Of a stretch of 64,000 bases of DNA, positions 1 to 64,000 are shown piece by piece. This DNA comes from Gracilaria domingensis (taxonomy: Eukaryota; Rhodophyta; Florideophyceae; Gracilariales; Gracilariaceae): positions 17,416 through 81,415 of the forward strand of contig VCMS01000249.1 of NCBI GenBank assembly GCA_022539475.1. Reading direction: 5' to 3'. A model generated the notes under the pieces. That model was given only the letters and a program-made list of their open reading frames with translations, did no database searches and was not told the DNA's origin. The first letter of the stretch is position 1. The number at the start of each line of letters is the position of its first letter. Position numbers and translations under genes: made by a program.

Positions 1-773
1 GGTGATAGCCCACGCGAGTGTGTCGAGCCACGAACGGTATGCACCCGTACACCAAGTAGTGCTACCTGTATAACAGGGACAGGAATAAAGAAAACACACA
101 GATCGTTAACACGCAAAAGCAGTAGTGGTGTTAATGGTGTCGCGAGGCGTATGATGAACCCTGCACAAGGTGTCGACTCTCTGGGAGGGGGATATCGGTC
201 ACCAAGGGTGAAACATCAGAGCCGAACACTCGGTTGTCTTGTTTACTTCCCCAGCACGGGGTGCAGCTCAACCTACTAAGTACTGCAGTAGGTTGACCCA
301 CTGTCAGTGTGGTACAGCAGATATGCTACAAATATCCACTTCAAATACCCCAATGAATAGGTGCAAACCTCCCGCACGTGTGTGACTCACCGGCTAGGCC
401 GTGCACCTCATAACACTAATTCTAATATTAAGTATACCCAAGAATGGGCTGATCTCACCAGTTATTCATACTGTGTACCACCACCTCCCGGTGTCGCCGT
501 GCATATTATGATTCGCATCAGCGAAGAAGTCCCGCATTCGCGTTGCACTACAGTTTCGTCTTTATTGGACTCGGAAGCGAAGATTCTGTCAATGATGAAG
601 GGTGTCACGGGCGATGATGAATATTCTAAGAGGCATTTGGAGAGCTGCTCACGACGACTCACACAGGTTGAGAAGATGATTAACGACGCAATGTCTCAAA
701 AAGAATCTGCATCTAATTAGAGTCCCTACGGCCTGCGGCGTCCCAGAAACTGGATTTCGTTCGTAAACGATTG
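1..773. other. No recognised gene; one weak ORF
   Basis: I see no gene I can name here. A plus-strand frame at 361-720 stays open for 119 codons but opens with GTG and matches no family I know. Its second half is polar with a short helical, Ser/Lys-rich tail, and it could be the accessory DNA-binding ORF that PIF/Harbinger elements often carry, since a PIF transposase lies just downstream on the other strand. That link is a guess. A short inverted repeat (10-bp arms, tcaacctact and its complement) lies at 268-296. Confidence 0.3.
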
Positions 774-1961
774 TCAAAGAGCACTGGAGTTTAAGTCGCG
801 ACGGCGTCGATGAAGTTGGACATCTAGATCGCATTCGTCTTGGAGGTGGATAGTGTAGTCGGCGGGCTCTGGGTGACCATTGGTGTCAGTACGCGAGGGA
901 GGTGGAACAGTAACGCCACCGCCATTTTCTATAATGAAATTATGTAGTTTGCAGCATGTAACCACAACGAGAGTGTTCATTTGGAGAGTACAGCGCAGGG
1001 ATCGCCAAAGTATTCCCCATCTCCCAACCAATATACCAAATGCTTGCTCGATTAATATTCTTGCCGAAATTTGCCAATAGTTGAAACAGTCCTGCGCAAC
1101 AGACAGCCGTCTACCGGACCACGGACAAAGAAGCCTCTCCGAACAAGTGTACGCGTCATCAGCCGCTATCCAGTAACCTGGCTCTAGACTTTCAGTATTT
1201 CGAGATAATAATCGAGAAAGAGAACTCATTGCATAAGCCGTTGAGTCATGCGTAGATCCCGGTGAAACACAAGAGACAAACGTAAACCTGTAATATGAGT
1301 CACACATTCCTTGTAGGTTCAAGGTAAAGAATCCTTTTCGGTTGTAATATGTAGAAGAGTTAGCAACCTCAGAAGCCGACGGTTCGCAGATCTTCACAGG
1401 CAAGCCGTCCATTGCACCACAACAACGAGAGAATGGACTGGTTCCTTCTCGTGTGAACCTTTCTGAAACTTCTTGTAACCACGATATATTGGAATAAGGG
1501 AAGGTAATTTACAAGTTTTCTTTCAAGGAATGGACCGTTTCGTGAACGTGATGGTAGAAAGTAGAAGTAGATAGGTTGTGTGATAGACATATATCCAGAT
1601 ACGATCCCCCCGCTAACCAACGCAATTTCATAGAAAGCTTCAAGTAAATACTATGCCTGTAATCTTGCTCGTTCTTTCCGTAGTTAAATCCGATTATAGA
1701 TATATAGACAAGACGGAGAAAAAGAGGAAACGGCCTTCTGTATAGACGTCGAAAGAATTTTTCAGGCATACCGTTTATGATGGAACGAAATGTGACTATC
1801 GGGCGGTCAATGTTTTTGGAACATCGGCTTTCGAAAAGCTTGATGTGTCCGTGCCACACTGCAGCCAGAACGATAAAAAGATTTTCGGTTGATATCCTTC
1901 GTGAACGGTGCACTGCTGGGGCAGAAGCTAGTATGCGTCGACGTTGAAGTGGAGGATGCAT
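774..1961 (-). pseudogene. PIF/Harbinger transposase with one in-frame stop
   Basis: This is a HARBI1-like nuclease of the PIF/Harbinger DNA transposon superfamily (DDE_Tnp_4 type). Two long ORFs, 1961-1509 and 1412-774, are in the same frame. The stretch between them (1508-1413) is also open, so the only interruption is a TAA at 1509-1511. The N-terminal half has the helix-turn-helix-like region (GGSYLDICLSHNLSTSTFY). After the stop come the first catalytic Asp (GAMDG), the YYNRKGF motif, the GSTHDS motif, the second Asp (AADDAY) and the Glu in IEQAFG, then a WGILWR block. All three DDE residues are therefore present. The element was either recently silenced by one mutation or the stop is an error. 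I could not identify terminal inverted repeats. The frame may begin with a non-ATG codon, so the exact start is uncertain. Confidence 0.85.
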
Positions 1962-1963
1962 GA

Positions 1964-2344
1964 TTGATCTTTTCTGACTTTGATTATTTGTCTTGGATGA
2001 TTTGTGTCATCACTGAAGAAGGTATTGGTGGGGTTTTGCTCTTTCTGAGCTTAAAAAGGGTGAGATTGGCGTTGGTTGTTGTTGCATTCTGTCTGTTTAT
2101 TGCAGGGTTTAACGAGCTTATTGAGCTCACTTTCTGGAGGCATGATGAGCTGCACTTTTCTCTCGTAAGGCTTAAAATTCTATCTATGTTGACAGTGTTT
2201 ATGACATTCCAGTTTTGTTACCGAACCCGGGCTTTTATTAAACCCTTGGATATGAACTCGCATTGCCCAAGTCCACGCGCATTGTACGAGTACGAGGCTG
2301 AGCACGAGGGTTCCATGCATATTTGGTGTTGCCATTTGGAATGA
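1964..2344 (+). CDS. Hypothetical membrane-associated small protein
   Basis: An open frame starts 3 bp from the divergent PIF transposase gene. The first codon is TTG; the first ATG is at about 1997, giving roughly 115 codons. The sequence has two hydrophobic stretches (near VLLFLSLKRVRLALVVVAFC and a weaker one around LSMLTVFMTFQFCY) and a polar tail. It matches no family I recognise. It could be a chance ORF in the 5' flank of the transposon. Confidence 0.25.
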   Translation: MIFSDFDYLSWMICVITEEGIGGVLLFLSLKRVRLALVVVAFCLFIAGFNELIELTFWRHDELHFSLVRLKILSMLTVFMTFQFCYRTRAFIKPLDMNSHCPSPRALYEYEAEHEGSMHIWCCHLE

Positions 2345-3700
2345 CGCCAGCAATTCCATTTTTTACATATTTTGATTTTCATATTTTTTAAATATCGTTT
2401 GGAACGGCCCTGAGCAGTTACTTGTTGTGCTTGTACGCAAGCGTGTCCGTCAAACCAGGTTTTGATTGTATATCAGCGTCATGATTAATAACACACTTCC
2501 CCATCAATTGCATACATGATCAAATCTATAGATTTGAGGACGGGAATTCAAACAATATGGAAAACTCTAACTTCAATATCTTTTGTCGAAACTGGAGGCC
2601 TGCTTCCACCCTCCGCGAGATATTTACACAGCGCGTATTGATCTCGAAATTCCTTTGCATCCTCAGCTTGCAGCTTGTGGGAACACAAAAAACCACTAGG
2701 CCACATGTCCCGTGTGTTTACAGTGGGCAGTCTGCGGCTGTGTGACGTATATGTACTCCCGCACAGTTGACCCTTGTCTGATACTTTGATTCACTTTAAT
2801 ATTTCGCTTGAACCAGATTTTGGCGGTATAAGAACTTTTAGTCCCAAAAGGGTTAATTTACATACGGAAAGCTTTCAGATTTGAGTCGAGTAATAGTACG
2901 CTTGCTATTGCTTCCGAAAAGGGCTAGTTTACATTTCTCGAGTTTAGAAGCAAACAGTGTTTGCTTCTAAACTCGAGATATGCAAACTCTTCAATGTCGC
3001 GGTTTTCAGTAATATAGGATTATTCAGGGATTTGACACTGTATTACAAATCGCATAGACTACATGCAAATGTTTAGGGGTCATTCTTCGCGTAATAGGTA
3101 TTGGTTATGGCACAGGACCGTGCAGAGAGACAGTGAACCGAGTTGGATGTTTGCTCAAGCAAGGCGAGGCCAAGCATTGAGCTGGGGTCCACAATAACGC
3201 TCGGGTGTAATAAGCTCTTGGCCGGACAGGACTTCATGCTCAATGGATTCAGTAGACGTCTCGTCCTAGAGTATGATAACATTGTAAATGAGTTGAGACA
3301 CACTACGAATTTGCTCAGTAGTTTTCATAAACATACCAGTTCTTCGAATATGATTTCAAGGTTATTGCTCTTACCTTTCTAACTAGAACCAGGAACCTGA
3401 TTTATTGGAAATTCGCGGCTGTGACTTCTTGCTTCCAAAGGGCATGCCATCATGTATGACAGCAAGCAGTCACGACCAACAGCGATTCTGCATCACAGCC
3501 GTCAACACCTTCTAGCGGAATCTCCTAGTTTCCTTTTTACCCAACCCCCCTCTCCACGGCACAGTTTACATCTTCTAGATGCTGCTGGAGTTTGACTTCG
3601 TTGTTTTCAAGCTTTTCTCAGTGCCTTTGACTGTTTGAAATCTGTTCGAACTATGTTTGAATGCTTGTATGAGTTTTTGAATTTATGTTTTGTATTTGTG
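2345..3700. other. Intergenic, no recognisable gene
   Basis: AT-rich sequence with short ORFs only (for example 3143-3382 plus, 79 codons, no known family). The one clear structure is the perfect hairpin at 2936-2978, listed separately. Confidence 0.4.
2936..2978. repeat. Perfect 20-bp hairpin
   Basis: Two perfectly complementary 20-bp arms (starting tctcgagtttagaag) are separated by 3 nt (agt). The stem contains an XhoI-type palindrome at its base. There is no T-run next to it, so it is not an obvious terminator. It resembles several other near-perfect foldbacks in this window. Confidence 0.9.
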
Positions 3701-3749
3701 TTACTTACGTGATCAGTTCACAGTAGGACTACATGATCAAGTAAGCCTT

Positions 3750-3860
3750 TGCCTCACTATAAAGAGAGAGCGATCGTACTATACCGTGGAGTCGATCGCT
3801 CTCAGCTCTCATCGTCTTGTTTTCAACCTGCTCTTCCTCTCAAGAGGTTATGGGCCCAGC
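3750..3860 (+). promoter_or_regulatory. 3' part of a Copia LTR and primer binding site
   Basis: A TATA-like box (ctataaag, about 3757) is followed by a pyrimidine-rich stretch. At 3846-3860 lies ggttatgggcccagc, a 15-nt match to the complement of the anticodon arm of eukaryotic initiator tRNA-Met (established for Drosophila copia, which primes from an internal half-tRNA fragment). The gag start codon lies 128 bp downstream. This fixes the LTR boundary at about 3845. The upstream LTR edge is not clear. Confidence 0.75.
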
Positions 3861-3987
3861 CCACGTCGTTCTGCTGCTGTTTCGTATTTTCCTCATTTTC
3901 ACGCTTTTTATTTCTTGTTCTTTCTGTCATTACTGTTTTCCACGACCAGCATTGTCGTTCAGCCAATCTTCTGCTCACCTTCGAAAC

Positions 3988-5080
3988 ATGGATTCTGATG
4001 GGTGGAAAATTCGCATTCAGCCCTTTGACGAGAAACATGATTACAAATTGTGGCGAATTCGTGTTGATGCCGCATGCAATGCTAAGGGTATTGGAGAGAT
4101 TCTGTGTCAGGTTCGAAATCCCTTCAGTTCAGATGAAGAAGAAAGCCGAGTGGGAGCTCAATAAGAAGAAGGCAAGCGGTTTTATTGTTTCCGCGCTTTC
4201 AGATGAAGCCCTACGTGTCGTACAGGGTGAGATTGGAAACCCTTGTACGTTGCTGAAAAGACTGGACGACCGCTTTGCGTCTACGTCCACAGCCTCTCGC
4301 ATTGTCAAGATGTGCTGCGAGTTGATAAACATGAGGTATTCCGACATACATCAGAACATGGGCAAGCACATTGACAAAATGGGTAGTGTCATATAACAAT
4401 TGGCTGCTATGGAAACCAAATTGCCTGAGGAGCTCACTGTCGCTCTTTTGGTATCTTCAATTACTGCGCTGGAACTTAATCCTGTGTGCGCAGCTATCAA
4501 GACTCTTTCGACCGAACAAGCTACATGGGACATTGTTTCAGCCCGTCTTCTTGATGAAGTTCGTACCCTTGAGAGTCATACTTCTGAACGAGCCTCTGCT
4601 GCTGTTAGACACAAATGCGCCATATGCAGCAAGGACAATCACACAACAAGCCGTTGTTATCTTAATCCCTTGAATCCGAAGAACAAGCTGAACATTCCGG
4701 TGGATCCTGCAATGGATAAACGTGGAAGTGAACCACACCCCTCGAATGGCACCAGCTTGAAGAAGAGCAACACCTCCACTCGTGCTGCGGTATTGAGACC
4801 CCGAGTTCTCGCTGCTCGGTCTGTAAAATCCAACCTTCTAATGCTGGACTCAGGTTCCACGGCGCACCTTACGGCTTCTCGTGAACACCTTTCGACAAGC
4901 CATGAATGCAGTATTCCGATTGCACTGGGTGACAACTCTGAGATCATTCCGGGCAATCTGAACCTCCATGGCAGTACTGCTTTCGGCGATTCTCAGCACC
5001 CGGACAGAGAGGGTCAATTTCATGGGTTCAGCGCCATTTCTGAACCCAATGCTTGCGTGACTTACATACATCATGTATGA
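3988..5080 (+). pseudogene. Copia gag and start of protease, truncated
   Basis: The gag frame opens with ATG at 3988 (MDSDGWKIRIQPF...). A frame change near 4110 leads into a UBN2-type gag domain. A TAA at 4394-4396 is in frame with the following ORF (4400-5080). That ORF carries a CCHC zinc knuckle (CAICSKDNHTTSRC) and then the retropepsin start LMLDSGSTAHLT with catalytic DSG. Homology stops soon after the protease begins. The rest of pol is missing here; pieces of a Copia element covering just the later domains occur at 24.7 and 27.1 kb, but whether they derive from this copy cannot be told. Confidence 0.85.
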
Positions 5081-5798
5081 TGTCAGTAAGCCTTTTTCTG
5101 ACTCAACTTTTCCTTACGTCTCGCTACCGATGAGTCTTCCTCTGTGCAGTAGCCTTGTCATGGAACTCGCGAGCTGTAAGTCACAGCTATTGAAGATCCT
5201 TTGGAACTGTTCGGCACCAGTAGCTTGGCACGGTTCTTACCTTCGGAACCCGAGATATAGTACTGCACTGTTACTTGTTTTGCAAAAACCGTGGACAGTC
5301 CTCCGTGGCGCGCTTGTGCTCGGCCGCGTTTCGCACGTTCCGCTCGCCCATGCCCACTAGCTCTGCGCACCGCTTGCTCGCGTCTATAGCTAAGCTAAAT
5401 ACCGTACGCGCCCGTTGCTAACACCCTAAAGGGCAGTCTACGCGTGGTTCGAGAAATTTACGGGGATTTACAATAGGCTAGCAAACTTAGCGAAAACTTG
5501 CAAAGCTTTCGCTATTCACTAGAATCTAGTGCAAAGCTTTCGCTATTTACTAGAATCTAGTGATCCAGGCACTACGGCTCAAGCGTTACGCTGCACACGC
5601 GTAACGGCTGAGCCAAAAGATCTCAGATCTCGCCGAGACAGCGAGATCGTAGGCGTCACGCACAGAAAACAAATGCGGTCGAATTGAGATCTTGACGTTA
5701 TACGTCAATCCGTATGCGACGGTAATCGCTTGTGGTAGATACGAACCGCCGGCGCACAGCATTGCTCGTAAACATGTAGTAGCCTAGAAGGCTACGCT
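5081..5798. other. Palindrome-rich 5' flank of PIF transposase
   Basis: Decayed sequence to about 5400, then a dense cluster of direct and inverted repeats: a 31-bp tandem duplication at 5500-5561, a hairpin at 5576-5614, gatctcgc/gcgagatc at 5626-5648, and ttgacgt/acgtcaa at 5692-5708. Several lie within 300 bp of the transposase start. PIF/Harbinger elements carry subterminal repeats bound by their own proteins, which is one explanation. Confidence 0.6.
5500..5561. repeat. 31-bp tandem duplication with internal palindrome
   Basis: Two copies of a 31-bp unit (gcaaagctttcgctatt...) differ at one base. Each unit ends in the palindrome actagaatctagt. It sits 240 bp upstream of the PIF transposase start and could be a protein-binding site. 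Confidence 0.9.
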
Positions 5799-7199
5799 AT
5801 GACAAGGATTCACAAACGAACTCGCAAACTCACCAATCGCGTCCTCGCAATATGTGGAGCACTCACGGCTCTCATGGCAACAACCAAGACCCCTCCCACA
5901 CGAGTGGAACGCGAAAGGCGGTGCTTTGCACAGGTTAATCAGAGACTGAGCGATTCAGAGTTTCGGTCTTGCTACCGTCTTTGTCGCCATACATTTTTCC
6001 TGCTTTTGGCGCAATTGCGTCCGTTTCTCTCACAATATAATGAAGAGGAGTATGAATCCGAAATACAAGCGCACCTCAGTGGTTCGGCAATTGAGGCCGC
6101 AACAAAACTAGAAATCTTTCTCAGATTCATGGCTGGCGCGAGCTACTGGGATCTTATGCTAACATATGGAATCGGAAGGTCAACATGTTATTCAATCTTT
6201 CGCGGATTTTTGACTATTTGCGACTCGTACCTAACGTTTGAAGGTCTGCCTCCAAAAGAAGATATAGCGGCCTACAAACGAAGGGCAATAGATTTTGCCA
6301 TCTCGCGACGAAACTTGAACTTACTTCTGAACTTACTTCCTGGCTGTGTTGGTGCCTTGGATGGCACTCTAATTTTCTTGCAAAAGCCTTCGAAAGAGCT
6401 TAGCAACCAACAGTTCTACACGAGAAAAGGTGGTTTCGGGGTGCCTGTGCAGGCTCTGGTGGATGCTAAGTACCGTTTTATTGCTTCTTCGGCTGTCTGT
6501 GTTGGTTCTACCGTTGATGCTGTTGCGTTCGCTCACTCTAATATTGGTAGGTTTCTTCAAGAAGAAGGTCTACCAGCAGGTTTTTGGATTGCCGGTGATG
6601 AGGCCTATAGATGCACAATGTTCATTGTGACGCCAATACCAAGGAGTATGGCTCATCGTTATCAAGATGGTTTTAATTTCTGTCTGTCATCGCATCGGGT
6701 GCATGTTGAGCAAGCGTTTGGACGCTTGAAAAACCGCTGGGGAATACTGTGGAGACCACTGAAGTTTGAACTGCAGACGTCTTTAATCATTGTTAATACA
6801 GCAATGAGGCTGGAAAACTTGTGCATTAACTCTGGTGATGCTGCGCAAATGAATGCTTCAGCTGGTGTAGAATTCGAACATGAAGCTCTTCAATGGCTTC
6901 ATATCTGGCTGGCGTGGTGGGAGAACGGTTTTGATTACTCATTCGATCCGCCGAATGAGTTTGCGGGGTTTGAATCAGATGAAGGTACTCTGCTTAGTTC
7001 AACAACAACTTGTTCTATTGGTTTCGATGATAATTACTCGCTTACGCGTATACGGTTATGTATGATAACCGAGAAGTATCGGTTTAAGCGACCAATGTTC
7101 AATTACCAGGGTCATGAGTACAACTCTGGTCTCAAGAGCCGCGAGACCTACGTCTGTAAACAGAGAAGTAAAAAAAATATCGCCTTCAGCATCCAATAG
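5799..7199 (+). CDS. PIF/Harbinger (HARBI1-like) transposase, intact
   Basis: A 466-residue DDE nuclease of the PIF/Harbinger superfamily with an ATG start. The N-terminal third contains a predicted helix-turn-helix (MAGASYWDLMLTYGIGRSTC, residues 111-130). The catalytic core follows: Asp188 in GALDGT, the YTRKGGF motif, Asp240 in GSTVDA, Asp267 in GDEAY and Glu304 in VEQAFGRLKNRWGILW. The DDE triad is thus complete, and the length suits an active or recently active transposase. Its C-terminal 100 residues (acidic, then basic) match nothing I know. The gene ends only 113 bp before the IST1 start codon on the same strand, leaving little room for a transposon terminus, so either the right end is very short or the gene has been captured by the host. 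No second Myb/SANT ORF is seen next to it. Confidence 0.92.
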   Translation: MTRIHKRTRKLTNRVLAICGALTALMATTKTPPTRVERERRCFAQVNQRLSDSEFRSCYRLCRHTFFLLLAQLRPFLSQYNEEEYESEIQAHLSGSAIEAATKLEIFLRFMAGASYWDLMLTYGIGRSTCYSIFRGFLTICDSYLTFEGLPPKEDIAAYKRRAIDFAISRRNLNLLLNLLPGCVGALDGTLIFLQKPSKELSNQQFYTRKGGFGVPVQALVDAKYRFIASSAVCVGSTVDAVAFAHSNIGRFLQEEGLPAGFWIAGDEAYRCTMFIVTPIPRSMAHRYQDGFNFCLSSHRVHVEQAFGRLKNRWGILWRPLKFELQTSLIIVNTAMRLENLCINSGDAAQMNASAGVEFEHEALQWLHIWLAWWENGFDYSFDPPNEFAGFESDEGTLLSSTTTCSIGFDDNYSLTRIRLCMITEKYRFKRPMFNYQGHEYNSGLKSRETYVCKQRSKKNIAFSIQ

Positions 7200-7312
7200 G
7201 AGAAAGCTACTTCTGCTCTGCGGATTTGTGGTGACTACCTTGTCGGAAAACGTTGCAGCGTTCCGGAGTCTTCCCCTCGGTATAGCAATTTTCATTCTGC
7301 GTGTTTGTCAAC

Positions 7313-8629
7313 ATGGGGGTTTTCCGCCGCAGAAAGTCACGCCAGGTTACCAACGAGCCTCTTCCGGAATGGGAGGACAAACGCTGGCGTTCTCATCTTC
7401 GAGCTTGCGCACTTGGTGTTGAACACCACTGCAACTTGTATGTTGAAGTGATCAACAACGAAAGAAGGGAAGCTGACACATACTTCATAGACAACGATGA
7501 GGCGCGAGCAAGAAGTCACGCGGAGTCCTCTTTTGAGAACGAACGCATCATTTCCGATCTTGGCGCATTAGCCCCGATTACGAACGCACTTCATCAAAGA
7601 CCAGAGCCGCTGGCTGGTTATAGTTCTATTGCGACAATCCCGGACCCTGCTCGTTCCGACATCATAACCATCATCTACGCTGCTAGCCGCTTGCAAATGT
7701 CATACCTTACGGACATGGTCGAGTTTCTTCGTGAACAGTTCGGATCCTACCATATTGAGCAAATTCAGCAAGGCAGTGTTGATTTATTCCTGCATGTCAA
7801 TCCCACCGTTCGTGACTCGTTCTCCACCATGATGCCATCTCGTGAGGACGCAAATACTGAGATAGCCTCGGCAGTGAAGGAATATTGTGTTGTTTCCGTA
7901 ATTCCAGTCCCCGTTCATCCCGTTACACAAAACTCAACCTCAGTTTCAAGCAGGGTCCCACCCCCACCATTTCCAGCTTCGGCGCAGAGCAATGTAGCCA
8001 ACGTGCCACTGCCGCCGCCAATGCGAAAGTCGAAAGATGCAATGCGCAAATCTCACACGACACCGTTATCTGGTCATTCTTCTGAAATTGGGCTAACGTC
8101 ACCCGAGCTTCATAACCAACAGGGTGTACCGCGACATGAGCATAATCTTAAGACCCCGTCTCCCCCGCGTCCAGAACGGAATAGAATGTTCGCCGCTCGT
8201 ACGGAAACGCCACAACAGAATACGGAGCATACGCTTCGGAATCAGGAACAAATGGAAAAGCCGTTTACTTCTGCTGCTGACGATATCGGAATACCGACGG
8301 GACGTTCTTGGTTCACGGACCAGGTTGAAGCACCCAAGAACGCGGAACAGCGCGCAGTGTCGATATTGCAACCAAGGGAACTAGTTCAAATGAACAATAC
8401 TCCTGCATCAGTGAAAAAGACTCAGGATGTTTCGTCTCAGAAGTCTTGTTCTTTGCGCGAAGACAATTTGAAGCCAGATCAAAGTACACCGGATCACTTG
8501 AAGAATTTTCAGGATTCAGATGAGATGCTGTTCAGGAGATATGGACAACTGAAGGAAGTTTGGGAACTTGTTGCAGTTTCACAAGCAAGTGATACACAGC
8601 CACGGCAAGTTCTGTGGACTTCAACTTGA
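7313..8629 (+). CDS. IST1-domain protein (ESCRT-III/Vps4 regulator)
   Basis: A 438-residue intact protein. The first ATG (7313) gives MGVFRRRKSRQ, a basic start with Gly2 that could be N-myristoylated; a GTG four codons upstream is less likely. Residues 20-190 fit the IST1 helical domain: a long helix rich in Arg/Asn (VEVINNERREAD...), then SHAESSFENERIISDLGAL, then the IIYAASRLQMSYLTDMVEFLREQFG segment, ending with the region around EIASAVKEYCV. The family binds Vps4 and ESCRT-III and acts in multivesicular-body sorting and abscission. The remaining 250 residues are disordered and rich in Pro, Ser and Gln, with PPPPF and PPPMR runs, as in many algal and plant IST1-like proteins. It has no stops or shifts, unlike many neighbours. 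It lies 113 bp after the PIF transposase. Confidence 0.85.
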   Translation: MGVFRRRKSRQVTNEPLPEWEDKRWRSHLRACALGVEHHCNLYVEVINNERREADTYFIDNDEARARSHAESSFENERIISDLGALAPITNALHQRPEPLAGYSSIATIPDPARSDIITIIYAASRLQMSYLTDMVEFLREQFGSYHIEQIQQGSVDLFLHVNPTVRDSFSTMMPSREDANTEIASAVKEYCVVSVIPVPVHPVTQNSTSVSSRVPPPPFPASAQSNVANVPLPPPMRKSKDAMRKSHTTPLSGHSSEIGLTSPELHNQQGVPRHEHNLKTPSPPRPERNRMFAARTETPQQNTEHTLRNQEQMEKPFTSAADDIGIPTGRSWFTDQVEAPKNAEQRAVSILQPRELVQMNNTPASVKKTQDVSSQKSCSLREDNLKPDQSTPDHLKNFQDSDEMLFRRYGQLKEVWELVAVSQASDTQPRQVLWTST

Positions 8630-9089
8630 GATGGACATTTTGACGGACTTTCCAATAAATGCAATTGGTTATCATGTATTACTGATGCTTGACTTTCGGA
8701 ATACGCGGTTGATATGTTGATATCACTTGCAATTGCGATAGCCAGGCACATGTACCATGCGGTAGGATAGAGTGATCAGCAGTTGACGATAGAAACGTGG
8801 AGCCTTATCGCTTGTGTGTGCCGGATAAGAATCTTTGTTCACTGCGTTCAACAGAGTGTGGTGCGACGGTACCGGAGATGGGCTATGGCGTTGCCTGCGG
8901 CGCAGTACATCACAAAGAGTCTGAGATATTATACAACGCAGCTGCAATGGAAGACAAAGAAACATGGCTTGTTGATAATGCACCTCATACCCAATGCTTT
9001 AACACGAAACCAGACGATTTCCGGATCAAAGTAACAGACTTCTTGCGTGCTCATCTTTCAGGTGCTTTACGGCATATACTAGGAGTACG
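8630..9089. other. Spacer; possible 5' part of the radical SAM gene
   Basis: Plus-strand ORFs of 83 and 100 codons overlap here in different frames. The second (8797-9099) is open up to the radical SAM start and might be a decayed upstream part of that gene, but I cannot align it to the cobalamin-binding-like N-terminal half that the family normally has. Confidence 0.3.
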
Positions 9090-9806
9090 ATGGCCCTGAA
9101 CCGGGTAACGAACTGCCAAAGTAAGTACAAGCTTGATAACAATGCCATCACAGGGGGCCACGTGCTGAAGCTGAGATATTGTGAAGCCAAAGTCCAGAAA
9201 CGAAACTCTTTGCCACAACCATGGAGAGCAACTCAACTTGTTCCGCAGACTGATCCAGTTCATGACCGCCTCACTGTCGAAATTCGTCGCGGATGTACTC
9301 GCGGGTGCCGCTTCTGTCTTTCGGGCATGGTGCAGCGGCCTGCTCGAGACGTAAATCCAGATGATGTGATTAGGACAGTGAAGGAAGGCGTGAAAGCCAC
9401 AGGATATGACGAGTTTTCATTGCTCTCATTGAGCTGTTCAGATTGGCTTAGCTTACCCAGCGTCGAGATTCAATTGAAGAACGAGCTTCGTGAGGATGAA
9501 GAGTCGATATCACTTTCACTTGGATCGCAACGTGTTGATAGGTTTGATGAGCACCTAGCCCATGTGCTTGATGGAAGCCGAAAATCTGGACTGACATTTG
9601 CGCCAGAGACCGGAACTCAACGAATACGAGATGTCATCAACAAAGGCTTGACCAACGAAGACTTGCTGAAAGGTGTTAAGCTCGCTTATGACTCAGGTTA
9701 TCATAACGTGAAACTCTACTTCATGATCAATCTTCCATCTGAAACAGACGATGATGTTATGGGCATAGCAGACAGCAGCGCCAAAAGAACCAATCATGAA
9801 ATCTAA
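9090..9806 (+). pseudogene. Radical SAM protein fragment (TIGR03960-like)
   Basis: A 238-codon frame carries the radical SAM cluster motif CTRGCRFC (Cys69, Cys73, Cys76) preceded by VHDRLTVEIRRG. It continues through TGYDEFSLLSLS, a SLSLGSQRVD strand, SGLTFAPETGTQRIRDVINKGLT and YHNVKLYFMINLPSETDDDV. This order is characteristic of the bacterial and plastid-lineage 'radical SAM family uncharacterized protein' (TIGR03960), known from bacteria, with algal homologues plausible. The family is about twice this length: the N-terminal half and everything after the GLP(S/T)ETD strand are missing, and the frame ends in unrelated residues and a stop. It is therefore a fragment, or a gene with missed exons. 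The role of the family is not established. It converges on the SNARE gene, about 80 bp apart. Confidence 0.8.
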
Positions 9807-9887
9807 GCGACAAATGCCCACTCGTCCAGAGGGAACAATCACCTCTTCCAAAACGTGGTCTTCAGATATGCGAGCAAGAGACACACA

Positions 9888-10286
9888 TCAAAATATGAAA
9901 TGAATAACTGCTTCGAACAGAAGTATGATGAGAAGTACAAGTGACCATAGTACGAGACAGAAGGAGCGAATGTTTTACGGCGAAACTGAAAGTCCTTCAG
10001 TTCCACGATCTGTTCTGACGACATGATCAGACGCTCTTTCCATGCCATGAGAAATTTCGTCGAGCGTGACATTCCGTGAATCAAATTCGTTGTACATCAG
10101 CCCAGCTATTCGTTTTACGGACTCCACGCCTGTAGCAAGTCCTTGGAGGTCTTTATCTTGTGTGACAAGAGCAAGCCGTTGTTGTTCCAGCACTTGCTCC
10201 GCAGAAAGCGCTGCTTCATTTAAACTGCCATAAGCGGATGCATTGGATGCAGGCTTTCGGTCACCAAGGAGTTCTTCGCGTGCTGA
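9888..10286 (-). pseudogene. Qc-type SNARE (SYP5/syntaxin-8-like), stop before membrane anchor
   Basis: In one minus-strand frame I read a SNARE motif (LEQQRLALVTQDKDLQGL..., then VKRIAGLMYNEFDSRNVTLDEI) followed by a TAA at 9975-9977. The same frame then runs into a typical C-terminal membrane anchor (SFCLVLWSLVLLIILLFEAV) ending with TGA at 9888-9890. The motif resembles plant SYP5 and syntaxin-8 proteins of the endosomal/vacuolar pathway. By alignment with SNAP-25 and SYP5, the zero-layer position that should be Gln is Arg (DSRN). The 5' end is not seen: a pyrimidine-rich tract ending ctcag lies just upstream of about 10286 and may be a 3' splice site, so an earlier exon may exist. No AG occurs between the TAA and the anchor, so splicing cannot easily remove the stop. 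It could be a pseudogene, a sequence error or a readthrough case. Confidence 0.72.
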
Positions 10287-10576
10287 GAAGGACGGGGGCG
10301 CGGACCGGACGTGGACGACGCAGCGGCGGCGGACGGGCGGCTGTGCGTAGGCGAGAGAGACGAGCAGACGAATTGTAGGTGTGTATCGGAAGGGGAGGGA
10401 CGAAGGCTTGAACGCGAGCCATGACGGACAGCGCGACTGAGCGCGACTGAACACGACGGGGTGGGCCCGTGAAGGGCAGACGGACGGGAAGACCGAACGG
10501 AAGCGCACAAGATCAAACGCTCGCTCGGCAAAAGATGCAAAAATGAAAAGATACTGACGGTACCCAAAGGTACACT

Positions 10577-10663
10577 GCTGCGCGCCGCGCGCGCCGAAAT
10601 CAAAACGCTTCGCTCTGTGTACCAGAGCAAAGCGTTTTGATTTCGGCGCGCGCGGCGCGCAGC
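10577..10663. repeat. 40-bp near-perfect foldback upstream of uL18 gene
   Basis: Arms at 10577-10616 and 10624-10663 pair over 40 bp with a single mismatch and a 7-nt loop. The outer half is extremely GC-rich (gcgcgccgcgcgcgcc) and the inner half AT-richer. It lies 56 bp upstream of the uL18 start codon and within the region between that gene and the SNARE gene, so it may fold in the 5' UTR or mark an inverted-duplication breakpoint. Confidence 0.92.
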
Positions 10664-10718
10664 GCGGCGCGACGGCGAGGCGGCGGCGGCGAGCGCGCGA
10701 GCGAACGAGACGTGGAGC

Positions 10719-11054
10719 ATGGCGCGCGTGAGGGTGCGGCGGCCAGACGCCGACACGCTGCGACTGCTGCTGCGGCTGACCAGCCGGCACGTGCACGCGC
10801 AGCTGGTGGACAAGCATGCCGGACGCATCGTCGTCGCCGCGCACACTACGGATCCGGCGGTGCGCGACATGATTGACGCGGCCGCGCCGCGTGGCAGCTA
10901 CGTCACTACGTCCGTGCCGGCGGCCGGCGTGGTCGGCAGGGTGTTTGCGCAGCGCGCCGTGCGCATGGGTATCTCGGACTCCGACGTGTACTGGCCGCGG
11001 TCTGGCCGATATCACGGCAAGATCAAGGCGACCAAGCTAAGGCAGATCTCATAA
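10719..11054 (+). CDS. Ribosomal protein uL18, mitochondrial/bacterial type
   Basis: A 111-residue basic protein starting at ATG 10719. It follows the L18p fold: RLLLRLTSRHVHAQLVDKHAGRIVVAAHTTDP corresponds to the 5S-rRNA-binding strand-loop-strand ('...RSNKHIYAQVID...' type). AGVVGRVFAQRAVRMGISDVDVYWPR-like sequence fits the conserved helix and strand, and RYHGKIKA the C-terminal 'GRY.GRVKAL' signature. The size matches mitochondrial uL18m proteins, which have a short or no cleavable presequence. It would bind 5S rRNA or support the central protuberance of the organelle ribosome. Codon usage is strongly GC-biased at the 5' end compared with neighbours. The frame is intact. A 40-bp hairpin lies just upstream. 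Confidence 0.78.
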   Translation: MARVRVRRPDADTLRLLLRLTSRHVHAQLVDKHAGRIVVAAHTTDPAVRDMIDAAAPRGSYVTTSVPAAGVVGRVFAQRAVRMGISDSDVYWPRSGRYHGKIKATKLRQIS

Positions 11055-11292
11055 AGATTTGTGCAGTCTGGTCGGTGCTTCTGATAGCGTTTAGAAAGTT
11101 CGCAGTCATCGGAGGTGGCGACATCGGAAATATGTTCTACAGGTAAAGGTTCCGAGATTATTGCGTATTGGGGGTAGCAGGACGGGGCTATCTCAATTTC
11201 TAACTGTCCTGTGATAGAAAACTGAGTATTATGAGCTCCGTTCTTACGCGTGCTTCCGTTATCGAGGTATGGCTTTATGTAAAGTAAGATTG
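11055..11292. other. Convergent spacer between uL18 and TVP38-like genes
   Basis: Nothing recognisable. It would hold the 3' ends of both convergent genes. Confidence 0.5.
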
Positions 11293-12287
11293 TCAGTTTG
11301 TTAAAGTTTCATTTCCGTCTAGTCGAAGCCCGGCGTCTTCCAGCTCAACATCCTTAAAAGCCCTTCTTGTTAAACGAGTGATGAAGAACATCGCAGCGGC
11401 CATGGATACAACACACAAACCTTTCAATATTAACGGAAGTATGGAGGCGCCGCCAGTTATCACTCCAGCTCCGACGTCACGCGCAGCAGCTCCAACCAGG
11501 ACAAGATTGAAAACGCTTGGTGCGATTCCTATCATCGTAGCGAAGACATACTCGATAAACGACACTCCCGTCACACTTAACAGGTAGTTGAGCATAAACC
11601 CAGGAAAAGGGCTTAGCCGCATGAGCAAAACAAACTTTCATCCCCCTTCCTGTTCACTTTCGAACAGAATACGTCGTAATCGTGGTTTAGACTCCAAGAA
11701 GCTTACCGCACGAGCCTTCAAACAAGTACGCCGAGGGCAAACGCAGCTGCCGGTGCAATTGTCTTCGAGATGAATAGGGCCAAAAAGGCATGTAAGGACG
11801 GTAGCACGGCTCCTGCTGCAAGCATTAGTCGCATGTTCGCCGGGAAACAACACAGAACAGTAAAGATATTCACACAAGCAAGCAGGACTGCTGCCTTGGT
11901 TGCGCCCAGACTTGCGGCATGTGTTGCAATAGTTGCCATTAGCTGCTGTTGACGAACCAGTCGTGCGAACGCATACGCACCGAATGCCAGAGCGATAAGC
12001 GTTATTATTCGGCTTCGGAAACGTGACGGCGGTGTTCTTCTGTCTTCCGATAGGGAAGAAGGGATTGACTCGAATGCTGTTGAAGTCACGGGCGGATGTG
12101 GCTGTGATGTTGTCTCGTGCGATTCGGACACATTGTGAGTTGCTGTAGCCGTGCAGCACAGCAACGGCAGATTGCGTGGGCGCTTGCGTTTAACGGACCG
12201 AAACGCATGGGGTGCGGCAGTGGTAGAAAGCTGTACCTTTACCGCGGAGAGAGCCACAGATATCCGGAGGGAAACAATAAAGGCCAT
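11293..12287 (-). pseudogene. TVP38/TMEM64 (VTT-domain) membrane protein, broken
   Basis: Starts at ATG 12287. After a 90-residue Ser/Thr/Arg-rich leader (possibly a targeting sequence) come hydrophobic segments and the VTT/DedA-type motif CCFPANMRLMLAAGAVLP. The frame breaks near 11722 and 11690 by what look like single extra bases (YLFEGSCGKLL and ESKPRLRRILFE are in successive frames), then continues through a TGA at 11638-11640 into KFVLLMRLSPFPGFMLNYLLS. This is the conserved LxRLSPxxPFxxxNY block of the family. Two more membrane segments and a polar tail follow. The stop lies where family members commonly have an aromatic residue before KFV. The family (yeast Tvp38, human TMEM64, bacterial DedA) resides in Golgi/ER or plastid membranes, some members being lipid scramblases. 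Two shifts and one stop point to a pseudogene or poor sequence. Confidence 0.8.
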
Positions 12288-12644
12288 GGAGGAACGCGAT
12301 TTTGAGTGTGGGAAGTCAATAAAGCGGATGGTGGTAGAAGCGACCGGACGGATCGTGAACTATGAATTTAATTCAGGGGATGAGGCGGCGTGCGCATTTG
12401 TACAGCCGAAGGAGATTGTACGCCACGAACGGCGACCGAGACCACCCGTTACTCTGCTCGAAATATGTGGGTCTATCAGAGTCCCGATGTTACCCTTAAG
12501 GTTCAAGTCAAGAAAAGACGCCAAGCACGAACCACTATCTATTCGCCGTTCAAGACATTCTGACAAGCCCTCCTTCGCCCGACCCCCATTCGTTTGGCAG
12601 ACCAAGCGAAAAAGAAGCTCGTCGCTTTTCGCCTGCTCAGACCA

Positions 12645-14078
12645 TCAAGCACAATCCTTCAGCGCCTGTTTGATCAGAACTACCTGCTGCTCCCACTCCT
12701 CTTTCTCGACTCCTTCTTCAACTTTTGCCTTCGCTATAGCGAGCTCGTCCAACAATTTTCTTCTGTTTCCAATTCGAGTCAACTTCGAAGACGCTCTCGC
12801 ATTCTTCATGTTCTGTTCCACAATCTCGTTGTACTTTCCCCTGTCTTTTTCCTCTGCCACGAAGTAGCTGCTTGCCGACTCAAAGAACTTCATCCCAGCC
12901 TCCTGAAAATCCCCTGAAGAGCGCTTTTTCGACGTGGGCTTCGTACCGGATATTCCTCCTTGCGACTCCATATCAAACCTCCCAGCTCCGCCTTCGTGCC
13001 CAAAACTTCCAGAGTAGTCAATAGTTCTCGCCGCCGCATTCAAAATCTGCACATCTTCGTTACTAGTCCCCAAACCGAAAACAACCGCACCCACAATGAC
13101 TCTTTTCCTGTCGCGCTCGCTGAGAGTGTAACATCTCTTGCTCTTGTCCGTCTCCATAAACTCTTTAAAGTTTGGATTGTTCTGACCACTTCGTCGGAAA
13201 TTTGCAAAGGGTAGTCACGAAAGTGTTCGAAAACCGTTACTGACGGAACGCAAGTACGCGCCAGGTCGAAAGTGACTAGGCCGGTCTTCGGGAGTGTTTC
13301 GCTCATCAAAGAGATACTCTAGCGCCTGACGTGGACGCAAAAGTGGGTCGTTATACCTTTTCTCAATTACGTTCACTCATTCATCTACCGGCTTCTTCTT
13401 CCTATCAAGATCAGAACGCTTTGATATTGTCTGGGATGACCTGAGATAGGCTGGACGACATTCTGGATCATTTCGAATTAGAAGCATCAACCGCGTAAAT
13501 TCAGAAAGAGAGAAAGGTTTCTGCTTCGCAGGTTTCCGTTTCGCGGTCACAATATCTCCCTCCGTCAAATCTATAGCCGTAGATTTAGATATGCGGCTCT
13601 TTTTTGCAGGAGTGGTTCTGGTTTTCGCAGGGCTTTCTGCTTTCCGTTTTGAACGAGCTGAAGAGCTTTTTCCACGCGCTACAAGTTCAGAAAACCGCCT
13701 GACTTTCTCAACAACCTCAGACGGCGTACAACTTGTGAGATCGCGTAAGGCTGGAGTAACGGGTAAGGGTGGATTCTGATAAACGAGTGCCCACTTTTTT
13801 TCGAAAGTCGGATAGTCCCAATCTTTTCCTTGGAATACATCGCGGACAGTTGAGAGCGCTTCTACGACGCAATTATCATATATAAAGATCATTATTTGAG
13901 CAACGAGAACTGCTTTCGAAGAAGCCTGATGCTTGAAATGCTGCGATACATCCCAGAACTTGTAAATTTCTCGCAAGATCTCGACGGATTGACTGCACAA
14001 AAACACGTAAGCTTTGTGAACGTCTGTGTCTCTGGCCACGGCTGCAATGTTTGTTTTGCTACCCTTGGAGGACGCCAT
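12645..14078 (-). CDS. Unknown nuclear-type protein, one frame with two in-frame TGA
   Basis: From ATG 14078 (MASSKGSKTN) to a stop at 12645 the frame is continuous for about 478 codons except for TGA at 13377-13379 and TGA at 13215-13217. The stretch between and around the stops reads like real protein (YNDPLLRPRQALEYLFDERN; NPNFKEFMETDKSKRCYTLS). Residues 1-120 are mixed helical. The middle is basic and Ser/Pro-rich with KRKAES, KKSRISKS and AKRKPAKQKP, likely nuclear localisation signals. The C-terminal 60 residues are a coiled coil (AIAKAKVEEGVEKEEWEQQ). I recognise no domain; it could be an accessory DNA-binding ORF of a transposon. The second stop is followed by CTA, the classical leaky context. 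Both stops would be one base from TGG. I keep it as a CDS because the flanking frame is so well preserved, but it may be a young pseudogene. Confidence 0.6.
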
Positions 14079-14389
14079 AGTTTTGTAGTTGTGCTTGGAG
14101 ACAGAATGCGGCAAAAAATTCTTACCCAGGCAGCCTAATGTGGTTGAACGGAAAATTAAAGAATGTGGAAGGCTTCGTTTCGACGGTGTTGGTGGAGAGA
14201 GCCGCGGCGACAGCGGTGAAGAGTTGGGAGGGGGTGCGCACGGCAACAACGAGCGTTGGGCTTTAAAACTGCATTCTGGTGAGCTAGACACCAATTTGCT
14301 GGAGTCAGGAGATGTCACTGGTGGCTCGTTCTGCGTGACACACTTGGATCGGAATGCTATGGGATTGAATCAAGAACAGAAGCTCCTAT
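14079..14389. other. 5' flank of the unknown two-stop gene
   Basis: The minus frame stays open up to 14318 (GTG) but this upstream extension is Pro/Ser-rich and lacks an ATG, so it is probably 5' UTR. Nothing else is seen. Confidence 0.4.
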
Positions 14390-14480
14390 CGTGAATAGAT
14401 TGTGCTTTTCACAAAAACGTTTCTATTCACGAAATTGCTTGTGAATAGCTCCAGCTTTTGACAAAAAAGTTTGTATTCAC
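14390..14480. repeat. Tandem pair of related stem-loops
   Basis: Two successive hairpins share arms gtgaatag / ctattcac (second: tattcac) and a loop with gcttttNacaaaaa. They span 14390-14431 and 14441-14480, about 50 bp apart. The unit reads as a short dispersed or tandem repeat of unknown role. Confidence 0.85.
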
Positions 14481-14569
14481 GCCATAGCGACGAATGTGCG
14501 AAGCCCCCTTTTGCATCGTGGAGAAGGCCATGAGAGGAGTCTCGAGACTGTGCGAGACTGCCCTTAACG

Positions 14570-15245
14570 CGAGCCTCCCCACCACTGCGAGCGCTTCTGC
14601 ATCGCCAAGCCCGTTGCTATCACCCCACCGTCCCTCTCTACCTCCACGCCTGTTGCCACCGTTCTGCTGTGAGCATCCCCACCACCGGCCCCGTCATTTT
14701 CACCGCGTCGGGCGTCTCCATCACAGCGCCCGTCGCAAACGCCTCGCCAAGCGCTTCCGCACAGCCGCCTTCGTCGCCACCGCTCTGCCGTGAAACGTTT
14801 TACCACTGCGCCGGTCCCTTACACCCCCCGGACCCTCTGTATCACCACGCCCATCGCTACCGCCCCGCCACGCGTATACCCATCGCCCGGCCCGTTTCTA
14901 CCCCCCGCCGCGCGCCTCCTCATCCGCATGCCCGTCGCCAGTGCCCTGCCGCACGCCGCCCCAACACCACGCCGGTCGCTAACACCCCGCCAAGCGCCTT
15001 ACCACCCCTGCTTTCTTGGGCACCACCGCGCCACGCGCCTCCCCACAACCGCGCCCGTCGCTACCGCCTCGCCGCGCGCTTTCTCACCGCCACCCTCGTC
15101 GCTACCACCTAGTCGCGCCCGTAGCCACCGCCACGCGCGTCGCTACCACCCCGCCGGATGCGTCGCCACCGCCGCGTGCGTCGCTACCACTCCGCCGCGC
15201 GTCTCTTCACCGCCGCGCCCCTGCCGCTGTCGCTCGCCTACAATA
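14570..15245. repeat. C-rich degenerate minisatellite
   Basis: About 670 bp built from diverged, roughly 30-bp variants of a cgcccgtcgctaccgcc-like motif. All three plus frames are open for long stretches and encode Pro/Arg/Ala/Thr-rich low complexity, which is a by-product of the repeat and not evidence of a gene. Confidence 0.75.
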
Positions 15246-15249
15246 ACAA

Positions 15250-16940
15250 AACGGACTCACAAAACATCACATGCCGTTGACAAAAAACAAGATGGCCGCA
15301 ACTGCAATGGCTGAGCACCGTTGAAGCATCCTGCTAATGCCATGTCGCCGAAAGGTTTGACGAACCAAATAATATCATCTTTATAGAACAAGACGGCCCT
15401 ATCGAAGGCAGAAGCAAAGACGCTATCCAGCCGTTCTGCTAATATCGTTCCACAGACAAGTGGGGCAAAGTAGTCTGAATCAACCCACCAGAGCAAGATG
15501 GTCGCACCATCTACGCCGGCTAATGCCCTGTTCGTGCAAAGAACTATCTCAGCAAGCGATCATCGACAGCTGTCATCAGGTTCAAGTACTGGGCCAGGTA
15601 CTCCCAAAGCTACAGTGTAGAATGGCTTCCAGGAGAGACAAAAAAAGAACATTTCCGACCACGTATCCCCGAAGAAAAAGTCTCGAGATTCGCAATCCAA
15701 GTATGTTGTTTCGAGAGCTGTGAAGTCGTCACATGTTGGACAATCTAAGTCAACTATCGAGCCAGATGATATTAGTGCAAGTTCCAGGCTCAAGCAGATC
15801 GCAGACGCTATGGTAAAATTGTGGGAAGTTCAGTTCAGTTACCTCGCAGCAGCTCCCAATTGTATCTTTAGTCATGGGAACGAGACATCCTTCACCGAAA
15901 GTGGTTTCAAATGAGCGAATTCCTAGAAACAAGGCTCTATCAGCATCCTACACATCAATTTCTCTATGAACGGACGTGCCTAGAGCACAGTCTCAGGTGC
16001 GTGAACATGCTAGTTTTTCTGGACACTCATCTTGTGCAGATAAACTCTTAGGACCAAAGACTCCTATGAAACCTGTTCCTCACATTAGCAGTTCAAGTAC
16101 GCCTCGTGCGCATGTGGAAAATGCGTCTAAGGCTCCAGACATGCTGTACTCACAGTCACTACCAAAACGGACTACAATCGCGACAAGTTAAGCTGATAGA
16201 CGTCTAAAAAGTTCTAGAACAGACACCGATGGTCACAAAACACAAGCACAGCTACCTCGACCGTTTATGCCGAAAACGTCTGGAAGTATATCAAACCAAA
16301 GCCTCGTGTCAAGTCGCAAAATGTTACACAACTTCATTAGGGGAGTTTAAATCTCCAGAAATAAACCTCTTTCCGGGAGATTTACTTCAGAGTTATATGG
16401 AATCAGCGCGACTTTTAACTTGGATTGCGCACAACGCGATCGCTCCATGGTCAGCAGCGATATCGAATACTGCTACAACTTCAATATTGCATGCCGTGGC
16501 GTTGGTCACGAGCACGCCAGCTGTATCTTGCGCGGTCCCTGCGCTGAGCGAGAGCAGGATACAAAAGCCCCAGGCGGTTCCACAAACGTCGTTTCCGCTC
16601 CTGGCAGTGGGGAACGCTAAGACATCGAATGTCCTAGAAACGGGGAGGAACCAGGCATCTGTCATCACAGCTGGAAATAACCTATCGGTCAACGATAGGT
16701 ATTCAACAGATCTTCAAACATTAAGAAACATTAGACAGGCCCATGTGCACAGAGAAAGTGGTGCCGAAAGCTGTTCTCATCATCAGCGGTACTGTTCTTA
16801 TTAATTGTTATCGTATACCGCTGCTCTTCGTTACGCGCTCTTTCGTTTTCGGTCTGACCCCGCATATGCTAAGCAAACCTCTACTAACTACATTCTGCTC
16901 TACGCCAGTGTGTGAGAAGCATGGGGTCGAGTACGAACCA
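15250..16940 (+). other. Decayed or intron-split Ser/Thr-rich gene, unresolved
   Basis: Plus-strand frames are coding-like but change repeatedly. For example, NISDHVSPKKKSRDSQSK runs into an ORF ending at 15914, then 15976-16191, then 16229-16804, all Ser/Thr/Ala/Lys-rich. Near 16770-16830 one frame gives a hydrophobic run (AVLFLLIVIVYRC) that could be a membrane segment. I recognise no domain. It may be a multi-exon gene or a remnant. Confidence 0.3.
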
Positions 16941-16941
16941 T

Positions 16942-17577
16942 TCAACCGATACTGCAACAAGTAACAGGCGGAGAAGTGGCAGCTGGTCGGGGTGAGACGA
17001 GGCTCAATCTCCGCCGCTTCCACGTTCTTGCGGGAGACGTCACGTCGGTGTAACACTTTATGTTCACGATGAACTCATGCCCGCCGCTATAGTTCCGTTT
17101 AGGGACGAGCTGGGCGATGATTTTTACGCTCAAATGCCGTGCTGCTTGAATGTATGCAAGACGGGCAGGGTTAAACCAATCATTCCCGCCATATTTCACT
17201 CTCAAGACTAGGTACGGATCAGTGTTCGCCCGCACTTGTTTTGACAGTTGATTATTTCCAGACGGTGCTGCGTCAAACAGATCCATTTGCGAAACGAAAG
17301 ACTTGGGCGCCGTCTGCTTCAGTCGCCTTGCCTGCTGTGCGAGTATCGCCGCTTCTAAATCGTTCGGCTCATGTTCCAGAGCGGTGCTCATGAATATGTA
17401 GGGTGGATTGAAGAGGGCGATACTTTTGTCCGAGAGGTCCAGAATCTGCTGTACGCCGCTTGATCTGCTGGCCATCCGTTTTGCACGAAGCGGGGAGATC
17501 ATTCTTCTTTGCGGAGATCGCATGGCCTTATAAACAATAGTAGCAAAATGTCTTTCATAAGCCACTGCAAGAGGCAT
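16942..17577 (-). CDS. Unknown ORF in frame behind the RING protein
   Basis: A 211-codon ORF with ATG at 17577. It begins 21 bp after the RING-finger ORF stop (TAA 17599-17601) and is in the same frame with seven sense codons between, so loss or readthrough of that one stop would give a single protein of about 357 residues. The sequence is mixed, with basic patches (RSPQRRMISPLRAKRM) and hydrophobic beta-like strands (YLVLRVKYGGNDWFNP; VKIIAQLVPKRN). I recognise no domain. It could be the C-terminal half of the RING protein or a separate gene. Confidence 0.5.
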   Translation of the reverse strand: MPLAVAYERHFATIVYKAMRSPQRRMISPLRAKRMASRSSGVQQILDLSDKSIALFNPPYIFMSTALEHEPNDLEAAILAQQARRLKQTAPKSFVSQMDLFDAAPSGNNQLSKQVRANTDPYLVLRVKYGGNDWFNPARLAYIQAARHLSVKIIAQLVPKRNYSGGHEFIVNIKCYTDVTSPARTWKRRRLSLVSPRPAATSPPVTCCSIG

Positions 17578-17598
17578 TATCGCTGTATTCAGTTTTCT

Positions 17599-18015
17599 TT
17601 AAGACGTTTGTTCGTCATTTTTGCGTTTCTCATTCTGTTCTTGTTTCTTTCTAAGATGGCGCTCCATCCTCTTTTTGTTCTTCCTTATTCTTCGTCCCAT
17701 TTCAGCAACGCTGATGTGTTCCGAAAACGTGCGATCTCTTCGCTTTTCGTAGTCTACGTAGTGAGTAAGCTTTTCAGTATCAATTTCAGATCGGCAGAGA
17801 GGGCAAACTGAAGGAGCCGGATGAATCTCACGAACGTCTAATCTTTCTAAATGTTCATTTCGAATCTCCAATACAACTGGATCTCTTTGTTTTTCGGGCA
17901 GTATGGGCGAAATGCAGTCGTAATGAAAAACGTGTGGGCACTCAAGTTTGACAACATGGCCTTCGAGAGTATCTTGACAAATTACGCAATTCTCTGGGTG
18001 ACCGGCATGAACCAT
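17599..18015 (-). CDS. RING-H2 finger protein
   Basis: A 138-codon ORF starting at ATG 18015. It has CVIC, then CPHVFHYDC and finally CPLC, giving the C3H2C3 metal-ligand order of RING-H2 E3 ubiquitin ligases. The loop between the second and third ligand groups is unusually long (about 36 residues, with EIRNEHLERLDVREIH), so the finger is an atypical one. The tail is strongly basic (RRIRKNKKRMERHLRKKQEQ) and probably helical. Such proteins pass ubiquitin from an E2 to substrates; the substrate is unknown. The frame continues in step into the next ORF past a single TAA. Confidence 0.75.
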   Translation of the reverse strand: MVHAGHPENCVICQDTLEGHVVKLECPHVFHYDCISPILPEKQRDPVVLEIRNEHLERLDVREIHPAPSVCPLCRSEIDTEKLTHYVDYEKRRDRTFSEHISVAEMGRRIRKNKKRMERHLRKKQEQNEKRKNDEQTS

Positions 18016-18075
18016 CGCGTATTACGTGAATGAAGAAAGATTGGTTATCTTAAACAGTCCTACAACAATGGTTGT

Positions 18076-19700
18076 ATGCCACAGAAAGAAAATGTACAAG
18101 ATGCGAATAGAGACCCAGAGAAAGAAGTTGTGTTCACCAGGTCACGGCTGCCGCTGAAAAGGCGATCGCGCCTCGCCTGCTCGAGGTGCCAGCCGCCAGC
18201 GCACGAGCTGCCGCAGCACCTGCGCACGCCGCCACGCCCCCCGGGGCCGACACCGCATTACAGCGCGACGCCGCCGCGAGCGCCAAAGCGCGCCAAAAGA
18301 GCGCCTGACCAAGACAAACGGGGCCGCTTCACGCGCGCGCGCAACTCCAAAAAAGCGTGCCACTCCTGGCGCCAGCCCGTCTCTCCTCGTCGTGCTCAGC
18401 TCAGCGGCTATCGTCCCCTGCGCGCCCAACTTCCCCCCGCGCGCCGCACTCGCTCTTCCCCAAGGGTGAAAAGTCGCCCACTCTGGGCGCCGACGAGAAC
18501 ACCACACCGCCGCTGCCGTCTCCCACCCCGTACACCGAGCCGCCAACCCCGCTTGACATGCCCTAGTACCTCATCGCGACTCCACGCTTGCTGTCGCCGG
18601 GCCTGCGCCTGCTGCGTTGCCGAGCCGCACGAAAGCAGACTTCCGGCGATAAGCTTTCTGATCGTTCCCGTCCCCGTGGCAATGACGTCGCCTCCGCCAA
18701 TTCCGCGACGCCGAAAACCCCGCCTGATGCCCCTGTGCAAAAGGCGCCGCAGCTTAACCTCCATCCGACGCCGCACCTGTTGCGTAGGAGCATCCTTCTC
18801 CGGACAACTCGTCCCAGCCGATTACCCCGTCGCGTGCTAAGAAGCCACCGCAGTCCGAAATCGATGCTTCTGCACCTGCTGATTTTTCTACCCTCGCCCA
18901 CACACATCTTACGGAACGTACTGCTGCCGCTACAGCATCTGAACAGCCTCCAACTGCACCGTCTTCGCCTTCGTGTGAACAACAATTTCATTTGTCGCAC
19001 AAGCCTACCACACCCAAAACGCTACGCGCAGACTCCATGCAGGTTGATCATTCCGTTGCTCAGCAATCACAAACCCACCAACGGCCGTTATAACCCGCCA
19101 AGGTCCAAACTGGGTCCGCTGAATCCGCCTTAAATCCCTCTCAACACACCAAACCCCAAGGTTACCCTGCCCAGCCCGCTACTCGGCCTTTGGCTCTGCC
19201 AGATGATGCGTTACGTGAAGCCTCCAAGATCACCGATTTAGCGTCTGCGGCGCGCACAACACCAAAATTTGCCTCCGACGCCAAGGAGCCACAAGAACGC
19301 TGTAGTGCACAAGTCGATGAGCCCACCCCAAACATTCAAAAACAACAACCACTTTTGACGCTGGTACGCGCGACGAGCCCGATGCCTCTTCTCCGCCGTA
19401 ACACTATTGCTCAGCACAGTCTTGCCTAAACTGAAGCGCTAGCTCAAGATGAAACCACCGCGTCTTTTCCGGATAAACGGGATAGTGGTCGACCTATTTC
19501 AGTTCCTCTGCACACCCTTTCCTCGCTAAAAGATACATCTGAGCCGCAACCAATTTCGGACGAAGTGATATATTTGGCATGCGATGGCCACTTGTCGACG
19601 CTGCCCCTCCTCAGAGTTGTTTCCTTGTTCCCCCATAGTGTCCCCATCACCATTTCATCCCGTTTTCCAGTTGAATCATTTTGCCCCAATTACGAATAAA
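18076..19700 (+). pseudogene. Decayed Pro/Ser/Ala-rich disordered protein gene
   Basis: A GC-rich stretch (18.15-18.6 kb) runs into about 900 bp where one plus frame stays coding-like from about 18790 to 19700 with only TAA codons near 19090 and 19427. It reads, for example, SQPITPSRAKKPPQSEIDAS and later LPDDALREASKITDLASA. Earlier parts lie in other frames (NSATPKTPPDAPVQKAPQ). Composition is Pro, Ser, Ala, Gln and Thr-rich with no known domain. It lies tail-to-tail with the tyrosine recombinase gene, so it may be that element's second gene. Confidence 0.45.
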
Positions 19701-19844
19701 ACAGCAATCATCAGCGCTACTCTCTATCATGCAATATACACGACCAAGAATTCTGCCACCGATCTTACTCCGATACGTCTTCGTCGCAAGCTTCACTGTC
19801 TCCAAAAACCTCTTTTTCGAACTCATGGAAAGCATTCTCATCAT

Positions 19845-20975
19845 TCAGCCGAGATGCTTCTCCAGAAATAGCTCGAGCATGCCGAACAATGTGCTCCCAA
19901 CTGTTAAACCGTGGCAATTCTTGCGGCCGTCGTTGTTATACGCTGCGCAATAGTTGTAGTAAGCCTTAGATCCAACCATTCCAAGTTTTCTCATAATGTA
20001 CTCATCCATGTAACCAAGGCTTTGATGCAGTTGCACACATCCACGCTTCAAGGAATGACCATTGTACGATTTAGCATCATCAACTCCTACGCCAAGATCT
20101 ACCAGTCTTTTTCTCATAAACACGACCCATTTGCTGCAACTCAGTGGCTTGCTGTAATCTAGACAATATCCGGCAGAAGTGTTTAATACGTCAGGAAATA
20201 AAAACCCGTTCTCAATTCCTCTTATCAAAACCCAAGAGTGCAACGCAATGAACGGGTCCATGAAAACTGAAAACATCAGTGGTGAGTTGCCTGCCCAGTC
20301 GGAAATCTCATAAACACGTTCGACAGTTGAATTTTTTATAGCCGTCTTTAAAGTAAGCGTGGCAGAGTGCCTGCCAATCGATACGTTTTCCATCATCAAC
20401 TTTGATATCTCATCATATCGCAAACCAAGGTAGAGTCCTAAGACACAAATAGAATGAAAAACAAGGTCCATGGTCTCCACCTTCTTTGTTCCAAGCCAAC
20501 AAAGCTCTGCATGATCACAAACAATTTCAGCAGTTAGTGGTCTAGCTCTAGATTTAACGTCACCATAACGTGCCAAGGTTACACGATAGGCGCGACGAAA
20601 GTCGTCAAACTCCAGATTCGAAACAAGTGGATTACCGTGCGCAATTCCTTTCTCGACGTCCCTAAACCACGTTTCCTTATGCCCATGCTTTGAGTAAAGG
20701 AGCCTAACTCCTTGCGCATAACCTCCCATAGTGTCCAGTTTGAGTGCAGTACCAGTGCTAAAGCGGCAACGTTGAGCGAGAAAGTTCAAAACAAGTTTAC
20801 TAGACTCTGGACATACTCTAAAAGGATCTGATGCACCATGTTCTTTTGCAAATGCTGTCGAGATCTCTCCCAATGCGTGCCTTCTGGCTCTTAAGAGAGC
20901 TAGAGCACGAACCAACGATGTTCGGTCTCGCGGCCTCCAGAGAGGCTGGTTGAGCGGACGGCGTCGGGATGGCAC
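19845..20975 (-). CDS. Tyrosine recombinase (Crypton/phage-integrase fold)
   Basis: A 376-codon intact frame. The C-terminal half shows the tyrosine recombinase core: Arg186 in GLYLGLRYDEI, His307 in GHSLKRG with a basic pair in place of the usual HxxR, and the nucleophile region SKAYYNYC (Tyr339/340/342). The N-terminal half would be the core-binding helical domain. Eukaryotic homologues are Crypton-type DNA transposons or captured integrases. The usual His/Trp before the nucleophile is not evident (LGMVGSKAYY). The first codon is GTG; the frame stays open about 30 codons further upstream without an ATG, and the first in-frame ATG is at residue 83, so the 5' end may be spliced or truncated. 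The element's ends were not found. Confidence 0.8.
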   Translation of the reverse strand: MPSRRRPLNQPLWRPRDRTSLVRALALLRARRHALGEISTAFAKEHGASDPFRVCPESSKLVLNFLAQRCRFSTGTALKLDTMGGYAQGVRLLYSKHGHKETWFRDVEKGIAHGNPLVSNLEFDDFRRAYRVTLARYGDVKSRARPLTAEIVCDHAELCWLGTKKVETMDLVFHSICVLGLYLGLRYDEISKLMMENVSIGRHSATLTLKTAIKNSTVERVYEISDWAGNSPLMFSVFMDPFIALHSWVLIRGIENGFLFPDVLNTSAGYCLDYSKPLSCSKWVVFMRKRLVDLGVGVDDAKSYNGHSLKRGCVQLHQSLGYMDEYIMRKLGMVGSKAYYNYCAAYNNDGRKNCHGLTVGSTLFGMLELFLEKHLG

Positions 20976-21581
20976 AGTGGCGGCCCAAGAACGGGCTGCG
21001 TGCGCAGACGGACGTGCGGCCCCGAAGGGGCTGTGTAGCGTAGTGTCGCAAGAAGAAGTAAAGTTGAATGTACTTTATTGTAGAAGATAGATAATCGATT
21101 AGTTCTGTTGAAGTCACTCGCCAACTACTACGAGCTACTTAAGTACTATCTTGAGATAGCGTAAACCTGCTAAACCGCGTATGTCCCCATCGAGCGAGAT
21201 TAATTGCAGGAGCTCTATCACTGCGCATATGCGCCTGTGATATAAATCAAATACAGTTTATCCCAGTATATCTCTCGAGAGATATACAGTATTATCCCTA
21301 GCGATGTACTTGCCGCACCACTACACAGTACGATACCATTCCATGACTTCCACTCCCACACCACTGGAGATCCAGATACAAATCTGGAGCATTTCATAAT
21401 GTGTATATCGACAAATGCCGTGAACAACTTTTCCGCTCAAGCAAGGTTATCCTTCGTTGATGTGCTATAGGACACATTAACCAGCGAGTAAACCTCCTGT
21501 AGATTTCCGACATCATCCCGTTCGGTATTAATCGAAGTATCCATGGAGTTCGCAATCATGTTCTGCAGCTCTCTACTGCCG
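20976..21581. other. Spacer upstream of recombinase
   Basis: No gene seen. The first 70 bp are GC-rich and share the 15-mer ggcacagtggcggcc with 32.6 kb, which may be a dispersed repeat. The remainder is AT-rich. Confidence 0.35.
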
Positions 21582-22430
21582 TTATGGCTCTCGCTCGCCT
21601 TTAAAGAACGAACTGAGAGGAAGCGGCAAACCGTTGACATCCCAACGCTTGTGAAAATTTTCGACGGCGGCGTCCCAGATATGGTCCTCTCCGACTTCAA
21701 AAATTTTAATTTCCATGCCTTCTTCCGCAACTAAAGAGATAAGTTTCTTAAATTTGTAGTATGCAGCTTTTTGACCCGAAATTCTCCACCAAGAGTTTGT
21801 ATAGCTCTGAACGATTTTTCTTCTTGATTTTACTCTATCAAAAAAACGAAGTAGAGTTCTTGTTCTCATGTCCCCAAACCTTCATATCCTAACAGCATTC
21901 TCAATACCTTTAGGAAGCCCAGGAATGAACGTCTTCCACAAAGGTTTGATAGCTGAAAGTTTCACATTCTTCTCCTTTACAGCCACAGCTTGTTGAAAGC
22001 AGTTAAAACAGTCATTCGTGTTTTGCTGATCATGTCGACAAGAAGCGCTTAAGATTCTTAATTTAGAAATTCCATTTCCACTTTCGTCCGGTCTTTTTGT
22101 TGGTCGTAGCGTGGATGAAAATTCTATTCTCGACGATCTTAGTTCAAAGTTCTTCTTTCTGCGTTGTCGCAGCAAAAAGATTCTCCACATCATGGCTTTG
22201 TGCACCGACAAAAATTGATGTTTTGACTGAGCAATTTGCCCAAAACACCTGAGCGATGCGTTCATGATTTCCAAGTTGTGCTGAAATCGTCTTTGTTTCA
22301 CAAGTTCGTTAACATGCTCCATAATGTTATTGAGATGTTTATGTTTTTCATGTAAAATCTGTGGCGGTAGTCGGAATCCTGTTCCGGTTCCACCATCTTG
22401 GTGTGGTCTTTGTGGGCCTTTTCGCTCCAT
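21582..22430 (-). CDS. Unknown Lys/Arg-rich protein, one in-frame TGA
   Basis: From ATG 22430 (MERKGPQRPHQDGG) to a stop at 21582, the frame is continuous for about 283 codons apart from a TGA at 21882-21884 between NAVRI and RFGDMRTRT. The protein is basic and helical, with a Cys/His cluster (SCRHDQQNTNDCFNC) that could bind a metal, and aromatic-rich C-terminal sequence (NSWWRISGQKAAYYKFKK). I recognise no family. The preserved frame on both sides of the stop suggests one gene. It could equally be two adjacent ORFs. Confidence 0.5.
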
Positions 22431-22851
22431 AATTATTATGACATAGAGAAACGTGCAAAGTACAGTACGTGGGATCAAGCAATTATGAGAGAAGGTAACA
22501 TAACCGCAGCAATATCTGCGCTGTAATCGAAAGGAACAAACGTTCCGCAAACTGAATGCCAGCCTGGTAGAAGGGAGAAGAGCGTGATAGTTTCCGGAAG
22601 CCTACGAACCTACTATAATTTACAGTAATTTCCCTAGTTCGGCAAACCAAAGTCTAGTAGGTACGGCCGGGCTACACGCAAATGCCGAACGTGAAATGTG
22701 TACGACATGTATCAAAATTGTGACGAATCATCGTACGATCTGCAATCCCGAGTAGATGATAAAAGCGTCTATAAACCTTTCAAAACAGAAGATAAATGCT
22801 TCTGCGAAGATCCCGGCTGAGTATATAAACTCCCAATTCGTCAAACCAAGT

Positions 22852-23035
22852 AGCAGAGGCACTGCCCGTGCTGCTCTCTCTATACCCGGTGTGTGAGCAT
22901 GGGCACTGCCCATGGTCACACAACGCACCTTCCACACATGAGCAGCACAGGCACTGCCCGTGCTGCTCACTTTATACCATGTGTGTGAGCCTGGGCACCG
23001 CCCAGGCTCACACACCACCCCCCACAAATGAGCAG
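22852..23035. repeat. Double-hairpin satellite, left block
   Basis: Two units (from about 22852 and 22940) and the start of a third (23030) of the same roughly 89-bp satellite that resumes at 23681. Each unit has hairpin A (gcagcac/gtgctgc arms) and hairpin B (gtgtgtgagcctggg and complement). The array is interrupted here by the tRNA-like tandem units. Confidence 0.88.
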
Positions 23036-23037
23036 CT

Positions 23038-23680
23038 GTAGTGCTGTAAGCTGCAGATGACAGTCACAGAGGGTCACGATAACACCTCCGCAGTGCCAGC
23101 TTGTGGAACACATGCACTGAAGCGGCCATAGCTCAGTCGGTAACCACCTTCGTGTGCTTTTTGTGTGAGCTCGGGGTCCTGGGTTCGAACCCCAGCTCTG
23201 CTTTGCTCCCCTCACGGTTCACCACAATGATCATTCGATAGCTCGATGCATCATAGAGGGCAGTGTAGTGCTGTGAGCTGCAGATGACAGTCACAGAGGG
23301 TCACGATAACACCTCCGCAGTGCCAGCTTGTGGAACACATGCACTGAAGCGGCCATAGCTCAGTCGGTAACCACCTTCGTGTGCTTTTTGTGTGAGCTCG
23401 GGGTCCTGGGTTCGAACCCCAGCTCTGCTTTGCTCCCCTCACGGTTCACCACAATGATCATTCGATAGCTCGATGCATCATAGAGGGCAGTGTAGTGCTG
23501 TCAGCTGCAGATGACAGTCACAGAGGGTCACGATAACACCTCCGCAGTGCCAGCTTGTGGAACACATGCACTGGAGCGGCCATAGCTCAGTCGGTAACCA
23601 CCTTCGTGTGCTTTTTGTGTGAGCTCGGGGTCCTGGGTTCGAGCCTCAGCTCTGCTTTGCTACCCTCACGGTTCACCACA
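23038..23680 (+). repeat. Three tandem 227-bp units with tRNA-like pol III boxes
   Basis: Three near-identical copies begin at about 23038, 23265 and 23492 (period 227 bp). Each contains a tRNA-like segment (starting 23122, 23349 and 23576) with an A-box-like tagctcagtcgg and a B-box gggttcgaacccc inside a perfect T-arm (ctggg/cccag). In the third copy the B-box is altered (ttcgagcctc). The D-arm cannot close, the 5' and 3' acceptor strands pair only partly (agcgg with ctctgct), and a T5 run lies between the boxes, so this is not a working tRNA. It looks like a tRNA-derived SINE or pseudogene amplified in tandem, lodged between satellite blocks. Confidence 0.85.
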
Positions 23681-24175
23681 GCAGCACAGGCACCGCCCGT
23701 GCTGCTCACTTTATACCATGTGTGTGAGCCTGGGCACCGCCCAGGCTCACACACCACCCCCCACAAATGAGCAGCACAAGCACCGCCCGTGCTGCTCACA
23801 TTATACCAAGTGTGTGAGCCTGGGCACCGCCCAGGCTCACACACCACCCCCCCACATGAGCAGCAGAGGCCCGCCCGCGCTGCTCACTTTATACCAAGTG
23901 TGTGAGCCTGGGCACCGCCCAGGCTCACATACCACACCCCTCACATGAGCAGCACAGGCACCGCCCGTGCTGCTCACTTTATCCTATGTGTGTGAGCCTG
24001 GGCACCGCCCAGGCTCACACACCACCCCCCACAAATGAGCAGCACAAGCACCGCCCGTGCTGCTCACTTTGTCCTATGTGTGTGAGCCTGGGCACCGCCC
24101 AGGCTCACACACCACCCCCCACAAATGAGCAGCACAAGCACCGCCCGTGCTGCTCACTTTATACCAAGTGTAAGT
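23681..24175. repeat. Double-hairpin satellite, right block
   Basis: Six units start at about 23681, 23769, 23858, 23947, 24037 and 24127 (period 88-90 bp); the last is partial. Each unit holds two GC-rich hairpins: gagcagcac/gtgctgctc and gtgtgtgagcctggg with a perfect 15-bp complement. Both loops contain gcaccgcc or its core caccg. A 30-residue peptide repeat in the overlapping ORFs is a by-product, since the period is not a multiple of three throughout. Confidence 0.92.
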
Positions 24176-24681
24176 GTAACGTATTGAATCACTAAGTTGT
24201 ATTGACGAAAACTGAATTCTCTTTTAGAAAAGCAAACTAGTTAGACTGTAGAATACTATATTGTTTTCTTTACAATAGGTAATATATTGCTGCTGTCATC
24301 ATTTGGGTTCAGACTTGGGTTCAGAGATCACGATTGTGGTTGCACAATGAATTGTGTTTCAATTCTGAGCCGTCAAATGAACCCACACTAGGCCTTCAAA
24401 TTGCAACGTTGGCCTGATAATTGATTACTGCAAGCGGATTGCAAATTTGAATTTGGGCTGGTCTTGTGAGGTTTCAAGTTCAATAAAAACGGGAAATGTA
24501 GACAAAAAGTTTGGAAAACTGATGAAGTGGTACCTACTACAGTTATTTCTGGTATCCGAAATGTTCTACTAGTAGCCTTGCGGTCACTGCAAGACGTAGG
24601 ATGCAAGAAGTTTGGAGTCTTTTCTAAACGCTTTCAGTTGTAAGATCTGGCTTTCTTGTAGGTTGTCACACTTTCATATGC
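24176..24681. other. Intergenic
   Basis: AT-rich; no gene or repeat recognised. It may include decayed Copia sequence leading into the next feature. Confidence 0.4.
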
Positions 24682-25150
24682 GTGATGGGTACAGATTGCA
24701 AACCCAATATACCATTGGTGTCATCTGATATCGCCATGAGTCTACTTTCTATTCCCGCTCTCACTACGAAGCAACTTGCAGTTCTCTTTCTACCAACTGT
24801 TGCTTACATCATTGACTTGTACGATCATCTTCGAATCGTAGGCAGTGCTCCCAAACATTCTGATGGTCTTTATTACATTCCTGGAGACTGTCATGCTGCC
24901 ACTCGTTCGTTGCCTGATGGATCCGCCAACGAGGCCAGAGCCATGATTACCCGTTTCTCTCACCTCTTCAGTACCGAAACTGATGCCAGCAATGATGACG
25001 CCGTTGTTGTGAAAGAGCTGTCGGACACTGACGAGTCGGATACTGATGCTGACTCTTTGGCAGTTGAAGTCTCTGATGATTCCGCAGACGAACTCGACAA
25101 GAAATCTTTGACACCTGTGTGGAGGCGGATGCAGGGGAGTGTCCCGCCAC
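24682..25150 (+). pseudogene. Copia fragment, protease end to pre-integrase
   Basis: The frame contains MSLLSIPALTTKQLAVLFLP and later RIVGSAPKHSDGLYYIPGD. These correspond to the end of the Copia protease (LLSVPAL...) and the GAG-pre-integrase region (...DGLYYI). An unusual acidic insert follows (SDTDESDTDADS). Homology ends at about 25150, where a hairpin and GC-rich repeat begin. The next Copia piece (27.1 kb) picks up close to where this stops, so about 2 kb may have been inserted between them. Confidence 0.7.
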
Positions 25151-25165
25151 CCCAGGGACACTCCC
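25134..25165. repeat. 11-bp inverted repeat at the Copia breakpoint
   Basis: gggagtgtccc and gggacactccc are separated by about 9-10 nt, exactly where Copia homology stops. It could be a transposon end or a breakpoint scar. Confidence 0.7.
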
Positions 25166-25224
25166 GAACAATTTTTTTCTATATCTCCGACACCTTCCAC
25201 CCCTGGACTGCGCCGTCACTCCCG

Positions 25225-25460
25225 CCGTCTGCGCCCACCGCTGCGCGCCGTGCGCTGCGACGCGGCGGCAAGGATGATGAGGTTTCGCGCCGCGCGCCGC
25301 GGCGCGCCCCCGACGGGGATGAAGAAGTCGCGTGCCGCTCGCTGCGGCGCGCCTGAAGAGCAGGATAATGAGGTTGCGCGTCGCGCGCCGCTGGCTGCGG
25401 CGCGCCCGCCGCTAAGCAGGCTTTGGAAGCTCGCGCGCCGCACGTTGCGGCGCGCCAGCT
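25225..25460. repeat. GC-rich self-complementary repeat units
   Basis: Four spaced units at about 25286, 25329, 25376 and 25432 are variants of gcgcgccgcNNNtgcggcgcgc, each able to fold on itself (in the last, gcgcgccgca/tgcggcgcgc pair perfectly around 3 nt). Spacers are about 25 bp and contain gatgatgagg or gataatgagg. ORFs through it encode Arg/Ala repeats and are not taken as genes. Confidence 0.75.
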
Positions 25461-25660
25461 GCAGGGTAGGAAAAGGAACGTGCGCGCAGCACCTGACGCT
25501 GGAGGACAGTGAGTGGAGCGCTCTCTTCGGGGAGCTCAGAAAGTTGTGGCGCGCTCTATCGCGCGCGTCGCAACACATACGACCAGGGGATACAAATCAA
25601 TTTAATCGAGAGGCAGAAGTTCTGTGACAAAGAGGCAATCGAAGATACGAGAAAGGGATA

Positions 25661-26068
25661 TCAATCAGAGGACAACAAAGCTTTCACAGCGTCATGAACG
25701 AGATGAAGCGCGCGTGCGCGGGAGGGAGAGCGTAGCACCATCATGGAAAGCGCCAACCCAACACCAATCCCGCGCACGAACAGTACTGGGAGCTCGTTAA
25801 GATTGTCTTTGAGCTCATTCATCGATATTCCACGCTTGAAGAGGAAGTCATATAGAGCCTCCTCGCAGGCGAAAAGTTGGGCTTCGGTACGTTCTTCGGT
25901 GGCAACGTCGTCTTCGTTCGCAAATGCGGCGTCCTTTTCGAGCTGAATGGTGTCCGCAGTAACTTCTTTTGCTTCGCTCTCGATCAGGACGGTTGATTTG
26001 GCACGCGGAACATCGGAATGGTCGGTGTCGTCGTCGGTCATTGCGTCCAGAGTGTCTCTAGCGGACAT
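25661..26068 (-). CDS. Hypothetical small protein with acidic N-terminus
   Basis: A 135-codon ORF from ATG 26068 (MSARDTLDAMTDDDTD). The first half is acidic and disordered. The second half is helical with a hydrophobic stretch (LPVLFVRGIGVGLALSMMVL) that might be a membrane helix, ending in ALHLVHDAVKALL. Coding character looks good but I know no family. It sits within the 2-kb segment separating two Copia pieces. Confidence 0.45.
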   Translation of the reverse strand: MSARDTLDAMTDDDTDHSDVPRAKSTVLIESEAKEVTADTIQLEKDAAFANEDDVATEERTEAQLFACEEALYDFLFKRGISMNELKDNLNELPVLFVRGIGVGLALSMMVLRSPSRARALHLVHDAVKALLSSD

Positions 26069-27096
26069 GTTGAGACGGGTGGTGCGATTGACTACTGGGA
26101 TAGATGAGGATGACGACACCGCTATCTAAATAAGTAAATGGAGCGTGACAGGTCACTATGCCTGCAAAGCACCAACCAGCCGCAAATTGACAAAATGTAT
26201 CGACAGAAGCGAAAATCGTGGCGCTCCGTGGGACATGGATAAGACCTGAACATTCCAACAGAAGACATAAGCCGCCAAGTGAGGATTGGCGAGCCACCGA
26301 CCACCGACCTACATAACGAAGAGCCGTGCGCTGACATCATTACATGTTATGGATGGTGAGCAGCACTAGGGTATTTAGGACTAGACGGTGAGCAAGTTAC
26401 AACTTAGGGTATACGAACCACAAGAATTGTAGATATAAACCCCCCGAGTTCGAGGCGTCGCAGCCAACCTAACTCGGGCAGACCACTTCCCCCCTCGACG
26501 ACTTCCCCCATCCTTGCCTCTCTCGCCTTTCTTCCTCCCCTTCCGTCGTCACCAACCTTCCTTCCTTTGGCAATCCCATCTTCCCTTAGCGCAGTTTGCG
26601 CCTCCCTGCCACCAACCTTTCCCCCTACATTTCCTTATTCCCGGCGGCTCGGTCTCCCGCCGTTCCCTAACCAGTCGCCTTGTGCTGCCCTCCATTGGGC
26701 TCGTTCGCACATTGCGACCATCACCCATCACTACGTCTCCGTTCTCCCAGACGGACGTTGGCAGTGTTACGCATTGCGCTGGTTTGCTTTCTTTCTGTCG
26801 CTACCTCGCCTGGTTGTTAGGTTCGTGTTGGCATCGACGACAGACTCTATCGCTTTAGTCCTACCACACTATTGTCCCGCCGACCGCTCTTGTGTGTCTT
26901 GGTCTATTGGCCCTGCTTTCTGTTGTTGTGTTGGCATTCGGCATCGAACGCCGAAGCACACTCTCGTTTAATTACTCTTCCTGCTTCCTGTTAGCGGAGA
27001 GTTTCCATCCATCTTGGGGTTATCTTGTGCGCTCCTGCAGGCATCTGAGCTACGTTAACTTGTTGCCCCTTTTGGGCTGGTACTCTCGAGCATTTA
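26069..27096. other. Pyrimidine-rich spacer, possibly LTR-derived
   Basis: From about 26440 the plus strand is strongly C/T-rich (long Pro/Ser/Leu ORFs in all frames). A hairpin-capable ccgagtt/aactcgg pair lies at about 26446-26477. Such composition is like the R/U5 region of retroelement LTRs here, but no matching copy was found. Confidence 0.35.
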
Positions 27097-27681
27097 TTGT
27101 GTCGCTCTCCTTGGGTTTGTCACCACCCGCGCTGTTTCCCCCAAAAATGGCGTCCACAACCTGCATGTCTCACACTATGGGACAATCGCCTAGGACATAC
27201 TGCCTCCAAAGCTGATGTGCGAAAGTTACTCCAAGACAGGATCTTATCCCAGATGACCATTTTTTCTTTGGATTGCATCCCGTGCGCTCAAGGAAAGTTT
27301 CGTCGCAGCTTTCGTGGGTCTCTCACCTCCGCGTCTCAGCCAGGTCACCTGCACTGCGATATCACTCTCGTTGGCACCGAGTCGGAAGCTGGACACATTT
27401 ACTACATGATCATCGTGGATTCTTATACTGGTTATCTGTTTGCTGCTCCACTGGTTCGTAAGTCTGACGCTTCTGAGATAATCTTGAACTACGTGAATTG
27501 GTTTGAGCGCCAATCAGGTTACAAAGTTCGTTCTCTCTACTCAGATGGAGGCTCCGAATTTTTCAAGGCGCAGAAGCAACTGAAACGCATTGGAGTTGTC
27601 ATCACCCGTTCATCTCCATACACGCCTTCCTCCAATGGACTTGCTGAACGCAACATTGCCATTCTGATGGGGCCCATCTGA
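27097..27681 (+). pseudogene. Copia integrase fragment
   Basis: The frame shows the HHCC zinc region (LWDNRLGHTASKADVRK ... LDCIPCAQGK) and the integrase core: Asp in HCDITLVGT, Asp in LYSDGGSEF, and the SSPYTPSSNGLAERN motif with the catalytic Glu. It ends abruptly at MGPI and a TGA, with reverse transcriptase and RNase H absent. A short inverted repeat (ctaggat/atcctag) lies just after at about 27697. It is a truncated piece; it could be the continuation of the fragment at 24.7 kb. Confidence 0.88.
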
Positions 27682-28101
27682 GCCTGTCTGGAGCAAGCTA
27701 GGATAGATTTACTACATCCTAGAAATTAGAGGATGTTGTCCGCATTAAAGAAGAAGAAGAAGAGACGTACAAAGAGATCGATGCGGACGATTCGTTGGTC
27801 GCCGTGCTGCAGAAGCCGGCATGAAGCGCCGTGCCGCCGTGTTTGAGGTTGTGGGAGTGTGATGTGACGAAAGTAGTAAGTTACCTTGGAAAACGCTATC
27901 GCCAACTACAAACAGGGTCCTGGTTATCTTTTCCAAGTCTTTTGAGGCTTTCGAAGCAAGAAGCAATTGAGACAGAATTTACTTGAAGATGCGCAATGCG
28001 ACGTTGTCTAACCCCACTTGAAAGCCATAGGTTTACCGGTCTCCCCTCGCACGAGCACTGCCAACCTGTTATCTATGCGTCCTGTTGACGTTGATAACAG
28101 A

Positions 28102-28542
28102 TTAAATGTCACACTGGTCCTTCTCAATGGCATCCTTAAGCTGAGCCGCGGCGTTATCCACTCCAGAGTTCGTGCAAAAAGCATCACGAAGCGACTGCGG
28201 AAGGTCATACTCGGACCTCTGGAACCAGCAGTACGTCCTCGCCCTCGGAAATTCCGGAGCCATCACAGCTCCCGTTCCCAAGTCGTTCACGTTACGTGGC
28301 CAGCCGCGATATCCCCTGTTTCCCACTGTAGCTGTTTTCACGTACAAGTCGCCCCAGGCGCCCGAGTCAATGGGGTGGAGGGTGATCCTACATCCACCAA
28401 CGAGCTCTTTCAATCCGTAAGCGAATAAGGCCCCAGGACTCAGTGAGAGAAAGAAGCTCTTCGTGAGCTGAGTTGCGACAGAAACAGAGGCTAAGGCGTT
28501 GAGAACCAGGAATGCCATTGTGGTCATTCCCTTGGTCATCAT
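28102..28542 (-). CDS. Hypothetical secreted protein
   Basis: A 146-codon ORF starting at ATG 28542. The N-terminus looks like a signal peptide (MTTMAFLVLNALASVSVATQ). The mature part has several Cys (VGGCRITL, RTYCWFQRS, DAFCTNSG, KDQCDI) and a Gly/Trp-containing central region, suggesting an extracellular, disulfide-bonded small protein. I recognise no family. Low-complexity or repeat signals are absent. Confidence 0.45.
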   Translation of the reverse strand: MMTKGMTTMAFLVLNALASVSVATQLTKSFFLSLSPGALFAYGLKELVGGCRITLHPIDSGAWGDLYVKTATVGNRGYRGWPRNVNDLGTGAVMAPEFPRARTYCWFQRSEYDLPQSLRDAFCTNSGVDNAAAQLKDAIEKDQCDI

Positions 28543-31500
28543 CTTTAACGAAAGAAGTTAGGTTGGGAGAGTTGTTGTCGGTACGGAGGTTGTAGTTGAG
28601 TAGCAGTTGAGTGTTGGTCGAGTGAGCGTCCATCAGATAGTGAGAAGCGATGCGGTCTTCTCAATTTATACGAAGTGTCTAGTATGGGAGTAGGAGCTTC
28701 TGAATCGCGAGTGCTTTGCTTCAACGGGCGAAGCTGCTGCATGTCTGTACTACGGAGAAGGTATAAACTACGAAACTGTACAGAGATGAAATGATTCCAT
28801 GGAAGTCATAGAAAAGGTGTCTCTTCGAAGAGTTGCACGGAGACAGAGCAGTAGGAATGAACTCATCCAAAGCGTACCCTCGGAGTGACCTTGAAGCATA
28901 AGAAGGGGATTTCACATGCTGAAGGAGAATTCTGCAGTATCCCGTGACGAAATCTTATCCTGCCCTAAGGAAAAGGTGAAGAAGTACGATTTCCGTCACT
29001 CTCCCATGGAAAGACTCCTGACTGACAGGCGTTCACTGAACAGTTAAGATCGTGTAGGTCGAATGGAGCACACAACGCTTTCTAGTACGAGTGAGGTGGA
29101 GGACAAAGAACAGAATTGTTGGCGTCTTCTCAGGGGTCAGTGGTACGTCCTACGGGTCTTTGTGGGAAGTCTGCAGCGTTCTGGAAGTTGCGATACGAAC
29201 GTTCTGTTCTTATTACTATAAAAGGGTACAGTACAGAGGACCAGGAAGAGCGCCGGAGTTGCTCGGTGGTTTGTCCATAATTACCTTCTGTTGTGCCCTT
29301 GTTGTCCTGATCAGAAGTTTACCCGTTCAAGCATTGTAAACATGCCAACTGTATTCAGGGGTATTCGGTAGCTTGATGTTTGCGCTTTGTTTAATTCGGA
29401 GACTGGAGGCTGTCCTGGAACGATATTCTATGTACCCCTGTACTACGACTGATCGTAACGCCTGCTAAACCGATCGTTCTCCACTCTGGTTTAACAAATC
29501 GTTGCAGTCTTGCCAGGGTCTGGTAAGACTGCCTGCCACAATTGTTTGGATTTCGATGCAAGGGTCAAGTCCTATTTCAGTGAAATGGATGAGTGGCTGA
29601 CGCAGAGTGACGGTGTCCGGACGCTAACATGAGTCACGAACTAGGGAAAAAACGGCTCACGTCGGTGGCCTTCGTGTAATGAATGGGAGAAGAAGGCGGA
29701 GCAGGGATTCAAACCAGTCTCGAGCTCTTCCAAAAGCGCACAAAGGCGGTGAACGATTGATCTCTGATCGCTCTCGGTGCGACGAATCCATGCCGCACTG
29801 TCGTAGGTGTTATCCTGACTCAATGACCGTATCTGTTGCTGACTGCGCCACACTGCGGCACAGGTTAGGAGGTGTTGAAGCATTGATAGCCTCTAGTCTG
29901 CATTTGCCAAATCGTAACCACAAAGCACAAGCTAATTCCATTTATAGTTCTGTAGCATCAAATTGTTTCTGATCGCAAAGCTCTTAAGAGCTTTTCGCAA
30001 AGCTCTTCAGAGCTTTGCTCTTATCGGGGTGGAACATCTGCAATCAGATCAATTTCTAGAGCTGATTTGCCCAAAATCGCGCAAGACAGTGGAATTTGCC
30101 AATGTTTTGGAGATACTGCCAAAATGTTGGTACATTAAAAGAAATTAGCGCTTATATATAGAATGCTTACACTAGTTTCAAAAATGATGCTGCTGGCCAA
30201 TTAATTTTTTTAGAAACCGTGTCACACGGCGCATTTCGGTTTGTTTTTGGAAAACCCCCCTACATTAGATCACTACGCTACCAACAAATTAAAATTCGAA
30301 GAGAACAAAATCCATGTATGCACAATTTTGGGAGTATACCTGAGGTATTATATATAAATAGTGGCTATCAGAAGAGCTTTGCGACCTTTTTTGTGAAGAT
30401 TTCCTCTCAAAGTGCTGATTAGAAGGGGTGTGTGCTGTGGAGTCATGAAGCTTTAGATATGCGTTGTTCTAAGCAGAGGAACGTATCGAATGCGAGCATC
30501 AATGCAGAACTTGTAGAGCAATAAGGGACAGAAACAGGTGATCCAGCCTCAGCTTGTATGGATACGCGGACTCGAGATCATGCTTTGACACAGCAGCAAA
30601 GACTTCGAGACATTGCATTGTGTTTATGTATGAATTTGTACATCGATGTGTTGTTCCCGCTATCAGACCCCCCCGTCAACTTGTCAAACATGCAAATGGC
30701 ATCGTTGGTGAGGAGGGTACCATGACCTTGCAGGGGGAGGCATCGAAGACAGCTGAGTTGCGTACTGCGGCGCTCATGCCTGTGCTCTGCATCAGATCTA
30801 AAGTCAATCGATTTGTCCATTTCTTCGGCATCTGCAGCTTTCCCAGCGGCCTGCAGAATGGATAATACGATTCGGGAGATCGCTGTAGAGGGGAAGAATG
30901 GTGAGTACTACGACGTTGTATGTGCTCAGCACTTGTGGCCACCACACCTCTCTTTATTTGCTCAGATCAAACGCAACAGTCCTGGTTAGGGTCACCATCG
31001 TGTCCACGGCCCCAGGTTTACGAAGTCACGTCTGAAAAAGCCTCTCATGCGTTCTTCTCTTGTGTAACAAACAAGAAACAGCTTGGCGTGAGGGAGGTGG
31101 TACCACAATGTGGTACCACCGTTGCTGCGTGCGTTGTGTTGTGGGACTTACAGATTTGAAACAGCTGTCGTACTGTAATGAACCTTTTAGGAATACAATT
31201 TACATATATGTGTACACGTAGTGGATTTATTTGAGCGAATCAAGAATTCGACGCTCGGGATTCTGATGAGAGATGAGATCAATGATCTTGTCAAATTTGA
31301 TGGCTACGTGTACATAGCCGTCTTCTACCTTCACGATCTGCTTTGGTTCGAGAATGCGACGTCATCGCGACGCCGGTATTCGGAGTGCCTTTCCGCTCTC
31401 GCCTTCTCAATCTGCTGAGTCTATTTCCATTGACCATGACCAAAACGCCTCGCTCTTTTTTGCACGAGAACCAAACTGACGATTGATCGGATTCGCAAAA

Positions 31501-33960
31501 TTCAATCGTTCATGCATGACTTCGCCACCAGGGGAGCGCGAGAAATAGCAAAAGTTTAAGTTTACTGCCGAAAAAATCTCTTTGAGCCAATCAGTGATTG
31601 TAAAATATATCAAAAGTTTTGAAGTAGGTTGCACTTTGCAGCATTGCAGCATTACAATACATTCGTGTTTGCGATCGAGGTGTACATGTACATCTCCGAA
31701 GATGTCGAAACGTCTCGAAATGTCGATGGTAGCCTTCTACTCTTAAAAAAATTACAAATGTCTGTAGCATTGTTTGTGAAAGCTTCTAGGTCTTGACCAA
31801 AGCATACTTTACATGAACGCATCTTTTTTTGAGTAGAGTACCCTATTTTAAATTTAGGTAAAGTATTCTATCAATAAAGATATTCCACACTCAACACAAA
31901 TAAATAGCGATGGAACCGGTATATGCGGAGTTTTCAGGTGCAGAAATTCCCGTTTTACCACATTGATACTATAACTATGCATAGATTTTCGATTTGCTCT
32001 ACGACAATACTGTCTTTGTACTGCACTTTAAAAACGGAGATGATCTTGTTCGTAAAATTGAGAGCGTTCAAATTTAAGAATATTTCGTCAAAGTGAACTC
32101 TTTCCGCAAATCGAAAGAGAGTTCCTTCGGTGGAGAATAACAAAACGGTCAAATATTTTTTAGAATAAGGCTACTGTAAACAGTCAGCGTCTCTAACGTT
32201 ACTGTAAATGCTATTGAAATATTGCAATATTATTTGACAAGAGCGCTTGACAGTCAAATCTAGTTTATATGCCATTTTCCGCTCTTCCCAGCGACAGCAC
32301 GCTCAACAGACTAAAATCGATCTCACCAACTATCTTGAAGTTCTCTTCAAACCACAAGGCTCAAACCTACTTACTGTCGCAACTGTCCCAGTACGAAGCC
32401 ACCTGGACATGCGAGGCATGCTACAACAACTCCGATCTCCCTGCGAATAATCCTCTGCAAAGATGATTAGTGATGGCTATATATATTTTCTAGTTGTTTC
32501 TATACTGTCTGTTGAGATCTATCGCTAAATCCGCACTGTTCCCAGAGTAGGACTAAGCAGAAACAGCACAGTCCGGTGTCGCGGCCCGCGGGTGGGCTGT
32601 TCGGACGGAAGTTGCTGAGAGGCACAGTGGCGGCCTGCCGGTTAGCTGCATGTGCAACGCAACTTACGACTCCTGCGGGGAGCTGCGTCGCGTTTGTGGA
32701 CTTACGACCCTGCGTACGGCGGCGTCGCGCTCGTTCAAAGACCGCCGTAAAGCTATCGTTTACTGAGTAGATAGATTGAATAAGATAGGATAGTTACCAC
32801 TAAACTAAACAGGACTTCTACCGATTCAGATCTAAGTACTACTGCGCCGGCGGCAGCGGCGGCTAGCGCGACCGTCGACAACGGCGCATCTAGCGCTTTA
32901 GCCGCCGTCGTCGAACACGGCGCAGGATGTCTGGAGTCCTTTCCATCCTTGACCCTCGACACCGTCCGAGAGTCAAGACAACTAGATGCTGCTGGAAAGC
33001 ATTTGAGAGCACGACAAGGGCACATTTTGCCAATTCCATTACAGTATGGAAGTCTTATCGCATGCCGACAATCACACAACAGGTTTCTCAACACCTGCAA
33101 GCAGTTTATCTAATATCGAAGGTAAACGTTCAGAAATATGTTTCCTTGACTCACTGCTGTTGCATTTCAGGAGAAACCCTTTTGCATATTCTGCTTTCCT
33201 CCCGATAAACAGTGCGTGGGGAATCGATGAGAAAAAACCTTTCTGAGCACCTCCTTCCTTCGATGGGATGCGGACAAAAGCCTTTTGCCGTGCGGTGCGT
33301 CGCAAAATAAATAGAAGCATCCGAAGCCGAAGACAGTTTCATTACCAAGTTTTGCTGCGGATATGCAATATGGTTTGTGACACAATTTACTTACATTTCA
33401 ATCGCAAATTTCTCTATAGAATATTGCATCAGTACAAGGTTAGTATCGTTTCCCATCCATATCCAAGCAAAAATAAACTGTTGCTAAACTTTTACCGTCT
33501 TAAACGGTGATAGACTGGAATGTTTGTTCCGATATTGCGTTATGTGAGTTTTGTCTTTGTTTCCTATTTTCCAGAGCAGCATACAAATCTATGTATGATG
33601 GAGGCAGCTCCATGATGTGCAACAATGGCAAAGGACTTCGGCTCGAACCTCGTGAAACCGGAGTGAAGTTTTTTTCCTCAACGAATAACATAGTTGGAAT
33701 CCTCATCACAAGGCGCGCAAAGGTTTTCGCCATGAGTTGACAATATTTTCGAGAGTGGCTTTGCAAATAAAATGAAGCAAATATTTACAACTCGAATACG
33801 TGGAACAAACAGTACGTTTATATGAAAGAATACTCTATTCTAGTCATCTTTTGGAGAACGCTAAAAATATATTTGTCACGTACACGTGGATCACAATGCA
33901 AAACTTACTGTCGGTGTACGTCAAACTTGAACAGTATGAGAATCAAATCGCCCAGCACCT
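28543..33960. other. Gene-poor AT-rich region
   Basis: Only short ORFs (60-100 codons) with no recognisable domains. Palindromes stand out: aaagctcttaagagcttt at 29977-29994, gcaaagctcttcagagctttgc at 29997-30018, and ggtggtaccac with its complement at 31096-31120. A GC-rich block at about 32575-32760 shares ggcacagtggcggcc with 20.97 kb. No rRNA, tRNA or protein gene could be supported. Confidence 0.5.
29977..30018. repeat. Two adjacent perfect palindromes
   Basis: aaagctcttaagagcttt is followed after 2 nt by gcaaagctcttcagagctttgc; both share the half-site aaagctctt. The half-site recurs near 30369 (agagctttgcg). It may be a clustered protein-binding site or a duplicated foldback. Confidence 0.85.
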
Positions 33961-34055
33961 TGTGAGAGGAAGACTCCGCCCGGAGGCACTTTACCCGAGA
34001 GTTTGCACATCTGACCGTGCTTACGTACTAGGTGCTACTGTAATGCTGATTGGCT
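33961..34055 (-). repeat. 3' LTR of the minus-strand Copia element
   Basis: Starts tgtgagaggaagactccgcc on the plus strand and matches 47691-47785 with about nine differences in 92 bp. Just inside it, 34060-34119 holds a perfect 16-bp inverted repeat (aaatgtgaatcagcaa) that may overlap the polypurine-tract region. Confidence 0.85.
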
Positions 34056-34216
34056 TCAAAAATGTGAATCAGCAAGGGTGAAGTGCTGATTGACAGTCCC
34101 TGGTTGCTGATTCACATTTGGTGTGTCTACAATGTAATGTTCAGTCGAGTCCGTAGATCTTGGAAACGTTCTGAGCCGAGCAGCTTTGTAAGGATGTCCG
34201 CAAGCATATCGGCTGT

Positions 34217-35711
34217 TTATACCCTGTTCAGCGTTATCGTCTTGTTTCCAATGTGGTGTTTGAGAAATTGATGCCGGATGTCTATGTATTTCTTGCGGCG
34301 TGTATAGGCTTCGTTGGAAGCCACGAGCAAAGGTAAGTTAGTTTCTATGTGATCTGGGGTAGGGTTGGTTGGACTGAAACTGCAAGAGCTCGAAATGTGG
34401 AGCAGCCACTTGGTGTGTCGGTTCGCAATTTTCCCTGCAATGTATTCCACCTCTGTCGTCGACAGTGCTACTACGTTCTGATTCCTTGCTTCCCGCGATA
34501 TTGGTGTGTTCCCAAAGAGATAAACATTGCCGGAGACAGACTTGCGGTTTTTCTCGTTCGCGAAGTTCTCATCGCTGTACGTCTCGAGTCTGCTCGGCGT
34601 GTCGCTGTTCTTGTGCTGTGATGTACAGGAGTCCGAAATCTTGCTTCTTTGCATGCATCGGAGAAGAGTTTTCAGGGCTTGAAAATGGTGTGTTTGTGGC
34701 TTAGCCATATGTTGTGCTAACCTGTTCGTGACGTACATTATGTCCGGCCCGGTGCTGTCGGCGACATATCATATTTCTCCGAGAATGAATCGGTAATTTG
34801 CGGCTTCTTTTGGCGATAAGGTTTGGGTTTGTGGCTGCTTGTCGAGCTGTTTTACGGAGTTGTATGGTGTTTTCGTTGGGTTGCAGTGCTGCATTTTTGT
34901 TTGCGTAAGGATCGCTTCGACGCCGTCGGGTTGTGAGATATGGGTGTAGCCCTTTGGAGCATGCTGAATTGTCCAGTTCAAGAAGCGTGTGGGAGTTCCT
35001 AGGCGTTTGATTTTGTATTTGGTGAGAAGTTGGTGATAGAGCTCGTCGATCAATTTTCTGTTTGATGTGACTACGAGGAAATCATCTATGGTTGTGCTGA
35101 CTGGGGTGAACGTTTTGTCTGTTTTCTTTGCATATAGACAGGGGTCGTCTTCGGACGGTTGAAACTGGAATTCTGCAAGGAATTTCTTGAGTCCGTGGTT
35201 GTAATAATATACGGCCAGAGGGTGCCATAGAGGTTACCGATGAGCTGTCCGTATTGGCCGTCGTGCTTGTGCTTACCGTCAAAGGTTGGGATATGTTTTA
35301 CATAGACCGGTTTGTCGTGCTGATATTCTTCATGCAGGTAGGCTGATTTAATGTCAAAATGCTCGAGGGGATATTGATGTGCGGCATGTAGGGCAATGAG
35401 GAGGCGTTGGGTAGTGCGATCTGCCGTATATGTGGTTCGGTGATTCGGGTTGAAGTGGATTCCGGGCTTCATCAAGTCCCCCCCTAGATTGCACCTTGCT
35501 TTTCTTTGGGTTATCGTGCCTTCCGCTGAGCGTTTATACCTGTACAACATCATGAGGGGTATCGTGGCTTCTTTGGGTGGTGTAAAGTTGTTTAATAGCC
35601 ATTGGATGCTGGCATGTTGATCCAAGTTTGCCAGTTCTTGGTCGTGAACTTGCTGCCAGAGGCGTGCATCGGGATATTCTCTTGCTTGCTGAAGGGTGCG
35701 CCGGGGAGGGG
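34217..35711 (-). pseudogene. Copia reverse transcriptase and RNase H
   Basis: Reading on the minus strand, the ORF at 35625-35086 has RT motifs (TTQRLLIALHAAHQYPLEHFDIKSAYLHE). A second frame gives the active-site region (TTIDDFLVV in place of YVDD) and LIDELYHQLLTKYKI. The last ORF is RNase H (YSDENFANEKNRKSVSGNVYLFG ... ALSTTEVEYIAGKIA). The frame changes between blocks. It joins the upstream integrase end once the solo LTR is removed. Confidence 0.88.
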
Positions 35712-35715
35712 TACT

Positions 35716-36675
35716 TGTAGAGCAAAACCCCAGCGATGGGATCGTCTCTCAAGGCGTTCGAGTCCTTGCCCTCAAGACGAGGTGAACTCAGTGGTGAGCC
35801 CTCCGAACACGGATAGTGCGGGTGTAAGACCGCCCGTGGTACGAGATATACCTACGGAGGTTGAGGGGTGAACGGGCTTGATCCAGGAATCCGGCGAAAA
35901 GTGAGGGAAAGGTCCAGGAGGAAGGTACCGTAGAGCGGTGTAAGCCCTAGGTGTGAAAGGGGAAAAAGAAGGGAAAAACCAAGGAGGAACCCTCGACGGG
36001 GCGTGCGGCAAGCGGCAACAGACCCGGAGACGGGGGACGGGGGTTGTGTATTAAGCCCAGGCGGCAATAAGACTCTGTACGGAGACGGAATGTCCACTAG
36101 ATTTGGTTAAGCAGTAACTGCAAGTAAGTAGTGTCCGAAGACGGAATAAGCCCGAGGGCAACAGCCACAAATAGTCAAAAATGCCTGAATGATCCCGAGG
36201 AATGAAGCTAGAACGTACCGTACGCGGTGACCCTCGGGAGGGAGTTGTGCACTTCGCGACGGCGAATTAGCTCAGAGCCGAACTCGGTTACCCTTTACTG
36301 AAGGAGGAGGGGACCGGGAGGTCACCTCTTATATCGTAACCGATAAATTAGTTAAACTAAATTAAATAACCTAGTGCACACCTAAGCAGGTCCATACACG
36401 TGGTGCACGTGACAACCGGCGGCGGCGGCCAGTAAAATATCCGACAATCATAACAAAACATGTGTGAACACACCCATTCCTACACACGCGTCCACGCGAC
36501 CAACACTCATCTGCGCCAGGTCATGGCCGACCCCTCAGGGTGCCATACCTCAATACTGCCAAAACGTACCCCATCCGTGCGCCAATATTAATACCTTCCG
36601 AGTACCTGAAACCATCCTTACCAGGGGTTTATGAAAACAATCCCCGTGTATCGGGCGAGCACGTTTTGCTCTACA
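35716..36675 (-). repeat. Solo LTR (Gypsy-type) inside the Copia element
   Basis: In minus orientation it starts tgtagagcaaaacgtgctcg and ends ttttgctctacaag-like sequence, with TGTAG...CTACA ends. It is flanked by a perfect 5-bp duplication gtact (35711-35715 and 36676-36680). It is related throughout to the LTR at 37022-38039. No internal region is attached, so it arose by recombination between two LTRs. Confidence 0.9.
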
Positions 36676-36680
36676 GTACT

Positions 36681-37021
36681 GAGTGTGATCTCACTGGGTA
36701 TGGGCTGTTTGGGGTGAGCCCGGGTTTTGAAGGCATGTGTGTTTGTGATTGTGGGGTCTTGGGTTTTGAAATACGAGTGGAAATCTTGTGCCCTTATTTG
36801 TTGATAGCGTTGCGTATGAAGATTGAGTACGGTGATGTGAGTTAGGGAGTTGGCGTACATGTATCGTACTGGGTGTGCTCCGTGTGCCATTTTGGTCTTG
36901 GAGGCGTAAACAAGGAAGGTTCCTGTTTGACCGAATGTGTAAAGAGTCTGCAGTATGGGTTTTTGGCCGTACCAAAGGTGGTATGGTGATGTATTGATGC
37001 TGGCGTGGTGCAACAAGTTTT
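36681..37021 (-). pseudogene. Copia integrase C-terminal piece
   Basis: Minus-strand NLLHHASINTSPYHLWYGQKP and following sequence is the end of the Copia integrase (the TPYExWYGxKP motif and the VRYMYANSLTHITVLN-type tail). It is the continuation of the ORF that ends at 45241: removing the Gypsy insertion and one copy of gtttt joins the two with only a TAA at the junction. Confidence 0.88.
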
Positions 37022-38039
37022 TGTAGAGCAAAACGTGCTCGCCCGATACACGGGTGTAGGACAACGCGAGTGCGCGGAATCGTTGACGATAGTGCTCCAT
37101 AACTCGCCATGCGAGACGTATCTGTCATGGAAATTTGTATGAAGAATGGCCCAATTTTGGGGATTTCTGGCTAATTTTGTTTGGTACCCCCTGGGGTTGG
37201 CGCCAGCAATGGCAGGTTATCACTGAATGGTCGCGTGTACGCGCGTGGTTATTTTGACCGTTTCGCAGGTGAATTTGGTTCGATAGTCGAATAGTTTACT
37301 GGCCGCTGCCGCGGGTTGCACACCTTCCACGTGGGGGGACCTGCACAGGCGTGCACTTTATTTATTTAATTTAGTTTAACTAAGTAATCGATTACGATAT
37401 AAGGAGGTGACCTCGCGGCCACCTCCGCCCCTCAGTAAAGGGTAACCGAGTTCGGCTCTGAACTGTTTCGCCATCGCGAAATGTCTAACTCCTTCCGGAG
37501 AAACACCGCGTACGGTACGACTCAGCTTCATCCCTCGGGATCACTCAGACAATACTGATCATTGTGGCCTTGCCTTCGGGCTGTTTTATTCCGTGTCTTC
37601 GCACTGTTCTTGTTTCTTATTTGTGCAGTTGTACTGCTTTCACCGCAATTGGTAGCGTTTCCGTCTCTGTATAGAGTGTGCCGCGTGGGCTTAATACACA
37701 TCGTCGTCTCCGGGCAGCCGGGTCTGTTGCCGCTTTTCGCACGTCCCGCCGCGGGATTCCTCTCTTTTCCTCCTTTGGTTTCTCCTTCTTTTCCCTCCTT
37801 TTGCCTAGGGCTTACACCGCTCTACGGTACCTTCCTCCTCGACCATTCCGTCACTTTTCGCCGGATTCCTGGATCAGGCCCGTTCACCCCTCAACCTCCG
37901 TATGTATATCCGGTACCACACGCGGTCTTACACCCGCACTTTCCGTGTTCGGAGGGCTCATCCGCTGAGTCTACCCTTTACAGGGAGCAAGGACTCGAAC
38001 GCCTTGAGTGCTTTTCCCATCACTGGGTTTTGCACTACA
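37022..38039 (+). repeat. 5' LTR of the Gypsy element
   Basis: Starts tgtagagcaaaacgtgctcg and ends gggttttgcactaca. The termini are imperfect inverted repeats. A ggtgacctcg/cggccacct hairpin region lies near 37405 and a C/T-rich tract follows. The 3' LTR remnant and the 35.7-kb and 50.3-kb copies share its sequence. Confidence 0.9.
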
Positions 38040-38414
38040 AGTAGTCTCCCGACTTAGAACGGGTTGGATTCTTTCTTTCGTTCTCGTTCTTGTCGAGGAG
38101 TCTTACGGTTAGTGATCAATTGGTTTTTGGGAAGCTACTGTAAAACAGTGGACTCTCTAGAGTGTTTTATTTGTTGTTCGTTAGTTACTCTTTGGAGTAT
38201 CGAGACCTCTCGTTGTTAATTTGATCTTACCGCTGTTTGGTACACCGTGGCCCGGTATGGCGCCACCTGCGCCTAACCCTCGAAACGGTGAGGCCAGAGA
38301 TGCTGGTGTGCCTCTGCCAAGACCTCGCGTTCTTGTGCCTCTGTATCTGCAAGGTCGCCTGACAATGAACAGGTCCCGGAACCCCGGAGAGCTTCGTCAG
38401 TCACGTCGGGTCCG

Positions 38415-40352
38415 ATGGCCGCTTCTACGGCAGGAGCTCTGCCCGTTATGGGTACTCCGGCCACGGAGAGACCAGATGATGTGGTTGAAACCCCTGGATA
38501 CTCGTACCTCGAGGCTCAACTGCGTGTCAGTCAGCTCGCGCAAAACTCGTTGTTCGAGGATCTGCAGTATCTGAGACGGAAGCTTGACCAAGCTGAAATC
38601 GGAGATCCGACCAATGACATTCGTGTCTTACGTCAAGACGTGAATTCCATTTTGGAAAGTTTGGGTGCACCAGCCGCTTTTGTTCAAACTTACCATTCCT
38701 CTATTCAGGAGCATCGAACTGAGATCGATCGCCTAACCACTCGGTTGTCTACTCTCGAAGAGATCATCCGGATGGATAACGCATCTGATGCGAAGAATGC
38801 TAAAGAAGAAGCCTCTAAGCGCTCGGCCCGCCAATCTCCGTATCACAGCAATCGACGATCCAAAAAAGAACTCCGTTACGACTCGGATTCGTCTAGTTCT
38901 AATTCTAGCGTTCGCTCTGCGAAGTCTACTTCATCCAGTTCTTCGGACAGTGAGGAAGACTAAGAACGGTATGGGAGTAGATCCCGCGGGACGAAGTCGA
39001 AGGCGACATGTGCCACTCAAGGAGTGATTCGCTCTTGCGAGAAAGGTAGACGTCATCTTGGACTCAAGAAGTTGAAACCAACGAATCTTCTCTACAGGAA
39101 GCTGTTGTCGCATCTTTATTACCGATTGGACGATTCATCGTCAAGTCGCACCTCGCGAAGCAGCGGTAAGGTGAAGGACCACATCAGAAGACTGAATATC
39201 GTCTTTACGAAGAAATTCGATGGCAAAGATCCAATTCTGGTACTGGACTTCTTGGCCCGCTTTGTGCAGGTAGCCGACATTCTCGGTATGAACGAGGGGC
39301 AAGCGTTTCTTGCTTTACCCTATTTTCTGTCAGGGATGGCTGAAGATCAGTTTAACTCGGTCCGAGGGTCGTCCCGTGCATCTGAGGGAGGTGTCAGCTG
39401 TTGGCCGGAAGCGGTCCAATACCTCCTGAGGTCCTATGCAACATGAAGCGCGATTCACAACGCGACGCTCGCTCTCCGAGATACTAAACAGAAGACTGAA
39501 GAGACCGAAACGCTTTACTCAACTCGGTTGAATAAAGCGTTTCATCGCTGTGGGAATGTTTACTCTGCTCAGGAGAGATGCACGATTTTCGTGGATGGGT
39601 TGGACCCTTCCATCAAGGCTTTGGTGGCGCGATATCGCGAAGAGAAACGTAGGATTACGTATCTGGAACTGGACCAGTTTGGCCAAGCGGAGGGCGAAGT
39701 CTTGCGTGCCCGCAACCCTAAGAAGCCCCACCGCTCGAGGGCCCTTCTCGTACACGAGTCATCTCCATCTTCTTCACTGGAACGTGGGAATTCCGTTAAT
39801 CCGGATTTGGATAATGTGCATTTCATTGCACGTAATCCCGATTCGTACGGGTCTTCTGAGATTCCGTCGTCGACAGCTCCGACTTCGGAAAGTGACCCAG
39901 CTCTTTATATGGGAGGACAACGGGTACCGGCCGCCCCACTCGCTTATGCGAATAACGGAAGCCGTTTCTCACGCCCAGGATGGGTTAATGCGCAACCGCA
40001 GCGTCGGATGGGTGGTAATCGACCTTTCGATAAGCCGGTAACGGCCAGCTGTCACATTTGTTACCGACACGGTCATATTGCACCTGTGTGCATGTTGCCC
40101 GCTGGACAGTTACCAAAAATTATCGGGTGGTATGAGTCCTTGTCACCAGCTGACCGTGCTCGCGTTCCGAGTAAGAATTATGAAGAGCAAAGGACCAAGT
40201 TTGTCAATCCTGTTACAGGACAGAACGTTCGAACTGAGCAACCTCGGAACCAGGCTGAACAGGTAACTGTGACCAACCGCGAACCCGGGAATTCTGTTTC
40301 CCACTCTGACCATAGTTTGCCGTCGCCGGCCAACCCCGCCCAGAAAAACTAA
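38415..40352 (+). pseudogene. Gypsy gag, one frame with two stops
   Basis: Starts at ATG 38415. Three ORFs (38415-38963, 39024-39446, 39528-40352) are in the same frame, interrupted by TAA at 38961-38963 and TGA at 39444-39446. The N-terminal part has a coiled coil (LAQNSLFEDLQYLRRKLDQA). Then comes a Ser/Asp tract (SSSSSDSEED), the capsid-like core (FTKKFDGKDPILVLDFLARF), and near the end the zinc knuckle CHICYRHGHIAPVC. The end of gag overlaps a -1 frame leading into protease. Confidence 0.88.
40343..40349 (+). promoter_or_regulatory. Candidate -1 frameshift site at gag-pro junction
   Basis: The heptamer gaaaaac precedes the gag TAA (40350-40352) directly. A -1 slip there (AAA AAC to GAA AAA) would enter the protease ORF, which opens right after with no ATG. 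It is close to, but not, the classic AAAAAAC slippery site. Confidence 0.5.
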
Positions 40353-40354
40353 AC

Positions 40355-41527
40355 TTGGGAGTTCCCCCTGCGGGAGGGACGTCTCCTGAACCGAAGTCGG
40401 AGACGCACGAGGCGTCACCGCTTCGCTCCCAGGTCACTTTCCTTGAGAAGAAGATCCTTAAGAGGAAGATGGCTCACTCTGACGTGGACTCAGAGCTTTT
40501 AACGGTTCTCCGTCGTCCGTGGGTACGGTCCCGAAATTTCCGTAACCCGGATAGAGTCCTTGTGATGGCCAAGAGGAATTATAAGGTTTACGCTGACCTC
40601 GGCTTATCACACCAGTTTATGGTTCGTCAACTGTCCGTGTTCGACACGGGCGCTGCGCCAAATCTCATTCACTTTTCGTTAGTGCCCCCGGCACTTCAGG
40701 AATTCGTCCGCTATGGTCCACGCTTGGATATCGCTGACGCGAACAATAACCTGTTGCGCACGGTTGGTTACTTAACTCTCACAGTGAGACTTGGCACCTA
40801 CGTGGTGAAACTTGACTTTGTTGTCTGCGATTCACTCGCTGCACCGGTTATACTCGGTTGTGATTTTTGCGACCGCTTTGTCGAAGCAATACGCGCAAGG
40901 GCGAAAACCGTGGAAATGGAAGATGGTACAACCATTCTGATCGTTTGGAAGCCGTTGAGGCGCGCAATCCGAAAGCGCGTTCCATTACCTGTGGCTCAGG
41001 AGGTTCCAAACGTGGATCCGAAATCAACAAAGCTTCGCATAGCGAAATCCGTTTCAATCCCGCCGGAATCCCAGGTGTGGGTGCAGTGCGTCTCCAAACA
41101 ACACGGAATTCGACTAGTTCAACCGTCTTTATCGCTATACGATCAGCAACAGCTCGCTTTAGCTAATGGTGTTGTTTCTATCGAGCCCGATCAATCTTTC
41201 AAGGTACTGGTCGCCAACTTTCGCAAAACCACTCAGTGGCTAGTCAAACACCAGGTACTGGGTTCGGTCCTGCCGCATCCGAAGGCGCTCGTACACACGG
41301 GAATCCCAACGTCCGAGGTTCTCGGTGTGCCCGAAGCCAAGGAGGGGGAGGTGCGTCCTGGAAACCCCGTTTTGTCGGATTCCTCCAGAAATGGAAACTC
41401 CGCCGTACCGGAAGCAGTCGCTACTGAAGAGGTGAATCTAGTTAGTTCAGGCCACGAACGACCGTTCATTCCGGTTATATCAGCGCTACCCCTGGCACAG
41501 AACAGACGAATCCTGTTGAGGAATTAG
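40355..41527 (+). CDS. Gypsy protease region
   Basis: A 390-codon ORF in the -1 frame relative to gag. The retropepsin active site is DTGAAPNLIHFSLVP, followed by VILGCDFCDRF. There is no ATG at its start, consistent with expression by frameshift from gag. The tail is a linker to RT; the frame changes again near 41480 before the RT frame. Confidence 0.85.
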   Translation: MGVPPAGGTSPEPKSETHEASPLRSQVTFLEKKILKRKMAHSDVDSELLTVLRRPWVRSRNFRNPDRVLVMAKRNYKVYADLGLSHQFMVRQLSVFDTGAAPNLIHFSLVPPALQEFVRYGPRLDIADANNNLLRTVGYLTLTVRLGTYVVKLDFVVCDSLAAPVILGCDFCDRFVEAIRARAKTVEMEDGTTILIVWKPLRRAIRKRVPLPVAQEVPNVDPKSTKLRIAKSVSIPPESQVWVQCVSKQHGIRLVQPSLSLYDQQQLALANGVVSIEPDQSFKVLVANFRKTTQWLVKHQVLGSVLPHPKALVHTGIPTSEVLGVPEAKEGEVRPGNPVLSDSSRNGNSAVPEAVATEEVNLVSSGHERPFIPVISALPLAQNRRILLRN

Positions 41528-44112
41528 AGAAGTTGAATCTGGACCATGTCCCAGCGTCTCATCGCGAGAAGTTGCGGGACATGCTCAGATAATTTACTCC
41601 CATATGGGACGGTTCCCTTGGAACAATTGGAATTACGGAGCACCGTATTGATCTGCTCCCAGATACTCGCCCAATCGCGCAACACCCGTATCGGGCAGGC
41701 CCGAAAGCGCGGGAAGAAGAAAAGTCTCAAGTCGAGAAGATGCTACGTGTCGACGTAATTGAGCCAGCTCAGTCGTCATGGGCATCGCTCGTTGTACTTG
41801 TTCCGAAGTCGGATGGATCGTGGCGTTTTTGCATCGATTATAGGCGACCCAACTCAGTTACCGTCAAAGACGTGTATCGGATTCCACGGATGGATGAGTA
41901 CATCGACTCGCTGGGAAGCGCCAGAGTATTTACCGCCCTTGACGCCAATTGGGGTTACTGGCAGGTTCCAATTCGAAAGGAAGATCGCGACAAGACCGCG
42001 TTTGTATGTCACCAAGGACTGTACCGTTTCAAACGGATGCCCTTCGGGCTAACAAATGCTACCGCTACGTTTCAGCGCGTGGTTGACATTCTGTTGGCCA
42101 GATTCAAGTGGAAGACTTTTCTTGTGTACTTGGACGACATTGTCGTATTTTCCAACAGTATGGATGAACATATGTCCCATGTGAGGGAAGTGATGCAAGT
42201 TCTGCGTTTCGCAGGTGTTACCTTGAAGCTCAAGAAATGCGAATGCTTTACCGACTCGGTGAAATACCTGGGCCATATTATTCGCCCAGGGAAACTCTAG
42301 GTCGACGAGGTAAGGGTGAAGTCGCTGAAAGAAGCGAAACATCCGACAACTCAAACGGAACTCCGATCATTTCTCGGTTTGTGTAATGTCTACCGTCGGT
42401 TCGTCCCGAATTTCGCTGATACTGCAGCTCCTCTCAATACTCTCCTCAGGAAAGAACAGCCAGTTAAACTGGAACCATTCGGCGACGCGGATGCGTCCGC
42501 CTTTCCGGCGCTTGTCGCCGCCGTAACGTTTCTGCCAGTCTTGGCATTACCCACTCCTGGGCTTCCTTACGAAGTGGATACTGATGCAAGTGAATACCAA
42601 GTTGGTTGTGCGCTTTTCCAGATTTCGGAAGATGGAGTACGACGCCCAGTGGGATACTGGTCCCGTTCGATGAATGTGCATGAGCGCAACTACTCGGTTT
42701 CCGAGAAAGAATGTCATGCCGTTGTATGGGCACTCTCAACTCTGAGACCGTACCTCATGGGAACCCATTTTCAGGTGCACACCGATCATTCGGCACTGCG
42801 CTGGCTTATGGAGATATCTGAGCCATCAGGTCGCCTTATGAGATGGCGTCTCCACTTGTCGGAATTTGATTTCGAAGTCCGTTACAAACGGGGAACCCTG
42901 AACTTGCAGGCAGATGCGCTCTCCCGCTTGGGAACTTCTGGTGAAGCAGAACCTGTCGATGATGACGACATCCCCTGCTTCTTGGCTGAAGAATTCGAGG
43001 AAGAACCAGACTTTCTGGACGACGTCTGCGACGATATAATCGCCACCGGACCGGTTACACCGTTACCCGGTTCATTTGAACCCATTACCGCTGAAAAGGT
43101 AATACGTGAACAACACGGGGATCCTTTCTGTACCCAGATAAGGGCCCGACTCAACGGGGGATTCAAGATACTCTTTCTAATCAACGATCAGGGATTCCTT
43201 GTCAAGATTGTTGGGCCACGCCCTCAAATTGTGGTTCCACACTCCCTACAATGGAGGGCTCTCCATATATCCCACTACGCAAAGATTGGGGGACACCTTG
43301 GTCGCAGGAAGTTGTATCTAACTCTCCGAAGAGACTTTTATTGGCCAGCTATGGCATTCGACTGCTACGCAGTACGCCGTTCATGCACGGAATGCGCCAA
43401 GAACAACGTCAAACTTCAACGAAACTCGAAGTAGATGACGCTGTTCCCAGCCCGGGCCCCTTTAGAGTTCGTCGCTATCGACATTCTTGGTGAATTGATC
43501 AAAACCGCCCGCGGTCACCGTTACCTTTTGGTTATCACGGACAGGTTTTCGAAGCTTGTGCGAACTGTTCCGCTTAAACGGATAACCGCCAGTATTGTGG
43601 CACAAGCGTTTGTGACGCATTGGGTTTTTGTTTACGGACCATCTGTTCATCTGTTATCAGATAATGGCTCGAAGTTCACATCACGTTTCTTTCAGGACGT
43701 TTGTCGTATCTTGGATATCAAGAATTTGTTTACAACAACCTATCATCCCCAGTGTAATGGGCAGGTAGAACGGTTTAACCGTACGATGCTAAACGCATTG
43801 AGATCCTACGTTGCGAATCACCCAAAGGATTGGGACCTGTACACTGATGCGATAACTTACGCATATAACACCCAGGTACATCGGGTTACGTCGCTGTCGC
43901 CGTTTGAATTGGTCCTCTCAATGATTCCGCCACCTGTGGCAATTGAAGCTCGAGCGACGCTATCGTCTTTCCCGTCTACGGGTTTGTACAGGGACACCTG
44001 GAAAAATTGGTTGAAGAAGATGGTACCGGTAGCCCGGAAGGCCATGGAGAAGGCTCAACTCGCGTACAAGCGAAATTCGACAGCCTGTTACGCGGCAAAC
44101 CATCAATGGTGA
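41500..44112 (+). pseudogene. Gypsy pol: RT, RNase H, integrase; one frame, three stops
   Basis: One frame carries RT (DGSWRFCIDYRRPNSVT ... FLVYLDDIVVFS with YLDD), RNase H (EVDTDASEYQVGCALF ... VHTDHSALRWL), the integrase zinc region (HYAKIGGHLG ... CTECAKN) and core (VAIDILG, LLSDNGSKFTS, YHPQCNGQVERFNRT). It is interrupted by TAA 41590-41592, TAG 42298-42300 and TAG 43432-43434 without a shift. Near 44085 it slips into the frame of the integrase tail. Confidence 0.92.
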
Positions 44113-44867
44113 AAGCTAATGACTACGTCTTCCTACGAAAGGAGTATTATAATCCTGAGAAGGAACGACGACATAAGCTGTCTCCGATCGCCGACGGACC
44201 GTATCACGTTATTTCTGTTACTCCAGATACCGTCGTGATCGACATTGATGAGCAACACAAGCCTGTATCGCGTGATCGCGTCGTACTGGCACCTACTTCG
44301 CCTCCCAGACAATCTACAACCAATACCCAATCAGGGGATCCTCTACAGGAAGAAGTTCATTCAACGGATGCTACGCCATCGCGTCCCGCGATTCTTCCGC
44401 ACCCGGATCGTGGTCTATCGGATCTACCTAAATTAAGTGACTCTGAAGAGAGAGATTCAAGTACGTTAACTTGGAATAACCCAACCAACTCTACACGAGT
44501 GTTCACAAGGGTTACCCCCCCGCCCCACCCCATCTTCTTATGGAGCCCATGGCGACCCCTAAGGAGGGGGAGGGCAACGCTGATGAATCTGATGCAACTA
44601 CTCATTCTCCGGTGTAGCCCGGTTCTCCATCTGCTGGAATTCGTAATAGTGCTGAGAACACAGCCGCTCCAGTTGGAGATTCGCGCATTCAGAACGCTGA
44701 AGAACTCGCAATCCGAGAAGACACCGCTGTACCAGTTACTGAAGTACCGAAGGTCGGTGAAGCTCGCTCGCGAGAAGAAGAGTCAGATGTCAGAAGTGAA
44801 GCCCAGTCTGGGAAGTAGCAAGTCGCGATACGGCGCATTCGCGAAGCGAAGGAAAAGCGCGCTGTGA
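44085..44867 (+). CDS. Gypsy integrase C-terminus (GPY/F module) and tail
   Basis: In a new frame: FDSLLRGKPSMVKANDYVFL, then KLSPIADGPYHVISV, which is the GPY/F module of Ty3/Gypsy integrases. A Pro/Ser/Thr-rich tail follows. A one-base change near 44085 separates it from the catalytic part. Confidence 0.82.
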   Translation: MLRGKPSMVKANDYVFLRKEYYNPEKERRHKLSPIADGPYHVISVTPDTVVIDIDEQHKPVSRDRVVLAPTSPPRQSTTNTQSGDPLQEEVHSTDATPSRPAILPHPDRGLSDLPKLSDSEERDSSTLTWNNPTNSTRVFTRVTPPPHPIFLWSPWRPLRRGRATLMNLMQLLILRCSPVLHLLEFVIVLRTQPLQLEIRAFRTLKNSQSEKTPLYQLLKYRRSVKLAREKKSQMSEVKPSLGSSKSRYGAFAKRRKSAL

Positions 44868-45187
44868 AAACAGTATCCGCTGATCCGGAATAACCGCAGT
44901 ATGCGGAGAATTAACGCGTTAACGCGAAACAGACTCGGCTGGGTTGGCTCAGAGAGTGAGTTGTCAGGATGTCAAGTTGAACTTGTTGGTTCCGTTTGGC
45001 AAAGTGGTTACCTTGGGATGAAGAAGATTTTCCGGCTTACAGATAAGAAGAGTTACACTCCGGTTTACAGATACCCATTTATGGGAAGAAGCCAATTACC
45101 GTCCAACGGTGTACTGTGAATGGTAGTGATGAAGCACGCGAAGATGAAGTTAGAAGAATCGAAGTTCGATGAAGATTAGAAGTGATG

Positions 45188-45237
45188 AAGACTCGAACGC
45201 CTTGAGTGCTTTTCCTATCACTGGGTTTTGCACTACA
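45188..45237 (+). repeat. Truncated 3' LTR of Gypsy element
   Basis: gactcgaacgccttgagtgc and following sequence to gggttttgcactaca matches the last 50 bp of the 5' LTR (one or two differences). Sequence upstream of 45188 shows no LTR start, so about 970 bp are missing. Confidence 0.88.
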
Positions 45238-45240
45238 GTT

Positions 45241-46494
45241 TTACTTGAATATTGTATCTCGAGCTGCATCCTCCCAGTACTGGTCGGGGAGTTGAGTTGC
45301 GGTGAGTAGAGCTCTTACTGATTCCATGAGAGTTATTTTGGGGCGCTCTGTTTTAGAGTTTTCGTGTGGTTGATGGGGAGTTCGCAGGTGATGTTGCAGC
45401 TTGTACACGGAATATATGGCTTTCATCTGCTTTGAGATATATTCCTTAGCATTGTCGGTGCGGAAATGATGTAGGGGGTGCAGCATTCTGTGTGTTATGT
45501 GATGTAACGTTTGTTGGACGTATTGGGGGATGATTTTCCTACCTTTGATGAAATGGGCAGACGCAAATCGGCTTGTAGCGCAGATGAGACTTAGGATGTG
45601 GTTGTTGAGGTGTGTCGAGGTGGGTTTCACAGATCCGCATGTATCGGAACTGATATATGCCCCTACGGGGTAATTGTGTGTCTTGTGGCGATGAGGAGCT
45701 GGATATAGCTTGGCAGTATGACATCCAGTGCACGTGAGTTGCGTGTTGGCGGGTACTGTTTTGGGCATGTTGCGTATGAGTTGTTGTTTTGCGGTGAGGG
45801 ATAATTTGTTGGGATGCGCGTGATTGAGTCGCAAATTCCACTCGTTTGCTAGTCTTTGTGTGGGTGTGAGTTGCTTGGGCGGTGTGGGGGTGTCTAGCTG
45901 GCTGAGGCGTGGTGTTTTGGTGGTGGTGGGCTGTCTATGTGAGACTGCGAGATCGGATTGTGTCTGTGTTGTGCGCTCGCGTGACTTTGGTGATAGGCGG
46001 GGTGTGGGGTGTGGTGTGGTTTGATACATTGTGTTCTTGTGAAGCTTTGGCGTTTTACGGGGCATAGTGCGTGCTGTGCGGGCATAGGTGTGTTCTACTA
46101 TGTGGCCATTGAGTTCATATTGGTTGTTGTTCAAGTGGGCTGTGGCCATGAGCTGTGCGGGTGTAGTGTTGGTGTTCACGATGTCTCCATGACGCGGGGT
46201 GAACTTAACATGGCCGTATCGCTTGGCCAGGTCACTGACCGAGAGGAGGTTGTGCCTGATGCTTTTTTTGGCTACTGCATATGTGCGCAGTGTGTTTTTA
46301 TTACTGTGGGGGCGGATTTGGATTATTCTATGGTGGGTACACCTGCTCCGCTGGTTTGTTGCGGTTGTTGCGTAGGTTTCGCGTGATACAGGTCTCATCG
46401 ATCGATTAGGGTGATGCAAATGGCTGGGGTTGGCTCCGCTGTCTAGGACGAACTTACCGGTGGCCTCAGTGCCTGCCTTCGAGGTCACGTCCAC
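45241..46494 (-). CDS. Copia protease and integrase (N-terminal part)
   Basis: A 417-codon frame. The protease motif is FVLDSGANPSHLHHP, then RHNLLSVSDLAKRYG. The pre-integrase zinc region is LRLNHAHPNKLS ... CTGCHTAKLYP, and the integrase core is SSDTCGSV ... FRTDNAKEYIS ... TPHQPHENSKTE. The Gypsy insertion lies right after DAARDTIFK. This part has no stop. Confidence 0.88.
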   Translation of the reverse strand: MDVTSKAGTEATGKFVLDSGANPSHLHHPNRSMRPVSRETYATTATNQRSRCTHHRIIQIRPHSNKNTLRTYAVAKKSIRHNLLSVSDLAKRYGHVKFTPRHGDIVNTNTTPAQLMATAHLNNNQYELNGHIVEHTYARTARTMPRKTPKLHKNTMYQTTPHPTPRLSPKSRERTTQTQSDLAVSHRQPTTTKTPRLSQLDTPTPPKQLTPTQRLANEWNLRLNHAHPNKLSLTAKQQLIRNMPKTVPANTQLTCTGCHTAKLYPAPHRHKTHNYPVGAYISSDTCGSVKPTSTHLNNHILSLICATSRFASAHFIKGRKIIPQYVQQTLHHITHRMLHPLHHFRTDNAKEYISKQMKAIYSVYKLQHHLRTPHQPHENSKTERPKITLMESVRALLTATQLPDQYWEDAARDTIFK

Positions 46495-47440
46495 CGGTGG
46501 GGGAGGGGGAGGGAGTTGAGGCTGTTGATAGTTGGCTGGGTGCGGTGGGGGGAGTGGCGGATAGGTCCATTGCGTATAAGTGGCACGGTGGCGGTGCTCA
46601 TGTCTTGGGTGTCCAGGGTGGCGACATTCCTGATCAGAGTGTTGTGGTTGGCGGAGACCGAGCGAGCTGTGTAATGGGTATGGTTTGCCCGCGAAGGGCG
46701 GTCTGTTGCGGGGTTGATAATACTGTCGTCAGTATGGACGGTATTGGGTGGGACGTTGTAGGTTCCGGTGTATTGCTGTGTCTGTGGCTTGTAGTCCACG
46801 GTAAAAGTGGGTGGCATGGACGATGAAGCGGTGGTGGCCATTTTTTTGCTGGAAAGTGTAGAATCGTTTGAATGTGCGGGTGAAGTCTTGGACGGTTGAG
46901 GGTTTGTTGCCTAAGAAATGGAATACGATATTGGAGAGAGCCTGGTTTTCTTTAAGTCGTTCTATGAGAAAGTCCACGTTCGTCTTTTCGTCTTCGATAT
47001 TCGGGTATCGCGCTGCAAGCATCTTCTTGCGGATGTCCTGGTGTTCCTTAATGTAGTCGGATACTTTCGTGTCGTCTTTGAATTTGATGCATTCTGCCTC
47101 TGTCTTGAGAAACTGATGGTCTTCTTCGGTGGACTGATTGACATGTTGGAGTATGCTCTGGACTACGTCGTGGGGGGTAAAATTGTCGTCAGGTTTGAAG
47201 ACTTGCCCCATTATGTTGGCTGGGACCGTAGAAACGATGTGCTGTGGTAAGTTTTGGACTTTTTGATTTTGTATATCTTGAGCTCTGCTGGGTCAAGTGG
47301 GACTGGAGGGTTACTACTGAAGTGGTCTTCGGCTTCTAGGGTAATTGCATGGTTGTTCATTGTGTAGAACGAGTATGTGTAGTTGCCGGGAGTGAGGATG
47401 GGTAGCGAAGGGTGGAGGGTGGATGTGGTTGTGTCCATGG
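46485..47440 (-). pseudogene. Copia gag (minus-strand element)
   Basis: ORFs at 47438-47211, 47211-46729 and 46841-46485 hold a gag-like helical region (DDTKVSDYIKEHQDIRKKML; NVDFLIERLKENQALSNIVF, the UBN2-type 'LL.sLP' region) and a Thr/His-rich linker to the protease. A CCHC knuckle is not evident. Frames overlap, suggesting one or two shifts. Confidence 0.72.
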
Positions 47441-47677
47441 TAGACTGTTTTTTTGTAGTGTCACGGGAAGTATGGGTGTCTTCGGCGGTGTCGGTAGCGT
47501 TGTCGTAGAGTTCTGAGGTCAGGGCGGAGATGTCGTTGTGGAGCTCCCGTCGCAGGCGACGGGTAAGGCGATTATAGGCTTCCGTGGTGATGTAGGGTTT
47601 GTTGCGGGGGGTGATGCTGGGTTCGGGTGTTGGGAAATGCGAGTGGGAGGGAGGTGGGTTTGGGTCTTTCGTTGCGT

Positions 47678-47690
47678 GTGGCCCATAACC
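47678..47690 (-). other. Primer binding site of minus-strand Copia element
   Basis: On the minus strand, directly after the LTR end (cctctcaca), stands ggttatgggccac. Its first 11 nt match the complement of the initiator tRNA-Met anticodon arm, as in the Copia fragment at 3.85 kb. Confidence 0.75.
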
Positions 47691-47785
47691 TGTGAGAGGA
47701 AAACTCTGCCCGGAGGCACTTTACTCGAGAGTTCGCACATCTGAGCGTGCCTATGTACTAGGTGCTACTGTAATGCTCATTGAAA

Positions 47786-50275
47786 CACCTGAACTAGGGA
47801 TTTTTTACACAGCAGCAGTGATTTGGAGGCTCATATATACAAAAATCGGCTTGTAGGATCTGCGACCACTGAGTCCATATGGACGGCATCAAATTTAGAA
47901 AAGCCCGAAAATGAGCGATTTTGAACATTTGTCAAATAGAATTCACCGTAGTATGGTAGGAAAAAATCAAAAAAAAATAAATTTCTAAAGCTCTACAAAA
48001 CATGATTTGAAACAAAAACTTTAAAATTTCAATTTCAAGTAACCAAAAGGCGGAAATAGATAAACATGACCAAAGCAAAAATAGACGGACTTCCTACAAA
48101 ATCCTAAACTTTCGAAACTTCTTTGAACAGAAACCGCGTACAGGTGTAGCACGTTCGCACTTTTTCGGAAAAAGATCAAATAGACAAGAAGATTTCATCC
48201 ACATTGTCGAATACTCTAGTCTAGATGGTGTGGCTTAATTTTCTAAGTCGGGAGGGGCCGGAGGAGACCGGACGTTTGGAGGGGGCGCCCCCCAAAAACT
48301 CCGAGTTCCATTTCTCATACTTCCTTGTCAAACCTTTAAAAGTTTTGGAGATCATTTCCAAAATAGAAAAAATTGGTTCAAAACATTTGCATGAACTTGA
48401 AAACGCACACATTGCTTTCCCTTATTCAGCCATTGCCGAGGTTGCAAGCGATCTTCTAGCCACCATAGAATTACCGTCTCACTGACAGTCTCGTTTTCAA
48501 CATCCATCCAAATGCTAGATACCACTTACGCCCGTCGCATCCTAGACGAAGAAGTGAAACATGTCTCTATTACGCGCCGCAGCGAAGCACCCGGCAGTTC
48601 GGTTGGCAACACAACTGGCAGCCAGCCACTAGCGTGCCGTAACCCACACCCCTCCTTCTGTGCGCATACATTCGCCACTCCATGAAGTTCGCTATTTCTC
48701 ACCAAACCACTTTGCTATCCCAACGTCTACGACCACCTGCCTCAGCGTCGAGCAGAACTGAAGCCGGAACATGCTATATCTTACCGCAAACCGGGGCCTG
48801 TTATCTCCGTCGAGTTTTAGTACTCTCTGATTCTCCTCACGCGCCTACTTCGTCCTATTCTGGCCTAGATGAACGACATGGGCTTCAAACCGAATATCTC
48901 AACGTTTGGCCAAAGACTTTACCAGCGCTCAACCTGTCGTTGGGCTGTCCACTATAGCATGTCCAGCCACTCATCATATCCCCGACAAGCTTGTTGCTAG
49001 CCAAGAGAAGCGGAGGAAGAGAATCGTCTAAGAGCGCTGCCGACCGTTTTAGGCGCCGCTGTTTCGTGGTTCTCCCTCCCGCGCCCGTCGTCGCTCCCGT
49101 CGCCTTTGTCGCCGGGCCATGAAGTCGCAACAGCGGCCTGCGCCTGTGTGCAAGTTCCTTCCCGCACCGATGTCCAAAAAGTCTTCCCGTCGTTCCAAGA
49201 GACTCTCGTTTTCCACCCCGCTCTCCGTCAACCATTCGCCGCAACCCCCTGGGTCCCATCCAACTTTCTTTACCTCACTTCTTTGCATGCGCATGAACTT
49301 TGCGACGCAAGCGCGTCCGCTGACCTCAACCCTGTTTTCCAAGTCCGGTTTCAGGCTTTATCGTTCTTTTCGTCATGTGCTTCGTCGAGCGTCTTACGTG
49401 CACATCTTCGCCTTTTCGCTTTTGGTCTTGTTTCTCTTGGAGGTGTCCTGGGCCTTTCATTCTTGAAAGTTAAGAACGACTGTTTTGGCGCTGATTTCGC
49501 AAGGCAACTACTTTTTCTTGGAGCACAAGAGCTTTTGATACGCAAAAAATTGGGTCACTCCGGCTCCCAGTCGCGTTCAATTGCCGTCAGAAGTGTTTAT
49601 CTGTCGTAAACGGGGCATTGGAATAGCTAGAAGAACAGCTGACATGCATACGGGATGGATACTTGGCTCATAGCCATGCTTGTATTGCGGTTGTTGCGGT
49701 GGAACGTTTTCTTTCAAAGATCTTCTATTACATTCAGCCCTCATATGTCACACACATGAACTCTTTGCTTATCGCTCATGTCTATAGGGCGTTCCCGAAG
49801 AAAGTTGGCCCTGTCGAATCAAACGAAAGTGCTGTTGGTTTTTAGTTGCACACCAAGAATCATGCGACGGCGCAAAACGTACCGACCGTGCGAAGTAGAG
49901 ACAGATCCTTTTTCATCTTCGCACCTGCAGCTATACTCTGCGTGCCTGCCTGTTTCGTATGCCCCTGGCTGATGTGGACTTCTTGCTATCTTGGACTTAC
50001 GGCCACAGATCTCTTCTTTAACTGAGGAGGAGTCTCCGGTTGCTACCACTATTTTTCCATTTCCGTGCCATGGTTACAGCACTTTTCTTCAACAAATAGT
50101 TCCTTTAAACCAGTACGTAATCGCTAGCTACCTAAACATATTCACAAAGTCCATGTCTTAACCGAGCAGAATGCCCGGATATATACCATCTCTCATGGGT
50201 ATCTCAGTTATTAGCAGAGATGAGAATCTTTGCGCATAACAGACTTTGCCCCACGGTATCCAAGGGGTGTAGAAC
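47786..50275. other. No supported gene
   Basis: 47.8-48.2 kb is A-rich and featureless. ORFs at 48225-48485 and 49119-49466 (115 codons from ATG, basic Ser-rich N-terminus and a C-terminal hydrophobic run IFAFSLLVLFLLEVSW) could be small proteins, but I recognise neither. Confidence 0.35.
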
Positions 50276-51169
50276 TGTAGAGCAAACCCCCCTCAGAGAT
50301 ACCGTTTCGGTAGTAGCAATCATAACTTATGGAGACGCCCATGGATGGGGAACTCGAGGTTATGAGTAGCACGATGACGTGGATCCGGACCCGGAATGTG
50401 TACATGTGTACCACTATTTGGTTGTTTGGATGGAGTGAATCTTTTCATAATTTTTTAGAAATACCCGTGGGTTTTGGCCCGCCACTGTCAGGACTGCCCG
50501 GGACGGGAGGTGCACATGAGGTGCTCAGATTAATCTATTATTTAGATATTTTTGATAACCCTCTACAGTGCCGCTAATTCTACTACTTAGGTGATGGCTC
50601 ACCGCCATCACCAACCTAGTAAAGGTAACCCGGTGTGCGGCTCTAACAATTTCGCCTGCGCGACAACTCCAACTCCTCGCGGAGCGAGTTACCGCAGCAC
50701 GGTCTAGTTATCCCCCGGCTCCAACCAGGAGAGTGCACGCAGTGCATGCCATCATTGGTCTTGTTCTTCTTTTGTTTTTCTTGTGACTGGTGGAGGGCAC
50801 ACATATCTGTCTACCGACCCGTACTTTCTTTCTACCTCAGTACTTGGGTTTGTTTCTGTTCTTTCTTTTGTTTTTACCATTGGTTTGGTTCATTACCGAC
50901 TATTTAATTTTGGTTCTTCCACCTTTGGATGTCTACATCTCGCTACGAATGTCGTCATTGGTCAGCTACGATATACACTACCATGTCCGCTTTTCCTGGC
51001 CTTTTTCCAGTTTGGGCGTTCTTTCTCAACCCTGTGATATAGCCTGAAGTGCTCGTGGATTTACATCTACACCGGACTGTACGGGGTGCGCTGTCGCTGT
51101 GCGAACCTCTCTTGAGAGCGGAGATTTGAACTGCCTCGGTGGCTTTTCCCTTTCTGGGATTGATCCACA
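50276..51169 (+). repeat. Diverged solo LTR of the same Gypsy family
   Basis: Begins tgtagagcaaaccccc. In the middle it has aggtgatggctcaccgcc, corresponding to the hairpin of the full LTR, and ggtaacccggtgtgcggctc aligned with the LTR's ggtaaccgagttcggctc. It ends near tgggattgatccaca, corresponding to the LTR end. No clear target duplication. It is older than the other copies. Confidence 0.75.
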
Positions 51170-52813
51170 ATTTGAAGCAATGAATGATCTGAACCAAATC
51201 ATCATCACTGTTTCACTGTTCTGTACTGCTATACACGCCGCACAAGCAGCAATATTTGAAGTTCTTTTGCTCAACGTTGATCTGGGGGAACTAGGCCTCA
51301 AAAACGCAGAGCGCATCTTTCGAAGACTAGCATGGACATCGGCTAATATTAGTTCTGGATCTTCGTCAGACAGCTCAGCAGATGGCACTGATTGGTGGCG
51401 GAATGAACGCACGTGATGCAGTTTGGTGTGGTGCGTAAATCGAGAGCTTTATGGGGGCGAGTGATCTTGCTACGAGTGCTGTGAAAGTGGTGACCTTGCG
51501 ATGAGTGAAGTACCGTCAGTACCTTTTTCATGGCTATGCAAACCGAAATTTGCTTTCTGGAAATTCCCGAATCACATCGCTAAGAAATAAAAAGTTACAC
51601 CTAATAGAAGAACTGTTGGTACGTACGAACAGTTGGCAGCTATACGTACAGGGCTTAACAAGTCGTTACGCATGCAGGAGCCTCAGGATTTCTACGTCCA
51701 ATGTCACCCACTTTCAATCCATGCCACGAGCCCATCGTATCCGTGAAAACCTCTTAAATGAGACAATCACGATATTAGTATTCGTGCTGAACGGAGCCCA
51801 ACTCTGTACGAGAGAATGCGAAAGACGCGCAAGTAGATCGCTAAATTGGTCTCGTGCAGCTCGCTCAGGCCCCGTTTTGAGTTAATTTTGTGCTTATATT
51901 GTCGTTATCGCTGAGAACTTGGGACAAGAGATTGGTATAAATTGTATCCTGTACGGCGATTAGTGATGTTTGACATGAAAGTTTTGATAGCAAAAAGGCT
52001 ATCAGCGACGACATGATGGATTCTGAACATGAAAAATTTTTCGTTTTAAGCATTCGGAATGCGAGTATATGGATCACATGGTGAAGAAATTGGAGACGCA
52101 TGTGCTCTCCTACTACTGCGTAAAAAAGGCACAAGGTCGGAAACAACGAGCCTAAAACTAAAACGGCACCATCCAAACTTACTTGAGCGAACAAGAGCCC
52201 GCTTCTGTTGGTAACACATTGAAAAGCAATGGTTGAATACGAATTACCAGCGCCTCCACGCAAGAGCTACGTCTTCAAGACTAACTCAATAAAGCCCAAG
52301 GCCAGACTTTGCACCGCAACCGGTGCATCAGTGAGATGATTTGTGAAAGTGGGTTATTGTCTAGCATTTGGTGTGGGTGCAAGCGATCAGTTTGACGCAC
52401 CGCGGATGTTGAAAAACCAACATTAGTGGTGATGTACTCTCGTCAGCACCATTTGCCTCTGACAGTGCTTTCATGGGCGAATTCTGCAACCGTAAGGCCG
52501 GTTCCGGCATCGAGTCAGCATTGGGTACGAATTGTAATTATTTCAAAAGCAGGCGGTCGATAATGCGGAGGTGATGAGACAACGCACCGTGCGATGCATG
52601 CAGGTTCTTGGGTGTTGGTTGCAAAAGTGGCGGAACATATTGGAATGGTACGAATGCTGAGAGCATAAGCTCGTTTCGTACCACGTCAAAGCACCGAAGG
52701 AGAACGATACACATCGCTTCTATACGTGTATGGAAGCCTCCGGATGGGCGAACTCCAGAACCACCGCACGTGGAACATGGAACAAAGCGGCGCATTAGGG
52801 GCAAAGGGCATGG
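51170..52813. other. No supported gene
   Basis: Small ORFs on both strands (for example 51865-52263 minus with one hydrophobic run). The plus ORF at 51099-51416 starts inside the solo LTR and is not credible as annotated. Confidence 0.35.
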
Positions 52814-52871
52814 TAGGATGCGCGTGAACCTATCAGCGAACTCGTTCGCTGATAGGTTCACGCGCATCCTA
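52814..52871. repeat. Perfect 28-bp palindromic foldback
   Basis: Two perfectly complementary 28-bp arms (inner part ctatcagcgaac) are separated by 2 nt (tc). The same peptide start MRVNLSAN is read on both strands through the arms. Cruciform-prone; either a real inverted duplication or a foldback assembly artefact. Confidence 0.95.
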
Positions 52872-52919
52872 GACTGCTCAGCGGTTGGTCATAATTATCA
52901 TCGCTAGACGACCCGAATT

Positions 52920-53150
52920 TTAAATATCCGAACGCACGCATATACCTTCACCGTCACACAGAGTGCGGCGAATGATTCCGAAACGGGCACAACGTGGACA
53001 TCTTCTTCTCGCTCTTTGGAGTAGAAACAAACCCTTTTGCTCTCTTGTAACGGACAAGGAGCCAGCCAGTTTTGTGGCCACAACTCCACCCAGGGTGCCC
53101 GCAATAACCACGCCAAGCAGAATGGCTAATCGGAGGGAGCAGGTTTGCAT
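52920..53150 (-). CDS. Hypothetical small membrane protein with Cys motif
   Basis: A 76-codon ORF with an N-terminal hydrophobic helix with Gly-rich turns (LAILLGVVIAGTLGGVVATK) and then a basic segment. It is followed by CPRC and a second Cys pair (TLCDGEGIC), which could form a zinc site. No family recognised. Overlapping longer ORFs look less protein-like. Confidence 0.4.
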   Translation of the reverse strand: MQTCSLRLAILLGVVIAGTLGGVVATKLAGSLSVTREQKGLFLLQRARRRCPRCARFGIIRRTLCDGEGICVRSDI

Positions 53151-53287
53151 GAGAACTGATGCTCAGTATAATGAAGACTAATGATGGAAATAATAGATCG
53201 CAGCGATTGATTACTTGACACTCTTCCTGTTTCGCGCTTCTCGGTAAACGTTTGTCATGAATAAGATTTGCGGTTTCGTGCTGCTGA

Positions 53288-53313
53288 TACAAGGGTACGA
53301 CGATACCCTTGTA
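53288..53313. repeat. 10-bp perfect inverted repeat
   Basis: tacaagggta and its complement flank 6 nt (cgacga). Short; listed because it adds to the foldbacks in this region. Confidence 0.8.
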
Positions 53314-53797
53314 CCTAGCAGACGGGATGTGGTAGTTGGGAACTTTCAAATAGCACCGCTCAGAGCTACACGTAGCCGAGGGAGCAGTATGAGGGCGACG
53401 CGTCACTCAGGTACGCACCTCAGGAATGTACACGTATATGTTTGGTCATGCTTCACTCGCTGTGCCTCTGCATTGGATCCCCTGCATTGGACAGGGGACT
53501 GAAAACGCCATTTTGGTGATGGCGTCGGCGGTTACAGCCAAACGGGGCAAAAACAGTAAAAATAAAGTTTGCTCTCGTAGAGTACCAGTCCAATTGGACG
53601 AAGAAGCACTAGCCAAATATAAGCTTACGTAGACAGAGTGCGGCAGAAGCCAAACAACAAGAGCACGAACACAAGAAGAGAAGAGGGGTACCAAACGATA
53701 GACGAAAAGATAAGGAAGAACAAACAAGGATGATATATGTAATGAGATATGAATAGAAATGTGTCACAACTGAACAATGAAAAGAGAAACATGTGCT

Positions 53798-54228
53798 CTA
53801 AAAGATAGTATTGTTCTTCTTTCTAAGTGTCGCACGATGACGGCGGCTCCTGTAGTGGACGCGCAGATCGTGGGCTTCAGAGAACCGGATGTCGCAAGCC
53901 TTGCAGTGGATGTCCAGCTCGGTGTAGTTTGCACTGCGCAAAGCTCTGCGATGGCGACGGCCGGCTTGATGGACTTCAAGCTGACGCTCGCTCTGGACCT
54001 TGATGTCACAGACACGACAGCGTTTGAAGATTCGCTTACGCGGCGGAGGGTTACGACGGCGCTTCTCCTTCTGAGTGGCTACGCGAAAGATGTGGCGCTC
54101 GCGCGGCCCGTCAAGAGGCTGCACAGCCGACTTCTTTATCTGCCGAACGGGATCGGGGACTTCTTCCAGACGCTCGTCCGGGTCAACCACGGACGAGTAC
54201 TGGCTGGATGAGACGAAAGACGTTGGCA
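53798..54228 (-). CDS. Protein with two U1/matrin-type C2H2 zinc fingers
   Basis: Two fingers of the C-x2-C-x12-H-x5-H form lie near the C-terminus: CRVCDIKVQSERQLEVHQ with H...RRH, and CKACDIRFSEAHDLRVHY with RSRRH. These are typical of RNA-binding or dsRNA-binding (zf-met/JAZ) proteins. Upstream is a basic region (QKEKRRRNPPPRKRIFKR). The frame extends to 54292 but begins with TTG. A good donor (g|gtaagt, GT at 54296-54297) and an acceptor (AG at 54229-54230) suggest a 69-bp intron, leaving this as exon 2 with the first exon not identified. It ends with a clean stop. Confidence 0.72.
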
Positions 54229-55758
54229 CTTGATGTGAAACAAACAAGAAGTCAGTAGTCACACAAAATGCCAAAAGAGCAGCTGAGAACAACTTACCCT
54301 TGAACGATTGCCTCAGGGCCGTAGGTTAATGGTAACCTTACGCCGTATCACACAGTGTGTCTAGCAACAACAGGTGCAAAGCAACACTATGTGAGGAACG
54401 GAATCGCAACGCGAAAGGACCAGCGAAACCAGAGTCCAAGGCCGACAAGAGAAGCAAGGGAACAGATGCGGACAGGGAAGGCCCGCACAACGACGAAGGA
54501 ACGAAGGGAAGCAACAACAAAGACAACCGTGGCGCGTAGAAACGGGAAACGATGATAACGAGAACAACGACAACAAAGAGAATCACCGCGGAGAAGAGGG
54601 AGAGACGGGGAACCAAAAAGAACGGGCTTCGGGAAAGAGAGGCATGCCCGCACAAGGCTAACCCAACGGTACGGTAGTGCAGACGCTTTGCCGACTCACA
54701 CGAGACGCGCCCAGAGGAGGGGCTGTGTGAGTAGCAGGGAACGTAGTGGGCGGTGAGACCAAGCCGCCAAAGGGGGAGAGTGAGAGAGGTTGAGGATGGG
54801 GAGAAGAAGGTTGAGACGACAAAAGGGGAAAGAGATGAGGAGTGGAGGGTGGGAAGAGGTCGTCGAAAGGGAAGTGGTCTGGCCGGAGTTGAGTCGGAGG
54901 CGACTGCTCCGGCCCTTTTATGCACAACCGCGCCGTCGATTACAGGCGGGAATCGACGGTACGGTTGGCTTGGCCAATGGCTGCGTTGTATCTACCGTAC
55001 TAGCCTATAAGAGGCGTAGGTGGTAGATACTCTAAGCGCATATGCCGCCACAGGGGGCGCCTATGCAACGCAGTACACAGCGTAAAATACACGTGTATTT
55101 GCGCAAGCGCAGACGCCTCCCGTTGGTGACCACGAATTTGGCAATTGACAGCCGATGAGGTCGGGAGGTCAGCGTCGGAGCGCTCCCTGCCACTTAATTA
55201 GACAATCTCATGTCGCCCTGCTTGTAGTGCGGCGCCTCCTGGCCCCACGCAATGTAGATTCTGCGTAGAAAACTAACTAAATCTAAGATAGGATTAACTA
55301 CAATAAAGCATTTTTAAACTATATTCTGTATTCCCGCTGCGTTGGGCACAACGCAGCAGCGTGACTCGTACACTTGTCACGTGTACCGTTAGAGGGGCCA
55401 CAGGGACCGCGCATTGGAGACTCGAATTTGCCTCGAACCGTCACACTCGATTATCGACAAACTGCTGCAATGTAAATATCTATGTACGAAGGTACGTGTA
55501 GCTACTATGACTGTCAACTCATTCTTCTTTCTTGGCTACTCGGTTTGTCTAAGGCACCTTCATTGCGACACCAACACTGCTAGTCTAACAGCTAGGCGTT
55601 CATACTTACTCGCAAGCTCAGTCTTCCGTCACAACAAAAGTCACACGAGTACCGCAATCATTCACATTGCATCTCGCATGCCCGAAAACCGATCATTCTG
55701 TTGATCCGCAGTGATTCTTGGCCCTCCGATTGAGCTTCGCGCTTGTTCTCGTCCCACC
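54229..55758. other. Spacer with possible intron and C/T-biased ORFs
   Basis: 54229-54297 looks like an intron of the zinc-finger gene. 54338-54925 has long minus-strand Ser/Leu/Pro ORFs produced by base bias. 54925-55758 shows no gene. Confidence 0.4.
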
Positions 55759-57361
55759 ATGGCCACTTTCGTTACAATTGGGGTACTGTTAGTATCTACC
55801 GCTCCGTTGTTTGCGATGTGGCTCGTCACATTGCAGCGTCGATGCCACTTGCTTGTCCTCTCCATTCTCTCCGCGTTCACATGGTGCATTGCCATGATGC
55901 TAATTTCTGCGATTTGGCTCTCAATTCCTCCTCTCAAGAATATCTATCCCTATGTTCTGTTACTGGCTGTCACTGGGGAATGCGGGTAATCACTCGCACA
56001 ATGAATTTTAACGTACTTGCTGTTTGCATATCCAAGTATGATGATCCATATATTAGAAAAGAAAACGTGCTGTAATGTAATTAGTTGCGCTCTTTTGATG
56101 ACAGTTATTTTGAAAACCTGCTTACAGTTTTCACAATTTGACTACAAGTGATTTCAGTATTTTGGCTACCTTACGGGTCTATTCAAGATCATACAGTACT
56201 TTTTGTATGCTCGCGAATGCCCAAAAGATAGCGCGAAGTGTCCGTTTGTCACTAAATGGAAGTCCATATATCGTGGCACTTCGTGAGTACTGACCTCTGC
56301 TATTTTGATAGTTGTTAGACATTTACGTGAGAAGTATGTAGAATAGCTAGATTTCTGTAATGGTTTTTTCGTTTCTTTTTTCCAAAAGTTTGAACAGGTG
56401 GTATATACCGCAAATATGCAATATATCGCGATCTTTCATCGCAAAAAGTAAATGATACGCATAAACATATTGTGTAATGACTTAAATAATCTATTCTACG
56501 TTATAATATCTTCTGTGTAAAGCATCAAATGTGTTTCAAAAGTCTCTAATGTCAATGATACGGCCTCTTCAACTTAAGTAGTATTTGTAAGTTATCAACA
56601 AGATCTTCGAAGATCTTGAATGAGAGCCGAGAACTTACTGCGCGCTGGCATTCTACTGCCAGTCTTGCCAAATTGAAATTGGATCAATGGTGTGTGTTGC
56701 AGCAATGAAAATTCAAATGGAATGAATTCCATCCGATCTTTTGCCAATTTTTGTCTTGGGCTGGTACAGTTCTGAAAAGAAGAAACTTTTTAATTTATTA
56801 AAACCTTTTTCTATTTTTGTCCAACTTCTTCAATGCCCGCATCTCCCTGCCCAAGAGCTGGCTCGGTTTGCTCCCAGCTGCAGTTTTCGAACGGTTCTCA
56901 ATTTTGGCCAAAACGTTCAGGCTTTCATTCGTCCTGGTGTGAAGAACGACTTTCAAACGAGCGTCTCTGTCGGGGCTGGTTTCGGATTCATGTCCCTCGC
57001 TGTCAACTTTTACTTCGTTGTCGCTAGCGAATTGGCAGATGACACCTCTTTATGTATGAACAAATGCGACATTAACTACTTCGTTGCTGGTTCGGGCTTT
57101 GCACTTGCCTTTTACATTCTACATTTCCTTGTAGCCATTACTGTGTGATCGTCTTACTTCAAAGAAAAAGAGTGGCTTCTTAGTGTTTGTGGCTACGCTT
57201 TGCATCTCGTCGCTTCGGAAGCTACTCTCATCAACAGGCGCCAGAATGTTTGCCAATGGGGCTTCATTTTAGTCTGGGTCCTTGTCACTTTAACTTTCTC
57301 TTTCGCTGTCTACCTCACCAAAATCAGATTTCGTACTGCCGCAGAAACAAAAAACACTTAA
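55759..57361 (+). CDS. APH1: APH-1 subunit of γ-secretase, two exons, one in-frame TGA
   Basis: Exon 1 (55759-55985) starts in a strong context (accatgg) and encodes two membrane helices. A GT at 55986 and AG at 56882-56883 give an 898-bp intron that keeps the frame. Exon 2 (56884-57361) continues VSVGAGFGFMSLAVNFYFVV, the conserved GxxxG-type helix, then INYFVAGSGFALAFYILHFL and LLSVCGYALHLVASEATLIN. These carry the two conserved APH-1 histidines (ILH and ALH). The last helix and the basic tail follow. APH-1 is a seven-helix scaffold of γ-secretase together with presenilin, nicastrin and PEN-2. A TGA at 57146-57148 (between AITV and SSYFKEKEW) interrupts exon 2 with no frame change. The exon borders are my prediction. 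Confidence 0.82.
56599..56618. repeat. 20-bp perfect palindrome in APH-1 intron
   Basis: caagatcttcgaagatcttg reads identically on both strands. It lies within the predicted intron, 265 bp before the acceptor. It could be a dimeric protein-binding site. Confidence 0.85.
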
Positions 57362-58198
57362 TTCTGTTTGTATCAGAACATGTTTCTGTCATCCCCGTAT
57401 CTAATTCTGTCCATGCGAACATTCGAGAGCACGCATTAACAAGAAAACTGCGTTGTGTGTCAGTTAATGCAACTCTGGCAAACATGCGCCTCTTCTTAAC
57501 TGTACTTACGGTGCCTCAGAATGACTCTGCAATTTGTAATTGCTTCTTGTACCAATGTACATGCGCTCGAAGGTTGTGTTAATACAAGAAATGTTGCGGA
57601 TTCCACTCTCTCTATGCGAATGGTTTCGCCTAAGTTATGACAGTACTATCGTCATCTTGCTTACCGAGAACATCTTCCCCGACAGCGAACAATGCTTCCA
57701 GATCGGCAAGAAGAGATCCACCGCCAACAGGAGGTGAGGAATACCAAACTCTGTACAAAGATTTGCTGAAAGTGTCACCTGGATCGTGCTTAAGAAGAAA
57801 AACCTGCATCACACCTTCTTCTGACTCCACTGCACGCAGAGAAGCTCGTTGGTTAGGTGACTTTCTTCAGTTACCGCTGTTCGGAAGAATTGATATTCAA
57901 TTACGGCTGTTCGTGTACAACTCTACAAGGAAAAAGGCTGTCTATTTCGGCCAGAACATAGTGTGCGTGGATTCACTTTCGTTGATGCAAGGGAAACTTT
58001 CGGAGTTTAGCTTCCTCTGCTTCTCGTTCTTTATCAACTAAAGACATTTTCGAACTTGAGGTCAAAAGCCTCCTCGGGATCACCGGTTCACCTCGTACAC
58101 GTTGAGCTGCTCTTTCTACGTTACCAAACTCGTCACCTTCCTTTCTGCTAAAGCTTATTACAATCCTTCGTCTTGGAAATACGCCGAGATCTACTCAT
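57362..58198 (+). other. Spacer with an unknown ORF
   Basis: A plus frame at 57637-58041 (134 codons) contains TGGEEYQTLYKDLLKVSPGS and LGDFLQLPLFGRIDIQLRLF, which look protein-like, but I recognise no family. It could be an exon of an unknown gene. Confidence 0.3.
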
Positions 58199-59674
58199 GA
58201 TTTGGAACACAGTGCTTCTACTGGAGTAGCTTTTGGAACCGAAGTGGCAGGATTTGATGAAGAATTGTACGGTTCTTCGCGGCCGCTTCGAAACCGCAAG
58301 GGCTATGTTTCGTCCACAAACCCTTCGGAAATGGAGGCAGATAAGGAATAGAAACATGAACTGGGAGCAGCGTTCTTGACCTTAAAAAAGGCAACAGCTG
58401 CTAGTATCACTGCACCTAAGTATCTCATTGCGGAACCGAAGTGGCGTCAGCGAAGTTGAAGTCGCAGGAGTCATTTAAGCCGTACATGCCAAAGGCAATA
58501 GATGAGCAGCAGAATTCGTATCTCGCTCGAGGTCGAAAACGAGTTCTGTCACCCTTCAGAGCGTAACATGCTGCAAACAGAGCGAAGCAAACGACCGTTG
58601 CGAAGCAGTCGATCTCCGACGTGGAACAACCCAGCGAGAGCGCCGAAGTGCCAGTTAGCTAGAACCGGCCGCCACGACCGAATGTCAATCTTTCGGAGGC
58701 TACTCCTACATCTCGTTCAAAGCGGCGGCGGCGCTGGGATTTAGTTGCAGACACTGCTACAACTGATACAAAAATAATTGCAGAGGGCACGCCCATGCCT
58801 CTGAATGCGACTCCTGTACCAGATAACTTGCCTCCTTTTGTTCCCCAAACTTTGTCGAAACCGACAGTTCTAACCCACTCAAGATGGGATGCCCCAGTAC
58901 CGACATCAACCGCCGCATCCCGTTCTTCGAGATGGGATGCCACACCTGCCAGCATGTCAATATCGCAAGTGACAAAGAAATCGCGATGGGATGAAACACC
59001 ATTAGTACAAGCCGCTGCGGTTGCGGGAGCTACACCATCGGCTCGAGCAGGATCAGCCGCGCTAAGCACGCCCTTGCTCCAAAGTGGCTCTCCGGACGCT
59101 GTTAACTTATCTAGATGGCAGGGAGATGTTGAAATGCGAAATCGGCGTCTAACTGCTGAAGAGGTAGATGGACTACTATTATCTGCAGGGTACACTATTT
59201 GTGAACCTCCGGACTCATATAAACCTGTAGAAACTCCAGCTCGATTACTGATAAAGACCTCTGCAGTTCCTCAGACATCTTTTTTACAGTCTTCCGACTG
59301 AAAATGGATTCGCTGGAGAAACACTGAGGATTCCAGTGGAAATGTCAGATGCACTCAAGAGTATTGATCTGAAGCCCGAGAATTATAAGAATTTTGCGAA
59401 GGTGCTTGATAAGAACTCTGAAGATGAGGTGCCTTCTGAGGAACAAGTTGAGCGAAAGGACATGCGGCTGCTCTTGAAATTTAAGAATAATACGGCTAAC
59501 GTCAGAAAGGTAGCTATGCGACAAATATCCGAGAAGGCTCGCGATTTCGGTGCCAAACCTCTTCTGAAACAGATTTTGCCACTTCTAATGTCACCGACCT
59601 TGGAACACCAGGAGAGGCATCTGTATGTGAAAGTGATCGATCGCATACTTTACAGGTTACTGTGGAGACACTGA
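58199..59674 (+). pseudogene. SF3B1: SF3B1 (U2 snRNP SF3b155) N-terminal part, broken
   Basis: Matches the N-terminus of splicing factor SF3B1 in order: FDEELYGSSRPL...GYVSST (family YDQEIYGGS...GYVTSI), IDEQQNSYLARGRKRVLSP, then RRRRWDLVADTATTD, three SRWD(A/E)(T/P) repeats, EEVDGLLLSAGYTICEPPDSY-type linker, and [20 protein letters not shown] with [23 protein letters not shown]. In-frame stops lie at 58349-58351 (TAG), 58564-58566 (TAA) and 58660-58662 (TAG). The frame changes near 58450 and 59297 (one extra g). Homology ends at about 59660 (aca|gttac could be a splice donor), and a Copia LTR starts at 59692. The HEAT-repeat body (over 900 residues) is absent. It may be a pseudogene fragment or a gene disrupted by the retroelement. 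Confidence 0.85.
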
Positions 59675-59691
59675 AACGTCTGTGAAGCGCA

Positions 59692-59991
59692 TGTTGCTCA
59701 AGGACGTTGCAGTCTGGTTAAACTGCAACGTCCGCATGGAGCAACATGGTGCAAGACGTTGCACTGCACACTGGTGCAGTGGTTGGCAGTGACAAGTCAG
59801 CAGAGCGTTCCAAACGGGCTGCTCTCTAATTAGAAGAAGAGCGAGCACGGAAAATACAAACATTAGTTGTAGTCTGTGACTTAGTTGCTGGAAGCTAGTG
59901 AAAGATAAAAGGGTAGCTCGAACAAGTAAACAGCGGATCGAGGAGTCGATCCAACTCCTTGTGAGACCAATCTACGTAACCCCACACAACA
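59692..59991 (+). repeat. 5' LTR of right-hand Copia element
   Basis: Runs from tgttgctcaagg to cccacacaaca. Its first 50 bp fold on themselves: tgttgctc and ggacgttgcagt pair with actgcaacgtcc and gagcaaca. A short unique region and a ggatcgaggagtcgatcc hairpin follow. Confidence 0.85.
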
Positions 59992-60004
59992 GGTTATCGG
60001 GCTT
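59992..60004 (+). other. Primer binding site of right-hand Copia element
   Basis: ggttatcgggctt directly follows the LTR. It resembles the initiator-Met half-tRNA primer site ggttatgggccc but has a C after ggttat and diverges afterwards, so either the site has mutated or another tRNA fragment is used. Confidence 0.6.
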
Positions 60005-60143
60005 ACTACGAACTACTGTCGCGTGTTGCGGTTCTTTTTTTTTCTTTCTCTAGTGCGTTTGAGGCTACCGCATCGTCATGGACGACACCTTTGTCGACGT
60101 TGCGAAGCTTCGCATTCCGCTTTTAAAGGCGCATAACTAATTC

Positions 60144-61124
60144 ATGCGGTCGCACAAAATGGAGCTGGTGTTGCGCTCCGAAGGCGTGTGGCCTCTGGTC
60201 ACTGGCGCTGATCGTAAACCGGAGGACGAAGACGCTGTAGAGAAGTTCGAAAAAAAGAAGGATATTGCTCTGACCTGCATACTCCTCTCCGTACATGAAT
60301 CCTGTGTGGCATCGGTGATGACAATACGGGACCCGGCAAAGATATGGAAGACGCTAAAGTCGAACTTCGAAATGGTATCGCAGGCGAGCATAGATGCGCT
60401 ACTGGAACAGTATCAGGATATGAAGATGACAACGGATGAACGTGTGCTTGACTACACCAATCGACTTACAGTCATCGAGATGAAGCTGAATAGTATCGGA
60501 CACACTCTGTCTGATGCCGAAAGGCTTAGAGCGATCCTGAGGGGCCTCACAAACGACTTTGATGTGACACCTGAAGTCATAAATCAGACTGGAACTACTC
60601 TGAAGGACGCCGTACCGCGCTTGATCGCCCGTGAGGGGCAGTTGTTGAAGGACAGTCGGTCCTCTAGATCCACTTCGGGACATGTGAGAGCACTACAGGC
60701 GCGTACGAAGAAGACTTCGGAAGACCGGAAATGCTTCTTTTGTAACAAGAAAGGTCACATCAAGAAGAACTGCTGGGACAATCCTCGTAGTAAGAGTTAC
60801 AAAGGAAAGAAGAACGGCCATGAAGAGAAGCATTCGGATTGTGGAAATGGAAACGATGGTGTGGCCGGGATCGTCGCTGCACTGGTAGTGGTTGCTTTTG
60901 AAGATGAAGAGGCACCAGTGATGGAAACGCTTGATGTATCTGACGCGAATGGATGTCGAGAGAACATCGTATTGAAGGAAGCCGGATACATTGCAAATCA
61001 CCGAGTTCATGAGGGACAGGAGTTCTCATGGTACTTGGACTCAGGTGCATCGAAACACATGATAAAAGCCAGAGCTACTTCGTTCATGGCGTCCATTCCT
61101 CCACGAAGAAGACCGTATCAGTAG
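60144..61124 (+). pseudogene. Copia gag and start of protease
   Basis: From ATG 60144. UBN2-type gag (KMELVLRSEGVWPLV; KIWKTLKSNFE; LDYTNRLTVIEMKLNSIG), then the zinc knuckle CFFCNKKGHIKKNC, and the protease start FSWYLDSGASKHM. A frame change near 61065 moves the protease on into the next ORF. Confidence 0.9.
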
Positions 61125-62599
61125 GAAACGGTGCAAAGCTACGAGTGAATGGACAGGGTAGTGTAGAATGTTGGATTCGTGCAACAGAAGGTCAACGCGA
61201 GAAGATTGTTCTTAACGACGTGCTCTACGTGCCGGAGCTTATCTGTAATCTGCTGTCCGTGAGCTCTATTCGTCGTCACGGATACATGACGGGGTTCATG
61301 TCTGACAATGAAGGATCAGGGATCACCGTAATTGTGGACCAGAGTAGCCTGAGGATTCTGACAATAGGGAAGGAACTCGATGAAGGACTGTACGAAATCA
61401 AGCTTGCTCCATCTGACAACCGAGAAATTAACGTTTTGATTGCGCAGGACGGAGAAAACTATGCGCTAACCTGGCATAGACGTCTCGGCCACGCAAGCTT
61501 AGACTACATTCGGAAGACTCTGCGAATCATCAACGGCGTACGACAGGTACCGATACACGACTTCGGACACTGCGAATCGTGTGCGGAAGGCAAAGCCACT
61601 CGAGCACCGCGGAAGCCAAGCGATGCATCGAAGAAGAACATGGAGGTTCTTGACCTTGTCCACTCAGACGTCATGGGACCCATGAATGTTGAGAGCTTGT
61701 CAAAGGCGAAGTACACGGTGACGATTTATGACGACAAGACTCGTCTGTCAGCAGTGCGGTTCACACGAACACGGGCGCAAGTAGGAGACCGAATCAAGGA
61801 CATGATCACCTTGTTTGAGACTCAGTCTGGACCAGAGCTGAAGCGGTTCAGGTTTGACAACGCTGGCGAGTATTTGTCCGGTGCAATGCAGAACTGGTTG
61901 AACAGCAAAGAAGTGTTCATGGAACCGAGTCCGGCATACAGCCCTGAGTCCAACGGAAAGGCGGAGAGACTCAATCGTACACTGAATAAAAAGGCTCGAA
62001 CGATGTTACGGACGATTGAAGGGACACCACGCAGTCGCCAACTGTGAGCAGAAGCCGTAAAAACAGCGAACTACATCCGGAACCGCACATTCGTTCGGCG
62101 CGAAGGGGAGCCTCACATGACTCAGATAGAGGCTTTCACTGGTATCAAGCCTAATCTAGCGCACTTTTGAACCTTCGGGGCACAATGTTATGTACACATC
62201 CCGAGGGAGCGCCGTTAACGTAGTGCAAAGTACGATAAGCGTGCCATCAAGGGGATCCTTGTCGGGTATGAGAGGGGCAAGTGCTACAGTGTGTACATTC
62301 CGAACGAGAACAAAGTGATTGTGTCTCAAGATGTCACATTCAATGAGAAGATGACTGGATGGAAGCCTGAATCTGAGAGTGAATCTTTCCCTGGACCAGA
62401 GAAAGTCTACCTCAGTGATTTAGACCACTGTGAAGAGGATCATGAAGTGCAGATGGATGTGAAGCAAGAAGATATGGCTGGAAAGGAAGCAAAGAAGCAG
62501 GACGATCAGAAGCAGGAAGATTTAGTGGATGATGAAGTGAAGGAAGAAGAAGAGTTTGTGGACGCACAAGTGGAGTATTCCTACACCCGGAGCTTGTGA
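61065..62599 (+). pseudogene. Copia protease end and integrase; one frame, three stops
   Basis: YFVHGVHSSTKKTVSVGNGA is the protease; ICNLLSVSSIRRHGY its end. LTWHRRLGHASLDYI ... CESCAEGKATRAP is the zinc region. HSDVMGPM, RFDNAGEYLS and YSPESNGKAERLN carry the integrase D, D and E. The same frame continues through TGA 62045-62047, TGA at about 62168 and TAA at about 62216 into RAIKGILVGYERGKCY and an acidic linker. The first TGA stands where the family has the Trp of LWAEAV. Confidence 0.9.
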
Positions 62600-64000
62600 C
62601 TCACTACCCAGATGAGCCAAGAAGGTCCAGTCGATCCCGCCAAGCACCCAATCGATACACACCAGACGCCACCATGGCATTACTCACCACTAGGGCCTTG
62701 GGGAACCCTGTGGGCGACAGTCCACTGACTGTTCGTGAAGCTCTGCAGGGAAACGACGCCGAAAACTGGCGAGCATCCATTTGTGAGGAGATGGATCATA
62801 TGGACCAGAGATCTGTATGGGAACTAGTTCCGCCTCCAGAGAACTGCCGACCTATCAGTAGCAGCTGGATTTTTCTCAAGAAGCGATATGAGACAGGCCA
62901 GATAGAGCGATACCGTGCACGATTGGTAGCTCGAGGCTTCTCACAGCATTCTGGACTAGATTATGAGGAACTGTTTCCCTTGTTGTGAAGTATGGTACAG
63001 TTAGAGCCGTACTATTGCACATGGTGGCCAATGATCTTGATGCTATTCAGTTTGATGTTAGAACTGCGTTCCTGTATGGTGATCTCACTGAAGACCTTTA
63101 CATGAAACAACCGGAAGGCTTCATAAATGAGCAATGTATGTAAGGATCACGTGTACAAGCTTAAGAAGGCCATTCATGGCCTCAAGAAGGCATTGCGCGC
63201 ATAGAGGGCCACGTTTAAGGCTATCATGAAAAAGATTGGATGCACTGTGTCTGAGAACGACCCTGGTCTCTTCCTTTATAACAGTGGTGAGGGACGGGTG
63301 ACCATTCTTGTGTACGTGGATGACGGTATCATTGTCGGCGGAGGCAGAGACATGTTGCTAGAATTTGTGAAGAAATTACAAGCCCATGTCGACCTTAGGG
63401 TCTACGATGAGCCACGAAAGTTTCTCGGGATGCTCATCGAACGTAGCGCTGACAGAAAGTCTTTCCGTCTACACAATCAACCGATGATAGAGCGCCTGGC
63501 TGCCCAGTTTCATGTACAGGATGGTGCCAAAGTTACCGTTACTCTCCAGAACACAACCTTGACAAAGGCGTCAGATGTTAATGAAGATGTTGAAAATCTC
63601 CCTTACAGAGAACTGGTAGGCTCTTTGCTGCCTCTGGCTAACACTGTGCGTCCTGACATCGCTTTTTCCGTCTCGTATCTCTCGCGCTTCATGCAGCAGT
63701 ACTCGCGCGAACACTAGAGTGCGGCTATGAATGTTCTCAAGTACCTTAGCACCACGAAAGATGCTAAGATTGTGTATCGTGCTGATGATACTGTTGGACT
63801 TGAAGAAACTTTAGATGCAGACTTTGCTGGCGATAGAGAGGACAGGAAGTCTACTAGTGGCTTCATCTTTAAGTATGCTGGAGGACCTATTTCGTGGAGA
63901 AGCAAGAAGCAGACTATTGTAGCGCAGTCTACTCTAGAAGCGGAATATGTTGCAATGTCCTTCGCTGTTCGAGAGGGAGTGTGGCTACGACGATTATTTA
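62596..64000 (+). pseudogene. Copia reverse transcriptase and RNase H, cut by window edge
   Basis: RT starts in 62596-62988 (SICEEMDHMDQRSVWELVPP ... YRARLVARGFSQHSGLDYEE), shifts frame to AIQFDVRTAFLYGDL, and continues in 63226-63717 (ILVYVDDGIIVG with YVDD; RPDIAFSVSYLSRFM). A TAG at 63715-63717 stands where most Copia have Trp (EHW.A). RNase H follows in the same frame (DADFAGDREDRKSTSGFIF; STLEAEYVAMS). Confidence 0.9.

Follow-up and report, generated by a model that had tools for sequence, protein, structure and literature searches.

Isolated in-frame stops in a repeat-rich contig of Gracilaria domingensis are probably ordinary decay of non-functional copies

The window considered here is a stretch of 64,000 nucleotides from the red alga Gracilaria domingensis (contig VCMS01000249.1, positions 17,416 to 81,415 of the forward strand), in which many otherwise continuous reading frames are interrupted by single in-frame stops. 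With a probability of about 93%, they are nonsense mutations of the ordinary, neutral kind, carried by copies that have no function and whose sequences have relatives at other places in the genome. Three lines of evidence lead to this reading: for each of the 13 stops that were compared, a sense codon is present in at least one relative; frameshifts are also present; and the share of missense changes in the APH-1 and SF3B1 copies is that of neutral sequence. The window is part of a repeat-rich contig and is crowded with mobile elements (two PIF/Harbinger elements, one Gypsy element and several Copia pieces) and with the remains of duplications. In the same genome, linker genes (PF00427) occur both on nuclear contigs and on C680, taken to be the plastid genome, in keeping with a red alga. 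Most of its stop-bearing “genes” are transposon cargo or debris, and the window copies (APH-1, SF3B1, TVP38 and others) would be expected to give no protein. The stops in themselves are of little weight, but they are a warning that reading a sequence without its homologues reveals stops and overlooks frameshifts.

The Stops and Their Counterparts in Relatives

The earlier note, made from the letters of the window alone, listed 16 stops. The eight in single genes (at 1509, 9975, 11638, 13215, 13377, 17599, 21882 and 57146) are present at those positions and in the frames claimed, and the three in SF3B1 are located at 58349, 58564 and 58660. For the Gypsy element, two stops in gag and three in pol were listed; stops are indeed present in both, although which ones were meant was unspecified, as the gag frame holds three (38961, 39444 and 40350) and pol has 42298, 43432 and 44110 in one frame and 41525, 41534 and 41756 in another.

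For 13 of the 16 listed stops, all except three of the five Gypsy stops, siblings or parent genes from within the genome were compared, and at each of these 13 positions at least one relative has a sense codon. The relatives have CAA at 1509, TCA at 13215, TGG at 11638, 13377 and 57146, and Trp at 21882; at 9975, both siblings read have TAC. At the three SF3B1 stops the relative has Q, E and G, and at each of the two examined Gypsy pol stops all five siblings have a sense codon. At 17599, one relative (C9) has GAA and another (C221) has the same stop. Introns were considered as a source of the stops, and are ruled out wherever the frame of a relative runs through the corresponding position with a sense codon.

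Frameshifts and the Neutral Expectation

Two decayed duplicates in the window stem from host loci on other contigs. The stretch 52102–57872 (forward strand) derives by duplication and decay from the APH-1 locus on contig C44, where the parent has an open frame of 260 amino acids; the duplicate is interrupted by two insertions and carries the stop at 57146–57148. The stretch 57871–59660 (forward strand) corresponds to the 5′ part of the other duplicate, that of SF3B1 on contig C63, likewise decayed, which carries its three stops and two 1-base indels and continues on contig C372; the parent comprises frames of 580 and 706 amino acids, with a frame change near the middle. Taken together, and including the continuation on C372, the two copies have 8 nonsense changes (12.1 expected) and 8 frameshifts (7 without one doubtful indel), so that, against true homologues, the frameshift rate equals the stop rate, a finding that the earlier note had named as refuting a bias towards stops. 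The missense share is 0.68–0.80, compared with 0.70–0.73 expected, and fits random placement (P 0.20–0.86 in the five rows used). Thus, no constraint was detected in the evolution of either copy, as would be the case without purifying selection since duplication.

In these respects the copies resemble duplicated (non-processed) pseudogenes, which likewise have open parent frames elsewhere, include flanking DNA of the parent locus, pick up nonsense changes and frameshifts at close to neutral rates and have no detected constraint. They differ in their low indel share: the ten alignments, when pooled, contain 925 substitutions and 36 gap runs, of which 27 are of frameshift size. It is because of this low indel share that the stops stand out.

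The rarity of frameshifts that the earlier note saw in the non-transposon genes is in large part a product of reading them without their homologues, as the lesions emerge when the window is set against its relatives: a 1-base deletion in TVP38, the two 1-base indels in SF3B1, a 2-base insertion at 21603 in the gene with the stop at 21882, and a 1-base deletion at 7109 in the transposase at 5799–7199. Over eight compared coding stretches of the window (Gypsy excluded) 10 stops stand against a minimum of 5 frameshifts, which is near the neutral expectation (P = 0.33, or P = 0.22 with a count of 4 frameshifts); these stretches were picked mostly through their stops, and the tally leans towards stops, not beyond chance. 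The division into transposon and non-transposon genes also dissolves, since TVP38, “SNARE” and the gene with the stops 13215 and 13377 all lie inside one Harbinger transposon. Genome-wide, stops occur in 7 of the 133 Pkinase matches listed and, by row count, in 37 of the 150 DDE_Tnp_4 matches listed, both sets being the best-scored candidates.

Alternative Explanations

Isolated stops could also come from faulty base calls or faulty assembly, if the polishing was imperfect, and some of the frameshifts are indeed single-base, the duplicated segment is divided between the ends of contigs, and contig C249 and the start of C372 are 100% alike over 3468 bases and may be one locus assembled twice. 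However, the stops accompany a divergence between copies of 2–15%, in keeping with mutations of some age, all three stops of SF3B1 are found again in the second copy on C372, which itself differs at other sites, and the kinase domains of the same assembly are mostly clean. As a general cause, such errors are very unlikely, although any single site might be one.

An even lower probability attaches to the proposal that RIP-like or methylation-driven deamination of cytosine made the stops. The hallmark of RIP is a strong excess of C>T/G>A changes in CpA context in repeats. Among 925 differences, 285 are C>T/G>A and 225 are T>C/A>G, an excess that is clearest in SF3B1 (52 vs 22) and TVP38 (14 vs 5); C>T changes in CpG exceed the CpG share in two APH-1 alignments (22/59 vs 29% and 9/21 vs 25%), and TpA/ApT is up by about 0.10 in three of four APH-1/SF3B1 alignments. 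Against this, C>T/G>A changes make up only 31% of the differences, and the pooled counts are enriched neither in CpG (68/285, with a CpG share of about 26%) nor in CpA (62/285, with about 29%). Furthermore, the two directions of transition are balanced within one, or reversed, in five of the ten alignments, and transversions are involved at the stops 9975, 13215 and 17599 and at two SF3B1 stops.

Least probable of all, and scarcely credible, is that the stops are translated in the organism or in these genes, by readthrough or by reassignment to amino acids: the frames do run on past the stops, and the relatives have Trp at four of the five TGA stops among the eight single-gene stops, but one stop stands for several residues (TGA for Trp and Ser; TAA for Gln, Tyr and Glu; TAG for Gln and Gly) where relatives have sense codons, which argues against recoding, as do the sharing of only 5 of the 13 compared stops with another copy (17599, 57146 and the three of SF3B1), the 126 of the 133 listed kinase matches that are stop-free, with open frames of up to 1706 amino acids, and the lack of detected constraint in the APH-1 and SF3B1 copies. 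A genome-wide pattern of one residue for each reassigned stop is thus not seen in the compared stops and the kinase matches listed.

A Harbinger Element with Host-Like Segments

Four of the listed stops lie in a single mobile element. This second PIF/Harbinger copy (5430–14564, forward strand) is 9135 bp long, has perfect inverted ends of 10 bp (AGGGCAGTCT) and a TAA target duplication on both sides, and comprises a transposase frame together with host-like segments. A sibling copy on contig C40 likewise has TAA on both sides; the other four siblings were read on the left side only. The transposase ORF (DDE_Tnp_4, E = 9.5e-29; 5799–7199, forward strand) encodes 466 amino acids, its C-terminus being altered by the deletion at 7109, which is found in the window only; in three of five siblings the ORF is of 431 amino acids. 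The window transposase has 5 missense and 5 synonymous changes, too few to judge selection.

Downstream is an IST1-like ORF of 442 amino acids (7301–8629, forward strand; PF03398, 34.8 bits with a cut-off of 33.6), which is probable cargo, as is a fragment of a TIGR03960-type radical SAM gene (9090–9806, forward strand). Upstream of this fragment, 979 bases that are present in four siblings are absent from the window copy; in C40, the only one in which this segment was read, it has an alpha/beta-hydrolase frame. The frame at 9913–10289 (reverse strand), with the stop at 9975–9977, had been labelled SNARE, an identity that finds no Pfam match and no convincing PDB support. A truncated stretch resembling ribosomal protein L18 (PF00861; 10746–11029, forward strand) is cut by the TVP38 segment, and its frame continues in the copy on C57. 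The TVP38 segment (11024–12449, reverse strand) is a copy of a host TVP38/VTT gene, the parent being a 355-amino-acid open frame on contig C4, to which it is 97.1% identical, with different flanks. Its frame is split by the 1-base deletion, and is split likewise in five other copies of the element that were read; the TGA at 11638–11640 was seen in the window copy only. At the far end lies the second ORF of the element (12645–14318, reverse strand), with the stops 13215–13217 and 13377–13379; it has no internal stop in the two pieces read in C40 and no Pfam match at E 0.5. The second ORF of PIF/Harbinger elements is Myb/SANT-like and DNA-binding.

The copies do not all contain the same segments: those on C19 and C57 are without the hydrolase–radical SAM segment, and in that on C57 the position that the TVP38 segment occupies in the window copy is also without it. 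This suggests stepwise capture, the host segments having perhaps entered the element during transposition or repair. In its DDE_Tnp_4 transposase, 3-bp TAA/TTA target sites, short inverted ends and second ORF at the far end, the element is like other PIF/Harbinger DNA transposons; it is unlike them in its length (9.1 kb) and in the several host-like gene segments between its two ORFs. It can also be compared with the Pack-TYPE transposons of plants, including Pack-PIF, which are defined as non-autonomous (PMC8903248). These too have captured coding segments between the inverted ends of a TIR transposon and multiply them with it (PMC8903248), whereas the present family keeps a predicted transposase frame, of 431 amino acids and open in three of five siblings. 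On balance we favour, with some reserve, the view that a transposase-bearing PIF/Harbinger family of a red alga picks up segments of host genes step by step and multiplies them, as a self-moving counterpart of the Pack-TYPE elements. If this is true, Harbinger copies of differing composition would let the capture steps of a cut-and-paste transposon be read directly. Listings of the open-licence literature gave no report of such capture in red algae, and in this lineage the subject seems little described.

Other Elements and Gene Copies

The first PIF/Harbinger copy (546–2414, reverse strand) has a DDE_Tnp_4 transposase with the stop 1509–1511, and its sibling on C133 is 95.6% identical over the stretch. 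The RING gene copy (16900–18100, reverse strand), with the stop 17599–17601, has two relatives, both with frameshifts: C221, which is 93% identical, and C9, which is 83% identical. Differences of 5 bases and 1 base from C221 are attributed to C221, given the continuous frame in the window, the direction being unproven. In the gene copy at 21413–22700 (reverse strand), which carries the stop 21882–21884, the 2-base difference at 21603 from C31 (a 347-amino-acid open frame with Trp at the stop) is assigned to the window as an insertion, again with the direction unproven. The Gypsy element is a decayed LTR retrotransposon of Gypsy type (38415–44112, forward strand). The SF3B1 copy is interrupted by an inserted Copia element (59661–64000, forward strand), whose end repeats of 332 bp, the second of which lies at C372:15484–15815, are 97.9% identical.

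Stops and frameshifts

Ordinary decay, in sequences that are duplicated or mobile, is the best reading of the isolated in-frame stop codons of the window. The sequence reading in the earlier note was largely right: all eight single-gene stops and the three in SF3B1 lie where it placed them, and several stops are present in the Gypsy frames, of which it counted five without specifying them. In-frame stops are not a property of the genes of this genome, which totals 77.9 Mb in 680 contigs, the window being C249:17416-81415. Among the best-scored candidates listed, whose rows are not independent, 126 of 133 Pkinase matches have no stop (a count that may take in introns read through), with open frames of up to 1706 amino acids, and one stop or more is present in 37 of 150 PIF/Harbinger transposase matches.

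Window 52102-57872 tracks the APH-1 locus on contig C44, with two insertions; at each of them the two sides share 5-6 bases of C44, as target duplications would give. Window 57871-59660 tracks SF3B1 on C63, until a Copia element interrupts from 59661. The APH-1/SF3B1 segment is present twice on C372, 33.9 kb apart. Compared with their parents, these copies carry 8 nonsense changes (12.1 expected from random placement of the same substitutions) and 8 frameshifting indels, or 7 if a doubtful one at the junction of two parent frames is dropped. The tally covers the window and its C372 continuation; the second C372 copy was computed and left out because it repeats the same history. The missense share, 0.68-0.80, is close to the 0.70-0.73 expected, and therefore gives no sign of constraint. 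C372:1-46823 and window 47069-64000 hold a 33.9-kb repeated unit with this duplicate, and the start of C372 and the end of the window's contig, C249, may represent a single locus.

The earlier note had also suspected a special bias to stops over frameshifts, a suspicion that the counts do not support. Over eight coding stretches of the window with relatives, Gypsy excluded, there are 10 nonsense changes (SF3B1 3, second Harbinger ORF at 12645-14318 2, and one each in APH-1, TVP38, the first PIF element at 546-2414, the RING copy around 16900-18100 and the gene copy at 21413-22700; none in the second transposase, 5799-7199) and at least 5 frameshifts (SF3B1 2, and one each in TVP38, the second transposase and the gene copy at 21413-22700). 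The stop at 9975 is omitted because the coding status of its frame is not established, and differences of 5 bases and 1 base between RING and its relative on C221 are credited to the latter. Nonsense changes number 0.040 for each coding substitution, and indels of frameshift size 0.029 for each substitution; at these rates 10 nonsense changes among 15 lesions (P = 0.33), or among 14 (P = 0.22), are not unusual. The lineage looks poor in indels, with 36 gap runs per 925 substitutions; by listed match spans (with one second piece and the row of the window itself set aside), 23 of 39 Gypsy siblings, the other copies of that element, have an unchanged net length over the part matched, which is at most 1.76 kb.

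Mutation spectrum and residues at the stops

RIP-like decay, another suggestion, would be sought in C>T/G>A changes. Ten alignments, read from relative to window, contain 925 differences, including 510 transitions and 285 C>T/G>A changes, the last being nominal in sibling pairs, where the direction of change is not established. Pooled, 68 of the 285 are at CpG and 62 at CpA, neither above its base-composition share, a pattern that is not RIP-like. CpG exceeds its share in two APH-1 alignments (22/59 and 9/21), and TpA/ApT is up by about 0.10 in three of four APH-1/SF3B1 alignments.

Thirteen of the 16 listed stops were set against relatives, and at all 13 at least one relative has a sense codon. 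The counterpart is CAA on C133 for 1509; TAC on C36 and C106 for 9975; TGG in the C4 host gene and all six other element copies read for 11638; TCA and TGG on C40 for 13215 and 13377, respectively; GAA on C9 for 17599, with the same stop on C221; Trp on C31 for 21882; TGG in the C44 APH-1 gene and one of two C372 copies for 57146, the other sharing the stop; Gln, Glu and Gly codons on C63 for the SF3B1 stops; and sense in 5 of 5 siblings for each of the two Gypsy pol stops examined. Recoding or readthrough is thus disfavoured, since one stop codon stands for differing residues.

A cargo-bearing Harbinger family

The most interesting by-product of the stop analysis is a cargo-bearing Harbinger family. 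Its member in the window, a PIF/Harbinger element, spans 5430-14564; the inverted ends are 10 bp long, and TAA flanks the element on either side. Its left end is common to five siblings (C40, C80, C106, C232 and C287) at differing sites, and the right end, also read on C40, has a TAA flank there too. The window copy has 63 private changes, 38 of them transitions. Between transposase and second ORF lie an IST1-like ORF, a radical SAM fragment, a ribosomal L18-like fragment and a TVP38 gene copy, 97.1% identical to the open gene on C4.

At one place C40, C106, C232 and C287 have 979 bases more than the window, holding an alpha/beta-hydrolase frame in C40 (the only copy read), and C80 has about 12.8 kb. 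The hydrolase-radical-SAM segment is missing from C19 and C57, its flanks being joined in C57 with two extra bases. In the 301 bases read of C57, the L18 frame, matched slightly under the cut-off, is uninterrupted where the window has TVP38, and a VTT search of the genome gave no match on C19 or C57. The sets of host-like segments differ among the elements that have a transposase frame (the window, C40, C80, C106, C232, C287, C19, C57 and C36), which suggests stepwise capture; capture rather than loss is best shown for TVP38, and we infer it for the other segments. Among copies read, the TGA at 11638 is seen in the window only, and the TVP38 frame is split in all five others, so that, judging from these sequences, the gene was probably already dead before the copies spread.

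On C82:157626-169403 the radical SAM segment stands in three tandem copies, 5593 bases apart, and in two of these the match beyond a 979-base stretch is present as well; this is a possible donor locus. Within the element, at 10577-10663, lies an inverted repeat of 41 bp, nearly perfect and with a loop of 5 bases, where the copies differ by 37-38 bases and C106 by 113.

Other features

Genes for phycobilisome linkers are present both on nuclear contigs and on C680, taken to be the plastid genome, where one frame of 878 aa has three linker domains; the organism is therefore a red alga. The RING gene and the gene copy with the stop at 21882 (together 16900-22700) recur at similar spacing on C221:31723-36704 and C9:283270-288828, and may therefore be parts of one larger duplicated or mobile unit. 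Minisatellite arrays are present in window 22852-24171, their units being about 90, 178 and 227 bases long.
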